Source: a virus
DNA: 35,712 nt
Virus record (IMG/VR): IMGVR_UViG_3300037882_000724
Location: 1-35,712 of that record
Strand: one strand, 5' to 3'
In this document: in pieces, positions 1-35,712 of the stretch
How positions within the stretch are numbered: position 1 is the stretch's first letter
How the letters are laid out: each line of letters opens with the position of its first letter
Made by a program: the position numbers and the translations under genes
The notes under the pieces: generated by a model
What the model saw: only the letters and a program-made list of their open reading frames with translations
Told to the model about the DNA's origin: nothing
The model's database searches: none

Positions 1-393
1 ATCGGTAAGGGTGGCGCAGGGCGGGTCGGGCCGAACAGCCCCTAGAGTTTCAAACGGAGTGCAAGGGACTACGGCGCGAAACTTACCCGACTTAACCGAC
101 AGCTTTCCGTTATCAAGTAACGTAATTGAAATTTGATCGGCACATTTATCTAGCGCTTTGATTAACGTGTTTGTATGTGGGCAGCACGTAAGCGCTTCAT
201 CAACATACAGACCAGCAGTTAACCCGCCATCAAACGCAGTCAGCGTACCATCGGCCAAACGGCAATGGGTGTGATAAACCTTAGAGCCTGGAAAATCATT
301 GTGTTGAGCAATAGAAATAAACTTCAAAGCTTCCAATAATGCGGAAGCTGTTTTGCTTTTCTCCGCCCTTGCGCGGGGCTTACGGGTTGCCAT
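1..393 (-). CDS. sliding-clamp-like (DnaN-like) protein, partial
   Basis: The reading frame opens at the ATG at 393 and stays open for 131 codons to the left edge, so the C-terminus lies outside the window. A good ribosome site (AAGGATAG) sits about 7 nt before the ATG. The residues read 'LIKALDKC', 'ISITLLDNGKLSVKSGKFR' and 'VVPCTPFE'. This resembles the first domain of bacterial beta clamps, where a helix is followed by strands ending in 'KSGKxRF'. A clamp would tether a polymerase to DNA, and the helicase and recombination genes upstream fit that role. The family call is from pattern memory only. It could instead be another phage protein with the same fold, and the missing two thirds would decide. 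Confidence 0.5.
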   Translation of the reverse strand, partial: MATRKPRARAEKSKTASALLEALKFISIAQHNDFPGSKVYHTHCRLADGTLTAFDGGLTAGLYVDEALTCCPHTNTLIKALDKCADQISITLLDNGKLSVKSGKFRAVVPCTPFETLGAVRPDPPCATLTD

Positions 394-405
394 TGAGTGC
401 TATCC

Positions 406-639
406 TTAAAACGGAATATCCATAATATGCCATTCACAACCGTTAACGATTACTTCCGGGGGTGGCATCGCTTGAAATCTGCGGCAACCTGTTGGCATAC
501 AGTTAGGGTCTTGACCTTCTGAGGGTTGCTGCCATTCTTCACAATTTAGGCAAGTTTGCCAAACTGCGGAGCCGGCTATTCTAATAATTCTACGTTGAAA
601 CTCTATACGATCTTTAGCGGACCTATTTGTAATATCCAT
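406..639 (-). CDS. small cysteine-containing phage protein, unknown function
   Basis: This 77-residue frame starts at ATG 639, which overlaps the helicase stop codon as TAATG, so translation is probably coupled. An in-frame ATG at 651 lies inside the helicase gene and is less likely. The protein has five cysteines spread over the middle and end ('TCLNC', 'NCMPTGC', 'NGCEW'). That spacing could bind a zinc ion, although no textbook zinc-finger pattern is complete. The family is not recognised. It lies between the helicase and the clamp-like gene in the same leftward operon, so a small replication accessory role is possible but only inferred. Confidence 0.7.
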   Translation of the reverse strand: MDITNRSAKDRIEFQRRIIRIAGSAVWQTCLNCEEWQQPSEGQDPNCMPTGCRRFQAMPPPEVIVNGCEWHIMDIPF

Positions 640-2342
640 TAGAATTCCCATTGTTTAATTTCAGGCCACTTTAAATTTACGTGAACCAAAATGTTTTTTG
701 GAACACGTAGTTCGCCCGTGCGTTGTAAAAATTCGTCGCATGTTTTGGGCGGTTCTGTCGGCGCGTGTTTCATCCACCATTCATGAGCTAGCCGGCGAGC
801 TTTGCCGGTATGCTCAAAGCAAAGATAATGGTTTATAGCTCGAATACCCATCAAATAAACTGCTTTGATACTGTCCGGGCTGACAACGCCACCGCCTTTG
901 TCTTTACCGCTATGTTTTTGATAAAGGACTGGCCTTAATATCGGCACTGTTTCTAGAATTGGTGTTTCTAGAACTTTCATCGGTGAGTCATGATATGCCG
1001 TACTTTCGACGTGCATTTTGAAACTAAATTCATTAGCACAATTACAGCAAAATCTAACGGAAGCATGATTGTATGCGCCGCAACCATCAAGATAATCAGG
1101 CTCATCGCGTTTTTTATATTCGTTATGTTTTAACTTTGGCCCATCGCAAATTTTAACAGGCGGCGGATCGCCTTTTTTCTGTCCTGGCTTGCGTGGGGTT
1201 ACTGGGTCGTCAATAGGGCCGTTATTTGCAATGTTGCCCACAAAATCAAGAGCTAGAGTGTTTGATTTAGGCGTACTTCTGAATTTCTGCCAATTTGGTA
1301 AAACGCGAGTACCGCGCCCTAATTTTTGAACGTGTTTCCCAGGGCTGCAAGTTGGTTGTAAATCTGCAATAAGGTCTATCTGCGGTTCATCATAGCCAGT
1401 CGTTAGCATGTTGGCGCCGACAATTGCCCAATATTCACCGGCCGAATAAGCCTCTAGACGTTCTTTGTTTTTGGCTTTACTCTTTGAATGAACAAACGTA
1501 GTCGGCGCACCTAACGAATTCAATATTTCGCTAATATGCTCGGCGTTCTTAATACCGGCCGCAAATACCATACATTTCTGACGATCGTAGCCAAACTCTA
1601 GAATCTCTTTGCAAGCCGCATACAAAATATCTTCGCGACTTTCTATCAAATCTTCCGCTTGCTTTTGGTTGTAATCTCCGCCTGTAATGCCTAATTCGCG
1701 AATACCTTCAAATTTGGTGCTAGTCGGCTTACCGATCAACGGGCACAAAAAACCTTCGCTAATCAATCGCTGGAAACTATCGTAATCGCAAAGGTTATAG
1801 GCAATATCAGAAAATAAACCGCCATCGGTAAGCATACCCATTTTTAGGCGAAATGGGGTAGCGGTAAACCCTATAACCTTGAGAAACGGATTTAGCGCCG
1901 TCAGAATGCGAATTACCGTTAAATATTGCGTGTCGTCATCGGCCCCTAGTAAATGAGCTTCGTCAATAAGCAATAAATCAATTCGGCCAAAAGCGTTATT
2001 GTTCTTTTCGAGAGTAGGGCAAACCGATTGAACGCCGCCGTAAATAATCGGCAGGCTTTTTTGCCTTTGCCCTAGTCCTGCACTATGGATACCTAGCGGA
2101 ACAGTCAACCACATCCTTTGAAGCTTTTCGGCGTTCTGCTCTATTAGCTTCCAAACGTGAGTTAGTAGCATTACCCTTTGTGTAGGGTAATACCTGAAAA
2201 CGTCAATCAAGAAATCCGCTATAACAATAGACTTGCCCGTTCCTGTGGGCATACAGACAAGCGGATTCCCCCTACCGCCATTCTCAAAGTAATTGAAAAT
2301 AGCGTTTTTTGCTTCTGTTTGATACCAATGGGGTTTAATCAT
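639..2342 (-). CDS. superfamily 2 DEAD/DEAH-box DNA helicase
   Basis: This 567-residue protein has the main SF2 helicase motifs in order. Walker A is 'CMPTGTGKS' (residues 30-38), motif II is 'LLIDEAH' (near 130), motif III-like is 'FTATPFR' (near 160), and motif VI is 'QKLGRGTR' (near 340). A cysteine cluster ('GCGAYN...FCCNCANEF', about 420-445) suggests an added zinc-binding segment. It should use ATP to remodel DNA, for example unwinding recombination intermediates or forks, as do phage UvsW- and RadD-like helicases. Its ATG overlaps the exonuclease stop by 8 nt (ATGATTAA), so the two are co-translated. The nuclease, SSB and Sak4-like neighbours place it in a recombination-replication module. 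Confidence 0.9.
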   Translation of the reverse strand: MIKPHWYQTEAKNAIFNYFENGGRGNPLVCMPTGTGKSIVIADFLIDVFRYYPTQRVMLLTHVWKLIEQNAEKLQRMWLTVPLGIHSAGLGQRQKSLPIIYGGVQSVCPTLEKNNNAFGRIDLLLIDEAHLLGADDDTQYLTVIRILTALNPFLKVIGFTATPFRLKMGMLTDGGLFSDIAYNLCDYDSFQRLISEGFLCPLIGKPTSTKFEGIRELGITGGDYNQKQAEDLIESREDILYAACKEILEFGYDRQKCMVFAAGIKNAEHISEILNSLGAPTTFVHSKSKAKNKERLEAYSAGEYWAIVGANMLTTGYDEPQIDLIADLQPTCSPGKHVQKLGRGTRVLPNWQKFRSTPKSNTLALDFVGNIANNGPIDDPVTPRKPGQKKGDPPPVKICDGPKLKHNEYKKRDEPDYLDGCGAYNHASVRFCCNCANEFSFKMHVESTAYHDSPMKVLETPILETVPILRPVLYQKHSGKDKGGGVVSPDSIKAVYLMGIRAINHYLCFEHTGKARRLAHEWWMKHAPTEPPKTCDEFLQRTGELRVPKNILVHVNLKWPEIKQWEF

Positions 2343-3273
2343 TACCTAGCGTTATCGATTGCCAGTTATCACAGCCTGCCGCGACAGCATCACGGGGAAT
2401 GATCGCGTTCCATTGTTCACAATAAAACTCACCGTTATCAACAGCGTTAGCCCGTACACAACTGCGGCAATTCTTTTCGGCAGGCTTTTTAAAATGGCAA
2501 ACGTCTTTGAATCGGCAAAGGCTTTTACATTCATAAAAGTTAGCATTTTCTGATAATCTAGGGGGCGGAGTTCTAGCGAAAATAATTTTTTCCGCTTTGA
2601 TTTCCATATTTTCAGCAAGTTTAAAATCTAGCTTTTCGACTTTTACGGCTAAATCATCATCGTTTTTATTTACGCAAAGATAAATTACATACTTAATACC
2701 GTAGCCGCGACCATAAACCGATTCTTGAATAAAGTGTTGCGGTTTACCTGTGGCTAATGGTTCGTTTTTGGCTTTGTTGAAACCTGCACCAGTCCCCGAA
2801 GTTTTGGAAGAAACTAAAACGGGTTCGTTTATTTTCCATGACTCCGGGAATCTAGCAATTCCGTCAAGACTTCCGCCGAAATGCCCGCCGCAGGTACGTT
2901 CTAGCCTAAATTGCTTACCCGTAGACTCATCGTGAGTCCAAACGGTAAATCCTAGACCCCTAAGCCATTTTGTATGTCTGGGTTCTTCCAAATGGCCGCG
3001 CTGCCAAAGCCTGCGCATTCGCCCTGACGCATTTTCTTTAGCCACCCAGCGGAAGCCATACCAAAGTTTACGGCTGCATTCATCGCCAATTACAGAAGCG
3101 CCTAAATGCCAACGAAAACCATCATCGTAGATTTCTGCCGTATGGTCTTCAATCGCCTTAGAAAGTCGTTCGGCTACAGCAAGCCTAGTATTTGCATTTT
3201 CAAGATTTGCCGTATCGTCTAATATTGATTCTTGTGTGCTGTCGGCAGGCTCGCCGGTTTCTTTTAGCATCAT
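2335..3273 (-). CDS. Cas4/RecB-like PD-(D/E)XK exonuclease with cysteine cluster
   Basis: I take ATG 3273 as the start because AGAGGA lies 9 nt before it. An upstream GTG (3324) and ATG (3303) have poor ribosome sites and would lengthen the overlap with the zinc-protein gene. The 312 residues show the Cas4/RecB layout: 'DECSRKLWY' (Cys66), 'RGHLEE' (93-98), 'GSLDG' (Asp137), 'VSSKTSG' (Lys157), then 'QESVYGRGYG'. A C-terminal group of cysteines (249, 253, 259, 269, 272) with Cys66 could hold an iron-sulfur cluster. The usual catalytic Glu two residues before the Lys is Ser here, which is odd. It probably resects DNA ends for the SSB and Sak4-like protein encoded upstream. Confidence 0.8.
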   Translation of the reverse strand: MMLKETGEPADSTQESILDDTANLENANTRLAVAERLSKAIEDHTAEIYDDGFRWHLGASVIGDECSRKLWYGFRWVAKENASGRMRRLWQRGHLEEPRHTKWLRGLGFTVWTHDESTGKQFRLERTCGGHFGGSLDGIARFPESWKINEPVLVSSKTSGTGAGFNKAKNEPLATGKPQHFIQESVYGRGYGIKYVIYLCVNKNDDDLAVKVEKLDFKLAENMEIKAEKIIFARTPPPRLSENANFYECKSLCRFKDVCHFKKPAEKNCRSCVRANAVDNGEFYCEQWNAIIPRDAVAAGCDNWQSITLGND

Positions 3274-3685
3274 CTTTGGCTTTCCTCTTTTGAAAATAGG
3301 CATACCCGTTCGATCTGTGGGCACGCATTAGTTCGATAGCTTGTTTTAGTTCGCTGTCTGTAAGTTCGCTTATATGACAATTAGAACTTTCTAGACGTAA
3401 TTCTTTAGCTATCCATCTATAAGCGTCGTCTCTACTTATATATTTTAATTGCCAAACTGGGTCTAGCAATTCATGTAGCTTAACTCGTCTACGTTTTGTT
3501 ATAGATGAAGCCATTAGCCCCATAGGGTTGTAAGTATTCGCATGGCATTGCACAGACGCCTTACAATGCCCACAGAAATACATATACGGCCAATCACCTT
3601 TTAACTCGCCATATAAAATATCATTCGATGCTAAAACTACATTCGGATTTTTACAACTATCACAAATTTTAGGCGGTTGTCTCAT
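3200..3685 (-). CDS. zinc-finger phage protein (DUF3268-like)
   Basis: The 161-residue protein begins with 'PPKICDSCKNPNVVLASN' and continues with 'FCGHCKASVQCH', a pair of CxxC knuckles likely to bind one zinc ion. The following 'NPMGLMASS', 'RRRVKLHELLDPVW' and 'RDDAYRWIAKEL' match the small DUF3268 family of phage zinc proteins as I remember it. No catalytic role is known for the family. The ATG overlaps the preceding stop as ATGA. The basic C-terminal tail overlaps the start of the exonuclease by 74 nt, which suggests coupled expression with the nuclease. One TCTGTGGGCA copy (minus strand) encodes part of the second knuckle. Confidence 0.75.
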   Translation of the reverse strand: MRQPPKICDSCKNPNVVLASNDILYGELKGDWPYMYFCGHCKASVQCHANTYNPMGLMASSITKRRRVKLHELLDPVWQLKYISRDDAYRWIAKELRLESSNCHISELTDSELKQAIELMRAHRSNGYAYFQKRKAKDDAKRNRRACRQHTRINIRRYGKS

Positions 3686-3849
3686 TTTTTAAATCTGTCA
3701 TTAACTCTACATGCTAATGCTTTTGATTTATCCTCAAAAGAAATATTACATCGGCCGCGACAACCCCACCCAACCCATTTTATATTTCGCCACCATTTAC
3801 CATCCATTTCGAACGCTTCGGACAATATTTCTTTTATAACGCATTCCAT
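3682..3849 (-). CDS. small hypothetical protein (55 aa)
   Basis: I choose ATG 3849, preceded by AGGTG. The longer frame's ATG at 3894 sits inside the stem of a terminator hairpin, so it would be poorly accessible. The protein is rich in Trp and Arg ('KWWRNIKWVGWGCRGRCN'). Its stop overlaps the next ATG as ATGA, which supports it being a real gene. The function is not recognised. It is the first gene after the internal leftward terminator and heads the zinc-protein/exonuclease/helicase sub-block. Confidence 0.6.
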   Translation of the reverse strand: MECVIKEILSEAFEMDGKWWRNIKWVGWGCRGRCNISFEDKSKALACRVNDRFKK

Positions 3850-3861
3850 GGCGACACCTAA

Positions 3862-3901
3862 AGAAAAACCCCTATACGTCGATTTATAACGCATAGGGGT
3901 T
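3862..3901 (-). terminator. leftward rho-independent terminator or attenuator
   Basis: On the minus strand AACCCCTAT (3901-3893) pairs with ATAGGGGTT (3875-3867), giving a 9-bp stem with a 17-nt loop, and then TTTTTC. It lies between the SSB gene and the downstream nuclease/helicase genes, so it should reduce read-through into them. The large loop suggests that termination is partial. Confidence 0.7.
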
Positions 3902-3923
3902 GCGGCATCAATAGCCTATCTGA

Positions 3924-4607
3924 TTACTTCTGACCCCAAGCAGGCTTGCCGCCCGCCGCTGCGCCTTGCTGCCAGGATGCGGCGGGCGGATTCGCTGCGG
4001 GAGGAGGTGGGGTAGCGACTCCCCCGCCCTGCCATCCTGGGTTAGCGGCCTGTTGAGAGGCTGGCGATGCCCATTGCTGGGTTTGTGGCGCTGGTGTTGA
4101 CGCTTGAGGCTGATACTGTTGTGTTTGCTGTGGTTGCTGTTGCTGGCCACCTTGACCCGGCATCGAACCATCAATATTCAGAATCTTACGCACTTGCGTA
4201 AACGGCGTTACCGATTCACCAGCATCCTTTTTAGCTTGTTGGTCGGGGGTAAGCGGTTGCGGCTCAACATCGACGCAAAACGGCTTATTGTGAAGCGCTG
4301 CGGTTTCTTGAATCACAAATTGACCAGTTGCGTAGCAAAGGGCCGCCATTTGAGATTCTGCAATAGCTCTAACCTTTTCATCTTGGTGATAAAGGTTGAT
4401 ATACATTTGGCCGCTTGCGCCCTTTGCAGGTCCGTCGATAACTTCCAAATCAAAAACAACCATACCCCCTTGATTGCTCTTATTCGGCTTAATTTCCGAA
4501 GCTACAGCAACGACGGGTTGTTTACCGACTGGGAGCGATTTGTAACCGCCACCCTGATTAGTCGGGTCAAACTGCTGTGCGTTAAATTGACTTTGAAGCT
4601 GTGCCAT
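3924..4607 (-). CDS. DUF669-type single-stranded DNA-binding protein
   Basis: The 227-residue protein matches the DUF669 phage family: 'FDPTNQGG', 'LPVGKQPVVAV', 'KPNKSNQGGMVVFDLEVIDG' and 'LHNKPFCVDV' appear in the usual order over residues 12-125. The rest (about 145-227) is a Gln/Pro/Ala/Gly-rich disordered tail ending 'PAWGQK', as in many SSBs. Such proteins cover single-stranded DNA and cooperate with Sak4-type recombinases. That agrees with the Sak4-like ATPase gene two positions upstream. The start at ATG 4607 is preceded by AAGGA with 10-nt spacing, 2 nt after the previous stop. A terminator follows, so this gene may be made in greater amounts than the genes beyond it. Confidence 0.85.
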   Translation of the reverse strand: MAQLQSQFNAQQFDPTNQGGGYKSLPVGKQPVVAVASEIKPNKSNQGGMVVFDLEVIDGPAKGASGQMYINLYHQDEKVRAIAESQMAALCYATGQFVIQETAALHNKPFCVDVEPQPLTPDQQAKKDAGESVTPFTQVRKILNIDGSMPGQGGQQQQPQQTQQYQPQASTPAPQTQQWASPASQQAANPGWQGGGVATPPPPAANPPAASWQQGAAAGGKPAWGQK

Positions 4608-4609
4608 AG

Positions 4610-4936
4610 TTAGGCGTCCTTTTGGTTGGTGGTGGAATCAATATCTAACGATCGTTGTGCATCGTCAGCGGGAGGATTGTTAAGCGCAAGAATGTTATTT
4701 CCCAATTCGACAACATTCGCGGCAATAGAATCGCGCAATTCCTCTTGTGCTTTTGCCAAATTATAAACAACAGAAAACAGCGCCGTTAGAATAACGTGAA
4801 GCGCGCGACCTGCGAGCAATCGGGTAAACGCGTCGATCAAGAATTGAGCATGCAAGGTATCTGACTTTTCTTGATTTTCCTTAACTGCCGCGATTTCTTC
4901 AGGGGTGAGTTCGTCAGTTTTTGTTTCTTCGCTCAT
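4610..4936 (-). CDS. hypothetical phage protein with central hydrophobic helix
   Basis: The 108-residue protein has acidic ends and a hydrophobic centre (about residues 40-62, 'ALHVILTALFSVVYNLA') that may be a membrane segment or an amphipathic helix. Its ATG overlaps the stop of the Sak4-like ATPase as ATGA, and the SSB gene follows 2 nt later. It is therefore co-expressed with the recombination proteins. I do not recognise the family. Confidence 0.7.
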   Translation of the reverse strand: MSEETKTDELTPEEIAAVKENQEKSDTLHAQFLIDAFTRLLAGRALHVILTALFSVVYNLAKAQEELRDSIAANVVELGNNILALNNPPADDAQRSLDIDSTTNQKDA

Positions 4937-5613
4937 AGCATAGCCTTTGTAAAAATATCGGTAAGGTTTGGCGGCTCAAAAGTCGCAAGATTGCCCGACC
5001 GATCACGGGCAAGCAAATCGAACTGTTCGCTTGTGCAAAATGCTTTTTGCGGACCCATAACACCGGGGATATTGTGCAACCCCAAGTGCATAATAAGGTC
5101 GAAAAGGTGGGGGATTTTAACGTTTAAGTCATTACCCGGAAAGTAGGGTTTACGCTTTAGAACCCCGTTTTCCTCAATGCGCGTTTGCTTGCAAATCAAA
5201 TACATGTGCTTATTCGGTTGATAGAATAAGGCATTCATATATTCCATTACTTTGTTAGACATTTCCCCATATGCTTTTAGTCCGTGCGAATGCACCTTTA
5301 GCATGTGCTTTAGAACCACTTCAGCCATATGCGAAACCGAGTCAACACCTAGCGTATCGAATTGGTCAACTTCGCGCGAACTGAACCACCACTTGAAAAA
5401 TTCCTCAATTTGTGGGTACTCATACGCTTGCCATGTTGGCAAATTAGTAGCCTTAGACAGCGAACGCGCCCCAGGCTCACACAATAGGAGAATGGGCCTA
5501 GGCGCCGTCATAAATACGGGCGTCTTACCCGTACCAGGATCACCATAAGCAATAGACTTGACGCCTAACCGTGCGGCAATTTGGCTTGCGGGGCGTAAGT
5601 TACTGGCGTTCAT
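4933..5613 (-). CDS. Sak4-like RecA-fold ATPase (AAA_24), recombination protein
   Basis: The 226-residue protein has a clear Walker A 'GDPGTGKT' (residues 24-31) and a Walker B-like 'TLGVDSVSHM' (about 84-93). 'LICKQTR' and 'FDLIMHLGL' follow, as in phage AAA_24/Sak4 proteins. Known Sak4 proteins are reduced RecA/Rad51 relatives that promote strand annealing with their cognate SSB. The DUF669 SSB gene nearby fits. The start overlaps the previous gene by 14 nt, and the stop overlaps the next ATG. It should act on single-stranded ends produced by the Cas4-like exonuclease. Assignment as a general phage nucleotide-binding protein is safe, while the Sak4 role is inferred. Confidence 0.8.
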   Translation of the reverse strand: MNASNLRPASQIAARLGVKSIAYGDPGTGKTPVFMTAPRPILLLCEPGARSLSKATNLPTWQAYEYPQIEEFFKWWFSSREVDQFDTLGVDSVSHMAEVVLKHMLKVHSHGLKAYGEMSNKVMEYMNALFYQPNKHMYLICKQTRIEENGVLKRKPYFPGNDLNVKIPHLFDLIMHLGLHNIPGVMGPQKAFCTSEQFDLLARDRSGNLATFEPPNLTDIFTKAML

Positions 5614-5776
5614 TAGCAGCCTTTAAAATAGCATTTACAACCCATTCGTGCGGTTTCCATGCCGGGTGTTCAGCACCAAGTAAATAACCTTGCGATGGTA
5701 GCAAAGGTTCTGTATTATTCTTAACGAATTCGACAGCTTCGCTTTTGGCTAACAAAATAGCTTCGTCGCGTGTCAT
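5600..5776 (-). CDS. small hypothetical protein (58 aa)
   Basis: The frame could open at 5824, but that would run into the Arg tRNA gene, so I place the start at ATG 5776. The protein has an acidic helical N-terminus ('TRDEAILLAKSEAVEFV') and ends overlapping the ATPase start by 14 nt. The function is unknown. It is the first protein gene after the tRNA array. Confidence 0.6.
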   Translation of the reverse strand: MTRDEAILLAKSEAVEFVKNNTEPLLPSQGYLLGAEHPAWKPHEWVVNAILKAANERQ

Positions 5777-5794
5777 ATGAATTCCTATAAAATC

Positions 5795-5869
5795 TGGTGC
5801 GACCTGCAAGAATCGAACTTGCATATTCGGATTAGAAAGCCGATGTATTATCCATTATACGAAAGTCGC
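5795..5869 (-). tRNA. tRNA-Arg (anticodon UCU), CCA encoded
   Basis: Read on the minus strand, the acceptor arm GCGACTT pairs with AGGTCGC (one G-U), followed by A73 and an encoded CCA. The anticodon loop TTTCTAA gives UCU. It reads the AGA/AGG codons that this A/T-leaning phage uses more than a GC-rich host would. Position 31-39 is a C-U mismatch at the loop edge. Confidence 0.9.
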
Positions 5870-5873
5870 TATT

Positions 5874-5950
5874 TGGTGGGCCGTGTTGGGCTTGAACCAA
5901 CGACTAACCGATTATGAGTCGGCTACTCTGACCAACTGAGTTAACGGCCC
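5874..5950 (-). tRNA. tRNA with CAU anticodon, probably Ile2 (AUA-reading), CCA encoded
   Basis: On the minus strand, GGGCCGT begins a 77-nt cloverleaf with anticodon loop CTCATAA, hence anticodon CAU, and CCA is encoded. CAU can be Met or lysidine-modified Ile. The anticodon arm is close to that of bacterial tRNA-Ile2. C4-G69 and C5-G68 are present, features that TilS uses to pick out Ile2. I therefore favour Ile (AUA), an inference that needs a covariance-model score. Confidence 0.85.
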
Positions 5951-5956
5951 TGTGTT

Positions 5957-6044
5957 TGGTGGAAACTGTAGGATTCGAACCTACGCACCTCAGTGGGTGT
6001 ACTAGTTTCAAACTAGCTGCATTCGGCCACTCTGCCAAGTTTCC
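5957..6044 (-). tRNA. tRNA-Ser (anticodon UGA), CCA encoded
   Basis: On the minus strand the 88-nt gene starts GGAAACT and closes with AGTTTCC, A73 and CCA. The anticodon loop TTTGAAA gives UGA. The long variable arm (CACCC...GGTG) is typical of tRNA-Ser. It is separated by 6 nt from the CAU tRNA and 4 nt from the Leu tRNA, so all four are probably processed from one transcript. Confidence 0.9.
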
Positions 6045-6048
6045 TATT

Positions 6049-6132
6049 TGGTGCCCCGAATCGGACTCGAACCGATATGCAATTAAGCGAGGGATTTTAA
6101 ATCCCTTGTGTATACCATTTCACCACCGGGGC
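6049..6132 (-). tRNA. tRNA-Leu (anticodon UAA), CCA encoded
   Basis: On the minus strand the gene starts GCCCCGG and ends TCGGGGC-A-CCA. The anticodon stem GGGA/TCCC encloses TTTAAAA, giving UAA, which reads UUA/UUG. It has an extended variable region as expected for Leu. It is the first of the four tRNAs in transcription order, 8 nt after the upstream protein gene. Confidence 0.9.
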
Positions 6133-6140
6133 GGAATACG

Positions 6141-6602
6141 TTAAAGCTTACCTTGAGTCTTAGGCGCCACGATTTCAAGAGTAGGTGTGCCAGGGGTAAC
6201 AGTAATACAATCATCAATCATCGCCTTATATTTCGGCGGCAACTGATCGTATTCTGTTTTAGACAGTTCGGCCTTCCACTTGATAAGCCTATCGGCAAGC
6301 AACTTGCCTTCTGCGCTATCGTTTTCGATCTTATCAAGCGCAGTGTTTACAGTGTCTTGATTGACATTGTGATTCTGTTTCTTAACAATTTTGGCCTTAT
6401 AACCAGCAGCTAGTTGGATATTTTCAGTACCTGTGACCTTATTAGGATCGCTAACAAGCGCCACATATTCATTACGCAATCTAACTTCAAGTTGCTTTGA
6501 TTGTTCCATTTGAACTTTAGCAAGTTCCCATTCAGTAAGAACCTGGATAGGATCGCGAGATTGTGTAATCTCGCCAGTGAATTGGTCGATTTGCTCAGTC
6601 AT
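6141..6602 (-). CDS. conserved phage protein of unknown function (153 aa)
   Basis: The 153-residue soluble protein starts 'TEQIDQFTGEITQ' and has a helical, possibly coiled N-terminal half with the segment 'WELAKVQMEQSKQLEVRLRN'. It resembles proteins in the early regions of other tailed phages, but I cannot name a function. The ATG overlaps the stop of the MazG-like gene as ATGA, so the two are coupled. The four tRNA genes follow directly. Confidence 0.8.
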   Translation of the reverse strand: MTEQIDQFTGEITQSRDPIQVLTEWELAKVQMEQSKQLEVRLRNEYVALVSDPNKVTGTENIQLAAGYKAKIVKKQNHNVNQDTVNTALDKIENDSAEGKLLADRLIKWKAELSKTEYDQLPPKYKAMIDDCITVTPGTPTLEIVAPKTQGKL

Positions 6603-7087
6603 TCGTGAATTTCCGCAAAATTAGACAATTGGGCCTTACGATAGTTTGGGCCTTTGACAATCTTACCATGTTCGTTAAAAACCGGCAAGCCATCGACGAA
6701 TTTACTGTAATTGCTTTCGTTGACTTCCGCAAGGGCGCCGAAAATGTTCATTTTGAACATATGAGCAACGCCAATTGCGGTAACGATTTGATCACAAAGG
6801 GAATCTAGCAATTCTACGCGGTCAAGACCCATAAAATCAACATCTAGCCCAATAGATTTAGATTTGTAATGATTAGCATAATCGCTCAAAATGGCTTCTA
6901 GTTTTGGCATTGCAAGCGATTCCGCCATTTCGGCCACTTCTTCCAAATGGCAGCCTAATTGCACAGCTCTGTTTTTATCTGTGGGCACCGGAACGGCAAG
7001 CTTAAACCAATTATCAATTTTTTCGACGGTGAACGCTCGATAATCTGTTTCCGTATCCTCTACGGCGATCACAATTTTTTGATCCAT
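6599..7087 (-). CDS. MazG-like NTP pyrophosphohydrolase
   Basis: The 162-residue all-alpha protein carries the metal-binding pattern of MazG/PRA-PH enzymes: 'HLEEVAEMAES' (Glu49, Glu50, Glu53) and 'ELLDSLCDQ' (Glu92, Asp95). The ending 'GKIVKGPNYRKAQL' is common in phage members. These enzymes hydrolyse (d)NTPs or ppGpp-like nucleotides to monophosphates plus pyrophosphate, and in phages may tune nucleotide pools or host stress signalling. It is the first gene of the leftward operon. A TTGACA/TACAGT promoter is centred about 45 nt upstream, and AAAGGG precedes the ATG. The substrate cannot be deduced here. Confidence 0.75.
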   Translation of the reverse strand: MDQKIVIAVEDTETDYRAFTVEKIDNWFKLAVPVPTDKNRAVQLGCHLEEVAEMAESLAMPKLEAILSDYANHYKSKSIGLDVDFMGLDRVELLDSLCDQIVTAIGVAHMFKMNIFGALAEVNESNYSKFVDGLPVFNEHGKIVKGPNYRKAQLSNFAEIHE

Positions 7088-7120
7088 AAAGACAAGCCCT
7101 TTCAGCGTTGGAGTGCCTGG

Positions 7121-7149
7121 ACTGTAAGGCGCTGCCTACAGGCTGTCAA
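7121..7149 (-). promoter_or_regulatory. leftward early promoter
   Basis: On the minus strand TTGACA (7149-7144), a 17-bp spacer and TACAGT (7126-7121) form a host-type sigma-70 promoter. It should start transcription near 7113 and drive the replication/tRNA operon. The -35 box is one arm of an inverted repeat shared with the rightward promoter. Confidence 0.65.
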
Positions 7150-7160
7150 GCATGTTGACA
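7144..7160. promoter_or_regulatory. operator-like inverted repeat between divergent promoters
   Basis: TGTCAA-GCATG-TTGACA is a perfect 6-bp dyad with 5-bp centre. Each arm is the -35 box of one of the two opposing promoters, so any protein bound here would block or modulate both. The neighbouring small HTH protein is the obvious candidate ligand, by inference. Confidence 0.5.
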
Positions 7161-7182
7161 AAAAATTTTTCGACGGTAGACT
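7155..7182 (+). promoter_or_regulatory. rightward early promoter of the HTH/primase genes
   Basis: TTGACA (7155-7160), 16 bp with an A6T5 tract, then TAGACT (7177-7182). Transcription would begin at about 7189-7190, which is the ATG of the next gene, so the transcript looks leaderless. Confidence 0.65.
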
Positions 7183-7189
7183 GCGCAGC

Positions 7190-7384
7190 ATGGACTTAGA
7201 CCGACTCGCCGCAAGGTTACGCACTGCACACAGTAGGTATTCTTTACGTCAGCTTGCCAAGTGGTGTAAAGGTAAGGTTTCTCACGAATACCTTCGCACG
7301 ATCATTACAAACGGTTGCCCTGATACGATTTCTGTCGGCCGTTACAACTCTATCGATCAAGGTTTAGCCGACAATGGCTTTTGA
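7190..7384 (+). CDS. small helix-turn-helix DNA-binding protein (Cro-like size)
   Basis: The 64-residue protein starts at ATG 7190. Its segment 'SLRQLAKWCKGKVSHEYLR' fits a helix-turn-helix, with a first helix, turn at Gly/Lys and recognition helix. No ribosome site precedes the ATG, and the promoter -10 ends only 7 nt upstream, so the message is probably leaderless as for lambda cI from PRM. It overlaps the primase start by 11 nt. Placement at a divergent promoter with a dyad suggests an autoregulator of the early switch. No repressor family is recognised by name. Confidence 0.65.
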   Translation: MDLDRLAARLRTAHSRYSLRQLAKWCKGKVSHEYLRTIITNGCPDTISVGRYNSIDQGLADNGF

Positions 7385-9767
7385 ACGCATTCCCGCAGAA
7401 ATGCGGGCGTTTAAATCTTGGTGCGTTTGGCGGTTGGAAAGAAATCTAGACGGAAAGCTAACTAAGATTCCGTACAGCCCGATTAGTGGCTACAAGATTG
7501 ATCCGACAGCGCCGCATCATTGGGTAACGTTTGAATCCGCAGTAGCGGCGGCGGAGTCACGCCCAGAATGGTGGAGCGGTATTGGCTTTGTTCTTTCCGA
7601 AGCCGACCCATACACATTTATTGACTTAGACGAACCGAAAAACCCAGACGGATCGCCGTTAGAGTCTGACGAATACGCGCGACGTTTTGACCATCAAAAT
7701 AACATTTTTAATGCCTTTCCTTCTTATTCGGAATTGTCACCTTCGGGCAAAGGTTTACACATTATTTTGCGTGGCGAAGTTCCCGCAGGTCGCAAACGAA
7801 ACAATGTAGAGATTTATTCGTCAAAACGTTTTATGACGATGACGGGGAATGTTTACACAAATTCGCCTATCAATTATTACAACAACGAATTAAAATCCCT
7901 ATGGGATGAAATGGCACCGGCTAATCAGTCATCAGAACTGTATTACGCTGGCCTTGAACGTGAAGTAAACACTGACGAAAAGGTAATTCTTTATGCGCAA
8001 AGTGCTAGCAACGGTGAGCTATTTCACGATCTGTATTTTAATGGGGATTGGGCTAAACATAATTACCCTAGTCAATCCGAAGCTGATTTTGCGCTTGTTG
8101 ATATTATCGCTTTTTATTCAAGAAATAGAGCACAAGTTAACCGCATATTTCTCAACTCACGACTAGGGCAGCGCGAGAAATCGCGGGCGCCTTATCGGAT
8201 TAAGAAAATGCTAGATCGTTGTTTCGACAATTTGCCAGCACCGATTGACATTCAAAGTATAGCCAATAATATTTTGGCAAGTCAAATGGAAAAAGATAGA
8301 CAAAAGCAAATTGCCAAAATTAATTCTGCGGTTGCTATTGACCATGAAAAAGATTATTTAGAATGCGTTGAACCGCTGTTTTTTGATGAGTCTAAGGAAT
8401 CGCCCTACAACCCACCACCCGGCCTAATGGGTGACATTGCGCGATTCGTGTTTGCTCAATCCTATAGACCAATCCCGGAAGTCTCACTAGCGGCAGCAAT
8501 CGGGCTTATGGCGGGCGTTTGTGGACGCGCATTTAATACGCCTACGGGCTCAGGCTTGAATCAATACGTGCTGGTTTTAGCCCCTACCGGATGCGGTAAA
8601 GAAGAAATGGCTAAAGGTATTCAAAAACTTTTTAACGAAGTCGGCAAAACTAATATTACTTCGCGTGATTTTCTCGGCCCTTCTGACATTTCTAGCCCGC
8701 AGGCTTTAACTAAATACTTAGGTAAAAAATCAGCGTCTTTTGTCTCAATTATTGGCGAATTCGGAATTTATTTCAAAAACATGGCGACGGCAAACGCTAG
8801 CCCACACATGCAAGGATTGAGCCGCGCGCTTTTAGATTTTTACGGCAAGTCTGGAAATAAACAATCTGTGGGCAGTATGATTTATTCCGATTCGGAAAAA
8901 AATACAGCCGTTGTTAATGCACCAGCAATGACCATTCTAGCCGAGTCGGTGCCTGAAAACTTTTATTTGAATTTGAACGAATCAATGATTCAGTCAGGTT
9001 TATTGCCACGTTTTACAATTATTGACTACAAAGGGGATAGAGTTAGGCCGAATAAAGCATGTGCTTCTGTAATGCCATCCGACAGCCTTATTCAAAGTTT
9101 GAATTCTCTTATGTCGCAAGCTGCGTTGTTGAATAGTCAAAATATGGTTATCAATGTGCAGCAAACCGAAGAAGGGCGGCAATTGCTTGATAAGTTTGAA
9201 GAATATGCGGACAATAAATCGTTAGGTGCTAATGAAACTGTTAGATCACTTTGGACTCGCGCTTATCTTAAATCGCTTCGCCTTGCTTGTTTGGTGGCGG
9301 TAGGTGTTAATTCTTTTCAGCCTACTATTGATAAAGCGGCGGCAGAATGGGCCATCCGAATAATTCGTACTGATGTTGAGGCGATGTTGCGTAAATTTGA
9401 ATCTGGCGAAGTTGGCGAAAATACGCATGAAAATGAACAGATTCGCACAGTACTTAGACTTGTTAATAAATACGTCAATGACGCATGGGAAAAAGTCACT
9501 AAGACTGTCGGTGCGGCAAAACTTAAGCCTTTGCATGATGCAAAAATTGTTCCTTATACTTTCTTACAAAAATCCACCTCTAGCGTAGGATTGTTTAAGA
9601 ATGACAAAATAGGCGCAACAGCAGCGCTAAAGCGCACTCTTAACGTGCTTTGTGAACGTGGCGACCTTCAAGCAGTACCACGCGCCGAATTGGCTAAGTT
9701 CGGCACAGGTTCAGCAGCCTATGCAATCACTAACATTGATGCAATTTTGAACTTGACAAAAAATTGA
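7374..9767 (+). CDS. primase-polymerase/helicase fusion (NrS-1-like primase plus DUF3987-like ATPase)
   Basis: This is the largest gene in the window (797 aa). Residues 1-165 look like an archaeo-eukaryotic primase as in NrS-1-type phage polymerases: 'FIDLDEP' supplies Asp84 and Asp86, 'SPSGKGLHI' has His129, and 'NNVEIYSSKRFMTMTG' follows. A helix-bundle segment ('SQSEADFALVDIIAFY') joins it to a DUF3987-like ATPase with Walker A 'APTGCGKE' (about 403-410). The last ~110 residues ('PYTFLQKSTSSVG') recur in the minus-strand gene at 14404-14979. It should prime, and perhaps extend, DNA and unwind the origin. No separate polymerase is visible in the window. Confidence 0.85.
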   Translation: MAFERIPAEMRAFKSWCVWRLERNLDGKLTKIPYSPISGYKIDPTAPHHWVTFESAVAAAESRPEWWSGIGFVLSEADPYTFIDLDEPKNPDGSPLESDEYARRFDHQNNIFNAFPSYSELSPSGKGLHIILRGEVPAGRKRNNVEIYSSKRFMTMTGNVYTNSPINYYNNELKSLWDEMAPANQSSELYYAGLEREVNTDEKVILYAQSASNGELFHDLYFNGDWAKHNYPSQSEADFALVDIIAFYSRNRAQVNRIFLNSRLGQREKSRAPYRIKKMLDRCFDNLPAPIDIQSIANNILASQMEKDRQKQIAKINSAVAIDHEKDYLECVEPLFFDESKESPYNPPPGLMGDIARFVFAQSYRPIPEVSLAAAIGLMAGVCGRAFNTPTGSGLNQYVLVLAPTGCGKEEMAKGIQKLFNEVGKTNITSRDFLGPSDISSPQALTKYLGKKSASFVSIIGEFGIYFKNMATANASPHMQGLSRALLDFYGKSGNKQSVGSMIYSDSEKNTAVVNAPAMTILAESVPENFYLNLNESMIQSGLLPRFTIIDYKGDRVRPNKACASVMPSDSLIQSLNSLMSQAALLNSQNMVINVQQTEEGRQLLDKFEEYADNKSLGANETVRSLWTRAYLKSLRLACLVAVGVNSFQPTIDKAAAEWAIRIIRTDVEAMLRKFESGEVGENTHENEQIRTVLRLVNKYVNDAWEKVTKTVGAAKLKPLHDAKIVPYTFLQKSTSSVGLFKNDKIGATAALKRTLNVLCERGDLQAVPRAELAKFGTGSAAYAITNIDAILNLTKN

Positions 9768-9822
9768 AGACGTTTTAAGCTTTAGCTTTCCCACCCTTGA
9801 GCGACGCACATAGGAGAACGAC

Positions 9823-10146
9823 ATGGACATGTACGAAGACGATGACCAGCAGGAGGGCCTGTTGTGCGTCCGGTGTGGCAAGGACACCTGCTGCAACCCC
9901 GACGTATCGACCATGCCACCAGCGTGGGCGGAGGACCTTGTGTGCAACTGGCTCTGCAGCGATTGTCTGGACGCGCGTGACGAAGAGGAGGCGGCCGACG
10001 CAGTTGAGGCGAGCCCCGAGCGTTTCGAGGCGGCGCAGGCGATGCGCAACGAGGCCATCAAGACCATGCACCTGGACCCGTGCAAGAACACGCCGGACCT
10101 TGACGCTGCTGTCGCGAGATACCTCGACGCCAGCGAGCCCAACTGA
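9823..10146 (+). CDS. cysteine-rich putative zinc-binding protein (GC-rich cassette)
   Basis: The 107-residue protein follows a good ribosome site (TAGGAGA, 6 nt before the ATG). The N-terminal half has 'CVRCGKDTCC' and 'CNWLCSDC', two CxxC-type knuckles likely to bind zinc. The rest is an acidic helical region ('DARDEEEAADAVEA') and an Ala/Asp-rich tail. Codon use is strongly GC-biased, unlike the genes before 9.77 kb and after 10.9 kb. An overlapping frame (9797-10219) is also open, but that is a by-product of high GC. The function is unknown. Confidence 0.7.
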   Translation: MDMYEDDDQQEGLLCVRCGKDTCCNPDVSTMPPAWAEDLVCNWLCSDCLDARDEEEAADAVEASPERFEAAQAMRNEAIKTMHLDPCKNTPDLDAAVARYLDASEPN

Positions 10147-10169
10147 AACCCAAGCCCCGGAACTGACCC

Positions 10170-10508
10170 ATGAACAACACCGAAATCACCGAGCGCTCAG
10201 CGCGCGCCATCGGCCTTGACCCGTGCGGGTTCTGGCGCGGCAGCGCTGTGGAGTGTCGCGGCCCGGACGCTACAACCGGCGTCGGGGACTTCTTCTGGTG
10301 GAACCCGCTCGGCAGCGGCAACGACGGCATGCACTTGGTCAAGACCCTGAAGCTGACCGTGGCGCCTGAGCCCTCGCGTGGCGGATGGTCTGTCGGCGCC
10401 GTGGTCAAGGGCGAGTTCAAGTGGCTGGTCCATGGCGATGACGCGCAGCGTGTGGTCGCTGAAGCTGCTGCGTCGCTTCCTCCCGCTTCCACGCCCGTCT
10501 ACCCCTGA
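10170..10508 (+). CDS. hypothetical protein (112 aa, GC-rich cassette)
   Basis: The protein reads 'NNTEITERSARAIGLDPCG' at its start and contains several Trp and Gly residues ('DFFWWNPLGSGNDGMHLV', 'SRGGWSVGAVV'). No domain is recognised. It shares GC-rich codon use and C/A-rich leader spacing with its neighbours, and lies 23 nt after the previous stop. No strong ribosome site is visible, only GGAACTGACCC before the ATG. Confidence 0.6.
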   Translation: MNNTEITERSARAIGLDPCGFWRGSAVECRGPDATTGVGDFFWWNPLGSGNDGMHLVKTLKLTVAPEPSRGGWSVGAVVKGEFKWLVHGDDAQRVVAEAAASLPPASTPVYP

Positions 10509-10532
10509 CCTTCCAAGCCCCAAGCCTCGACT

Positions 10533-10673
10533 ATGAACAAATCAATCGCCTACGCCATCGCCTTCTCAACTTGCCAGGCGCTGGCCTGCTTCGCCCCGAC
10601 AAAGGTAGATCAGGTCGTTACCGCCTTTCTGGCCGGGTGCTTTGGCGCTCTGCTCATCCTCCACCGTCCCTGA
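10533..10673 (+). CDS. small hydrophobic protein (46 aa, GC-rich cassette)
   Basis: ATG 10533 opens a 46-residue frame with two hydrophobic stretches ('IAYAIAFSTCQALACF' and 'VVTAFLAGCFGALLIL') joined by 'APTKVDQ'. A two-pass membrane microprotein is the simplest reading. It is too short for a family call. Spacing and codon use match the other cassette genes. Confidence 0.5.
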   Translation: MNKSIAYAIAFSTCQALACFAPTKVDQVVTAFLAGCFGALLILHRP

Positions 10674-10700
10674 CCCAGCCCTTCGACTGTGGACCACCCC

Positions 10701-10853
10701 ATGACCACTGAGACGCCCGCACCCGCTCCGTTGGAGCTGAAAGACCTGATCGGCCAGGTTGTCCTAGAAGTCGGCACCGAGAACGTGTACGACTACTACC
10801 CCGGGTTCGTGTCCTCGTTCCACCCCGAGCGCATGGCTCACAACGCCGGTTGA
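10701..10853 (+). CDS. small hypothetical protein (50 aa, GC-rich cassette)
   Basis: This 50-codon frame begins 'TTETPAPAPLELKDLIGQ' and ends 'HPERMAHNAG'. It is the last gene before the cassette's terminator. It may be a truncated version of a longer protein, since the 'ENVYDYYPGFVSSFHPE' segment ends abruptly. The function is unknown. Confidence 0.45.
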   Translation: MTTETPAPAPLELKDLIGQVVLEVGTENVYDYYPGFVSSFHPERMAHNAG

Positions 10854-10878
10854 ACCCATCCCCCGAACTCAACGATTG

Positions 10879-10902
10879 AAAAGACCTTCAGGGGTCTTTT
10901 TT
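10879..10902 (+). terminator. rho-independent terminator closing the GC-rich cassette
   Basis: AAAAGACC pairs with GGTCTTTT around a TTCAGG loop, and a T run continues to 10902. It isolates the cassette from the promoter at 10931. Confidence 0.8.
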
Positions 10903-10915
10903 AAACTTACAGTCT

Positions 10916-10960
10916 GTTACATTTTAATCCTTGACGTTTGAAATTTAGCGGCTATAGTTG
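10916..10960 (+). promoter_or_regulatory. early promoter (TTGACG-16-TATAGT) with upstream element
   Basis: TTGACG (10931-10936), 16-bp spacer, TATAGT (10953-10958) followed by TGAGGCATC. Upstream TTACATTTTAATC matches the sequences before the promoters at 13841 and 14148. It drives the run of small genes from 10985. Confidence 0.75.
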
Positions 10961-10984
10961 AGGCATCAAACGGAGAAACATGAA

Positions 10985-11149
10985 ATGACAGACAAAGCTA
11001 AACAACTTCGCGAATTGCTGATAGCAGGAACGTTAATGTCAACGCGCGAAATGTGCATTGCGCTTGGTTGGCAAGGTGGAACAATTCACCAAGTAGCGTT
11101 TGAAACTAGATTATCTGTTGACTTTCTTTTGACTCGCCAAAAGGTTTAA
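10985..11149 (+). CDS. small possible HTH protein (54 aa)
   Basis: The frame starts at ATG 10985. An earlier ATG at 10980 encodes only Met-Lys-stop, and its stop overlaps the real start (ATGAAATGA), so ribosomes loaded at GGAG may reinitiate. The protein has 'LRELLIAGTLMSTREMCIAL' followed by 'GGTIHQVAFETRL', which could be a helix-turn-helix. It is the first gene of the operon from the 10931 promoter. No family is named. Confidence 0.6.
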   Translation: MTDKAKQLRELLIAGTLMSTREMCIALGWQGGTIHQVAFETRLSVDFLLTRQKV

Positions 11150-11151
11150 TC

Positions 11152-11385
11152 ATGCTCAAACTTGGCTCTACTCACATGGTCGTTGACACTCACAGCGGCC
11201 TAAAGATCGTTCGTTGCACTCGCGGCAACTTCTTTTCGGGTTTGTACGCAGTGCAATTTTTGGGCAGTGAAGCAGAATGCAATCTGGAACTTAAGCGATT
11301 GAAAGGTTTGAATTATGACAATGCCAAAGGCGTGGCCGTTTCCGACGTACAAAGGCCGACCGTTCAAGCCGGCGCCAGTGCCTAA
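11152..11385 (+). CDS. small hypothetical protein (77 aa)
   Basis: ATG 11152 follows the preceding stop after 2 nt. The protein is mixed alpha/beta ('HMVVDTHSGLKIVRCTRG', 'GLYAVQFLGSEAECN'), with no recognisable domain. Its last 71 nt overlap the next small gene in another frame. Confidence 0.65.
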   Translation: MLKLGSTHMVVDTHSGLKIVRCTRGNFFSGLYAVQFLGSEAECNLELKRLKGLNYDNAKGVAVSDVQRPTVQAGASA

Positions 11386-11422
11386 GCCTAAACCTAAACC
11401 GTTCGAAGAGGCGCCGTTTTAA
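11315..11422 (+). CDS. proline-rich microprotein (35 aa) overlapping its neighbour
   Basis: ATG 11315, preceded by GAAAGG at 8 nt, opens 35 codons that end 'PAPVPKPKPKPFEEAPF'. The stop overlaps the next gene's ATG as TAATG, which supports translation. It lies mostly inside the end of the 11152 gene, in a different frame. The Pro-Lys repeats suggest an extended peptide that may bind a partner. The function is unknown. Confidence 0.5.
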   Translation: MTMPKAWPFPTYKGRPFKPAPVPKPKPKPFEEAPF

Positions 11423-11784
11423 TGGCTTTGCTTCGTTCAATTAAAACTATAACTAGAATAACTGCGCTATCTCAGGCGGTTATTCTGCGCGCCTTGACTG
11501 AAGAACCATCTAGTGTTGCAGAGCTAATGGAAATTTCCGGCTTAAGCAAATGCACAGTTCAAAACTATTTACTTGCGCTTCGTAAAGCCAAATTAATTTA
11601 TGTAGCTGCTTGGGAATCTGACCCAAACGGTAGAATGAATACCCCATGCTACAAATGGGGGTCTGATAAATCCGACGTTAAAAAACCTATGATGACGAAA
11701 GCAGAAATCGCTAAACGTTATCGTCAACGTAAGAAATTAAAGGAATTGCATAATGGACTCACAAATTCAATTAAAGCCGGTTAA
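11422..11784 (+). CDS. winged-helix DNA-binding protein
   Basis: The 120-residue protein has a clear winged-helix core: 'SQAVILRALTEEPSSVAELM', then 'SGLSKCTVQNYLLALRKAKL' as recognition helix and 'IYVAAWESD' as wing. A basic C-terminal stretch ('KAEIAKRYRQRKKLKEL') may add DNA contacts. It is probably a transcriptional regulator of phage or host genes. The ATG is coupled to the proline-rich ORF by TAATG, and its end overlaps the next gene by 32 nt. Confidence 0.7.
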   Translation: MALLRSIKTITRITALSQAVILRALTEEPSSVAELMEISGLSKCTVQNYLLALRKAKLIYVAAWESDPNGRMNTPCYKWGSDKSDVKKPMMTKAEIAKRYRQRKKLKELHNGLTNSIKAG

Positions 11785-11944
11785 GCCGCGTGCTAAACCA
11801 ATTTGCGGAGGTTTTAAACTTTGGTATGATGACGGTACAAAAACATACGGTAGATATTATGTAGGCCGAACTTTGACCGAAGCTTATCGTAATTGGGAAT
11901 GGGATTATAAACAAAATGCCCACAAAAGAAATATCCAAAGCTGA
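11753..11944 (+). CDS. small hypothetical protein (63 aa)
   Basis: This basic, aromatic protein contains 'CGGFKLWYDDGTKTYGRYY' and 'TLTEAYRNWEWDYKQ', a beta-hairpin-then-helix pattern. It starts within the winged-helix gene (32-nt overlap), with AAGGAATT upstream of the ATG. No family is known to me. Confidence 0.6.
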   Translation: MDSQIQLKPVKPRAKPICGGFKLWYDDGTKTYGRYYVGRTLTEAYRNWEWDYKQNAHKRNIQS

Positions 11945-12101
11945 AGCCTGTTTCGGCGTTTGCTGTGGTAGGCATCTAACCTGCCAACTTTACGCTAATG
12001 TTGAGCTTAAACCGCTTGCGTTTCGTATTGCTACGTGTGACAATGGCGACAAGAACCACCCTTTGTTTGTTCACGTAAGGACTACGATAAATGATAAATG
12101 A
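11916..12101 (+). CDS. small cysteine-containing hypothetical protein (61 aa)
   Basis: The N-terminus has four cysteines in 'EACFGVCCGRHLTC', and a fifth follows at 'IATCDNGD'. Zinc binding is possible. The start overlaps the previous gene by 29 nt, and a TGTGGGCA copy (minus strand) overlaps the first codons. The function is unknown. Confidence 0.55.
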   Translation: MPTKEISKAEACFGVCCGRHLTCQLYANVELKPLAFRIATCDNGDKNHPLFVHVRTTINDK

Positions 12102-12339
12102 TATCAGGCGCCGTATTGGTAAATCAATTTACAATGTTGTGTTGCGTGAGCGTATTTTAGAAACCGCGCGAGTTAACATGCAGAACGTTTTGATTATTCA
12201 TGATGAGATTGAAGAAATCGACGTTGAAGACTGGAATAGACTGCGGCCTGAAGATACTGCGCCTATCAACGGTTTTTCTGTTGGCAAACAAAAGAAAAAA
12301 GCCCAATGGCTTAACAAACCTTACGGGCGACGAAAATGA
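12091..12339 (+). CDS. small hypothetical protein (82 aa)
   Basis: The protein starts 'INDIRRRIGKSIYNVVLRER' (basic helix), has an acidic middle ('DEIEEIDVEDWNRLRPED') and a basic tail ('KQKKKAQWLNKPYGRRK'). It overlaps both neighbours by a few bases (ATGA at 12336). No domain is recognised. Confidence 0.65.
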   Translation: MINDIRRRIGKSIYNVVLRERILETARVNMQNVLIIHDEIEEIDVEDWNRLRPEDTAPINGFSVGKQKKKAQWLNKPYGRRK

Positions 12340-12575
12340 CAATTTTACAGTGGTTGAATTCATTACGCCCGGCAATCCCATTTAGTGCCGAGAAATCTAA
12401 AGATTCTGACGGCAAATGTGTTTTAATTAGTAGTGGTGAACTTAGGCGGCAAGCTAAACAAGGCGCTATTATTATAAATGGTGAAACGTTTAATGTTGAT
12501 GAACTTATGGATTTTCCTGTTTTTTCTCTAATCTTTTTTCCTAAATCTAAAAAACGTAAGACGACAATTATATGA
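12336..12575 (+). CDS. phage protein with S4-like RNA-binding motif
   Basis: The 79-residue protein contains 'SSGELRRQAKQGAIIINGET', which resembles the S4 RNA-binding motif found at the end of tyrosyl-tRNA synthetases and in ribosomal protein S4. It is followed by 'DELMDFPVFSLIFFPKSKK', as in a small family of phage early proteins. RNA binding is therefore plausible but unproven. Start and stop overlap the neighbouring genes (ATGA both times). Confidence 0.6.
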   Translation: MTILQWLNSLRPAIPFSAEKSKDSDGKCVLISSGELRRQAKQGAIIINGETFNVDELMDFPVFSLIFFPKSKKRKTTII

Positions 12576-12817
12576 AAATGTTGCAATCGTTTAGTATTGA
12601 ATGTTCGCATAGTTTTCAAGGCAACAATATTAAATTTACTGCTAGCGTTAAAGCTAGTGATAAATGTCACGCTATGTGAATTATTCGAAATGAAATGAAA
12701 TATCTTTATTTGCGCGATGTTAGTCCGCAAACTAAAATGCGGCGTTGTGAATATCAGTATAGCGACAGCGTTATTAGTAAAGACGACATTAACCCGGATG
12801 AAGGCGACAAGCAATGA
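12572..12817 (+). pseudogene. ORF split by an in-frame TGA (12677-12679)
   Basis: ATG 12572 opens 35 codons that end at TGA 12677-12679. The same frame then continues for 45 more sense codons to TGA 12815-12817. The two parts read 'MKMLQSFSIECSHSF...DKCHAM' and 'IIRNEMKYLYLRDVSPQ...DEGDKQ'. The second part has its own ATG at 12695 but no ribosome site. Both outer ends fit the ATGA coupling of the operon, so this was probably one 81-codon gene. Options are a recent nonsense mutation, stop-codon read-through, two separate microproteins (12572-12679 and 12695-12817) or a sequencing error. Confidence 0.5.
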
Positions 12818-12987
12818 AAATGTTAACCGAACAACGTTTGCGGGAATTGCTGGAAAAGGCATATTGGGAAGGTGCGGCTAAATTCGCTTATCCTTACTTG
12901 TCTGGACTGGACAAAGCAAACCCGCAAGCGCAATCAGCAGCTAAGCAAGTTGTTGACAATCTCGTTTATATTTCAGATCGGGAATAA
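12814..12987 (+). CDS. small hypothetical helical protein (57 aa)
   Basis: ATG 12814 overlaps the previous stop (ATGA). The protein is helical ('LTEQRLRELLEKAYWEGAAK') and ends 'VVDNLVYISDRE'. No family is known. It belongs to the same tightly packed operon. Confidence 0.6.
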   Translation: MKMLTEQRLRELLEKAYWEGAAKFAYPYLSGLDKANPQAQSAAKQVVDNLVYISDRE

Positions 12988-12989
12988 TC

Positions 12990-13250
12990 ATGAATTTTTT
13001 AGAAACTCGTGTTTTTCATCGTCTCGGCCGTGGTGATGTTTCTGACGCGCAATTGGCCGAATTCGTAACTAAATTGCATCTACTAACGGAGCGAGTCCGG
13101 GCTATCGAAACTGCTTGGCGCGACACGGACGGCTACCCGGACACACAGGACGAACGCGGCAAAATTGAGGGAGCGATAGCCCAAGCTGTAGCGGCTAGCC
13201 ACGCACTAGAAACCGCCATAAACCCCGATCCCGACCCTGACAAGGGGTAA
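12990..13250 (+). CDS. small hypothetical helical protein (86 aa)
   Basis: The 86-residue protein contains 'DAQLAEFVTKLHLLTERVRA' and 'GKIEGAIAQAVAASHALETA', predicted helices around a loop, and an Asp/Pro-rich end ('NPDPDPDKG'). It closes the operon that began at 10931, since two terminators follow. The function is unknown. Confidence 0.7.
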   Translation: MNFLETRVFHRLGRGDVSDAQLAEFVTKLHLLTERVRAIETAWRDTDGYPDTQDERGKIEGAIAQAVAASHALETAINPDPDPDKG

Positions 13251-13268
13251 GCCCCATAGGCCGCGTAG

Positions 13269-13293
13269 AGCGCTCCTAGGCGGGCGCTTTTTT
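13269..13293 (+). terminator. rho-independent terminator, first of a tandem pair
   Basis: AGCGCTC pairs with GGGCGCT around CTAGGC, and six Ts follow. It lies directly after the 12990-13250 gene. Confidence 0.8.
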
Positions 13294-13314
13294 CATGGTC
13301 GATTCAGAAACGAC

Positions 13315-13338
13315 AAAGCCGCAATCAAGCGGCTTTTT
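13315..13338 (+). terminator. rho-independent terminator, second of a tandem pair
   Basis: AAAGCCGC pairs with GCGGCTTT around AATCAA, then more Ts. With the one at 13269 it gives a tight stop. The following 13339-13515 holds no convincing gene. Confidence 0.8.
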
Positions 13339-13515
13339 AATTGGGTGTTCCCATCGGGGGTACTTTTAAAAATACTCCAGAATTTATAATGGGGGTGGGT
13401 AGCCCAAAAATTCCACTACAGGGGGTCACGCGCGCAAATCGCGTTTTCAAGATGCGACAATGCACTGCTTTAGTGCGGAAACGGCAAAAAACGGCTCAGT
13501 GGCCGGTTAGTCGAT

Positions 13516-13737
13516 TCACTCGCCGAAAAGTTCATTGAACAAATCATCTTCCATGATTTCATCCAATGTTTGCGGTTCGATACCGAGAAACTTATATTCT
13601 GCGGACAATTCTTTTTCAATGCCGGCAACGTAAACTTTACGAAGTTCAATTTCTTTAGAGTTCTTAGCAGCGGCCAAACGAATGCGCTCATTCGACAGAC
13701 GATGGTTGATTGCATCAAGATGTGTGAAGTCGGTCAT
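13516..13737 (-). CDS. conserved small phage protein on the minus strand (73 aa)
   Basis: The acidic helical protein reads 'TDFTHLDAINHRLSNERIR' and ends 'EIMEDDLFNELFGE'. Similar short proteins occur in other phages as far as I recall, without assigned function. It is one of only two leftward genes right of 7.1 kb. A dedicated leftward promoter (13764-13791) lies 27 nt upstream, and no strong ribosome site is seen. Confidence 0.7.
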   Translation of the reverse strand: MTDFTHLDAINHRLSNERIRLAAAKNSKEIELRKVYVAGIEKELSAEYKFLGIEPQTLDEIMEDDLFNELFGE

Positions 13738-13763
13738 GATCTGCTTTTCGTTTCAATACCTTA

Positions 13764-13791
13764 ACTATAGCACTCAAAGCGGCGATGTAAA
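13764..13791 (-). promoter_or_regulatory. leftward promoter of the 13516 gene
   Basis: On the minus strand TTTACA (13791-13786), a 16-bp spacer and TATAGT (13769-13764) followed by TAAGG. Spacer length and -10 match the rightward promoters of this region. Confidence 0.65.
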
Positions 13792-13801
13792 GCTTTTTTT
13801 T

Positions 13802-13818
13802 CTAGGTGTTTGTCCTAG
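13802..13818. promoter_or_regulatory. inverted repeat between divergent promoters
   Basis: CTAGG-TGTTTGT-CCTAG lies between the leftward promoter at 13764-13791 and the rightward promoter at 13841, next to a run of eight Ts. It could be an operator. No binding protein is known. Confidence 0.3.
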
Positions 13819-13824
13819 TGCGTT

Positions 13825-13868
13825 GTTACACTTTAGCTACTTGACGACAATGCTGATGCGTATAGAAT
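13825..13868 (+). promoter_or_regulatory. early promoter (TTGACG-16-TAGAAT) with upstream element
   Basis: TTGACG (13841-13846), 16 bp, TAGAAT (13863-13868). The preceding GTTACACTTTAGC resembles the element before the promoters at 10931 and 14148. It drives the 59-residue gene at 13901. Confidence 0.65.
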
Positions 13869-13900
13869 AGCTACATCGCAACCCAAACGGCAGATACAAA

Positions 13901-14080
13901 ATGCAAGCTTCTATCTACACGAAAAACGGCAAGATTGCTTACCAATATGGCAACGGTCGCGCGCTGCGCGCTACTGATGGTTGGAGCTACGAAGTAAAGA
14001 AAAACGGCGAATGGGTTGCTGCCAGAGCCCGCAACATTACCCCAACTGTCGCTAAGGTTAAAAAGGCACTCGGCAAATAA
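13901..14080 (+). CDS. small basic hypothetical protein (59 aa)
   Basis: This single-gene unit has its own promoter (13841) and terminator (14086), suggesting independent strong expression. The protein is basic and aromatic: 'QASIYTKNGKIAYQYGNG' forms a likely beta-hairpin, then 'GWSYEVKKNGEWVAARARN' and a Lys-rich tail ('KVKKALGK'). Its charge would suit nucleic-acid or host-protein binding. No family is recognised. Confidence 0.65.
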   Translation: MQASIYTKNGKIAYQYGNGRALRATDGWSYEVKKNGEWVAARARNITPTVAKVKKALGK

Positions 14081-14085
14081 AAACT

Positions 14086-14107
14086 AGCCCCTACCAAGGG
14101 GCTTTTT
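14086..14107 (+). terminator. rho-independent terminator
   Basis: AGCCCC pairs with GGGGCT around TACCAA, then TTTTG. It follows the 13901 gene by 5 nt. Confidence 0.75.
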
Positions 14108-14130
14108 GTTGCCCTGTTGCTGTTACAAAT

Positions 14131-14183
14131 TCTTACACTTTAATTGCTTGACAATAGCGCGTAATGCGCTATAGTTGATTCAT
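14131..14183 (+). promoter_or_regulatory. early promoter with dyad over the -10 box
   Basis: TTGACA (14148-14153), 16 bp, TATAGT (14170-14175) then TGATTCATC. The upstream element TTACACTTTAATT is conserved. ATAGCGC-GTAAT-GCGCTAT (14154-14172) is a perfect inverted repeat filling the spacer and entering the -10 box, so it is a likely operator. Confidence 0.75.
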
Positions 14184-14200
14184 CGAACAAGGGGCTTTAA

Positions 14201-14353
14201 ATGAATACGCAAATCGAAACTTTCCGCGCAGCAATCGACGCAGCCAATGCAGCTCATTACGCCGACCTTCGAAAGTGCGGTCATGCACATCGCATTGGTA
14301 CTGTGGCACTTAATGATTCTGAAGAATGGCAGATATTGCCTATTTCCGAATAG
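14201..14353 (+). CDS. small hypothetical protein (50 aa)
   Basis: ATG 14201 follows AAGGGGC. The protein starts with an Ala-rich helix ('TFRAAIDAANAAHYADLRK') and ends 'EEWQILPISE'. It is a single-gene unit with promoter 14148 and terminator 14378, like its left neighbour. The function is unknown. Confidence 0.6.
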   Translation: MNTQIETFRAAIDAANAAHYADLRKCGHAHRIGTVALNDSEEWQILPISE

Positions 14354-14377
14354 ATATTCTTGCCCACATAAAGAACT

Positions 14378-14402
14378 AAGCGGCTCAAAAGGCCGCTTTT
14401 TT
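14378..14402 (+). terminator. terminator between convergent genes
   Basis: AAGCGGC pairs with GCCGCTT around TCAAAAG, and six Ts span 14397-14402. It ends the 14201 transcript. Its minus-strand T tract is weak, so it serves the opposing gene at 14404 poorly. Confidence 0.75.
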
Positions 14403-14403
14403 G

Positions 14404-14979
14404 TTATTTGAATACGTAAACTTTACAGTTGGTATTGTATTTTGACATTGAACCATGTGGAACTTCTAGAAGTTCTTCAGTCATCGCTAGTGCCTCTTTT
14501 AGCGCTGCCGTTGCACCTGCTGGGTGATTTTTAAATATACCTACGCTTGATGTTGATTTTTGCAAAAACGTATATGGGATGAATCGAGTCCCTTCTAGCT
14601 TCTTTGCCAAATCAACACCCAGGGTTGCGGCATGTTTCGCGTGACCTTCTGTGATCAACTTATTACAAAGTCTCAATATCTTAGCTTTGCGATCTTCTAT
14701 GCTGCTAGGTGGCGAACCTTTATCCATTTCTAAATAAGCCGATTCGATATCAAAATTGTTTGTCATTCGGCGGATAACAAAATGCCCGTTCACTTCGGCA
14801 ACCATGTATCGAATAGCGCCTTTCGATTTGCTATCAAGGAAAGCCCTCAGTATTGCGTATGTCAGTGTTGACTGATTAACCGGGTACGGGGCTATTTCTT
14901 GTGTTTCATTTAGCGTATTGAGCGCGATTGCAAGGGATTGCAGCTCATTGTCACGGTATTGCACAGTCTCAAAGTTCAC
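14404..14979 (-). CDS. free-standing copy of the primase-helicase C-terminal domain
   Basis: GTG 14979, preceded by AGGGA, opens 191 codons. Residues about 95-191 align with the end of the 7374-9767 primase-helicase. Both have 'PYTFLQKSTSSVG', then 'FKN' and 'GATAALK', and similar Leu-rich helices before it ('ILRLCNK' versus 'VLRLVNK'). The first ~90 residues are unique and include 'YPVNQSTLTYAILRAFLDS'. The shared part looks like a winged-helix that might bind DNA or a partner. It is transcribed leftward, away from the origin-like gap at 15.1-15.35 kb. A regulator, loader or competitor of the primase-helicase is an inference. Confidence 0.75.
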   Translation of the reverse strand: MNFETVQYRDNELQSLAIALNTLNETQEIAPYPVNQSTLTYAILRAFLDSKSKGAIRYMVAEVNGHFVIRRMTNNFDIESAYLEMDKGSPPSSIEDRKAKILRLCNKLITEGHAKHAATLGVDLAKKLEGTRFIPYTFLQKSTSSVGIFKNHPAGATAALKEALAMTEELLEVPHGSMSKYNTNCKVYVFK

Positions 14980-15102
14980 AATATTATTCCCTATAGTGGT
15001 GCATTGATTATGCGTTAAGAGAGCCAGTTATCTCAAAACGGCCAGAGTTTAACATGGTTTGCTGTTGTTATTCAATACCAGTGCAAAACATTATTTTGTA
15101 GT

Positions 15103-15345
15103 GAGGGGGTAAGGGTACACCCCCTTGCGTATATTGCAACAATACCCGATATTACGTGATAATGCCTAGAATTGATGTAAATTGATGGGATATGATTCAG
15201 AATTGAAGGGATTATCGGGGATTGTCGCGTATTGACGGGGTTTTGTAGGGGAGTCACCCCCTATATAATAATATAATAATAATAATAATAATAATAAATA
15301 ATATAAGAATACTCTTGTAAATCCGATCAATTGATGGCATTGATG
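15103..15345. other. candidate replication origin: iteron-like array plus A/T-rich tract
   Basis: The gap 14980-15432 has no gene. It holds in order a GC hairpin (AGGGGGT/ACCCCCT, 15104-15125), seven consecutive 10-bp units from 15171 to 15240 with the consensus ATTGAYGGGG (units 3 and 7 bp-divergent), a second hairpin (TAGGGG/CCCCTA, 15246-15263), and 45 bp of pure A/T (15262-15306). Two more ATTGATG copies lie at 15330 and 15339. Iterons with one-helix-turn phasing beside an unwinding element are the classic plan of an initiator-dependent origin. A separate A/T microsatellite explanation covers only the TAA repeats. Confidence 0.5.
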
Positions 15346-15432
15346 ACATAGAATTTTTCTATAATTCGAGAAAAAGGCCGACAATTGCAGGAAATGCGGT
15401 TATGCTGTCAATCTCGCAACTTAGGAGCAACT

Positions 15433-16020
15433 GTGTACGAATTTGTCCAACCGTCCGAAAAAGCATTAAAGGCAACTTGCAACGAGTTTCAAAAGAAATA
15501 CAATTTTCCGTTTGAGAAATGCCCTGTAGGTATGTCGTTTGTGGTCAGAAAGGACGAAGTTAGCGCTATTGGCGTATTGCGTTCTCTCTGTACGCGGCAA
15601 GGTCAGCGATGGGGTAAGCAGTTTCGCGTTACCGAACATGAAGACCGTTTCGAGATTAGCTGTGTAAGGCTGCGCGACGAAGGACCACAACAGCCCAAAT
15701 CTGTGGGCAGACCAGCAAAGGTAAAAGAACCTAAGCAGGTCGAGCAGCGGGTTATCGAACCAACAGCGGCGCCTAAGTTCTTCACCGATTCGCCAAATCC
15801 TAAAAAGAAATACGGTGTGCTAGTTGCAGAGCCTGACCATGAAACAGGCATCGGCCGCGCAGGCTGCTATCAGTGCGGCACCATTCGCGAATTCAACGCA
15901 TACGAAACGCCGTATGATGCCGAAAAGTCAAGATTTACGTTGACGTGTGGATTTGAACCGTGTAAACTTGAATTTGAAGTACCGGATACGATCGAACCAA
16001 CAAAGGATGACGAATCGTGA
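15433..16020 (+). CDS. phage protein with C-terminal zinc-ribbon-like cysteines
   Basis: The frame is open from TTG 15385, but GTG 15433 has a near-ideal ribosome site (TAGGAG, 6 nt) and a TATAAT box lies at 15360, so I start there (195 aa). The N-terminal 80 residues ('VGMSFVVRKDEV', 'GQRWGKQFRVTEHEDRFEIS') look compact. A Lys/Pro-rich linker ('VGRPAKVKEPKQVEQRV') resembles AT-hook-type basic segments. The C-terminus has 'CYQCG' and 'CGFEPC', which could form a zinc ribbon. Its place next to the iteron region makes a DNA-binding role attractive but unproven. Confidence 0.65.
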   Translation: MYEFVQPSEKALKATCNEFQKKYNFPFEKCPVGMSFVVRKDEVSAIGVLRSLCTRQGQRWGKQFRVTEHEDRFEISCVRLRDEGPQQPKSVGRPAKVKEPKQVEQRVIEPTAAPKFFTDSPNPKKKYGVLVAEPDHETGIGRAGCYQCGTIREFNAYETPYDAEKSRFTLTCGFEPCKLEFEVPDTIEPTKDDES

Positions 16021-16193
16021 TTGAACGTATTTTTGATTTTGTACTAGTCGTTTACACGCTAACGGCTGTTGTTGTCATCCTGCTAGCCTCTATCCCCGTG
16101 CTATTCGCAGCGTTCGGGCTTGCACTGGCGTGCCTAGTGCTGAAGTCCCTGTTGTGCGCTGTACGGGCCTGGAATGGGTCCAGGCGGCGTTGA
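16017..16193 (+). CDS. small integral membrane protein (58 aa)
   Basis: GTG 16017 overlaps the previous stop (GTGA). Residues 8-46 are almost entirely hydrophobic ('VVYTLTAVVVILLASIPVLF' and 'LALACLVLKSLLC'), giving one or two membrane spans, and the tail is basic ('AWNGSRRR'). The family is unknown. A TCTGTGGGCA copy lies just after its stop. Confidence 0.6.
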   Translation: MIERIFDFVLVVYTLTAVVVILLASIPVLFAAFGLALACLVLKSLLCAVRAWNGSRRR

Positions 16194-16218
16194 ATCTGTG
16201 GGCAGAAAGGGGTAAGGT

Positions 16219-16473
16219 ATGTATAGCCATCCAATGCAGCTATCTGACGCTATAAACCGATTTGGTAAAGAATTGGTCCATTGCTCATTTAGCGTGACAT
16301 ATGCCAACGATCCAGAATTGCCGCACCCGAACTTTTATGTTCAATTGTATAACCCTTCACTTGACACATTGCCGACGTTTGAAAGTGTCTTGCGTCGTTT
16401 GCAGTTGAGCATTACAAAATGCGGTAAGTCGGGTCTATATATTGTTTGTTCTATTGTTGAAGACGAACCATGA
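16219..16473 (+). CDS. small hypothetical protein (84 aa)
   Basis: ATG 16219 is preceded by GGGGTAAGG. The protein contains 'LSDAINRFGKELVHCSFSV' and 'FESVLRRLQLSITKCGKSG', an alpha/beta mix. It ends in an ATGA overlap with the next gene. No function is recognised. Confidence 0.65.
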   Translation: MYSHPMQLSDAINRFGKELVHCSFSVTYANDPELPHPNFYVQLYNPSLDTLPTFESVLRRLQLSITKCGKSGLYIVCSIVEDEP

Positions 16474-16766
16474 ACACCGAACTTAAAGGCGACATTGCAG
16501 AGCTAGAAAAGACGCGTTCGCATGGCGGGCCTGAAGTTACCGAACGAATCGCTACAGCGGCCTCCTATGCCATCACAAGGCTATCCGAAGCTGGCGCTGA
16601 TTTGATCGTTAGCAACGGCGGATTGCATTTGAAGATCAAGCATGATCGCTTCGGTATTGTCGATTACTGGCCTACGTCTCAAAAGTGGTGGATTGCTCGG
16701 CAACAACGTAGAGGCCACGGGTTGACGAACTTGATGCAAAAGCTAGGGTTTGTACTTAGAAAATAA
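16470..16766 (+). CDS. small hypothetical protein (98 aa)
   Basis: The protein has an N-terminal helix and a Trp-rich C-terminal half ('VDYWPTSQKWWIARQQRRG'), a pattern seen in other phage early proteins. It is basic overall. Its ATG overlaps the previous stop, and a promoter begins 3 nt after its own stop. The function is unknown. Confidence 0.65.
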   Translation: MNTELKGDIAELEKTRSHGGPEVTERIATAASYAITRLSEAGADLIVSNGGLHLKIKHDRFGIVDYWPTSQKWWIARQQRRGHGLTNLMQKLGFVLRK

Positions 16767-16769
16767 ACG

Positions 16770-16805
16770 TTGACATTGCTAGCGTTCGGTTTATAGTTGA
16801 GTCAT
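16770..16805 (+). promoter_or_regulatory. early promoter (TTGACA-16-TATAGT)
   Basis: TTGACA (16770-16775), a 16-bp spacer and TATAGT (16792-16797), followed by TGAGTCATT. Strong host-type match and the same downstream sequence as the other early promoters. It drives the genes at 16823 and 16948. Confidence 0.75.
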
Positions 16806-16822
16806 TCAACGGAGCAAAGTAA

Positions 16823-16951
16823 ATGAACGAATATATTGTTACTGCACCGAACGGTCAAGAGTTCAATATCTATGCCTATTCGTCTATTGAGGCGATAACC
16901 TGGTATGCTGGCGCTAACTATGGTTTTGGTTGGAAAGCAATAAAGCAATGA
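16823..16951 (+). CDS. small hypothetical protein (42 aa)
   Basis: ATG 16823 follows GGAGCAAAGTAA. The 42 residues begin 'NEYIVTAPNGQEFNIYAYSS' and end 'FGWKAIKQ', resembling a small beta-hairpin plus helix. The stop overlaps the ATG of the methyltransferase-like gene (ATGA), which supports translation. Confidence 0.6.
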   Translation: MNEYIVTAPNGQEFNIYAYSSIEAITWYAGANYGFGWKAIKQ

Positions 16952-17508
16952 AAATTATGATTGCTGGTGAATGTTCGGGCCGAGTTCGTAATGAATTTAG
17001 GTCGAAAGGTCATGACGCCTGGTCGTTTGATCTTTACGAAGATGACGAAAATAAATCTTGGTATCATCGTAAAGAAGATGCTGTAAAAGCTGCCTATTCT
17101 GAGCATTGGGATATGCTTATTGCTTTTATGCCTTGCACCCATTTGTGTGTGTCAGGTGCTAGACATTTTGAAGCCAAGCGTGCTGATGGTAGACAACAAC
17201 AAGGTATTGATTTGTTTATGAGTATGGTGAATTCGCCTATTAAAAAACAATGTCATGAAAACCCAATAGGTATCATGTCAACTATTTATCGTAAACCAGA
17301 TCAAATTATTCAACCCTGGATGTTCGGCCATGGTGAAACAAAAGCAACGTGTCTTTGGCTAAAAGGTTTGCCGCTTTTGAAGCCTACAAAAATTGTTAGT
17401 GGGCGCGATGATCGTATTCATAGAATGCCACCTGGCCCAAATAGAGCTAAGGAACGATCTAGAACTTACATGGGAATCGCAGAAGCAATGGCCGATCAAT
17501 GGGGTTAG
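16948..17508 (+). CDS. small cytosine-C5 methyltransferase-like protein
   Basis: I start at ATG 16948 (ATGA overlap), not at the upstream TTG. The 186 residues follow the C5-methylase order in miniature. 'IMIAGECSGRV' plus 'GHDAWSFDLYEDD' occupies the cofactor-binding region, 'AFMPCTHLCVSG' holds the catalytic Pro-Cys (Cys63), and 'ENPIGIM' matches the ENV-type motif (Glu104). No room exists for a target-recognition domain, and canonical PCQ is PCT. Phages often carry such short relatives, annotated as site-specific DNA methylases. It might modify phage DNA against restriction or be an inactive remnant. Activity is unproven. Confidence 0.65.
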   Translation: MKIMIAGECSGRVRNEFRSKGHDAWSFDLYEDDENKSWYHRKEDAVKAAYSEHWDMLIAFMPCTHLCVSGARHFEAKRADGRQQQGIDLFMSMVNSPIKKQCHENPIGIMSTIYRKPDQIIQPWMFGHGETKATCLWLKGLPLLKPTKIVSGRDDRIHRMPPGPNRAKERSRTYMGIAEAMADQWG

Positions 17509-17519
17509 CATAAACCCCT

Positions 17520-17548
17520 ATAGCGCATCGCAATTGGTGCGCTATACT
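17520..17548 (+). promoter_or_regulatory. promoter -10 box with overlapping dyad, leaderless start
   Basis: TATACT (17543-17548) followed by TGAATCATG matches the -10 and downstream consensus of the other early promoters, though no good -35 exists. ATAGCGCA and TGCGCTAT (17520-17527 and 17538-17545) form a perfect 8-bp inverted repeat reaching into the -10 box. The next ATG is 7 nt away. Confidence 0.5.
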
Positions 17549-17554
17549 TGAATC

Positions 17555-17695
17555 ATGAAAAACGAATATGCAGCAAACCTAGCCCTTAGCAATCGTGATG
17601 ATGAATTCGCCGCTTGGGCTAAGGTTTTCAATCAACCCGTAGTTAAGCCGCGTCGTGTTGGTTTTTGGGCTAAACTTTGGAGATTGATTAAATGA
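17555..17695 (+). CDS. small hypothetical protein (46 aa)
   Basis: ATG 17555 sits only 7 nt after a TATACT box, so the message is probably leaderless. The protein begins 'KNEYAANLALSNRDDEFAAW' and has a basic C-terminus ('KPRRVGFWAKLWRLIK'). The stop overlaps the next ATG (ATGA). The function is unknown. Confidence 0.55.
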   Translation: MKNEYAANLALSNRDDEFAAWAKVFNQPVVKPRRVGFWAKLWRLIK

Positions 17696-17874
17696 CGCAA
17701 GAGGAAATGAATGAACTTTATTACGCCTATCGTAGAAATGGCAATATTTTATACGATATGGCTGATTTAGATAAAAGCATCAGGCTTATGGAAATTCTTT
17801 CTTTTGACAACAAACTAATTCGTGTAACGCTTTACAATGGCGAAGTCTTTGCAATTTGTGAGGTGAAAAAATGA
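17692..17874 (+). CDS. small hypothetical protein (60 aa)
   Basis: The protein is acidic and helical at the start ('TQEEMNELYYAYRRNGNILY') with a beta end ('RVTLYNGEVFAICEV'). Both start and stop overlap neighbouring genes as ATGA. No family is known. Confidence 0.6.
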   Translation: MTQEEMNELYYAYRRNGNILYDMADLDKSIRLMEILSFDNKLIRVTLYNGEVFAICEVKK

Positions 17875-18050
17875 AAACCGAACGCAAAATCAAAACCATC
17901 CTTGTGTCTATGTGGTTCAATGGTAGAAATGTTTGGGTGCTTGCCAATGCTCGTAAGGTTGGACGGCATTACCAAGTTTCTATTGAAACTATTAACGAGT
18001 TGCAAAGCAGGTTGGTAAATCGTCGCGGTGCGACTATTACAACGGGGTGA
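17871..18050 (+). CDS. small basic hypothetical protein (59 aa)
   Basis: ATG 17871 follows GAGGTG at 6 nt. The basic protein reads 'KTERKIKTILVSMWFNGRN' and ends 'QSRLVNRRGATITTG'. It closes the operon that began at 17555. The function is unknown. Confidence 0.6.
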   Translation: MKTERKIKTILVSMWFNGRNVWVLANARKVGRHYQVSIETINELQSRLVNRRGATITTG

Positions 18051-18069
18051 TTGAATAAGGGTTAATCCC

Positions 18070-18106
18070 AATAGCGTAACGCCAATAATGCGTTATTATT
18101 GAGTCT
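18070..18106 (+). promoter_or_regulatory. possible early promoter with imperfect dyad
   Basis: TATTAT (18094-18099) followed by TGAGTCTC resembles the downstream part of the other early promoters. AATAGCG (18070-18076) and CGTTATT (18091-18097) form an imperfect inverted repeat like those at 14154 and 17520. The -35 region is poor. Confidence 0.4.
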
Positions 18107-18128
18107 CAAAAACTTAGGAGTTACCGAA

Positions 18129-18356
18129 ATGGACTTGTTCGAATTCGCAGAAACCGCCGATGCTGGCGACCTTTGGAAGTGGTATCAAACTCCATTTGCG
18201 ACGCATGAACAATTTACGTTTGTGAATAAATCAGGTGCTGCGAATCGTCCGGTTCTTCATGAGCCCGAGTTGATCGAAAAAGGTTATCGCGATAACTGCT
18301 CGCCGGAAGTCGCCCGCATGTTCTTTCAATTTGTGGCGCTGGCTTGCAATGAATGA
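18129..18356 (+). CDS. small hypothetical protein (75 aa)
   Basis: ATG 18129 has a strong ribosome site (TTAGGAG, 8 nt), so I reject the earlier in-frame start. The protein is acidic and aromatic ('DLFEFAETADAGDLWKWYQT') and ends 'RMFFQFVALACNE'. It overlaps the next gene by 8 nt. The function is unknown. Confidence 0.65.
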   Translation: MDLFEFAETADAGDLWKWYQTPFATHEQFTFVNKSGAANRPVLHEPELIEKGYRDNCSPEVARMFFQFVALACNE

Positions 18357-18468
18357 GCGAGATAGGGTAAACGATAAGATTGCAAAACGTGCAGAATCTT
18401 GCATGTATCTGGTTATTGTGTTATACTTGCTTGGTCTTTTCTTTGGAGTGTTTGGGGCTATACTATGA
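18349..18468 (+). CDS. small single-pass membrane protein (39 aa)
   Basis: ATG 18349 overlaps the previous gene. A charged N-terminus ('NERDRVNDKIAKRAES') precedes a hydrophobic span ('YLVIVLYLLGLFFGVFGAIL') that should cross the inner membrane. The stop overlaps the next ATG (ATGA). The function is unknown. Confidence 0.55.
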   Translation: MNERDRVNDKIAKRAESCMYLVIVLYLLGLFFGVFGAIL

Positions 18469-18671
18469 AAGTTAAAGAGTTGATCGAAAAGCTTAAAACT
18501 ATGAATCAAGACGCAATTGTGTTGGTTGATGGTTACGAAGGTGGTATGTCCGAACTTAAAGATAGTAGCGTCACAGCTATCAAAGCTAAGGATAACAACC
18601 CTGTGGCTTGGTATTACGGGCCGTTTGAGTCTGACGATAACGGTGTTGATTGTGTAAGTCTTTCGCGTTAA
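18465..18671 (+). CDS. small conserved phage protein (MKVKELIEKL family, 68 aa)
   Basis: The start 'MKVKELIEKLKTMNQDAIVL' followed by 'DGYEGGMSELKD' is a widespread phage pattern without known function. A likely paralog ('MKISELLEKL') lies at 21174-21320. The C-terminus 'YYGPFESDDNGVD' is acidic. ATG overlaps the previous stop. Confidence 0.65.
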   Translation: MKVKELIEKLKTMNQDAIVLVDGYEGGMSELKDSSVTAIKAKDNNPVAWYYGPFESDDNGVDCVSLSR

Positions 18672-18683
18672 TTAAATACTACT

Positions 18684-18833
18684 ATGTTTGAATATCTGGT
18701 TTGTGATTACAATTTCTCGCACGTTGGTTGGGTTAAAGCCGACAACGCAGAAACTGCCCTAATTCGCGCTAAAGTCAAATACCCGTTTGCAGTTGCGCCG
18801 ATGGTGTTTAGTGAATATTTGCAGGTTTCATAA
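18684..18833 (+). CDS. small hypothetical protein (49 aa)
   Basis: ATG 18684 opens 49 codons reading 'FEYLVCDYNFSHVGWVKADN' then 'AETALIRAKVKYP', a strand-strand-helix pattern similar to the 16823 protein. The stop is coupled to the next ATG by TAATG. The function is unknown. Confidence 0.55.
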   Translation: MFEYLVCDYNFSHVGWVKADNAETALIRAKVKYPFAVAPMVFSEYLQVS

Positions 18834-18955
18834 TGACTATTTGCAACATAATTGCAATGAGCATTGGCCCGTTAGCATGCTTTGTGGGTGGGGTTAGTAT
18901 TGGATTGGCAATCGGCAGTTGGAAAGAACTTAAGCGACTGAGGGAGCACAAATGA
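18833..18955 (+). CDS. small membrane protein (40 aa)
   Basis: The protein has one hydrophobic span ('IAMSIGPLACFVGGVSIGLA') with a Gly zipper-like pattern and a basic C-terminus ('WKELKRLREHK'). Start and stop overlap neighbours (TAATG, ATGA). The function is unknown. Confidence 0.5.
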   Translation: MTICNIIAMSIGPLACFVGGVSIGLAIGSWKELKRLREHK

Positions 18956-19227
18956 ACATTGATAAAAAGTATGATCCTACACCCGAGGAAAACAGGGCGG
19001 CTATTGACGCATTGAAAACTGAAACGGAATCAACCGACCCTTATGCGTTTTACCGCGACGCTAGGGCCGGTGAAGATCGTAGCGCTTACGTTGTTTTTGC
19101 TAAGGATTTGCGAGGTCAGAATTGCCGATTGGCCGATTTCTGGTTTGATGCCTTTGAAGGTGGCCGAGACCGTCATGCGGCGCGAGTATTAGCCGAACAA
19201 TTGGCGCGCAAGATCAACGCGAGCTGA
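18952..19227 (+). CDS. small hypothetical protein (91 aa)
   Basis: ATG 18952 follows GGGAGCAC. The protein is charged: 'PTPEENRAAIDALKTETES', then 'DLRGQNCRLADFWFDAFEGG' and a C-terminal helix ('RHAARVLAEQLARKIN'). It overlaps the previous stop. No function is recognised. Confidence 0.65.
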   Translation: MNIDKKYDPTPEENRAAIDALKTETESTDPYAFYRDARAGEDRSAYVVFAKDLRGQNCRLADFWFDAFEGGRDRHAARVLAEQLARKINAS

Positions 19228-19248
19228 CTAGCTTTCTGTGGGTAGAAT

Positions 19249-19380
19249 ATGAAACCGCGCATTAGACTTATTTATGGGATTTGGGAAGTCATTACATACA
19301 AAATGAGTTCTGATTGTTTGGCGGCTTATTACTACGCTCACAATCGCAACATTAAAGAAGGCCGCTATGCGAAACGTTAA
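19249..19380 (+). CDS. small hypothetical protein (43 aa)
   Basis: ATG 19249 starts 43 codons ('KPRIRLIYGIWEVITYKMSS') with a basic end ('NIKEGRYAKR'). It overlaps the zinc-knuckle gene by 14 nt. A one-mismatch copy of the TCTGTGGGCA motif (TCTGTGGGTA) lies just before the start. The function is unknown. Confidence 0.5.
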   Translation: MKPRIRLIYGIWEVITYKMSSDCLAAYYYAHNRNIKEGRYAKR

Positions 19381-19447
19381 ATACTGCTGCCGCTGTGGCC
19401 GCGAAGGTCATTTGTCACACGCTTGTAAGATGAAGGTACCTAAGTGA
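19367..19447 (+). CDS. CCHC zinc-knuckle microprotein (26 aa)
   Basis: The 26 residues contain Cys7-x2-Cys10-x4-His15-x4-Cys20, exactly the CX2CX4HX4C zinc knuckle of retroviral nucleocapsids and cellular RNA-binding proteins. Almost nothing else is present apart from short basic flanks. The frame starts inside the previous gene, and its stop overlaps the next start as GTGA, which argues for translation. Single-stranded RNA or DNA binding is the usual function of this fold. The target here is unknown. Confidence 0.55.
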   Translation: MRNVKYCCRCGREGHLSHACKMKVPK

Positions 19448-19626
19448 TACTGCATCCGAATACAGAATGGCGACATAAAAATAGCGGTTATATTTACACT
19501 GTTATTTGTGTAACAAATACAACCACGGCTAAACCTGATTTCGTCACAACAGTTGTCTATATGCGGAGTTCTAATTTGTATAGTCGCCCGCTGTCAGAAT
19601 GGTTTGAACGTTTTGAGGCTATGTGA
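19444..19626 (+). CDS. small hypothetical protein (60 aa)
   Basis: The GTG start at 19444 is coupled to the zinc-knuckle stop. The protein is mostly beta ('ILHPNTEWRHKNSGYIYTVI', 'TTVVYMRSSNLYSRPLSEW') and similar in style to small phage DUF1653-like folds, though I do not assign a family. The stop overlaps the next ATG. Confidence 0.55.
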   Translation: MILHPNTEWRHKNSGYIYTVICVTNTTTAKPDFVTTVVYMRSSNLYSRPLSEWFERFEAM

Positions 19627-19799
19627 TGATTAAAGCAAATCGATTGGAAACAATTGTGATAGAGTTGCATATTGATTATCAGACGGCGCAACGTCTTAAA
19701 GCTATGATGCAAAATCCACACCGTAACGAACCGCCAGACATTAGTAGACTTCGCGAAGAAATGTTTGTGGCTCTAACTAACGCTGGCGTGGCATTGTGA
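19626..19799 (+). CDS. small hypothetical helical protein (57 aa)
   Basis: ATG 19626 overlaps the preceding stop. The protein has 'ETIVIELHIDYQTAQRLKAM' and 'DISRLREEMFVALTNAGVAL', two helices joined by a Pro-rich turn. The function is unknown. The next gene starts at an overlapping GTGA. Confidence 0.55.
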   Translation: MIKANRLETIVIELHIDYQTAQRLKAMMQNPHRNEPPDISRLREEMFVALTNAGVAL

Positions 19800-20002
19800 C
19801 CGGCGCACGCGTTCATCTTAGCGAAAAAATGTGGTTCGATATGGCCCGTACCGTTGCCCGACGTTACGGGCTTTTTGTTGTTGTCAAGCCGGATAACTAC
19901 CTATTGTATCGAACTGCCGAAGGGCGTAATATTTTCATAGGCAAGCGCAAGCATGCTAAAAACCTATACGAACTCACTAAACAAACGACGGGGCATAAAT
20001 GA
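19796..20002 (+). CDS. small basic hypothetical protein (68 aa)
   Basis: A GTG start at 19796 overlaps the previous stop. The protein is basic ('MWFDMARTVARRYGLFVVVK', 'NIFIGKRKHAKNLYEL'), suggesting nucleic-acid contact, but no domain is recognised. The stop overlaps the next ATG. Confidence 0.55.
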   Translation: MTGARVHLSEKMWFDMARTVARRYGLFVVVKPDNYLLYRTAEGRNIFIGKRKHAKNLYELTKQTTGHK

Positions 20003-20172
20003 CTACTGAAGAATTAGATATGATTTGCGCAGAATTGATGTATAGCGCTAATGTTAACCTTTGTGATGATATGCATTTGGGTTATATTACTGCTATAGAT
20101 CATTTTCGTATGAAAATTTACGCCAAGTCTAATACACAGCTTCCGCCTTTACCGGACTATGATCCAGGATAG
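19999..20172 (+). CDS. small hypothetical protein (57 aa)
   Basis: ATG 19999 overlaps the previous stop. The acidic protein reads 'TTEELDMICAELMYSANVNL' and ends with Pro-rich 'QLPPLPDYDPG'. The function is unknown. Confidence 0.55.
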   Translation: MTTEELDMICAELMYSANVNLCDDMHLGYITAIDHFRMKIYAKSNTQLPPLPDYDPG

Positions 20173-20180
20173 GATTTATA

Positions 20181-20363
20181 ATGAGCGACTTTGAAAACGC
20201 AAAGCTTTGGACTGTTGACTTTGAAAACGTCAACGATTACACTAAAGTTAGCTTTAGCGGTGTTTATTCTAGAAGCGCTGAAAAAGCTATAGATGACACT
20301 AAAGAACTTCTAAATAATCCTGATAAATGGCGATGCGTTAAGGTTGATATTGCTAGCGATTAA
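20181..20363 (+). CDS. small hypothetical protein (60 aa)
   Basis: ATG 20181 has AGGATTTATA upstream. The acidic protein contains 'NAKLWTVDFENVNDYTKVSF' and 'AEKAIDDTKELLNNPDKWRC', a beta-beta-alpha arrangement. The function is unknown. Confidence 0.6.
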   Translation: MSDFENAKLWTVDFENVNDYTKVSFSGVYSRSAEKAIDDTKELLNNPDKWRCVKVDIASD

Positions 20364-20365
20364 AT

Positions 20366-20653
20366 ATGCTTGTACGCAATTCAAAACCTTGCGCTAACTG
20401 CGGCTGCTGGTGGTGTAAATGCGCTATGAGCATGATTAAAGAGCCTGTAGTATTGACTGATCGCGATATTTGCCGTATTCGTTTGGCTGTATGGTTTGCA
20501 TTCATGTCTAATGCGTGGCCAGATTTAGGGATTTCACCTAATCCGTTTACTGAAATCAGCATTGACGAAGACGACAAACGACTATACATTATTGATAACG
20601 GGACTCGGCGATTGGTTGGTCCGCGTAGAGCTAGGAAGGTAAACCGTGTTTGA
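20366..20653 (+). CDS. small protein with N-terminal cysteine cluster (95 aa)
   Basis: Residues 9-19 are 'CANCGCWWCKC', five cysteines that could bind zinc. The rest is 'DRDICRIRLAVWFAFMSNAW' and a beta part ending 'RRLVGPRRARKVNRV', which is basic. The function is unknown. It overlaps the next GTG start by 8 nt. Confidence 0.6.
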   Translation: MLVRNSKPCANCGCWWCKCAMSMIKEPVVLTDRDICRIRLAVWFAFMSNAWPDLGISPNPFTEISIDEDDKRLYIIDNGTRRLVGPRRARKVNRV

Positions 20654-20741
20654 AGAAAACGAAGAAGTTTATTGGGATCGTCGGCGTATGCATGAATTCG
20701 ACGAAATTGACGAAGCTGAACATAGCAAGGATGAAGAATAA
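20646..20741 (+). CDS. acidic microprotein (31 aa)
   Basis: GTG 20646 opens 31 codons, about half Glu or Asp ('FEENEEVYWDRRR' and 'FDEIDEAEHSKDEE'). The stop is coupled to the next ATG (TAATG). Highly acidic phage peptides often mimic DNA to block host proteins, but that is only a suggestion here. Confidence 0.4.
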   Translation: MFEENEEVYWDRRRMHEFDEIDEAEHSKDEE

Positions 20742-20962
20742 TGCTATTTTGTGTCGCGAATGTTGTGTACTGCAATCCTGAGCCGGTGCGAATCGGTTCT
20801 AAATTCCTACCGTCACATGCTGCCCACAATGTTGACGGCGTTTATTGGGAACGCTTACCGGCCCTTAGCGAGTCGGAAGAAATTTTGCAAAAGGGATTGT
20901 TGCGTAAGACAATCGTGCCTAGAATCGCGTATGAAATCGAAGTGCTGGCATTTTTCAAATGA
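20741..20962 (+). CDS. small hypothetical protein (73 aa)
   Basis: ATG 20741 is coupled to the acidic ORF. The protein reads 'LFCVANVVYCNPEPVRIGSK', then 'ESEEILQKGLLRKTIVPRIA'. A TGTGGGCA copy (minus strand) lies inside it. No function is recognised. It overlaps the next start. Confidence 0.6.
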   Translation: MLFCVANVVYCNPEPVRIGSKFLPSHAAHNVDGVYWERLPALSESEEILQKGLLRKTIVPRIAYEIEVLAFFK

Positions 20963-21177
20963 AATGCAAATGCGGCGGCGTTGCTAGGCAACAATCTAAC
21001 GATTCTGGAACACGCAAATATAAATGCGGATCATGTTTCAAAAACTTCAAAACGTTAGAATTTCACGAAATGGATGCTGCTGTTGCCGGTCTGGTGTATA
21101 TTCGCGATCAGATTAGCGATATGCTTGCTAAAGAGTCTAGAAGTGTTTTAAGAGCTAAGGGGTATTTGCAAAAATGA
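20959..21177 (+). CDS. small zinc-ribbon protein (NrdR-like N-terminus, 72 aa)
   Basis: The N-terminus has 'CKCGG' and, 20 residues later, 'YKCGSCFKNFKT', a CxC/CxxC zinc ribbon reminiscent of NrdR or transposase-type ribbons. A helical C-terminus follows ('AAVAGLVYIRDQISDMLAKE'). It lacks the ATP-cone of true NrdR, so it is only a ribbon with a helix. Nucleic-acid binding is likely. Confidence 0.6.
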   Translation: MKCKCGGVARQQSNDSGTRKYKCGSCFKNFKTLEFHEMDAAVAGLVYIRDQISDMLAKESRSVLRAKGYLQK

Positions 21178-21320
21178 AAATTTCCGAACTACTAGAAAAA
21201 CTTGGTGAGTTGCAGGGTAAATATGGCGACGTTGAAATTTTTGTAATTGATAATGAATCGGGCGAAGCCGGTGAACCTGAACCGTATTGGGATAAAAGAG
21301 AAAAGCAGGTTGTCTTATGA
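21174..21320 (+). CDS. small conserved phage protein (MKISELLEKL, 48 aa)
   Basis: ATG 21174 overlaps the previous stop. The start 'MKISELLEKLGELQGKYGDV' followed by 'EIFVIDNESGEAGEPEP' matches the pattern of the 18465 gene and of many phage proteins of unknown role. The stop overlaps the VRR-NUC gene start (ATGA). Confidence 0.6.
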   Translation: MKISELLEKLGELQGKYGDVEIFVIDNESGEAGEPEPYWDKREKQVVL

Positions 21321-21811
21321 ACCCCTGGCAACTGGCTAAAGATTCCGAATCATCGCAACAAATCGCGTTGTTTTGTTGGGCCGCTAAAGCACAGCAGTTG
21401 GGTTTTAACGCGGCAGATAATGCCGATATGTATAAAGCCGCTAGGACGATTGACGTTGCAAATATGCGACCGATTATCGAACTGGCGTGGCTACATCACA
21501 TTCCCAATGGTGGATCACGCGGAGATACGGAACGGACGCGCATGATCGCTGGCGGTACGCTGAAGGCCGAAGGTGTCAAGGCGGGCGTAATGGATGTGTT
21601 CTGGCCGCTGGTGCGCTCTGAATGGTCGGCATGTGGCTTGTATATCGAAATGAAGCGGCCCAGTCTCAAGACTGTTAAAGGTGGCGGACTGTCTGATGAT
21701 CAAATCGCATTCGGCAACTTTGTCAGCTCTCAGGGTTATCGCGTAGTCGTTTGTTACACGTGGCTAGAGGCTGCGGCGGAAATTAAAAAATATTACTTGC
21801 AAAAAGTCTGA
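21317..21811 (+). CDS. VRR-NUC domain endonuclease
   Basis: The 164-residue protein has the VRR-NUC pattern of the PD-(D/E)XK superfamily: 'LHHIPNGGSR', then 'GVKAGVMDVFWP' (catalytic Asp), 'GLYIEMKRP' (Glu-x-Lys) and 'LSDDQIAFGNFVSSQGYRVV'. Stand-alone members are structure-specific nucleases that cut branched DNA such as Holliday junctions. It would resolve recombination intermediates before packaging. It ends the early small-gene train and is followed by a separate promoter. Confidence 0.85.
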   Translation: MNPWQLAKDSESSQQIALFCWAAKAQQLGFNAADNADMYKAARTIDVANMRPIIELAWLHHIPNGGSRGDTERTRMIAGGTLKAEGVKAGVMDVFWPLVRSEWSACGLYIEMKRPSLKTVKGGGLSDDQIAFGNFVSSQGYRVVVCYTWLEAAAEIKKYYLQKV

Positions 21812-21824
21812 AGTCTGCTAGAGT
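21797..21824 (+). promoter_or_regulatory. promoter (TTGCAA-16-TAGAGT)
   Basis: TTGCAA (21797-21802), a 16-bp spacer and TAGAGT (21819-21824) then TCAGTC. It partly overlaps the end of the VRR-NUC gene. The gene at 21872 and the non-coding stretch after 22490 would be transcribed from here. Confidence 0.6.
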
Positions 21825-21871
21825 TCAGTCTGTCGATTACGACAACCAATCAACCTAAAGGAATATGAAAA

Positions 21872-22489
21872 ATGGGCACTCCCCGCAACAAGAAGCCGGC
21901 CGCTGAAGTCAAGGCTGAAACCGCCGCGTCTGAAATGACCCTTGACATTGTGAAAGAAGCTACCCGAAACGATAGCTTCGTGTATACTGACCCCGCTTTC
22001 CATACTGAGCTGTTGGCGCAAGGTCTGGTAGAAGTAAACCCCGAAATGACAGACGGCGACAAACTCGCCACCCGTGCAACTTTTAAGGACGAAAATCAAG
22101 TGACTGAACAAAACCAAAGCGCAACCGCAACGCCTGCCAAGGTCAAGCCGGTGTTTACCATTACCGATGCCCTGCCCGAACCCGTCAAGAAGCCGCGTAA
22201 GCTCGGCGGTAACGCCGGCCGTGATGAGGTTTACCCCTTCTCTCAACTTGAAGTCGGTAAGGGCTTTTTTGTTGAGGGTAAGGAAAACAAGGCGATGGCA
22301 TCCACTATCGCTAGCGCCAACTCTCGCTATAGCGAAGTTGTCGAAGGTGAAACGCGCGTTCAGACTCGTGGCAAGAACAAGGGTCAGACTGTGCCAGTCA
22401 CTCGCCAACTGCGCAAGTTCATCAGTTGGGATGGTTTCGCGCCGGACAATTCGGGCACCCCTGGCGTTTGGATTAAGCGAGAAGCTTAA
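21872..22489 (+). CDS. conserved phage protein of unknown function (205 aa)
   Basis: The 205-residue protein starts with a Lys/Ala-rich segment ('TPRNKKPAAEVKAETAA') and has 'YTDPAFHTELLAQGLVEVNP' in the first half. After a linker, it ends in a small beta domain ('EVYPFSQLEVGKGFFVEG', 'RKFISWDGFAP', 'VWIKRE'). Such C-terminal domains occur in many early phage proteins of unknown role. It has a dedicated promoter, AAAGGA before the ATG and comparatively GC-rich codons, so it is probably abundant. The antisense frame (21818-22516) is a shadow. Confidence 0.7.
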   Translation: MGTPRNKKPAAEVKAETAASEMTLDIVKEATRNDSFVYTDPAFHTELLAQGLVEVNPEMTDGDKLATRATFKDENQVTEQNQSATATPAKVKPVFTITDALPEPVKKPRKLGGNAGRDEVYPFSQLEVGKGFFVEGKENKAMASTIASANSRYSEVVEGETRVQTRGKNKGQTVPVTRQLRKFISWDGFAPDNSGTPGVWIKREA

Positions 22490-22753
22490 AGAAAGATCGT
22501 AACCCCCGGTAGTCAAATTACCCAGTGATTAGGCTTTAGGAAGAAGAGGTTAGGCGGATATCGTAACCGCCAAAACAACACCCACGCTATTGGGTAGAAG
22601 TAGGCTTAGAAATAGGCTGACACAAAGCTGAAAGGCAGTGCAAATAAAAACGTCATAGCGTCTTACCACTACGCAAGTAGAGTGAAACATGAGATTGACC
22701 CCGTGAGCTGTGCCGCCAAGGGTTGACACTACAGGCTGACATTCCCTGATGTT
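22490..22753 (+). ncRNA. possible structured non-coding RNA or antitermination leader
   Basis: About 260 nt without a credible ORF lie between the 21872 gene and two terminators. Visible hairpins include GGCGG/CCGCC (22553-22571), ACCCA/TGGGT (22580-22595) and CTAC-GCAA-GTAG with a GNRA tetraloop (22669-22680). TAGGCT-like repeats occur at 22529, 22601 and 22612. It would be transcribed from the 21797 promoter. A stable RNA, an antitermination (put/qut-like) signal or an untranslated leader are all possible. I recognise no known RNA family. Confidence 0.35.
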
Positions 22754-22785
22754 CTAAACGCTCCTATAAGGGGCGTTTAGTTTTT
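22754..22785 (+). terminator. strong rho-independent terminator (first of two)
   Basis: CTAAACGCTCC pairs with GGGGCGTTTAG (11 bp, one G-U) around TATAA, and five Ts follow. It ends the early/middle transcripts. Confidence 0.9.
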
Positions 22786-22789
22786 GTAG

Positions 22790-22812
22790 GCCCGCTCTAT
22801 GCGGGCTTTTTT
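22790..22812 (+). terminator. rho-independent terminator (second of two)
   Basis: GCCCGC pairs with GCGGGC around TCTAT, then six Ts. The tandem pair insulates the late operon, so late transcription needs a promoter after 22812 or antitermination. Confidence 0.85.
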
Positions 22813-22909
22813 GCGCCTGGGCTGGTCTAGGGTCGCCCGGCTCACGAAAGTTGTTTCTGTGGGCATCTAGGCCCCTACAATGCCGCCATTCCTTTGGAGC
22901 GTTTACCCC

Positions 22910-23311
22910 ATGAGCACATCATTAGCAACTACGGCGCGAAATAACGCTATGAATTCTCACGTTACAGGACTCGGCAGCGCTGCCGTTGCTGAATTTTGGA
23001 GCGGTACAAAATCGCTAACGCCTAGCGGTACTAAGTTAGCAACCTTAACGTTTGGGACTAGTGTTGTTGCTGCTAATGGCGGAACTGCTGGAAGTGTATC
23101 TAATGGCGTTCTTACTTTTGGCGGATTTACACAAGTCAATGCGGATCACGTTTCGGGAACGCCGACATTCGTTTTGCTTAAAACTGGTGGTGGCGTCGCT
23201 TATGCGGCAATTGACATTGGGGGCGGGCCTACAAATATTCAGTTTACAGGCGCCGTTGTCGCTAATCAAAATATGACGGGTTCTTTGTCCTGGGCTGCGG
23301 GTAACGCTTAA
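22910..23311 (+). CDS. small putative tail or virion protein (133 aa)
   Basis: I prefer ATG 22910 (GGAG 10 nt upstream) over ATG 22880. The protein is rich in Gly, Thr and Val with beta-strand character ('LTPSGTKLATLTFGTSVVAA', 'AYAAIDIGGGPTNIQFTG'). This fits a virion or tail appendage component, and the next three genes are also tail-type. It is the first gene of the late operon. No named family. Confidence 0.65.
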   Translation: MSTSLATTARNNAMNSHVTGLGSAAVAEFWSGTKSLTPSGTKLATLTFGTSVVAANGGTAGSVSNGVLTFGGFTQVNADHVSGTPTFVLLKTGGGVAYAAIDIGGGPTNIQFTGAVVANQNMTGSLSWAAGNA

Positions 23312-24472
23312 ATGGCTACTCCTAGAGCTGACAGCTATACCGTTAATAGCGGTTCTGGGGTTTACGGTGGTATTTTTGGGCCGCCTAGTTGGTTAGGTGC
23401 GTCAAATACATGGGCTGTTTTACCAAACAGTCGATTAGATCAATCGGGGGTCGGTTGGTCTGGCGCTAACCCTGGGGGAAATGGCGGATACGCGTCAATT
23501 ATCTACGCTTGGGGTGGTGGCGCTAAAACCGACAGTGGCGTTTTTTACGCAGGTTCTTTTAGGTCTGGGACTTATCAATTATTATGGGGCGGTGGTCATG
23601 GTGACTATGCCGGTAATGAGTGGTATGCGTATGGACCTATAGAGTCTAATAACCCAAGCTATATTAGATTAAACGATCCTACCATTCCAGCGCCAACTAA
23701 TGTGGATAGGGATGGTAACGGTATTCCAGTTTCTAGACATACTTACGATCACTTAGTTTATTTACCGGAAACGAATGAGGTTCTTTCAGTAGGTGTAGGC
23801 GGAAAATACTCTAGCGGCGGCAGCGGCACGGCCATTGATTTGTTTGATTTGGCTGATATGACATATGAGCCAAAAGGCAACATGACCGGGCAAGGTGGTG
23901 TAGGTACTGGTATTAGCGGTGATTGGAATTACGGAGCTTCTGGCTACAATCCTACAACTAGAAATGCCTATGTTTGCGGAATTGGTAACGGCAGCTCTGT
24001 TCAATGCTTTGACGTTGCGACTCGAACAATGAGCGCAACAACCTTAAATAACCCGAACGGTGCAGGAAATTCTAAAGGGTGTGTTGACCCGGTTCGAAAT
24101 CTGCTTCTGCAAATGAGTAATAGCGGGCAGCTTTTAGGTATAAATTTAAATACCTTACCAAATGCGCCGACTATATTAACGACAACCGGGACAGCTCCTA
24201 GTGGTGGTATTTGGGCGCTTGACTGGGATTCGATAAATAACCGGCTTGTTGTTTGGAATAGCGCAAACGTATCCCAAATTCATTTTTTGACACCTGCTAG
24301 CAATAGTGTTTCTACTAGTTGGGCGTGGTCAACAGTAAACCCGGGAGGGGTTAGCCCTAGCGGTGTAGCCGGTAACGGCGTTTATGGACGGTTTCAATTT
24401 GTTCCTAAATGGGGAGGTGGTGTAATCCTTTTCCTAGGGGCAAACAGTGTTGGTAATTTTTACCGATTTTAG
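23312..24472 (+). CDS. beta-propeller tail/receptor-binding protein
   Basis: The 386-residue protein starts right at the previous stop. Repeated blade-like segments with Gly pairs occur: 'LLWGGGHGDYAGNEWYAYGP', 'TYDHLVYLPETNEVLSVG', 'GASGYNPTTRNAYVCG' and 'IWALDWDSINNRLVVWN'. These resemble Kelch/galactose-oxidase-type beta-propellers. In a phage, such a module typically sits on the tail and binds or processes host surface sugars. No catalytic residues are claimed. Coding strand A/T use matches the genome, so it is not a recent import by composition. Confidence 0.7.
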   Translation: MATPRADSYTVNSGSGVYGGIFGPPSWLGASNTWAVLPNSRLDQSGVGWSGANPGGNGGYASIIYAWGGGAKTDSGVFYAGSFRSGTYQLLWGGGHGDYAGNEWYAYGPIESNNPSYIRLNDPTIPAPTNVDRDGNGIPVSRHTYDHLVYLPETNEVLSVGVGGKYSSGGSGTAIDLFDLADMTYEPKGNMTGQGGVGTGISGDWNYGASGYNPTTRNAYVCGIGNGSSVQCFDVATRTMSATTLNNPNGAGNSKGCVDPVRNLLLQMSNSGQLLGINLNTLPNAPTILTTTGTAPSGGIWALDWDSINNRLVVWNSANVSQIHFLTPASNSVSTSWAWSTVNPGGVSPSGVAGNGVYGRFQFVPKWGGGVILFLGANSVGNFYRF

Positions 24473-24487
24473 AAAGTTACGATAAAT

Positions 24488-25705
24488 ATGGCTACGTTTG
24501 TAGGCGAAGGCGCAAAAGTAACCGCTTTGAATGGTGGGGGTTCGGCAACAATTCCGTTACCCGCTGGCGTTCAAAGTGGCGACATGCTGATTTTGTTGTG
24601 CTCTTTTAATAGCGGCTGCGCTTTGGCATCTACGCCTAGCGGTTGGACTATTTCTGCTGCTGCTGGCGGTGAAACGCCACCCAAAGCGTTTAGCGGAGTT
24701 ACTTACGCCTATCATAAAATAGCAGGCGGCGCAGAATCCGATTTGTCTATCACCATGAATAACAACGGTGGTGGACAGTCTAGTAACTTTCGAATAGTAG
24801 CACTTAGAGGTATTTTATCTTTAAATACATCGGTTTATCGGGGTACTGATCAAAACCCAAGCGCTGCGGGAAATATCGTTTTCCCGCAAGTAACGACAAC
24901 ATCCAACGATTGTGTACTTTTTGGCTTTACTTCGGAAACTCAGAACCACACTGCGACTTTGACGCCAGGAAGCGGATACAGCTCTACAGGAAGTCATCAA
25001 TCCCCATCGCCAGCTTCAATAGCTGTATATGCACTAAGCAGCGGGGCGGCAGGTAATTACACCCCGGCGCCGGTAACAGTCACTGAGGCCGGGAATACGT
25101 TTAGGTCGCTCACTTTGGCGTTTTCTCAAAGTGTCCCAGGGCCTACGATAACGGTGCAACCTTCGAATCAATCGGCAGTATCACCAGCCCCTGCACAATT
25201 TTCGGTAACGGCCACGGCGTCAGGGGGTGGCTCACTTAGCTACCAATGGCAAAGGAACCCGGGCGGAAACACTTCGTTTGCTAATGTTTCAACTGGCAGT
25301 GGCGGCAATTCCGCAACCTACACAACTGCGGCAACTTCAATAACCGGCGGAAATGCTAACAACGGTGATAGTTATCGTTGCGTTGTTACAGAAACTGGCG
25401 GCAGTTCTCCAGGTGTGACAAATTCTAATGCAGCAACGTTAACTGTTTCTGCGGCAGCGGCCAATTTAACATTCTCGTTAACGAATAATACTAATTCGGC
25501 TTTACTAAATACTTCTATATCAAATGTTACGGTGCAACAATTGTCTAATAGAAACCAAATACTAAGTTTGTCCTCACAAACTACAAATGGTGTTGGTAAT
25601 ATGGTTATTTCTAACGTCGCTTTAGTTTCTGGAACTGAATATATTGTGAACGGTTGGAATTTGGACGGCACCTTAGCATTTATCACTAAGGTCACGGCTT
25701 CATAA
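24488..25705 (+). CDS. tail protein with Ig-like domain
   Basis: The 405-residue protein has an N-terminal beta-sandwich-like part (residues 1-220). A clear Ig-like module follows ('TVQPSNQSAVSPAPAQFSV', 'LSYQWQRNPGG', 'SYRCVVTETGG', 'SNAATLTVSAA', about 222-325) and then a short C-terminal beta domain. Ig-like modules are common on phage tails and capsids and stick weakly to cell-surface carbohydrate. The stop overlaps the next ATG (TAATG). It is probably a tail appendage or decoration protein. Confidence 0.75.
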   Translation: MATFVGEGAKVTALNGGGSATIPLPAGVQSGDMLILLCSFNSGCALASTPSGWTISAAAGGETPPKAFSGVTYAYHKIAGGAESDLSITMNNNGGGQSSNFRIVALRGILSLNTSVYRGTDQNPSAAGNIVFPQVTTTSNDCVLFGFTSETQNHTATLTPGSGYSSTGSHQSPSPASIAVYALSSGAAGNYTPAPVTVTEAGNTFRSLTLAFSQSVPGPTITVQPSNQSAVSPAPAQFSVTATASGGGSLSYQWQRNPGGNTSFANVSTGSGGNSATYTTAATSITGGNANNGDSYRCVVTETGGSSPGVTNSNAATLTVSAAAANLTFSLTNNTNSALLNTSISNVTVQQLSNRNQILSLSSQTTNGVGNMVISNVALVSGTEYIVNGWNLDGTLAFITKVTAS

Positions 25706-26592
25706 TGGCACACTACGGACCATCTTTAGTAACCGGCAAAGCCGTTTACGGGACAACAGAGCTAGGCATTTTAGGTTCTGTGGTCCGTGCTAATACCGCC
25801 GTAGGTACTAACGGCGCTGGTATTCTTTATAACGATTGGGATAACAGCAGCGACGATAGTAGGCTATTCAGAGCTTTGGTGATTAGCGGGGCACCTTCCG
25901 GCGCTTTCTTTTATGAAGACGGAAGTTTTTATATACCATCGGGAACGCCAAACGGTGCGTATTCGATAGCTTACGATCTTTATATAAACGGTGCGCTACA
26001 AGGCTCTACAACAGCCCAAGTGAATATAGGCGCCGCCCCTTCGTCATTCACAGGCGCTATTCAACTTGACGACGATAGCGTTACTGGCTTTTTTACAAGC
26101 GGCCAATCATCTAATTTTGTGGGCAATGTCACATTAGATGACGATTCGATAACAGGTTCTTTCTATTCGGCAGTTGGTAGCGTATTTGTAGGAAACATTC
26201 AACTTGACGACGATAGGATTAGCGGAAGGTTTTTCAGCTCTTCGTTACCAAACCCGTTAGCGCCGGTTCGCATTTATAAAATGCCGGCCGATGCTGCTAA
26301 TATCGCTCCTAATATCCCAACTTATTACAAAGATCGCAACGAATTGTTAGATTATGGGTTTGATGCTACTGACGTTTTAGCTCAAATACCAAACGACACG
26401 GTTTCTAATTTTGATATTCGCGCTAATGTTGGTTTGGAAATTTTAGCGATTGGATTATCAGAAACTAATTTATACGGCGTGTTGCTGGGCGGTGGCTATA
26501 ATCAAGCTTTGGGGCTTGTCACCTGTCGCTTAACGATGGCTTCGGGCCGAGTTATTGAATCTAGTATTTATGTAAAAATAGATAGCAAATAA
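25705..26592 (+). CDS. tail protein with three LDDD repeats
   Basis: The 295-residue protein contains three tandem ~24-residue units: 'FTGAIQLDDDSVTGFFTS', 'FVGNVTLDDDSITGSFYS' and 'FVGNIQLDDDRISGRFFSS' (residues 113-185). Triple Asp turns between beta-strands look like calcium-binding or beta-solenoid repeats. The C-terminal half ends with 'GRVIESSIYVKIDSK'. The position in the tail block suggests a virion appendage. No family is recognised. Confidence 0.65.
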   Translation: MAHYGPSLVTGKAVYGTTELGILGSVVRANTAVGTNGAGILYNDWDNSSDDSRLFRALVISGAPSGAFFYEDGSFYIPSGTPNGAYSIAYDLYINGALQGSTTAQVNIGAAPSSFTGAIQLDDDSVTGFFTSGQSSNFVGNVTLDDDSITGSFYSAVGSVFVGNIQLDDDRISGRFFSSSLPNPLAPVRIYKMPADAANIAPNIPTYYKDRNELLDYGFDATDVLAQIPNDTVSNFDIRANVGLEILAIGLSETNLYGVLLGGGYNQALGLVTCRLTMASGRVIESSIYVKIDSK

Positions 26593-26596
26593 ACTT

Positions 26597-26926
26597 ATGG
26601 CTGATTCGGACGAAAAGATGAGCACACGGGAAAACGACAGAATTAGGACTATCCACATAAGTAGAGAAATACCGCTATGGGGTATCTTATCATTTATTGG
26701 GACCATGCTAGTTCTTAGCTATTCCACATACTCAGGTTACGTCAAAACTGTCGAAGCTGTGGAAAGATTGTCTATTTCCGTAGATAAGTTAAAGGACAAT
26801 CAAGTAGAAAATACGATTAGGTATAATCAACATGACCAAGCTATAGGTTTGCATGGTTTGCAAATTCAAAAGTTGGATAGGGATATAGAAGAGCTTAAGA
26901 ATCGTCAAAGGTGGATTCCAAAATGA
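26597..26926 (+). CDS. membrane protein with coiled coil, lysis-cassette associated
   Basis: The 109-residue protein has one membrane segment ('LWGILSFIGTMLVLSYSTYS', about 29-48) and a heptad-like C-terminal helix ('VEAVERLSISVDKLKDNQVE', 'LQIQKLDRDIEELKNRQ'). Such XhlA-like proteins sit next to holins and may anchor or regulate them. The stop overlaps the holin ATG (ATGA). Exact role uncertain. Confidence 0.6.
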   Translation: MADSDEKMSTRENDRIRTIHISREIPLWGILSFIGTMLVLSYSTYSGYVKTVEAVERLSISVDKLKDNQVENTIRYNQHDQAIGLHGLQIQKLDRDIEELKNRQRWIPK

Positions 26927-27198
26927 GACTGATTGATAATTGGCGAATTTGTTGGCGCATGTGGAGTATTCGTTTTGTTGGAATTGGCACTATATTACTT
27001 AGCTATATTGCCGCAGTCCCAGACGCTATTTATTTAGCATGGGCTAATCTTCCCACAGAGTTTAAAGAATTCATCCCGCAAAACTATCTTATGTATATAA
27101 GCATAGGTTTATTCTTAGTTGGTATGTTTTCAAGAATAGTAAAACAGGAAAAACTAGATGCTGAACGAGACAAGCAAAAGCCGGCTGAGGTCGGTTAA
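26923..27198 (+). CDS. putative holin
   Basis: I start at ATG 26923 (ATGA overlap). The 91-residue protein has two membrane segments ('FVGIGTILLSYIAAVPDAIY' and 'YISIGLFLVGMFSRIV'), a basic start ('RLIDNWRICWRMWSIR') and a charged tail. That matches the phage holin type with 'WR.WSV' near the N-terminus. It would form holes in the inner membrane so the endolysin can reach peptidoglycan. It overlaps the endolysin start by 41 nt. Confidence 0.7.
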   Translation: MRLIDNWRICWRMWSIRFVGIGTILLSYIAAVPDAIYLAWANLPTEFKEFIPQNYLMYISIGLFLVGMFSRIVKQEKLDAERDKQKPAEVG

Positions 27199-27745
27199 GC
27201 CAGAACTTCAATCCGTTGTTGAATTGGCGGCAGGCAGATTGCCGTTTGACATTATTGTTGTAGAAGGTAAGCGCTCTGCCGAACGGCAAGGTCAGTTATA
27301 TGCGCAAGGCCGAACCGCCCCCGGCAAAATCGTCACATGGACGTTAAACAGCAAGCACATTACGGGCGACGCTGTTGATTTGGCACCAATAGAAAAAGGC
27401 GCCATTCTGTGGGCAGATACAGCTAAATTTCATGCTATCGCAGGTGCTATGTTTACAGCCGCTAGTGAATTAGGCTTTGGGATTCGTTGGGGTAAGGATT
27501 GGGACCAAGACGGCATATTCGGCGAAAAAGGCGAAACTGACAGCCCGCATTTTGAATTAACAGGTGTAAATAAAGCATGGGAATCGAAATCATCATCGGT
27601 ATTATCGTCACCACAATCGCCGGCATCTTCGGCGCCAAAGCCTACGGAAAGTCCAAAGGCAGAAGCGAAGCAAATGCAACCCGAGATAAAGCCGACAATA
27701 TTAGGCAGGTTGACGCAGCTATTAAAACCGCTGACGCGCAAGTAA
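27158..27745 (+). CDS. M15-family endolysin (L-alanyl-D-glutamate peptidase-like)
   Basis: The 195-residue protein carries the VanY/M15 zinc-peptidase motifs 'SKHITGDAVDL' (His67, Asp74 region) and 'DSPHFEL' (His131), with Arg39 ('GKRSAERQGQL') in the usual place. It cleaves the peptide stem of peptidoglycan. Residues 141-195 form a Ser/Pro/Lys-rich tail outside the family fold. That tail is encoded where the Rz gene overlaps in another frame, and may exist partly because of this overlap. No signal peptide is seen, so it needs the holin. Confidence 0.85.
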   Translation: MLNETSKSRLRSVKPELQSVVELAAGRLPFDIIVVEGKRSAERQGQLYAQGRTAPGKIVTWTLNSKHITGDAVDLAPIEKGAILWADTAKFHAIAGAMFTAASELGFGIRWGKDWDQDGIFGEKGETDSPHFELTGVNKAWESKSSSVLSSPQSPASSAPKPTESPKAEAKQMQPEIKPTILGRLTQLLKPLTRK

Positions 27746-27864
27746 AGGTTTCTCAAAATGCAACAAAAGTTCAAAACGAAATTAATTCTCTTAACGACGG
27801 CGATGCTCTTAGCGAGTTGCGCCGCGATTACGCCAGAGAGAATAATCGAAACAAAAGTAATTGA
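27577..27864 (+). CDS. Rz: i-spanin (Rz-like)
   Basis: The 95-residue protein begins with a membrane anchor ('IEIIIGIIVTTIAGIFGAKA') and continues as a soluble helical domain ('KADNIRQVDAAIKTADAQVK'). This is the standard Rz design: inner-membrane anchor with periplasmic coiled coil. It starts 169 nt inside the endolysin gene in a different frame, and the Rz1 gene overlaps its end by 107 nt. With Rz1 it would fuse inner and outer membranes at lysis. Confidence 0.8.
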   Translation: MGIEIIIGIIVTTIAGIFGAKAYGKSKGRSEANATRDKADNIRQVDAAIKTADAQVKVSQNATKVQNEINSLNDGDALSELRRDYARENNRNKSN

Positions 27865-27979
27865 TACTTCTTGTAGTTGGGCTAAAGTAATTACTATTTC
27901 GCTAAACGATCAAATTAGCGATGCGACTGCGCGCCAAATACTTGCGCACAATCGGCAGGTTACTAAAAACTGCCCGTGA
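27758..27979 (+). CDS. Rz1: o-spanin lipoprotein (Rz1-like)
   Basis: The 73-residue protein has a signal sequence with lipobox 'LLASC' (Cys21), and then the Rz1-type segment 'DTSCSWAKVITISLNDQISD' and 'ARQILAHNRQVTKNC'. The mature lipoprotein sits in the outer membrane and contacts Rz. The start is embedded in Rz, as in lambda. This gene pair shows the host is Gram-negative. Confidence 0.85.
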   Translation: MQQKFKTKLILLTTAMLLASCAAITPERIIETKVIDTSCSWAKVITISLNDQISDATARQILAHNRQVTKNCP

Positions 27980-28009
27980 TATAGTCCGGCCGAAAGGCGC
28001 CTAACTGAT

Positions 28010-28417
28010 ATGACAGAATCGGAATTAAAGGCTGCTTTTGCAGCCTTTTTGCTTGATAGTGACAAGCCAGACCCTCAGCAAAGGGCCTGGGATGCCGCTA
28101 TGCGCCTCTATCCGCGCGAAAAGGATACCGGGGAGCGCTGCCGTATAGTTTTTGCGTGGCCGGATGACCCAGAAGTCATTTTGCACATGCGCAGGCTGCA
28201 AAGCGAAAAGCCAAAAGAGGATGGTATACCTAGTAAAACGGAAGTTATTAAAGAACTTTGGTCGTTGGCGAAGCATGAAAGGACTCTGCCTAAAGATAGG
28301 GTAGCTTGCGCTAGATTAGTAGGCGAAATGTTGGGGCTTATTCTTAAGGCGCCGGAAGACCCGGAAGGTTCCGGACGTATGCCTAAAGAACCTGTTTATA
28401 AAATTGTCGATAGATGA
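28010..28417 (+). CDS. terS: terminase small subunit
   Basis: The 135-residue protein lies directly before terL. 'SKTEVIKELWSLAKHERTLP' followed by 'DRVACARLVGEMLGLI' is typical of phage small terminases, and the first half ('AFLLDSDKPDPQQRAWDAAM') would form the DNA-binding helices. It should recognise the packaging site and feed DNA to TerL. The stop overlaps the terL start (ATGA). The 30-nt gap before the gene holds a minor GNRA-type hairpin. Confidence 0.8.
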   Translation: MTESELKAAFAAFLLDSDKPDPQQRAWDAAMRLYPREKDTGERCRIVFAWPDDPEVILHMRRLQSEKPKEDGIPSKTEVIKELWSLAKHERTLPKDRVACARLVGEMLGLILKAPEDPEGSGRMPKEPVYKIVDR

Positions 28418-29919
28418 TTGAAGAGTTAGACAGAACTAAAGATTATCAAGACGATGAATCTTTAGAAGCGCTGGTAACTGAAATATTCCCGGTACATTTA
28501 CCGTTATTGCAGCCTGCGCGTTATAAATGCGAGTATGGCGGTCGCGGTAGCGCAAAAACTAGAACTTTCGTAGCTATATTATTGAACAATGTTCAATACT
28601 ATGGTTGGCGGTTAGTATGCTTTCGAGAAATAATGAAATCGTTAGACGATTCTGTATATCAAGAATTTGTAGACGAAATATATAGAACGCCGGGGCGTGA
28701 AAAGTTTTTCAGTATTACAAAAGGAAGCATTATTTGTAATGTTACTGGTGGAAGAATTAAATTTGACGGATTGTTTAGAAATCAACAAAAGCTCAAAGGT
28801 TACGCAGGTTTCGATGCTGCGTGGGTTGAGGAAGCCGAAAACGTCACTGCCGAAAGCTGGAAATTCTTAATTCCCACTTTACGTAAAAACGGCTCTGAAA
28901 TTTGGGTTTCTTATAACCCCGACGATCCTTTATCGGCAACCCATACGATGTTTGTAACTGGTAGAACTTTCCCAGATTACACCCAAGTCAAAGACCCTAT
29001 CACAAAGGAATTAGTATTTAATCCCGACGGTTCGCCAAAGATGCGGCGTTACTGTGTCGTTATCAAAGTTAACTATACAGAAAATCCTAGATTCCCCGAA
29101 GAATTGAGGATTGACATGGAATTGATGAAAGAAAACGACTATGAATTATATTTGCATGTTTACGAAGGTGAGCCGGTAAGTAACAGCGATTTGGCTGTAA
29201 TTAAACCTATTTGGGTTTCCGCTGCTGTAGATGCCCACATAAAGCTAGGATTGTCGGCTAGCGGCTCATGGGATGCCGGTTTTGATGTGGCCGACGAAGG
29301 CAAGGACAAAAACGCTTTTGTCTGGCATCACGGCATTGTCGTTAAAGGCGCTGTTGAATGGAAAGATGATGACCCCAATACAGCAGCTAGGCGTGTATTC
29401 CACGAATCGCTAGATATGGGAATGGATACGGTGACGTATGATAATATTGGCGTTGGTGCTGGTGCTAAAGGTGCTATCCGTGAAGAAAAGCGGGCATTGA
29501 GTATTAAGCGTAAATGCCCGCAGTATAGAGGTTTTACCGCTAACGAGTCTCCGCTAAACCCTGAAGCTGATTACGCACCGGGTAAAAAGAATATTGATAT
29601 GTTCCGGGATTTAAAAGCTCAGGCGTGGTGGTTGGTTAGAGATAGATTCAAAAACACTTATGATGCTATTAACGGTAAACCATACGATCCCGAAAAGATA
29701 ATCAGCTTCGATTCAGAGTCGGAATTTTTACCGCCTGAAACTTTACGCAAGTTAATGGCCGAACTGTCGCAGCCGCGCAGAGATTTGATAAACGGCAAGG
29801 TGTTTATAGAATCTAAAAAGGACATGCGCAAGCGTGGTGTAATGTCTCCAAATCTGGCAGATGGCTTAATCATGTCATATGCGCCTGAAACTGGTTTCAA
29901 ATTAGAAAACTTAATATGA
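28414..29919 (+). CDS. terL: terminase large subunit (PBSX-like ATPase-nuclease)
   Basis: The 501-residue protein has Walker A 'GGRGSAKT' (42-49), Walker B with catalytic glutamate 'AAWVEEAENV' (135-144) and coupling motif 'SYNPDDP' (166-172). The nuclease motifs are 'GFDVADEGKDKN' (Asp291, Asp294), 'TYDNIGVGAG' (Asp343) and 'NLADGLIMSYA' near the C-terminus. It cuts concatemeric phage DNA and pumps it into the prohead. Length and order match PBSX-type terminases. The stop overlaps the portal ATG. Confidence 0.95.
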   Translation: MIEELDRTKDYQDDESLEALVTEIFPVHLPLLQPARYKCEYGGRGSAKTRTFVAILLNNVQYYGWRLVCFREIMKSLDDSVYQEFVDEIYRTPGREKFFSITKGSIICNVTGGRIKFDGLFRNQQKLKGYAGFDAAWVEEAENVTAESWKFLIPTLRKNGSEIWVSYNPDDPLSATHTMFVTGRTFPDYTQVKDPITKELVFNPDGSPKMRRYCVVIKVNYTENPRFPEELRIDMELMKENDYELYLHVYEGEPVSNSDLAVIKPIWVSAAVDAHIKLGLSASGSWDAGFDVADEGKDKNAFVWHHGIVVKGAVEWKDDDPNTAARRVFHESLDMGMDTVTYDNIGVGAGAKGAIREEKRALSIKRKCPQYRGFTANESPLNPEADYAPGKKNIDMFRDLKAQAWWLVRDRFKNTYDAINGKPYDPEKIISFDSESEFLPPETLRKLMAELSQPRRDLINGKVFIESKKDMRKRGVMSPNLADGLIMSYAPETGFKLENLI

Positions 29920-31313
29920 AGATGCGAAAAATCAAAGCCGTTAAAATCGACTCAGGTTATTTAAATGCTTTAGTCCCTGCGCAAGTTCGCGGGCGTATGA
30001 GCAACTATAGTTCTGAAATGATGGCGGGAACTTCGTTATTAAACGAAGCGGTGCTAGAAGCTTCGTATATTCATAACGATATTTTTAGAAATATCTGCGA
30101 TGTACCAGCGGAAGAAATGACACGGGCCGGTTTTAAGTTAGACGGTATTTCAGAAGAGCAAGAACAAGCCATTAAGTCTAAAATCGAAGAATTAGACGCA
30201 ATGGAAAGATTTTCCGAGGCTATCAAATGGCGTTTCGCTTACGGTGGCGGGCTAATGCTTTTGGGATTAAACGACGGCGGTTCTTTCGAAGAAGAGTTGA
30301 GGGAAGATTCTTTGACGGATATCGAATTCATAAAGGTATACGATAGGTTTGAATGCCGCCCAGAAAGATACTATGAAACTCAAGATAAAAATTTCGGCAA
30401 AGTTGAAATTTGGCAAATAAACCCGCGCGACGGAAATCAACAATTTTTTGTTCACGAGTCCCGCGTTTTAGTATTTGACGGGCAAACTGTGCCTAATATT
30501 GTTCGCAAATCTAATGATGGTTGGGGTGCGTCGAATATTCAAACTTGTTTTAAGAAAGTAATCAGGCTCGATACTGCTTATAAATACTCACTAGATTTGT
30601 TGCAAAGAATGCAACAAGCAGTCCATAAAATACCCAATCTTTCGCAAGAATTGGCAGGGCCTACCGGCGAAGCTAATGTTATGAAACGTGTCAATGTTGT
30701 TGATACGGTAAGGGGTATTTACAATACTATCATTCTAGATGCTCAAGAAGAATACGATATTACTTCTTTTTCACTGACTGGCGTTAAAGAAATTGTAACT
30801 TTATTAGCGGAAGCGGTTTCCTCAGCTTCTAGAATTCCGGTTTTTATTCTTATTGGTAAAACCGAAGGCGGTTTAAATAGTAACGGCGAATCGTCTAAAG
30901 AAGGTTGGTATACACAAATCGGAGCTTGGCAAAATCAACAATTGCGCAAGCCTTTAGATCGTCTGATTAGTTTGATTCGGCGTGTGGAAAGCGGCGGCTC
31001 TGACGATGGTGGTAATTACACTTTAGAGTTTAACCCGCTTTATACAATGACTGATGCCCAAAAGGCCGAGGTTGATTTAAAGAAAGAACAAAAACAGAAA
31101 GCTAAGGTTGATGGTGTGGTAGCTGCTATTAACGCTGGGCTTTTGGACGAGAATGAAGGTCGTGAAGTTATTCGGGAAGACTACGGATTAAAAGGCGATG
31201 GGCCAGAACCCGAAGCTGAAGAGCCAAACCCGATAGTTCTTAACCCAGGTCAAAAATTAGTGAGCCCAGTCCCCGGCGCCAACAACCCCGCTAATTCTGT
31301 GGGCAGTAAATGA
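29916..31313 (+). CDS. portal protein (DUF1073-type)
   Basis: The 465-residue protein sits directly after terL and shows portal-type features of the DUF1073/HI1409 family: 'YIHNDIFRNICDVPAEEMTR', 'EAIKWRFAYGGGLMLLGL' and 'IGKTEGGLNSNGESSKEGWY'. The portal is the dodecameric ring at one capsid vertex through which DNA passes. The last ~65 residues are Pro/Glu-rich ('GPEPEAEEPNPIVL') and probably disordered. A TCTGTGGGCA copy encodes the residues just before the stop. Confidence 0.9.
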   Translation: MKMRKIKAVKIDSGYLNALVPAQVRGRMSNYSSEMMAGTSLLNEAVLEASYIHNDIFRNICDVPAEEMTRAGFKLDGISEEQEQAIKSKIEELDAMERFSEAIKWRFAYGGGLMLLGLNDGGSFEEELREDSLTDIEFIKVYDRFECRPERYYETQDKNFGKVEIWQINPRDGNQQFFVHESRVLVFDGQTVPNIVRKSNDGWGASNIQTCFKKVIRLDTAYKYSLDLLQRMQQAVHKIPNLSQELAGPTGEANVMKRVNVVDTVRGIYNTIILDAQEEYDITSFSLTGVKEIVTLLAEAVSSASRIPVFILIGKTEGGLNSNGESSKEGWYTQIGAWQNQQLRKPLDRLISLIRRVESGGSDDGGNYTLEFNPLYTMTDAQKAEVDLKKEQKQKAKVDGVVAAINAGLLDENEGREVIREDYGLKGDGPEPEAEEPNPIVLNPGQKLVSPVPGANNPANSVGSK

Positions 31314-32125
31314 AAGAATGGCTCTATCCGCTGCATTACGAAAAACGTTACAGCAGCTATTTAGAAAAGAGCTTAACGGCCGCCAAAAAGGAATTTTTGG
31401 CCCGTTTACAGACTTTGCCCGAATGGAATTCGGAAGCTATTGATTTGTTTATCGTTCAAATGAATGATTGGATAGCTAAAAAGCGTGAAGAAAACAAACG
31501 CATTTTATTTGGCTATTTTTCACTAATCAATTCTTTTAATGATAAGCAGTTTAGGGCTGTTGTTAAAGATGGCACGGGGCTGACTTTACCAAATCCTAAC
31601 AGTTCTGAATTAGCTAGCCCGTATTCTGATCTATTGTCAAAATTTGGTGATAATGCAGACATATTTAGACAAGAGCCCTATTTACTAGAAATTCAACAAA
31701 CGTGGGTTTCTATTCAAGATACACAACTAGATAAGACAATAACTAGCACAGTTATAGATTTATCGCAAATAGTAAAGCAGTCTATTTTATCACAAGTTGC
31801 CAAAAAGATAATATTGGGCGCTATAAACTCTAGAGTCGAAGTCGAATCGAAAAGAATTGTGTCTTTTGGAAAAGATCAAGTATCAAAAATAAATATACAG
31901 CTGGAACGTGCTAAAGCAGGTTCTTTAAATCTAGACTCTTACGAATGGATCACGCGCAGAGATGAGCGCGTTAGAGGTAATCCGAACGGTATCTATCCAA
32001 AAGCCAAACCGTCCCATTTTGCGCGAGAAGGTAAGTTGTTTAACTGGACAAATCCGCCCGAAGGGGGCCACCCGGGCGAAGCGCCGGGCTGTCGCTGTAA
32101 GGCTAGATTACGGTTTAGAAAATAG
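31310..32125 (+). CDS. minor head protein (Mu gpF / SPP1 gp7-like)
   Basis: The 271-residue protein ends with the classical Mu-F motif 'EWITRRDERVRGNPNGIYP', 'GKLFNWTNPPEGGHPGEAPG' and 'CRCKARLRF'. The N-terminal part is helical. Such proteins are packaged in a few copies and are needed for capsid assembly or early DNA entry. ATG overlaps the portal stop. A 38-nt gap with a TGTGGGCA copy separates it from the protease gene. Confidence 0.9.
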   Translation: MKEWLYPLHYEKRYSSYLEKSLTAAKKEFLARLQTLPEWNSEAIDLFIVQMNDWIAKKREENKRILFGYFSLINSFNDKQFRAVVKDGTGLTLPNPNSSELASPYSDLLSKFGDNADIFRQEPYLLEIQQTWVSIQDTQLDKTITSTVIDLSQIVKQSILSQVAKKIILGAINSRVEVESKRIVSFGKDQVSKINIQLERAKAGSLNLDSYEWITRRDERVRGNPNGIYPKAKPSHFAREGKLFNWTNPPEGGHPGEAPGCRCKARLRFRK

Positions 32126-32163
32126 CCATAGCCTGCCCACAAGTAGGGTATATACTGCCGCCC

Positions 32164-33234
32164 ATGCCTAAAAGCCGGTTCGATTACCATCAATTAACGC
32201 TAAAGACAGACGAAGGTTTTCTAATTGATTCGCCTATTGTCGCTAGAACTGGTATTTTGACGTATTTAAATCAGGATGGTTCCATTCGTCGCGAATTGCG
32301 TCGCCCTGAAGAAGTTTTTAAGGCTGATTCTTTGAATAGCTTTAGAGGTAAGCCTATTACTGTTGACCACCCAAAAGGCAAAGTTTCTAGCCGTGATGTA
32401 GCAAAACATTCTGTCGGCACGATTTTGGTTAGCGGTCGTCAGGATGGCGATTTTGTTCGAACGGACATTGTTATTCATCAGCCGGAACGAATCGGAGATA
32501 GGCGCGAATTATCTGTAGGTTACGACGTTGATTTAGATGAGACTCCGGGTGAATGGAACGGCGAACGTTACGATGCTGAACAAACTAACATTAGGGTTAA
32601 TCATTTATCGGTGGTTAAGAAGGGGCGCGCTGGCGCTAAAGCTCGTTTGAATCTTGATTCTGACGAAGTTATTGATATAGAAAAGGATGAAATTGTTATG
32701 CCTAAGATTCGTTTAGATAATGGTATCGAATACGAAGCGTCGGCCGAAGTTATTCACGCTTTGGAAGTTGCTAACGGTAAGGTCAAAGAAACGCAAATCA
32801 AGCTTGACGCAGCTACTTTACAAGTTACTAACGTAACTGTCGAAAAAGATAAGCTGCAAGCGCGCGTAGACGCATTACCCGCCGAAATTGAAGCCGCTAC
32901 TAAGAAAGCTGCCGAAGGTCTAAAGGCACGATCAGACCTCGAAACTACTGCAGGGCGGTTTAAGGTCGATTGCGCAAATAAAACTGACGACGAAATTAAA
33001 ACGGCCGTAATCAAGTCTTTTAACAAAGACTTTGACCCCGCCGGTAAGTCTGCCGACTATATTCAAGCGTCGTTTGATATTGCAGTATCTAGTCGTAAAG
33101 ATACCGCGATGCAAACACAACGTAATATCGTCGGCAAGCCTATTACCTCTAAGGCCAACACCGACAGCGGCGAAGATATCTACGCCTCCCATCGTCGTTC
33201 GTTAGGTTCTAACGCTCAATCGGAAAAGGTTTAA
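32164..33234 (+). CDS. capsid maturation protease fused to scaffold (DUF2213-like)
   Basis: Residues 1-165 match the DUF2213 phage protease family: 'ADSLNSFRGKPITVDHP' (His candidate), 'RRELSVGYDVDLDETPG' (Ser candidate) and 'NHLSVVKKGRAG'. The rest (about 170-356) is a charged coiled-coil-like segment ('IEAATKKAAEGLKARSDLET') that fits an internal scaffold. It probably directs prohead assembly and then cleaves itself or the scaffold. The catalytic residues are inferred by family pattern only. Confidence 0.8.
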   Translation: MPKSRFDYHQLTLKTDEGFLIDSPIVARTGILTYLNQDGSIRRELRRPEEVFKADSLNSFRGKPITVDHPKGKVSSRDVAKHSVGTILVSGRQDGDFVRTDIVIHQPERIGDRRELSVGYDVDLDETPGEWNGERYDAEQTNIRVNHLSVVKKGRAGAKARLNLDSDEVIDIEKDEIVMPKIRLDNGIEYEASAEVIHALEVANGKVKETQIKLDAATLQVTNVTVEKDKLQARVDALPAEIEAATKKAAEGLKARSDLETTAGRFKVDCANKTDDEIKTAVIKSFNKDFDPAGKSADYIQASFDIAVSSRKDTAMQTQRNIVGKPITSKANTDSGEDIYASHRRSLGSNAQSEKV

Positions 33235-33238
33235 TATC

Positions 33239-33712
33239 ATGCAAACTGTCTATACTTTATATAACAGCGAACTTCAATTAGGTAATATTGCCGATACTTC
33301 ACTACGGCAAGTCGATAGTTTTTCGGCTGAGGGTGTGGTGGGTCTGGCGAAGTTTGTGCGCGCCGGTACTAACCCGGAACGGCAATGCGTACAGCTTACA
33401 ACGTCAGTAGGTCAAGCAGCCTTAGCAATCGGCGTTGCTCTGCTGACTCAAACGTTAGTCCAAAATTCGGCCGGCTTAGTTCAGTACGCCGATAAAGAGA
33501 CTGTTTCGGTTATGACCAAAGGCCGGGTTGTGCTGCAAACTAACGATGCTGTTGCTGCACGCGCTCAAGCCAATTTGCATTTGGCTAGCGGTAATGTTAC
33601 CGACGAAGCTGTCGGCGCAGGTATTGAAGCATTTACGCGATTCCGCGCTCGTTTTGTTACCGCTACGACCGCTGCCGGTTTGGCAATTGTCGAAATCAGC
33701 GACATGATCTAA
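33239..33712 (+). CDS. capsid decoration / structural cement-like protein
   Basis: The 157-residue beta-rich protein lies between protease and major capsid genes. Its repeats of small residues ('VQLTTSVGQAALAIGVALLT', 'VGAGIEAFTRFRARFVTATT') resemble phage head decoration or cement proteins (DUF2190-like style). It would stabilise the expanded capsid. The identification rests mostly on position and composition. Confidence 0.65.
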   Translation: MQTVYTLYNSELQLGNIADTSLRQVDSFSAEGVVGLAKFVRAGTNPERQCVQLTTSVGQAALAIGVALLTQTLVQNSAGLVQYADKETVSVMTKGRVVLQTNDAVAARAQANLHLASGNVTDEAVGAGIEAFTRFRARFVTATTAAGLAIVEISDMI

Positions 33713-33727
33713 TTTCAAGGGGATATT

Positions 33728-34729
33728 ATGCCTACCAAACAAGAACGTTTCGACCAAGATTTAAACACTATCACTTTTCTCGTTCAAGCGGGGCAAAGCG
33801 ATTTGCGAATGGACGTTGAGCGTGAAGACGCTAACGAAACCGTCTATTTTGCTCGTCAGCTTGAGTATGTCCGTAGCCGGATTTACGATGTTAAGCGCCC
33901 AAAGCCTTCGGCACTTGAGCGTTTCCCTATCGATTCGGAAGCCCCCGAATGGGCCGAAACGATTACTTACACGATGTATGACGCTACCGGCATCGCTAAG
34001 ATTATCGCATCGTATGCGGATGATTTGCCGATGGTCGGTGTTAGCGGGCAGCAATTCTCTAGCCCCGTTCGTTCTCTTGGTATTGCTTACGGTTGGTCTA
34101 CCGCCGAAATTCGAGCAGCTTCGCAAGCACGAATCAATTTAAAAACCGAAAAGGCATTGATGGCCCGTAAGGGTAACGACTTTAAGGTTAACCAAATTGC
34201 TTGGTTTGGCGATACTGTTTCGGGTCTGCCGGGTTTCCTGACTAACGCTAATATTCCGGCTTATACGGTGCCCGCTGATGGTACCGGGTCGTCTAAGCTT
34301 TGGTCTACCAAAACCGCCGATCAAATCATTCGCGATATGAACGGCATTGTTAACCAAGTGAAGACGCAAACCGTTGGCGTTCACAAGGCTACTGAACTTT
34401 GGTTGGCGATTGCTAATGCTACTCATATCGGTTCTGTTCCGCGCTCTAGCACTAGTGACACAACCATTCGCGAATTCTTTACGAAGAATAACCCAGGCGT
34501 GACGATTCACGAAGTCCCCGAATTGGCTACTGTTCCGGTTCTGTCGAATCTTAACGTCATGGTTGCTATTGAAAACAACCTTGAAAACCTTGAACTTATC
34601 TTGCCGATGGCTTTCCGCGAATATCCGCCGCAAGTCAACAACCTTTCGTGGAAGGTTCCCGCCGAATCGCGTATCGGTGGTGTCGTGATTCGCTATCCGC
34701 TGGCCATGGCTATCGGCACCGGAATTTAA
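33728..34729 (+). CDS. major capsid protein (DUF2184-type)
   Basis: The 333-residue protein has the DUF2184 pattern: 'RSRIYDVKRPKPSALERFP', 'ITYTMYDATGIAKIIASYAD', 'YGWSTAEIRAASQARINL', 'GDTVSGLPGFLTNANIP' and 'RIGGVVIRYPLAMAI' at the end. It follows AAGGGGATATT and precedes a terminator, as expected for the most abundant virion protein. Codons here are visibly more GC-ending than in the early genes, consistent with high expression. Confidence 0.9.
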   Translation: MPTKQERFDQDLNTITFLVQAGQSDLRMDVEREDANETVYFARQLEYVRSRIYDVKRPKPSALERFPIDSEAPEWAETITYTMYDATGIAKIIASYADDLPMVGVSGQQFSSPVRSLGIAYGWSTAEIRAASQARINLKTEKALMARKGNDFKVNQIAWFGDTVSGLPGFLTNANIPAYTVPADGTGSSKLWSTKTADQIIRDMNGIVNQVKTQTVGVHKATELWLAIANATHIGSVPRSSTSDTTIREFFTKNNPGVTIHEVPELATVPVLSNLNVMVAIENNLENLELILPMAFREYPPQVNNLSWKVPAESRIGGVVIRYPLAMAIGTGI

Positions 34730-34738
34730 TGTGGCAAG

Positions 34739-34788
34739 CCCTGACAGTTGCTCATATTCTGTGGGCAAATTGTCAGGGTTATTTTTTG
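34739..34788 (+). terminator. terminator after the major capsid gene
   Basis: CCCTGACAGTT pairs with AATTGTCAGGG (one G-U) around a 17-nt loop that contains TCTGTGGG, then TTATTTTTT. It should lower expression of downstream head genes relative to the capsid gene. Confidence 0.75.
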
Positions 34789-34801
34789 GAGTAAATAAGT
34801 A

Positions 34802-35164
34802 ATGGCTGAAAAAGAAATCAAGTTCTTTAACGTTAAGAACATTAGTTTGCGCGTTGTCGGCTTTGCCGGTCAAATGCTTGCACCTCTTGATGTTATTAAA
34901 GTTGTTGACGATGAAAACAACATTAACCGTAAGTCGGTTAGTCATGATCCTTTTATTGATTTCACCGACGAAGAACCGACTTTGCAAGGAACTTTAGATA
35001 TTTCTGTTGTTCCTGCTCCCGAAAGCGAACCGGAATTTGTTGAAAAGCAAAACGGCGCCCCGGCTCGCGCAACGCCGGTTAAAGCGACAACTAGCAAGCC
35101 TGCTGCAACAAAAACTGGAGCCACACCAACGGGCGCCGGTTGGGGCAAGAACGCAGCTAAGTAA
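34802..35164 (+). CDS. hypothetical head-region protein (120 aa)
   Basis: The first 75 residues form a beta-type domain ('EKEIKFFNVKNISLRVVGFA', 'DPFIDFTDEEPTLQGTLDIS') and the rest is an Ala/Pro/Thr/Lys-rich disordered tail. Small proteins of this type between capsid and connector genes are usually virion components, but no function is known. GGAG lies 13 nt upstream of ATG 34802. Confidence 0.6.
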   Translation: MAEKEIKFFNVKNISLRVVGFAGQMLAPLDVIKVVDDENNINRKSVSHDPFIDFTDEEPTLQGTLDISVVPAPESEPEFVEKQNGAPARATPVKATTSKPAATKTGATPTGAGWGKNAAK

Positions 35165-35169
35165 ATAAA

Positions 35170-35574
35170 ATGACGCAGTTAGAATTATTCAGGCAGTTTG
35201 CTAAAGAATTCAGTAACCTTACTGATGAAAAAGTAGAAGCTTGGTTTTCTACTGCGTTAATTTTCCTAGACGATAATTTTGCAGCTATTCCAACGTCTAA
35301 ACAAGATTTGGCCGTTGTTTTATACGCTGCGCATCTTTGCTGGTTAGACAAATATCCCGGTCAAGGTGGCGCAAGTCGCGGGCCAATTCTTAGCGAATCC
35401 GATGATTGTATCGGCGCAAAAAAGCAATATCAGTTAATTCAAAATAGCGATACTTGGCTAGGACAGTCTCATTACGGTTTGTCATTTAGTAACCTAACGG
35501 GTATTTTTGATAAATCGAAATCAAAAGCTTCGATTTTAACTCGATTTGGTACTAACCCGAGTTTTATAGTATGA
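35170..35574 (+). CDS. head-tail connector-like protein (DUF4054)
   Basis: The 134-residue helical protein matches the DUF4054 family of tailed phages: 'LFRQFAKEFSNLTDEKVEAW', 'ALIFLDDNFAAIPTSKQDLA' and 'LYAAHLCWLDKY'. Position after the capsid gene is typical. Such proteins form a ring below the portal or complete the head. The stop overlaps the next ATG (ATGA). Confidence 0.8.
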   Translation: MTQLELFRQFAKEFSNLTDEKVEAWFSTALIFLDDNFAAIPTSKQDLAVVLYAAHLCWLDKYPGQGGASRGPILSESDDCIGAKKQYQLIQNSDTWLGQSHYGLSFSNLTGIFDKSKSKASILTRFGTNPSFIV

Positions 35575-35712
35575 GTCTTATTGTAGAAGACGGAAGCGGC
35601 GTTTCTAACGCAAATAGCTACGTTTCTCTTGAAAACGCTAGAATTTACGTGTCTTCGTTAGGATTAGCTTTACCCGCTGCCGACGAAGATGCCGAAGCCG
35701 CTTTATTGACGG
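35571..35712 (+). CDS. DnaT-like phage head-completion protein, partial
   Basis: ATG 35571 opens a frame to the right edge (47 codons visible). 'SLIVEDGSGVSNANSYVSLE' is the hallmark N-terminus of the phage proteins annotated as DnaT-like, thought to be head-tail adaptors rather than true DnaT. The C-terminus is outside the window. Confidence 0.75.
   Translation, partial: MSLIVEDGSGVSNANSYVSLENARIYVSSLGLALPAADEDAEAALLT

Follow-up and report, generated by a model that had tools for sequence, protein, structure and literature searches.

Replication genes and octamer sites

The window, a stretch of 35,712 nucleotides spanning positions 1 to 35,712 of the IMG/VR virus record IMGVR_UViG_3300037882_000724, carries a replication module and many copies of the octamer TGTGGGCA (Table 1). 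Complete relatives, C1 and KL1 among them, have an annotated family B polymerase and clamp, neither of which was seen in the window contig, which ends in the module.

Table 1 Coordinates of the replication genes and TGTGGGCA sites in the window.
Feature	Position	Strand	Remark
SF2 helicase	639..2342	-	Replication module
Cas4-domain exonuclease	2335..3324	-	Module; phrog_1990
Single-strand DNA binding protein (SSB)	3924..4607	-	Module; phrog_6015
Sak4-like annealing ATPase	4933..5613	-	Module; phrog_124
PrimPol fused to MCM-like AAA+ helicase	7374..9767	+	797 aa; proposed site reader; phrog_3022, E 2e-215
Helix-bundle domain (HBD) match	8073..8168	+	PrimPol residues 234-265; PF22763, E 9e-6
TGTGGGCA site	176..183	+	
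TGTGGGCA site	1235..1242	-	
TGTGGGCA site	2244..2251	+	
TGTGGGCA site	3316..3323	+	TC-preceded
TGTGGGCA site	3567..3574	-	TC-preceded
TGTGGGCA site	6980..6987	+	TC-preceded
TGTGGGCA site	8867..8874	+	TC-preceded; within PrimPol gene
TGTGGGCA site	11917..11924	-	Intergenic
TGTGGGCA site	14361..14368	-	Intergenic
TGTGGGCA site	15702..15709	+	TC-preceded
TGTGGGCA site	16197..16204	+	TC-preceded; intergenic
TGTGGGCA site	20821..20828	-	Intergenic by the ORF set used here
TGTGGGCA site	22858..22865	+	TC-preceded; intergenic
TGTGGGCA site	26118..26125	+	
TGTGGGCA site	27408..27415	+	TC-preceded
TGTGGGCA site	29232..29239	-	Antisense in terminase gene
TGTGGGCA site	31298..31305	+	TC-preceded
TGTGGGCA site	32134..32141	-	Intergenic
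TGTGGGCA site	34760..34767	+	TC-preceded; intergenic

A sequence-only reading had located 19 exact copies of TGTGGGCA, and every one was recovered exactly where it had been placed, 12 on the plus strand and seven on the minus strand; ten extend to TCTGTGGGCA, nine on the plus strand and one on the minus strand, as had also been reported. The same reading put the chance count at about one, in agreement with dinucleotide shuffles (mean 0.88, maximum 5, n = 100). The Markov check that it proposed was run on the window, where a third-order model gives 0.97 copies against the 19 seen and ranks TGTGGGCA as the most over-represented 8-mer. A maximal-order model yields 16.5, because its 7-mer counts derive from the same TGTGGGCA copies. 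The words AGTGGGCA and GGTGGGCA have zero copies against approximately 16 expected, which is not claimed as avoidance since the motif itself inflates the Markov expectation.

Codon choice does not explain the copies, again as first suggested: they lie within ORFs in the sense and antisense directions and in all three frames, and also between genes. With the ORF set used here, 12 copies fall in ORFs and seven are intergenic, namely the three recognized from the start (16195, 22856 and 34758) and those at 11917, 14361, 20821 and 32134. The copy at 20821 sits in a TTG-started ORF of 158 aa that was left out of the gene count. The lack of copies in the GC-rich cassette (0.8 kb) is uninformative, since only about 0.5 would be expected there at one site per 1.9 kb.

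An NrS-1-type PrimPol

The window PrimPol matches the NrS-1 primase by sequence (E 3e-19), and AEP motifs I (DxD), II (SxxGxGxH) and III are present as IDLD, SPSGKGLH and VEIY, aligned with those of NrS-1. The HBD match covers profile positions 1-33 of 64 and scores 25.9 bits, below the gathering score of 27.9; the domain was found in 10 of 10 aligned PrimPols at E < 0.01, the best at 6e-10. In pRN1 the priming site is bound by the HBD, and in NrS-1 primase activity depends on this domain (PMC8718748). An AlphaFold2 model of the window PrimPol (pLDDT 87.8, pTM 0.56) was compared with known structures using Foldseek, and the six top matches were all NrS-1 N300 (E 7e-14 to 5e-13, probability 1.00), followed by MCM helicases. 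The N300 matches superpose with an rmsd of 13-14 Å and a TM-score of 0.45-0.49 by target length; the likeness is therefore domain by domain rather than in the domain arrangement. The pRN1 primase entry 9aam appears among the matches at rank 42 (E 1.7e-4). Taken together, sequence and model assign the window PrimPol to the NrS-1 type, that is, to the AEP superfamily with an HBD, and its priming activity is predicted.

The array accompanies PrimPol

The sequence-only reading had proposed a search of relatives for the motif, and it is indeed kept: the three close relatives of greatest size have 43, 33 and 31 copies, compared with 0, 0 and 1 for a reversed control pattern. PrimPol was found in only three of the six array-bearing close relatives of the window, the other three being fragments. 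In eight named phages that share the window-type PrimPol, and that have other hosts and other virion genes than the window, the top k-mer is TGTGGGCA or an overlapping word. Ten more distant PrimPol phages carry TGTGGTTA or TGTGGTCA instead, in 34-55 copies. Among the 21 named phages retrieved whose PrimPol match spans at least 600 residues, one of these three words, or an overlapping one, ranks first among the k-mers in 18, at PrimPol identities of 26-46%. BP63 (22% identity) has the word TTGTGGGT, RHph_Y17 (24%) has a weak array, and the array is also weak in Microcystis phage Me-ZS1 (37% over a full-length PrimPol), where TGTGGACA reaches 13 copies versus 2.3 and other words rank higher.

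The TGTGGGCA-type array occurs in phages of Pseudomonas, Xanthomonas, Acinetobacter, Burkholderia, Rhodobacter, Sphingomonas and Achromobacter, and TGTGGTTA is the word of CAjan, GottfriedDienst, Vid5, PSTCR7 and Pa-V. Phages of P. aeruginosa differ in their word: C1 has TGTGGGCA, JG012 has TGTGGTCA and Pa-V (an 'unverified' record) has TGTGGTTA. The word splits along the PrimPol tree, with 3 changes over 22 labelled rows, a count from which C7 was left out.

The array is absent from five phages whose PrimPol match is N-terminal (Lactobacillus A2, Carvaje, NrS-1, Sasha and IME1365), and PrimPol is therefore not sufficient for it; Sasha and IME1365, originally chosen as controls, are counted here on account of their N-terminal matches. 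Moraxella phage Mcat27 has homologues of the exonuclease, Sak4, SSB and SF2 helicase, no PrimPol, and no array (best p 10^-2.4). Pseudoalteromonas C7, with the exonuclease and a different PrimPol, has no array either. Conversely, Achromobacter phage phiAxp-1 carries 14 copies with no Cas4-exonuclease homologue detected by tblastn, and Sphingomonas phage Eidolon carries 24 with no Sak4 homologue detected by tblastn, though its annotation has an 'ATPase' in that position. Judging from these homology searches, module members other than PrimPol seem neither needed (phiAxp-1, Eidolon) nor enough (Mcat27) for the array. Phage lambda, which lacks PrimPol, barely passes the best-of-16 threshold (TGTGGTGA, 10^-3.9).

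Among 136 IMG/VR PrimPol loci, each at least 9 kb long and some of them duplicates or near-duplicates of one another or of named phages, the TGTGGNNA array is present in 107 and fails in 29, whereas 16 other cores tested on the same loci gave 0-6 of 136. The 136 leave out L123, L149 and L166, which are parts of G004, G002 and G006; one IMG/VR locus count left out 8 of 80 loci that were under 9 kb. None of 13 loci with TerL relatives has the array; these loci are parts of genomes, and PrimPol is absent within the stretch for L015-L019 and L022 (and for L021, if counted). No relative of the window TerL was found in genome_contigs. The array thus accompanies PrimPol rather than the neighbouring genes alone, as seen in the 107 of 136 loci and in the negative result for Mcat27.

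Spacing, conservation and flanks of the sites

Mean site spacing per strand ranges from 2.0 to 9.9 kb over 46 strands. On 26 of these 46 strands the sites are spaced more regularly than random (p < 0.05), versus 10 of 340 for control 8-mers; for the window alone the evenness per strand is not significant (p 0.10 and 0.12). The sites are on both strands at Okazaki-like intervals. They are also conserved, with 15 of 28 retained at 72.7% DNA identity against 9% expected, and two of the 15 conservation comparisons were null or marginal.

The flanks were analyzed after leaving out sites with identical 30-base surroundings. Flank information for TGTGGGCA is mainly on the 5' side, with 0.90 bits at -8 to -1 compared with 0.23 at +1 to +8, and falls to 0.004 at -9; the 3' biases at +1 and +7 to +10 are weak but significant. 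The footprint is weaker for the TTA and TCA words. The upstream bases had been described as T-rich, which holds roughly at -1 to -4, where they are A+T-rich and G-poor, and does not hold at -5 to -8, which are G+C-rich (708 sites).

A proposed grid of priming sites

We propose, with a probability of roughly 0.85, that the TGTGGGCA array is a genome-wide grid of priming sites for the phage's own PrimPol, TGTGGGCA being its template recognition sequence. The HBD would bind the TGTGG core once the strand carrying 5'-TGTGGGCA-3' turns single-stranded, and the catalytic domain would begin primer synthesis at the site's 5' edge. The primer may copy approximately 8 template bases 5' of the site and would then be handed to the phage family B polymerase and clamp. 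A plus-strand site would prime the leftward-growing strand and a minus-strand site the rightward-growing strand. Selection would maintain sites every few kilobases per strand, keeping long stretches from being left without a start point, and the word would shift along with enzyme specificity. The 8-base, mainly 5'-sided footprint fits synthesis starting at the site; it would arise because the primer is copied there.

Among the roles named in the sequence-only reading, the primase start site is the one that the data favour; phiAxp-1, Eidolon and Mcat27 speak against a Chi-like or exonuclease-control site, and the different words within one host species against a host-binding or anti-restriction site. 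Chi sites are asymmetric octamers that occur in many copies on both strands and are tied to RecBCD-type nucleases. Accordingly, the octamer could control the phage Cas4-type exonuclease and Sak4 annealing, or shield ends from host RecBCD or AddAB; it has the asymmetry, the dozens of conserved copies on both strands, and recombination genes that adjoin PrimPol. We consider such a role unlikely. The array occurs without a detectable exonuclease homologue in phiAxp-1 and without one of Sak4 in Eidolon, whereas Mcat27, with both proteins, and C7, with the exonuclease beside its different PrimPol, have none. The window-type array thus tracks PrimPol, while Chi tracks its RecBCD-type nuclease, and for the phage's own exonuclease no such association is seen in phiAxp-1 or Mcat27. 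Nor would an 8-base 5' footprint be expected, and the octamer is not a host Chi, since the words differ within one host species.

Quite unlikely, too, is a loading or pausing site used not by PrimPol but by another protein of the module, such as the SF2 helicase, SSB, family B polymerase or clamp. All 19 named phages with a TGTGG(GC/TT/TC/CT)A array do have an SF2 helicase homologue, but Mcat27 and C7 have helicase homologues, albeit distant ones (27-29% identity), and no array. We know of no sequence specificity for any of these four proteins, whereas a closely matching one is known for the NrS-1 PrimPol.

Virion DNA can contain site-specific nicks or packaging or condensation sites, as exemplified by T5 and phage tf. 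The genome-wide, two-stranded distribution and the alternating order of the sites would suit such a function: 14 pooled records show 221 strand switches versus 158 by permutation, and one relative has 35 of 42. However, when the strands are rotated with their own spacing preserved, 209 switches are obtained (sd 6, p = 0.03), so that alternation is not a separate signal but mostly follows from the even spacing of each strand. In addition, the first eight named array phages gave no tblastn match to the terminase, portal or capsid of the window, and this explanation is very improbable. Equally improbable are a host-derived signal (words for uptake, restriction or modification exist in some bacterial genomes), given a word common to phages of seven genera yet different among phages of one host, and chance with codon bias, which the two strands, three frames and intergenic copies, the shuffles, the third-order expectation, the reversed pattern and the other cores rule out.

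Comparison with known primases

Like the window, Nitratiruptor phage NrS-1 has a homologous PrimPol with an HBD. This enzyme primes at TTTGGTTA, and even better at GTGG, with most starts on the base immediately upstream (PMC8718748). TTTGGTTA is one base apart from TGTGGTTA of the CAjan group, and the minimal GTGG is contained in all four TGTGG(GC/TT/TC/CT)A words. In contrast, the NrS-1 genome contains TTTGGTTA once and TGTGGTTA four times, with no genome-wide array; two of the four TGTGGTTA copies fall within or next to an iteron-like cluster that directly follows the PrimPol gene, and two copies of the 8-nt site have been described in mid-genome (PMC7102993). The NrS-1 PrimPol, of which only ~278 residues match the window PrimPol (tblastn), is described as its own replicative polymerase (PMC8718748).

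In pRN1 ORF904 the HBD binds a GTG core and a primer of ~8 nt starts outside the motif, reminiscent of the 8-base footprint, although ORF904 is a plasmid protein with a zinc finger and reads a trinucleotide rather than an octamer (PMC8718748). The GP55 replicase of lactococcal phage 1706 is likewise an AEP-type phage primase with a preferred template word, CCAAC; the word is different and less strict, the start lies inside the motif, there is no HBD, and the accessible part of the article reports no genome-wide array (PMC12205980). The T7 primase is of the DnaG type. Its (G/T)2GTC sites, according to the accessible part of PMC12839067, form 26 candidates or 14 clusters across the genome at ~1-6 kb, fitting Okazaki fragments, a density similar to that seen here; the T7 site is short, with further information in the 3' flank and no 8-base word.

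Implications

No report of an evenly spaced, PrimPol-linked octamer array was found in the open-access literature searched. Primase start points in living cells are seldom known, and in about a hundred phage records the sequence by itself now provides candidates for them; among these records are those of CAjan, GottfriedDienst and ChristophMerian, which give laboratory E. coli K-12 as host. The array suggests that a primase is able to imprint an 8-base word, at even spacing, on an entire genome. If its copies are priming sites, the specificity of many uncharacterised PrimPols can be predicted from it. Such long recognition words could be useful in DNA amplification, for which TthPrimPol is used according to the available portion of PMC5141293.

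A broader scenario is possible but doubtful, in which an octamer map evolves across a large unreported phage group, the HBD and sites having co-evolved and both strands being primed everywhere, maybe in a branching, displacement-type amplification. If true, replication may lack a fixed leading and lagging strand, because evenly spaced sites would prime each strand everywhere.

The phages also offer natural enzyme-site pairs for learning how the HBD reads DNA. In 10 named phages, residues of the HBD loop seemed to encode the word (SNE for TTA), but IMG/VR loci that combine SNE with TCA, for instance L210, refuted this; the HBD-loop set comprised 66 of 69 loci, and 64 once those under 9 kb were removed. 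The loops tend, in an uncounted impression, to be NRx in GGC phages and SNx in GTC/GTT phages, with L231, L233 and L235 as exceptions.

Repeated octamer in the window and its relatives

The octamer TGTGGGCA is most likely a genome-wide priming signal for the NrS-1-type primase-polymerase (PrimPol) encoded in the window, as judged from comparisons of sequence. In the window, an IMG/VR viral record 35,712 bases long, the sequence-only reading had counted 19 exact copies, 12 on the plus strand and seven on the minus strand, and each copy lies where it had been placed; the longer form TCTGTGGGCA accounts for 10 of the 19, again as claimed. The excess over chance also holds, with 0.88 copies in shuffled sequences and 0.97 under a third-order Markov model, and the word is the top over-represented 8-mer. 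As proposed, copies are found both in genes and between them: twelve fall within ORFs, on sense and antisense strands and in all three frames, and seven are intergenic by the ORF set of this report.

The sequence-only reading had also tied the word to its retention in relatives, which was observed. A terminase search of viral contigs returned 24 loci on 23 contigs, and 17 of these contigs were scanned for the word. Six, at 64-77% terminase identity, carry 43, 33, 31, 10, 7 and 7 copies in 56, 41, 53, 27, 27 and 9 kb, respectively, the two 27-kb contigs (G005 and G006) being apparent overlapping near-copies; the eleven more distant relatives carry only 0-2 copies each. PrimPol was located in three of the six array-bearing contigs (G002, G004 and G006); the other three are fragments, and the end of contig G003 falls near the expected PrimPol position.

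The word in other PrimPol phages

Eight named PrimPol phages carry 13-24 copies of TGTGGGCA, with expectations below one where given, and the terminase, portal and capsid proteins of the window had no tblastn match in these eight. In a second group, with primases 26-32% identical to that of the window, the word is altered to TGTGGTTA or TGTGGTCA (1.6-3.6 copies expected). In all 18 phages, the highest-ranking k-mer is the word itself or overlaps it, and TGTGG is common to all words found in PrimPol arrays.

Copies of the repeated word in named phages
Word	Phage (copies)
TGTGGGCA	Xanthomonas Pfeifenkraut (18), Pseudomonas C1 (20), Acinetobacter Loki (13, of which 12 are AATGTGGGCA, 0.1 expected), Burkholderia KL1 (18), Rhodobacter RcThunderbird (17), Sphingomonas Eidolon (24), Achromobacter phiAxp-1 (14), Kaya (17)
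TGTGGTTA	Vid5 (48), PSTCR7 (39), GottfriedDienst (45), CAjan (47), Pa-V (43)
TGTGGTCA	Yut1 (36), BUCT548 (41), JG012 (35), Vibrio CA8 (55), ChristophMerian (34)

BcepGomr, with a PrimPol match of 163 residues, has 13 copies of TGTGGCTA and 14 of TGTGGTCA; BP63 (PrimPol identity 22%) has 32 of TTGTGGGT, and RHph_Y17 (24%) has a weak array. Host identity does not account for the choice of word, since three different ones occur among phages of P. aeruginosa (C1, JG012 and Pa-V) and two among coliphages (CAjan and ChristophMerian). Nor does PrimPol identity alone fix the word, as Loki, at 31%, still has TGTGGGCA.

Octamers built on the TGTGG core are named here by their last three bases (GCA, TTA, TCA or CTA). 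In a tree of 28 PrimPols, the GCA phages all group together (support 90), phages with TTA or TCA words occupy a separate part (97), and a third part holds NrS-1, A2 and Carvaje (99). Three changes, as a raw count, account for the word over 22 labelled rows of this tree, which has several long branches.

Association of the array with PrimPol

The left part of the window encodes a replication module of SF2 helicase, Cas4-type exonuclease, SSB, Sak4 and the 797-residue primase. By tblastn, the exonuclease and SSB were not found in array-bearing phiAxp-1, nor Sak4 in array-bearing Eidolon, though an ATPase is annotated at that place. Homologues of the helicase, exonuclease and SSB also occur in Pseudoalteromonas C7, which has no array; its primase has different motifs and no helix-bundle domain (HBD) in the alignment. 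In Moraxella Mcat27, which encodes homologues of all four other module proteins (helicase, exonuclease, SSB and Sak4), PrimPol gave no match and the array is absent (best p 10^-2.4). The entire module, with PrimPol at 37%, occurs in Microcystis Me-ZS1 with a weak TGTGGACA array (13 copies, 2.3 expected) that is outranked by other words. PrimPol therefore emerges as the best single array predictor found. It is not sufficient, since no array was seen in Lactobacillus A2, Carvaje and NrS-1 (PrimPol matches of 277-312 residues) or in Sasha and IME1365 (match with the N-terminal query only). Other strong repeated words, to which no role is assigned, are AATTCTTGA-like in Carvaje, CGAGCGGA and CCTGTAGC in Sasha and TTATGAACA in Me-ZS1 (records L102-L104, L117-L119 and L277-L279).

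A first primase-alignment search of metagenomic contigs gave at least 80 loci, of which the 72 of at least 9 kb were counted, three being parts of G002, G004 and G006. Among the matches listed, TGTGGGCA reached p<0.001 in 51 of the 72 and was the top 8-mer overall in 32. A second primase alignment yielded 69 loci; 54 of the 64 examined passed, defined as the best of 16 TGTGGNNA words at p<10^-3.5 (TCA 37, TTA 12, GCA 4, CTA 1). In one joint test of 136 PrimPol loci among the matches listed, TGTGGNNA passed in 107, and sixteen control cores (eight scrambles and eight arbitrary) in 0-6 of the same loci; these surveyed loci are not independent, some being copies or near-copies of one another or of named phages. 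Among 13 terminase-relative control loci, TGTGG passed in none and TTGGG in one. Phage lambda (L114-L116), chosen as a PrimPol-free control, contains TGTGGTGA 10 times and passed narrowly (best of the word family, 10^-3.9).

Footprint, spacing and conservation of sites

Flanks were compared at 708 TGTGGGCA sites with distinct surroundings from 86 records. The information is mainly 5', summing to 0.90 bits at -8 to -1 versus 0.23 at +1 to +8. The four bases next to the word (-1 to -4) are rich in A+T and poor in G, the four beyond them (-5 to -8) are 60-66% G+C with A scarce (0.11-0.12), and position -9 shows essentially no bias (0.004 bits). The 3' biases at +1 and +7 to +10 are small but significant. 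As the 5' template is what a primer would copy, the footprint may reflect an 8-9-nt primer whose beginning is weak and whose end is strong. The 5' side is favoured more weakly around TTA words (209 sites; 0.58 versus 0.40) and TCA words (201 sites; 0.43 versus 0.20). Pooled over 11 GCA phages, one-mismatch variants show that the last two bases are partly tolerant (five of six variants enriched 2-5 fold), with no clear enrichment for changes in the first six (at most 1.6 fold). The base immediately 5' of the word differs by lineage: C at 11 of the 19 window sites and at 10/15, 13/19 and 9/13 sites in fetched loci L010-L012, A in Loki (13/13) and Eidolon (18/24), and T in C1 (12/20) and RcThunderbird (13/17), these phages belonging to the group of records L047, L048, L050 and L051.

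Spacing was less variable than the random median in 42 of 46 strands from 23 phages, and at p<0.05 in 26, the strands not being independent because some phages are closely related. Control 8-mers from the same genomes reached p<0.05 in 10 of 340 cases. Neither strand of the window reaches significance by itself (p 0.10 and 0.12), but the pooled sites do (p 0.012). Mean intervals per strand are 2.0-9.9 kb, and priming sites of T7 have been proposed at ~1-6 kb (PMC12839067).

Aligned sites were kept exactly above a G+C-matched background in 13 of 15 directed comparisons (p<0.05), among which reciprocal pairs are not independent. Examples are 15/28 versus 9% expected, 9/9 versus 22% and 42/43 versus 69%; the weakest are C1 to Kaya (p=0.07) and C1 to Pfeifenkraut (0/2). 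The window keeps 4/6 sites with each of two relatives. Lost sites have often changed at several bases, which suggests that sites also come and go.

PrimPol and known priming chemistry

The window PrimPol matches the NrS-1 primase in the PDB (E 3e-19 with the single sequence, 7e-36 with the profile) and DNA primase 7ola (1e-25 and 2e-50), and its catalytic motifs and HBD are conserved. Foldseek with an AlphaFold2 model (53 sequences, pLDDT 87.8, pTM 0.56) ranks NrS-1 N300 first and MCM helicases next; the N300 rmsd of 13-14 Å indicates that the domains match and their arrangement does not. The C-terminal half is MCM-helicase-like in the model, placing a primase and an MCM-like helicase on one chain.

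The published priming word of NrS-1 PrimPol is TTTGGTTA (PMC8718748), and TGTGGTTA is one base away from it. In NrS-1 this word lies in or beside an iteron-like cluster and may therefore belong to an origin. The arrays most likely represent a new form of a signal type already known, with a long word that recurs densely, is spread evenly along each strand and varies as the enzyme varies. In the open-access PMC literature, no paper was found with both the full TGTGGGCA and phage, or combining three of TGTGGTCA, TGTGGTTA, TGTGGGCA, primase and phage genome; none of the titles and abstract openings listed for PrimPol and priming sites reports such an array.

Coordinates of features in the window and in NrS-1
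Record	Feature	Position	Strand	Remark
Window	tRNA gene cluster	5795-6132	-	Arg-TCT, Met-CAT, Ser-TGA, Leu-TAA
Window	PrimPol	7374-9767	+	797 residues
Window	G+C-rich segment	9775-10600		Directly 3' of PrimPol
Window	ORF	14404-14979	-	191 residues
NrS-1 (L110)	Iteron-like cluster	17061-17445	both	AAGTGTAAC 11 times, immediately after PrimPol gene
NrS-1 (L110)	TTTGGTTA	17198	-	In or beside cluster
NrS-1 (L110)	TGTGGTTA	17210	-	In or beside cluster
NrS-1 (L110)	TGTGGTTA	17438	+	In or beside cluster

The 191-residue ORF resembles the C-terminal part of PrimPol only (phrog_3022 positions 678-759), with short matches in G002, G004 and RcThunderbird, and is perhaps a stand-alone partner or a remnant. 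The G+C-rich segment (0.61 at 10001-11000 versus ~0.44) holds two short ORFs with no match in the relatives compared. Short stretches of the tRNA-Leu gene share 87-95% identity with DNA from phages of Klebsiella, Escherichia, Serratia and Aeromonas, part of which is annotated as tRNA-Leu.

Follow-up and report, generated by a model that had tools for sequence, protein, structure and literature searches.

Why would a phage keep, as a separate small gene next to an AT-rich gap, a second copy of the C-terminal domain of its own primase-helicase? The question is raised by a 35,712-base IMG/VR virus record, which was analyzed at its full length (hereafter the window). Since relatives measure 41-45 kb, the record probably lacks a part; its gene set is that of a tailed phage: terminase, portal, head protease, major head protein, helicase, Cas4-type exonuclease, Sak4-like protein and MazG. 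The two proteins concerned are the primase-helicase, P1, and the product of the free-standing minus-strand gene, P2, whose coordinates and strand the initial annotation had given exactly (Table 1).

Table 1. Positions in the window of the genes, domains and sites discussed in the text
Feature	Positions	Strand	Remarks
P1 primase-helicase	7374..9767	+	797 aa; AEP-type primase/polymerase, MCM-like AAA+ core, C-terminal winged helix
Winged-helix domain at the C-terminus of P1, residues ~685-797	9426..9764	+	
Segment of P1 (residues 729-739) that corresponds to the coupled helix-turn	9558..9590	+	
Terminator-like hairpin directly after P2	14378..14398	.	
P2, free-standing paralogue of the primase-helicase C-terminal domain	14404..14979	-	191 aa, GTG start
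P2 winged-helix domain, residues 94-191	14407..14700	-	homologous to P1 C-terminus
P2 residues 137-147, helix-turn tracking the same-genome primase	14539..14571	-	
P2 N-domain, residues 5-90	14710..14967	-	weak match to the N-domain of the free-standing family
Origin-like intergenic gap between two divergent genes	14980..15432	.	GC 0.36 vs 0.45
Nine ATTGA sites, densest cluster of the window, candidate repeats for both proteins	15003..15343	.	at 15003, 15072-, 15171, 15181, 15202, 15231, 15327-, 15330, 15339
Promoter-like site of P2, TTGAGA-18-CATAAT	15007..15036	-	weak: 4 sites found vs 3.4 expected
TAA-repeat AT tract, candidate unwinding element	15265..15306	.	
Divergent neighbour with the same N-domain type	15433..16020	+	phrog_10287, E 9e-7; Cys-rich tail

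By BLASTP, P2 101-188 aligned with P1 693-783 at 41 identical of 91 positions (45%, E 2e-20), and a search of the whole record returned P2 77-189 at 39% identity (E 5.6e-20). The initial annotation had proposed about 100 shared residues and a P2 N-terminus of 90 residues of its own; both proposals held, with a shared domain of ~95 residues, the named blocks PYTFLQKSTSSVG, FKN and GATAALK present in P1 and in P2, and ~90 N-terminal residues of P2 that are absent from P1. It had also suggested a profile search, which we ran with an HMM built from the primase C-termini of 16 other phages (P1 left out) against all six-frame ORFs of the window: P1 (E 4e-44) and P2 (E 3.5e-13) matched, and no third ORF in the six frames was credible, the next match standing at E 0.2. 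Within the window the relation is specific to these two places. Chance likeness can be dismissed, because the BLASTP and HMM matches are specific to both proteins. Among the primases tried, the one closest to P2 was P1 itself (75.9 bits vs 43.1 for the next), a closeness that came mostly from the block QKSTSSVG-FKN, where other primases carry sequences such as QRRLASVAVFRKD.

Judged from its codons, the duplication behind P1 and P2 is old. Across 57 aligned codons the DNA of the two was 55% identical (94/171), with different codons at 15 of the 29 identical residues; in the block PYTFLQKSTSSVG, silent codon differences were found at eight of 13 residues. Moreover, P2 has three residues deleted before its last strand. 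A recent duplication or gene conversion as the source of P2 was considered, and is ruled out by the silent differences together with the domain tree described below.

Structure prediction of both proteins, a check that the initial annotation had suggested, modelled a winged helix in each. P2 (mean pLDDT 84.7; above 90 over residues 101-191) is predicted to be a small alpha/beta N-domain followed by a winged helix: VIA with P2 91-191 gave Z of 5.3-7.0, and its rows were nearly all winged-helix proteins. Foldseek with the P2 model returned no row at E below 0.001, and the matches of the N-domain (PARN R3H region, Z 6.3; ribosomal S8, Z 5.4) were too weak to name its fold. P1 matched phrog_3022 ("DNA primase") over its full length (E 2e-215), and its first 260 residues matched AEP-type primases of solved structure. 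The model of P1 291-797 (88.6) consists of an MCM-like AAA+ core and then a winged helix; the core aligned with 3f8t over 250 residues (VIA Z 18.0, rmsd 3.6), the best 50 rows were all MCM, and Foldseek matched it to the MCM-type fold at E 2.9e-6. An MCM-like AAA+ region (Z 18) in the helicase part is missing from the Pfam and PHROG annotations of this common phage "DNA primase". In MCM helicases, too, a winged helix follows the AAA+ core, but where these have their N-domain P1 has an AEP-type primase. The loading of cellular MCMs depends on ORC/Cdc6 and related proteins. The gene order MazG, small HTH protein and primase is also found in isolate phages whose primases are 44-46% identical.

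The free-standing copy is not peculiar to this phage: PHROGs contains a free-standing family of this kind (phrog_29311), and at least 13 other phages carry such a gene. P2 alone as query gave no matches among phages or in IMG/VR, and relatives were reached only via the primase and the domain profile; no credible Pfam match was obtained for P2 or its relatives, and a PDB sequence search with P2 gave no match. A search of 101 loci with this primase revealed free-standing copies, in frames of 211-244 aa, in 13 further phages (RcTitan, RcSpartan, FtMidnight, Epa40, VCLv11, BREN6, Kmi2C and six metagenomic phages). The form in which the N-domain is fused to the primase domain was present in 14 of about 100 primase loci, and in about eight isolates of 160 records. 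The shared domain by itself gave a profile too variable to scan the collection with, and further scans with alignments of the free copies returned only loci already known, or none. The free copies match phrog_29311, for which PHROGs names no function; the other members did so at E 6e-11 to 7e-154, and P2 weakly (E 2.4e-3, residues 32-188 on 58-224 of the 235 profile positions, with both domains covered).

An N-domain of about 85 residues is common to all the free copies; the match of the P2 N-domain to this family is weak by itself (E 0.009 in the window search). The same N-domain type occurs alone (phrog_10287) in phage 73 gp39, KL1_00041 and others. In Septimatrevirus the two forms are alternative alleles of the gap gene: phage 73 (L005) carries a 98-aa N-domain form and Epa40 (L104) a 219-aa form with N-domain and primase domain, and after either allele comes an 80-aa gene with 96% identity between the two phages. 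Members of phrog_29311 (235 aa; RcTitan, RcSpartan, FtMidnight gp37 and Epa40_00046) resemble P2 in having an N-domain and then the primase C-terminal domain, and in a gene that adjoins an AT-rich gap downstream of the primase. P2 differs from them in its very divergent N-domain, its weak profile match and its strand: the opposite orientation noted in the initial annotation is true of the window but exceptional, since the copies of other phages lie on the primase strand. In a domain tree computed without the coupled segment (see below), the 13 other free copies formed one clade (support 98/86) and P2 stood outside it on a long branch; one clade including P2 was not rejected (AU p 0.43).

The new evidence is a coupling between the two copies within each genome. 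The primases and free copies of 14 genomes (11 of them independent) were aligned, and same-genome pairs were compared with shuffled pairings. Over a 17-column segment beginning at the motif of the initial annotation, same-genome pairs shared 9.3 identities vs 7.0 in shuffled pairs (z 5.2, 14 genomes). With the window left out, as the segment had been chosen from it, z was 4.1 (p < 1e-4), and the excess persisted with one genome per close cluster; the three flanking parts of the domain showed little or no same-genome excess (p mostly 0.02-0.7). An unguided 11-column scan, with no preset segment, peaked at P2 137-147 / P1 729-739 (family-wise p 0.0005, the smallest value that 2000 shuffles allow), and neither omitting the window nor omitting any single genome changed this. 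The coupled columns were T137, L139, Q140, S142, S145 and G147 (each p 0.002-0.023), and the exceptions were the pairs of L028 and L046, which differ at the Q/H/N column. Such same-genome likeness is not explained by recent copying, because the free copies of the 13 other phages group together in a single clade. Old paralogues that are alike within a genome only in one surface segment point to a shared genome-specific target, and P1 and P2 most likely recognise the same one.

By analogy with the systems discussed below, that target is probably a set of origin repeats. The gap beside P2 had been called origin-like: the gap itself is real, AT-rich and repeat-bearing, and it has the look of a replication origin. 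ATTGA was its most enriched 5-mer (10 vs 1.9 expected; any 5-mer was as frequent in 2% of 500 shuffles), and per 400 bp there were nine ATTGA in the gap, five in the next best region and 1.4 on average over the window. These repeats lie 5.4 kb downstream of the P1 gene. In every relative inspected, an AT-rich gap (177-931 bp, GC 0.26-0.38 vs 0.39-0.54) lies directly upstream of the gene or of its N-domain-only allele. The relatives' gaps have in common an AT tract, GTATAAnG-type repeats, CTAAGTCnTTGA boxes that occur in both orientations and a strong TTGACA promoter on the gene's side; the ATTGA repeats of the window might instead correspond to the CTAAGTCnTTGAT boxes of relatives. In six of the loci (L003, L005, L045, L046, L104, L105) conserved CTAAGTCnTTGA boxes, oriented opposite to each other, flank the repeats and the AT tract.

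Across the family, the repeat clusters downstream of the primase vary with the type of helix: for instance, ATAGTAA is found in FtMidnight, ATATCTA with N-type helices and GTATAA with Q-type helices. When tested over many phages, the match between helix and repeat types had weak, suggestive support (partial Mantel r 0.08-0.12, p 0.05-0.23, with a noisy automatic repeat caller), and the case for a shared target is not built on it. Strong clusters of short repeats, candidate origins whose sequence varies by phage, were seen after or near the primase in ten loci (L009, L015, L056, L060, L064, L084, L088, L089, L092 and L097).

Several known systems resemble this arrangement in part. SaPI Rep and SCCmec Cch2 use the C-terminal domain to recognise iterons located downstream of the helicase gene, and in isolation that of Cch2 suffices for specific iteron binding (PMC7581432). 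P1 resembles them in its modelled AAA+ core and C-terminal winged helix, which may bind DNA; in SaPI Rep and Cch2 the domain exists only within the helicase, and PMC7581432 describes no natural free-standing copy. The sequence match between P1 and the SaPI5 primase is confined to the primase part. In Pseudoalteromonas plasmids, the small protein PrpA binds to the iterons of the origin, blocks the initiator and regulates its own expression (PMC7848731). It works as proposed here for P2, but is an unrelated antitoxin and not a copy of the initiator's own domain. In repressors of the papillomavirus E8^E2 type, an origin protein is reduced to its DNA-binding domain and lacks the active part; they are spliced from one gene and are unrelated to P2, and the likeness lies in the way of working.

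Taken from sequence, models and these analogies, our main reading, with a probability of about 0.5, is that P2 duplicates the origin-binding domain of P1 without the helicase, binds the same repeats and tunes initiation. For this reading we infer a DNA target, an origin in the gap and a regulatory effect, and the proposed steps are: i) P1 would attach through its C-terminal winged helix to short origin repeats, here probably those of the ATTGA-rich gap; ii) following the precedent of SaPI Rep and Cch2, P1 would load its own helicase at the gap; iii) P2, a small separate protein whose N-domain is its own, would have the recognition helix of P1 and bind the same repeats; iv) P2 would most likely occupy the repeats against P1, tuning initiation as a competitor or regulator; and v) P2 would most likely also repress its own promoter, situated in the gap. 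Among repression, assistance and autoregulation, we favour the role of a competitor or regulator of initiation; that competition of this kind occurs is shown by PrpA. The suggestion of the initial annotation, that a free copy could load, regulate or compete with the primase-helicase at the origin, is partly supported.

P2 may instead be a positive accessory factor, whose winged helix sits on the origin repeats while its N-domain opens DNA or recruits P1 in the manner of a loader. The gene is recurrent and intact at the origin-like gap, and the N-domain is kept as a separate protein in phages without the fused domain, which implies a function of its own there; however, the fused form is absent from most phages with this primase and so is not needed for loading as such, and we consider an accessory role possible but rather unlikely.

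That P2 is mainly a transcription regulator with a borrowed winged helix, with the gap serving divergent promoters and replication affected at most secondarily, is in our judgement unlikely. Divergent genes do flank the gap, the second hexamer of the P2 promoter-like site overlaps the ATTGA site at 15003, and the TTGACA promoter of relatives is strong on the gene's side, but the promoter count in the window is at the shuffled level, and regulation of transcription by itself leaves unexplained why the helix tracks the primase of the same genome.

The position of the coupled residues bears on a further reading. They form the second helix and the following turn (H136-143 and turn), ahead of the usual recognition helix (H156-166), and because they lie outside that helix, caution is due on DNA as the target. 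The shared target might then be a phage or host protein, with both winged helices docking one partner or P2 capping P1. Winged helices often bind proteins, and among the best structural rows YceH, ScpB and MukE appear along with forkheads; on the other hand, the partner would have to vary from genome to genome as fast as the helix, which origin repeats do (a suggestive point), and a protein target seems improbable to us.

Finally, P2 is very unlikely to be the decaying leftover of a partial duplication, for despite its divergence, long branch and three-residue deletion it has a full-length frame, a ribosome site (AGGGA 8 nt ahead of the GTG start), a high-confidence fold and intact relatives, and keeps 13 consecutive residues in the face of eight silent differences.

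A broader and more tentative proposal, which we hold to be somewhat doubtful, is that a whole group of phages with MCM-like primase-helicases would keep a helicase-less copy of the helicase's origin-recognition domain, the reading helix of the copy in step with the helicase of the same genome, as a built-in competitor or licensing factor that could also exclude co-infecting relatives using the same repeats. If true, it would supply an origin-control protein for phages with MCM-like primase-helicases and a function for an unnamed phage protein family. Moreover, it would name 11 residues that should set origin specificity, and would make origin recognition testable by helix swaps in common phages (relatives of Septimatrevirus, Titanvirus and Kilunavirus).

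Some features of the neighbourhood were also observed. The divergent neighbour of P2 ends in the Cys-rich tail CYQCG...CGFEPC; as this neighbour has the N-domain as well, a protein with such a domain is encoded on each side of the gap. Immediately after the primase lies a GC-rich cassette of small genes (9820-10870, 61-66% vs about 43%), one of which matches phrog_5086; it occupies the place of the repeat cluster in many relatives. In Langgrundblatt1 (L011 2213-2857) the annotated primase consists of two overlapping frames, of which the second comprises the helicase end and the C-terminal domain; this may reflect a frameshift or a real split.
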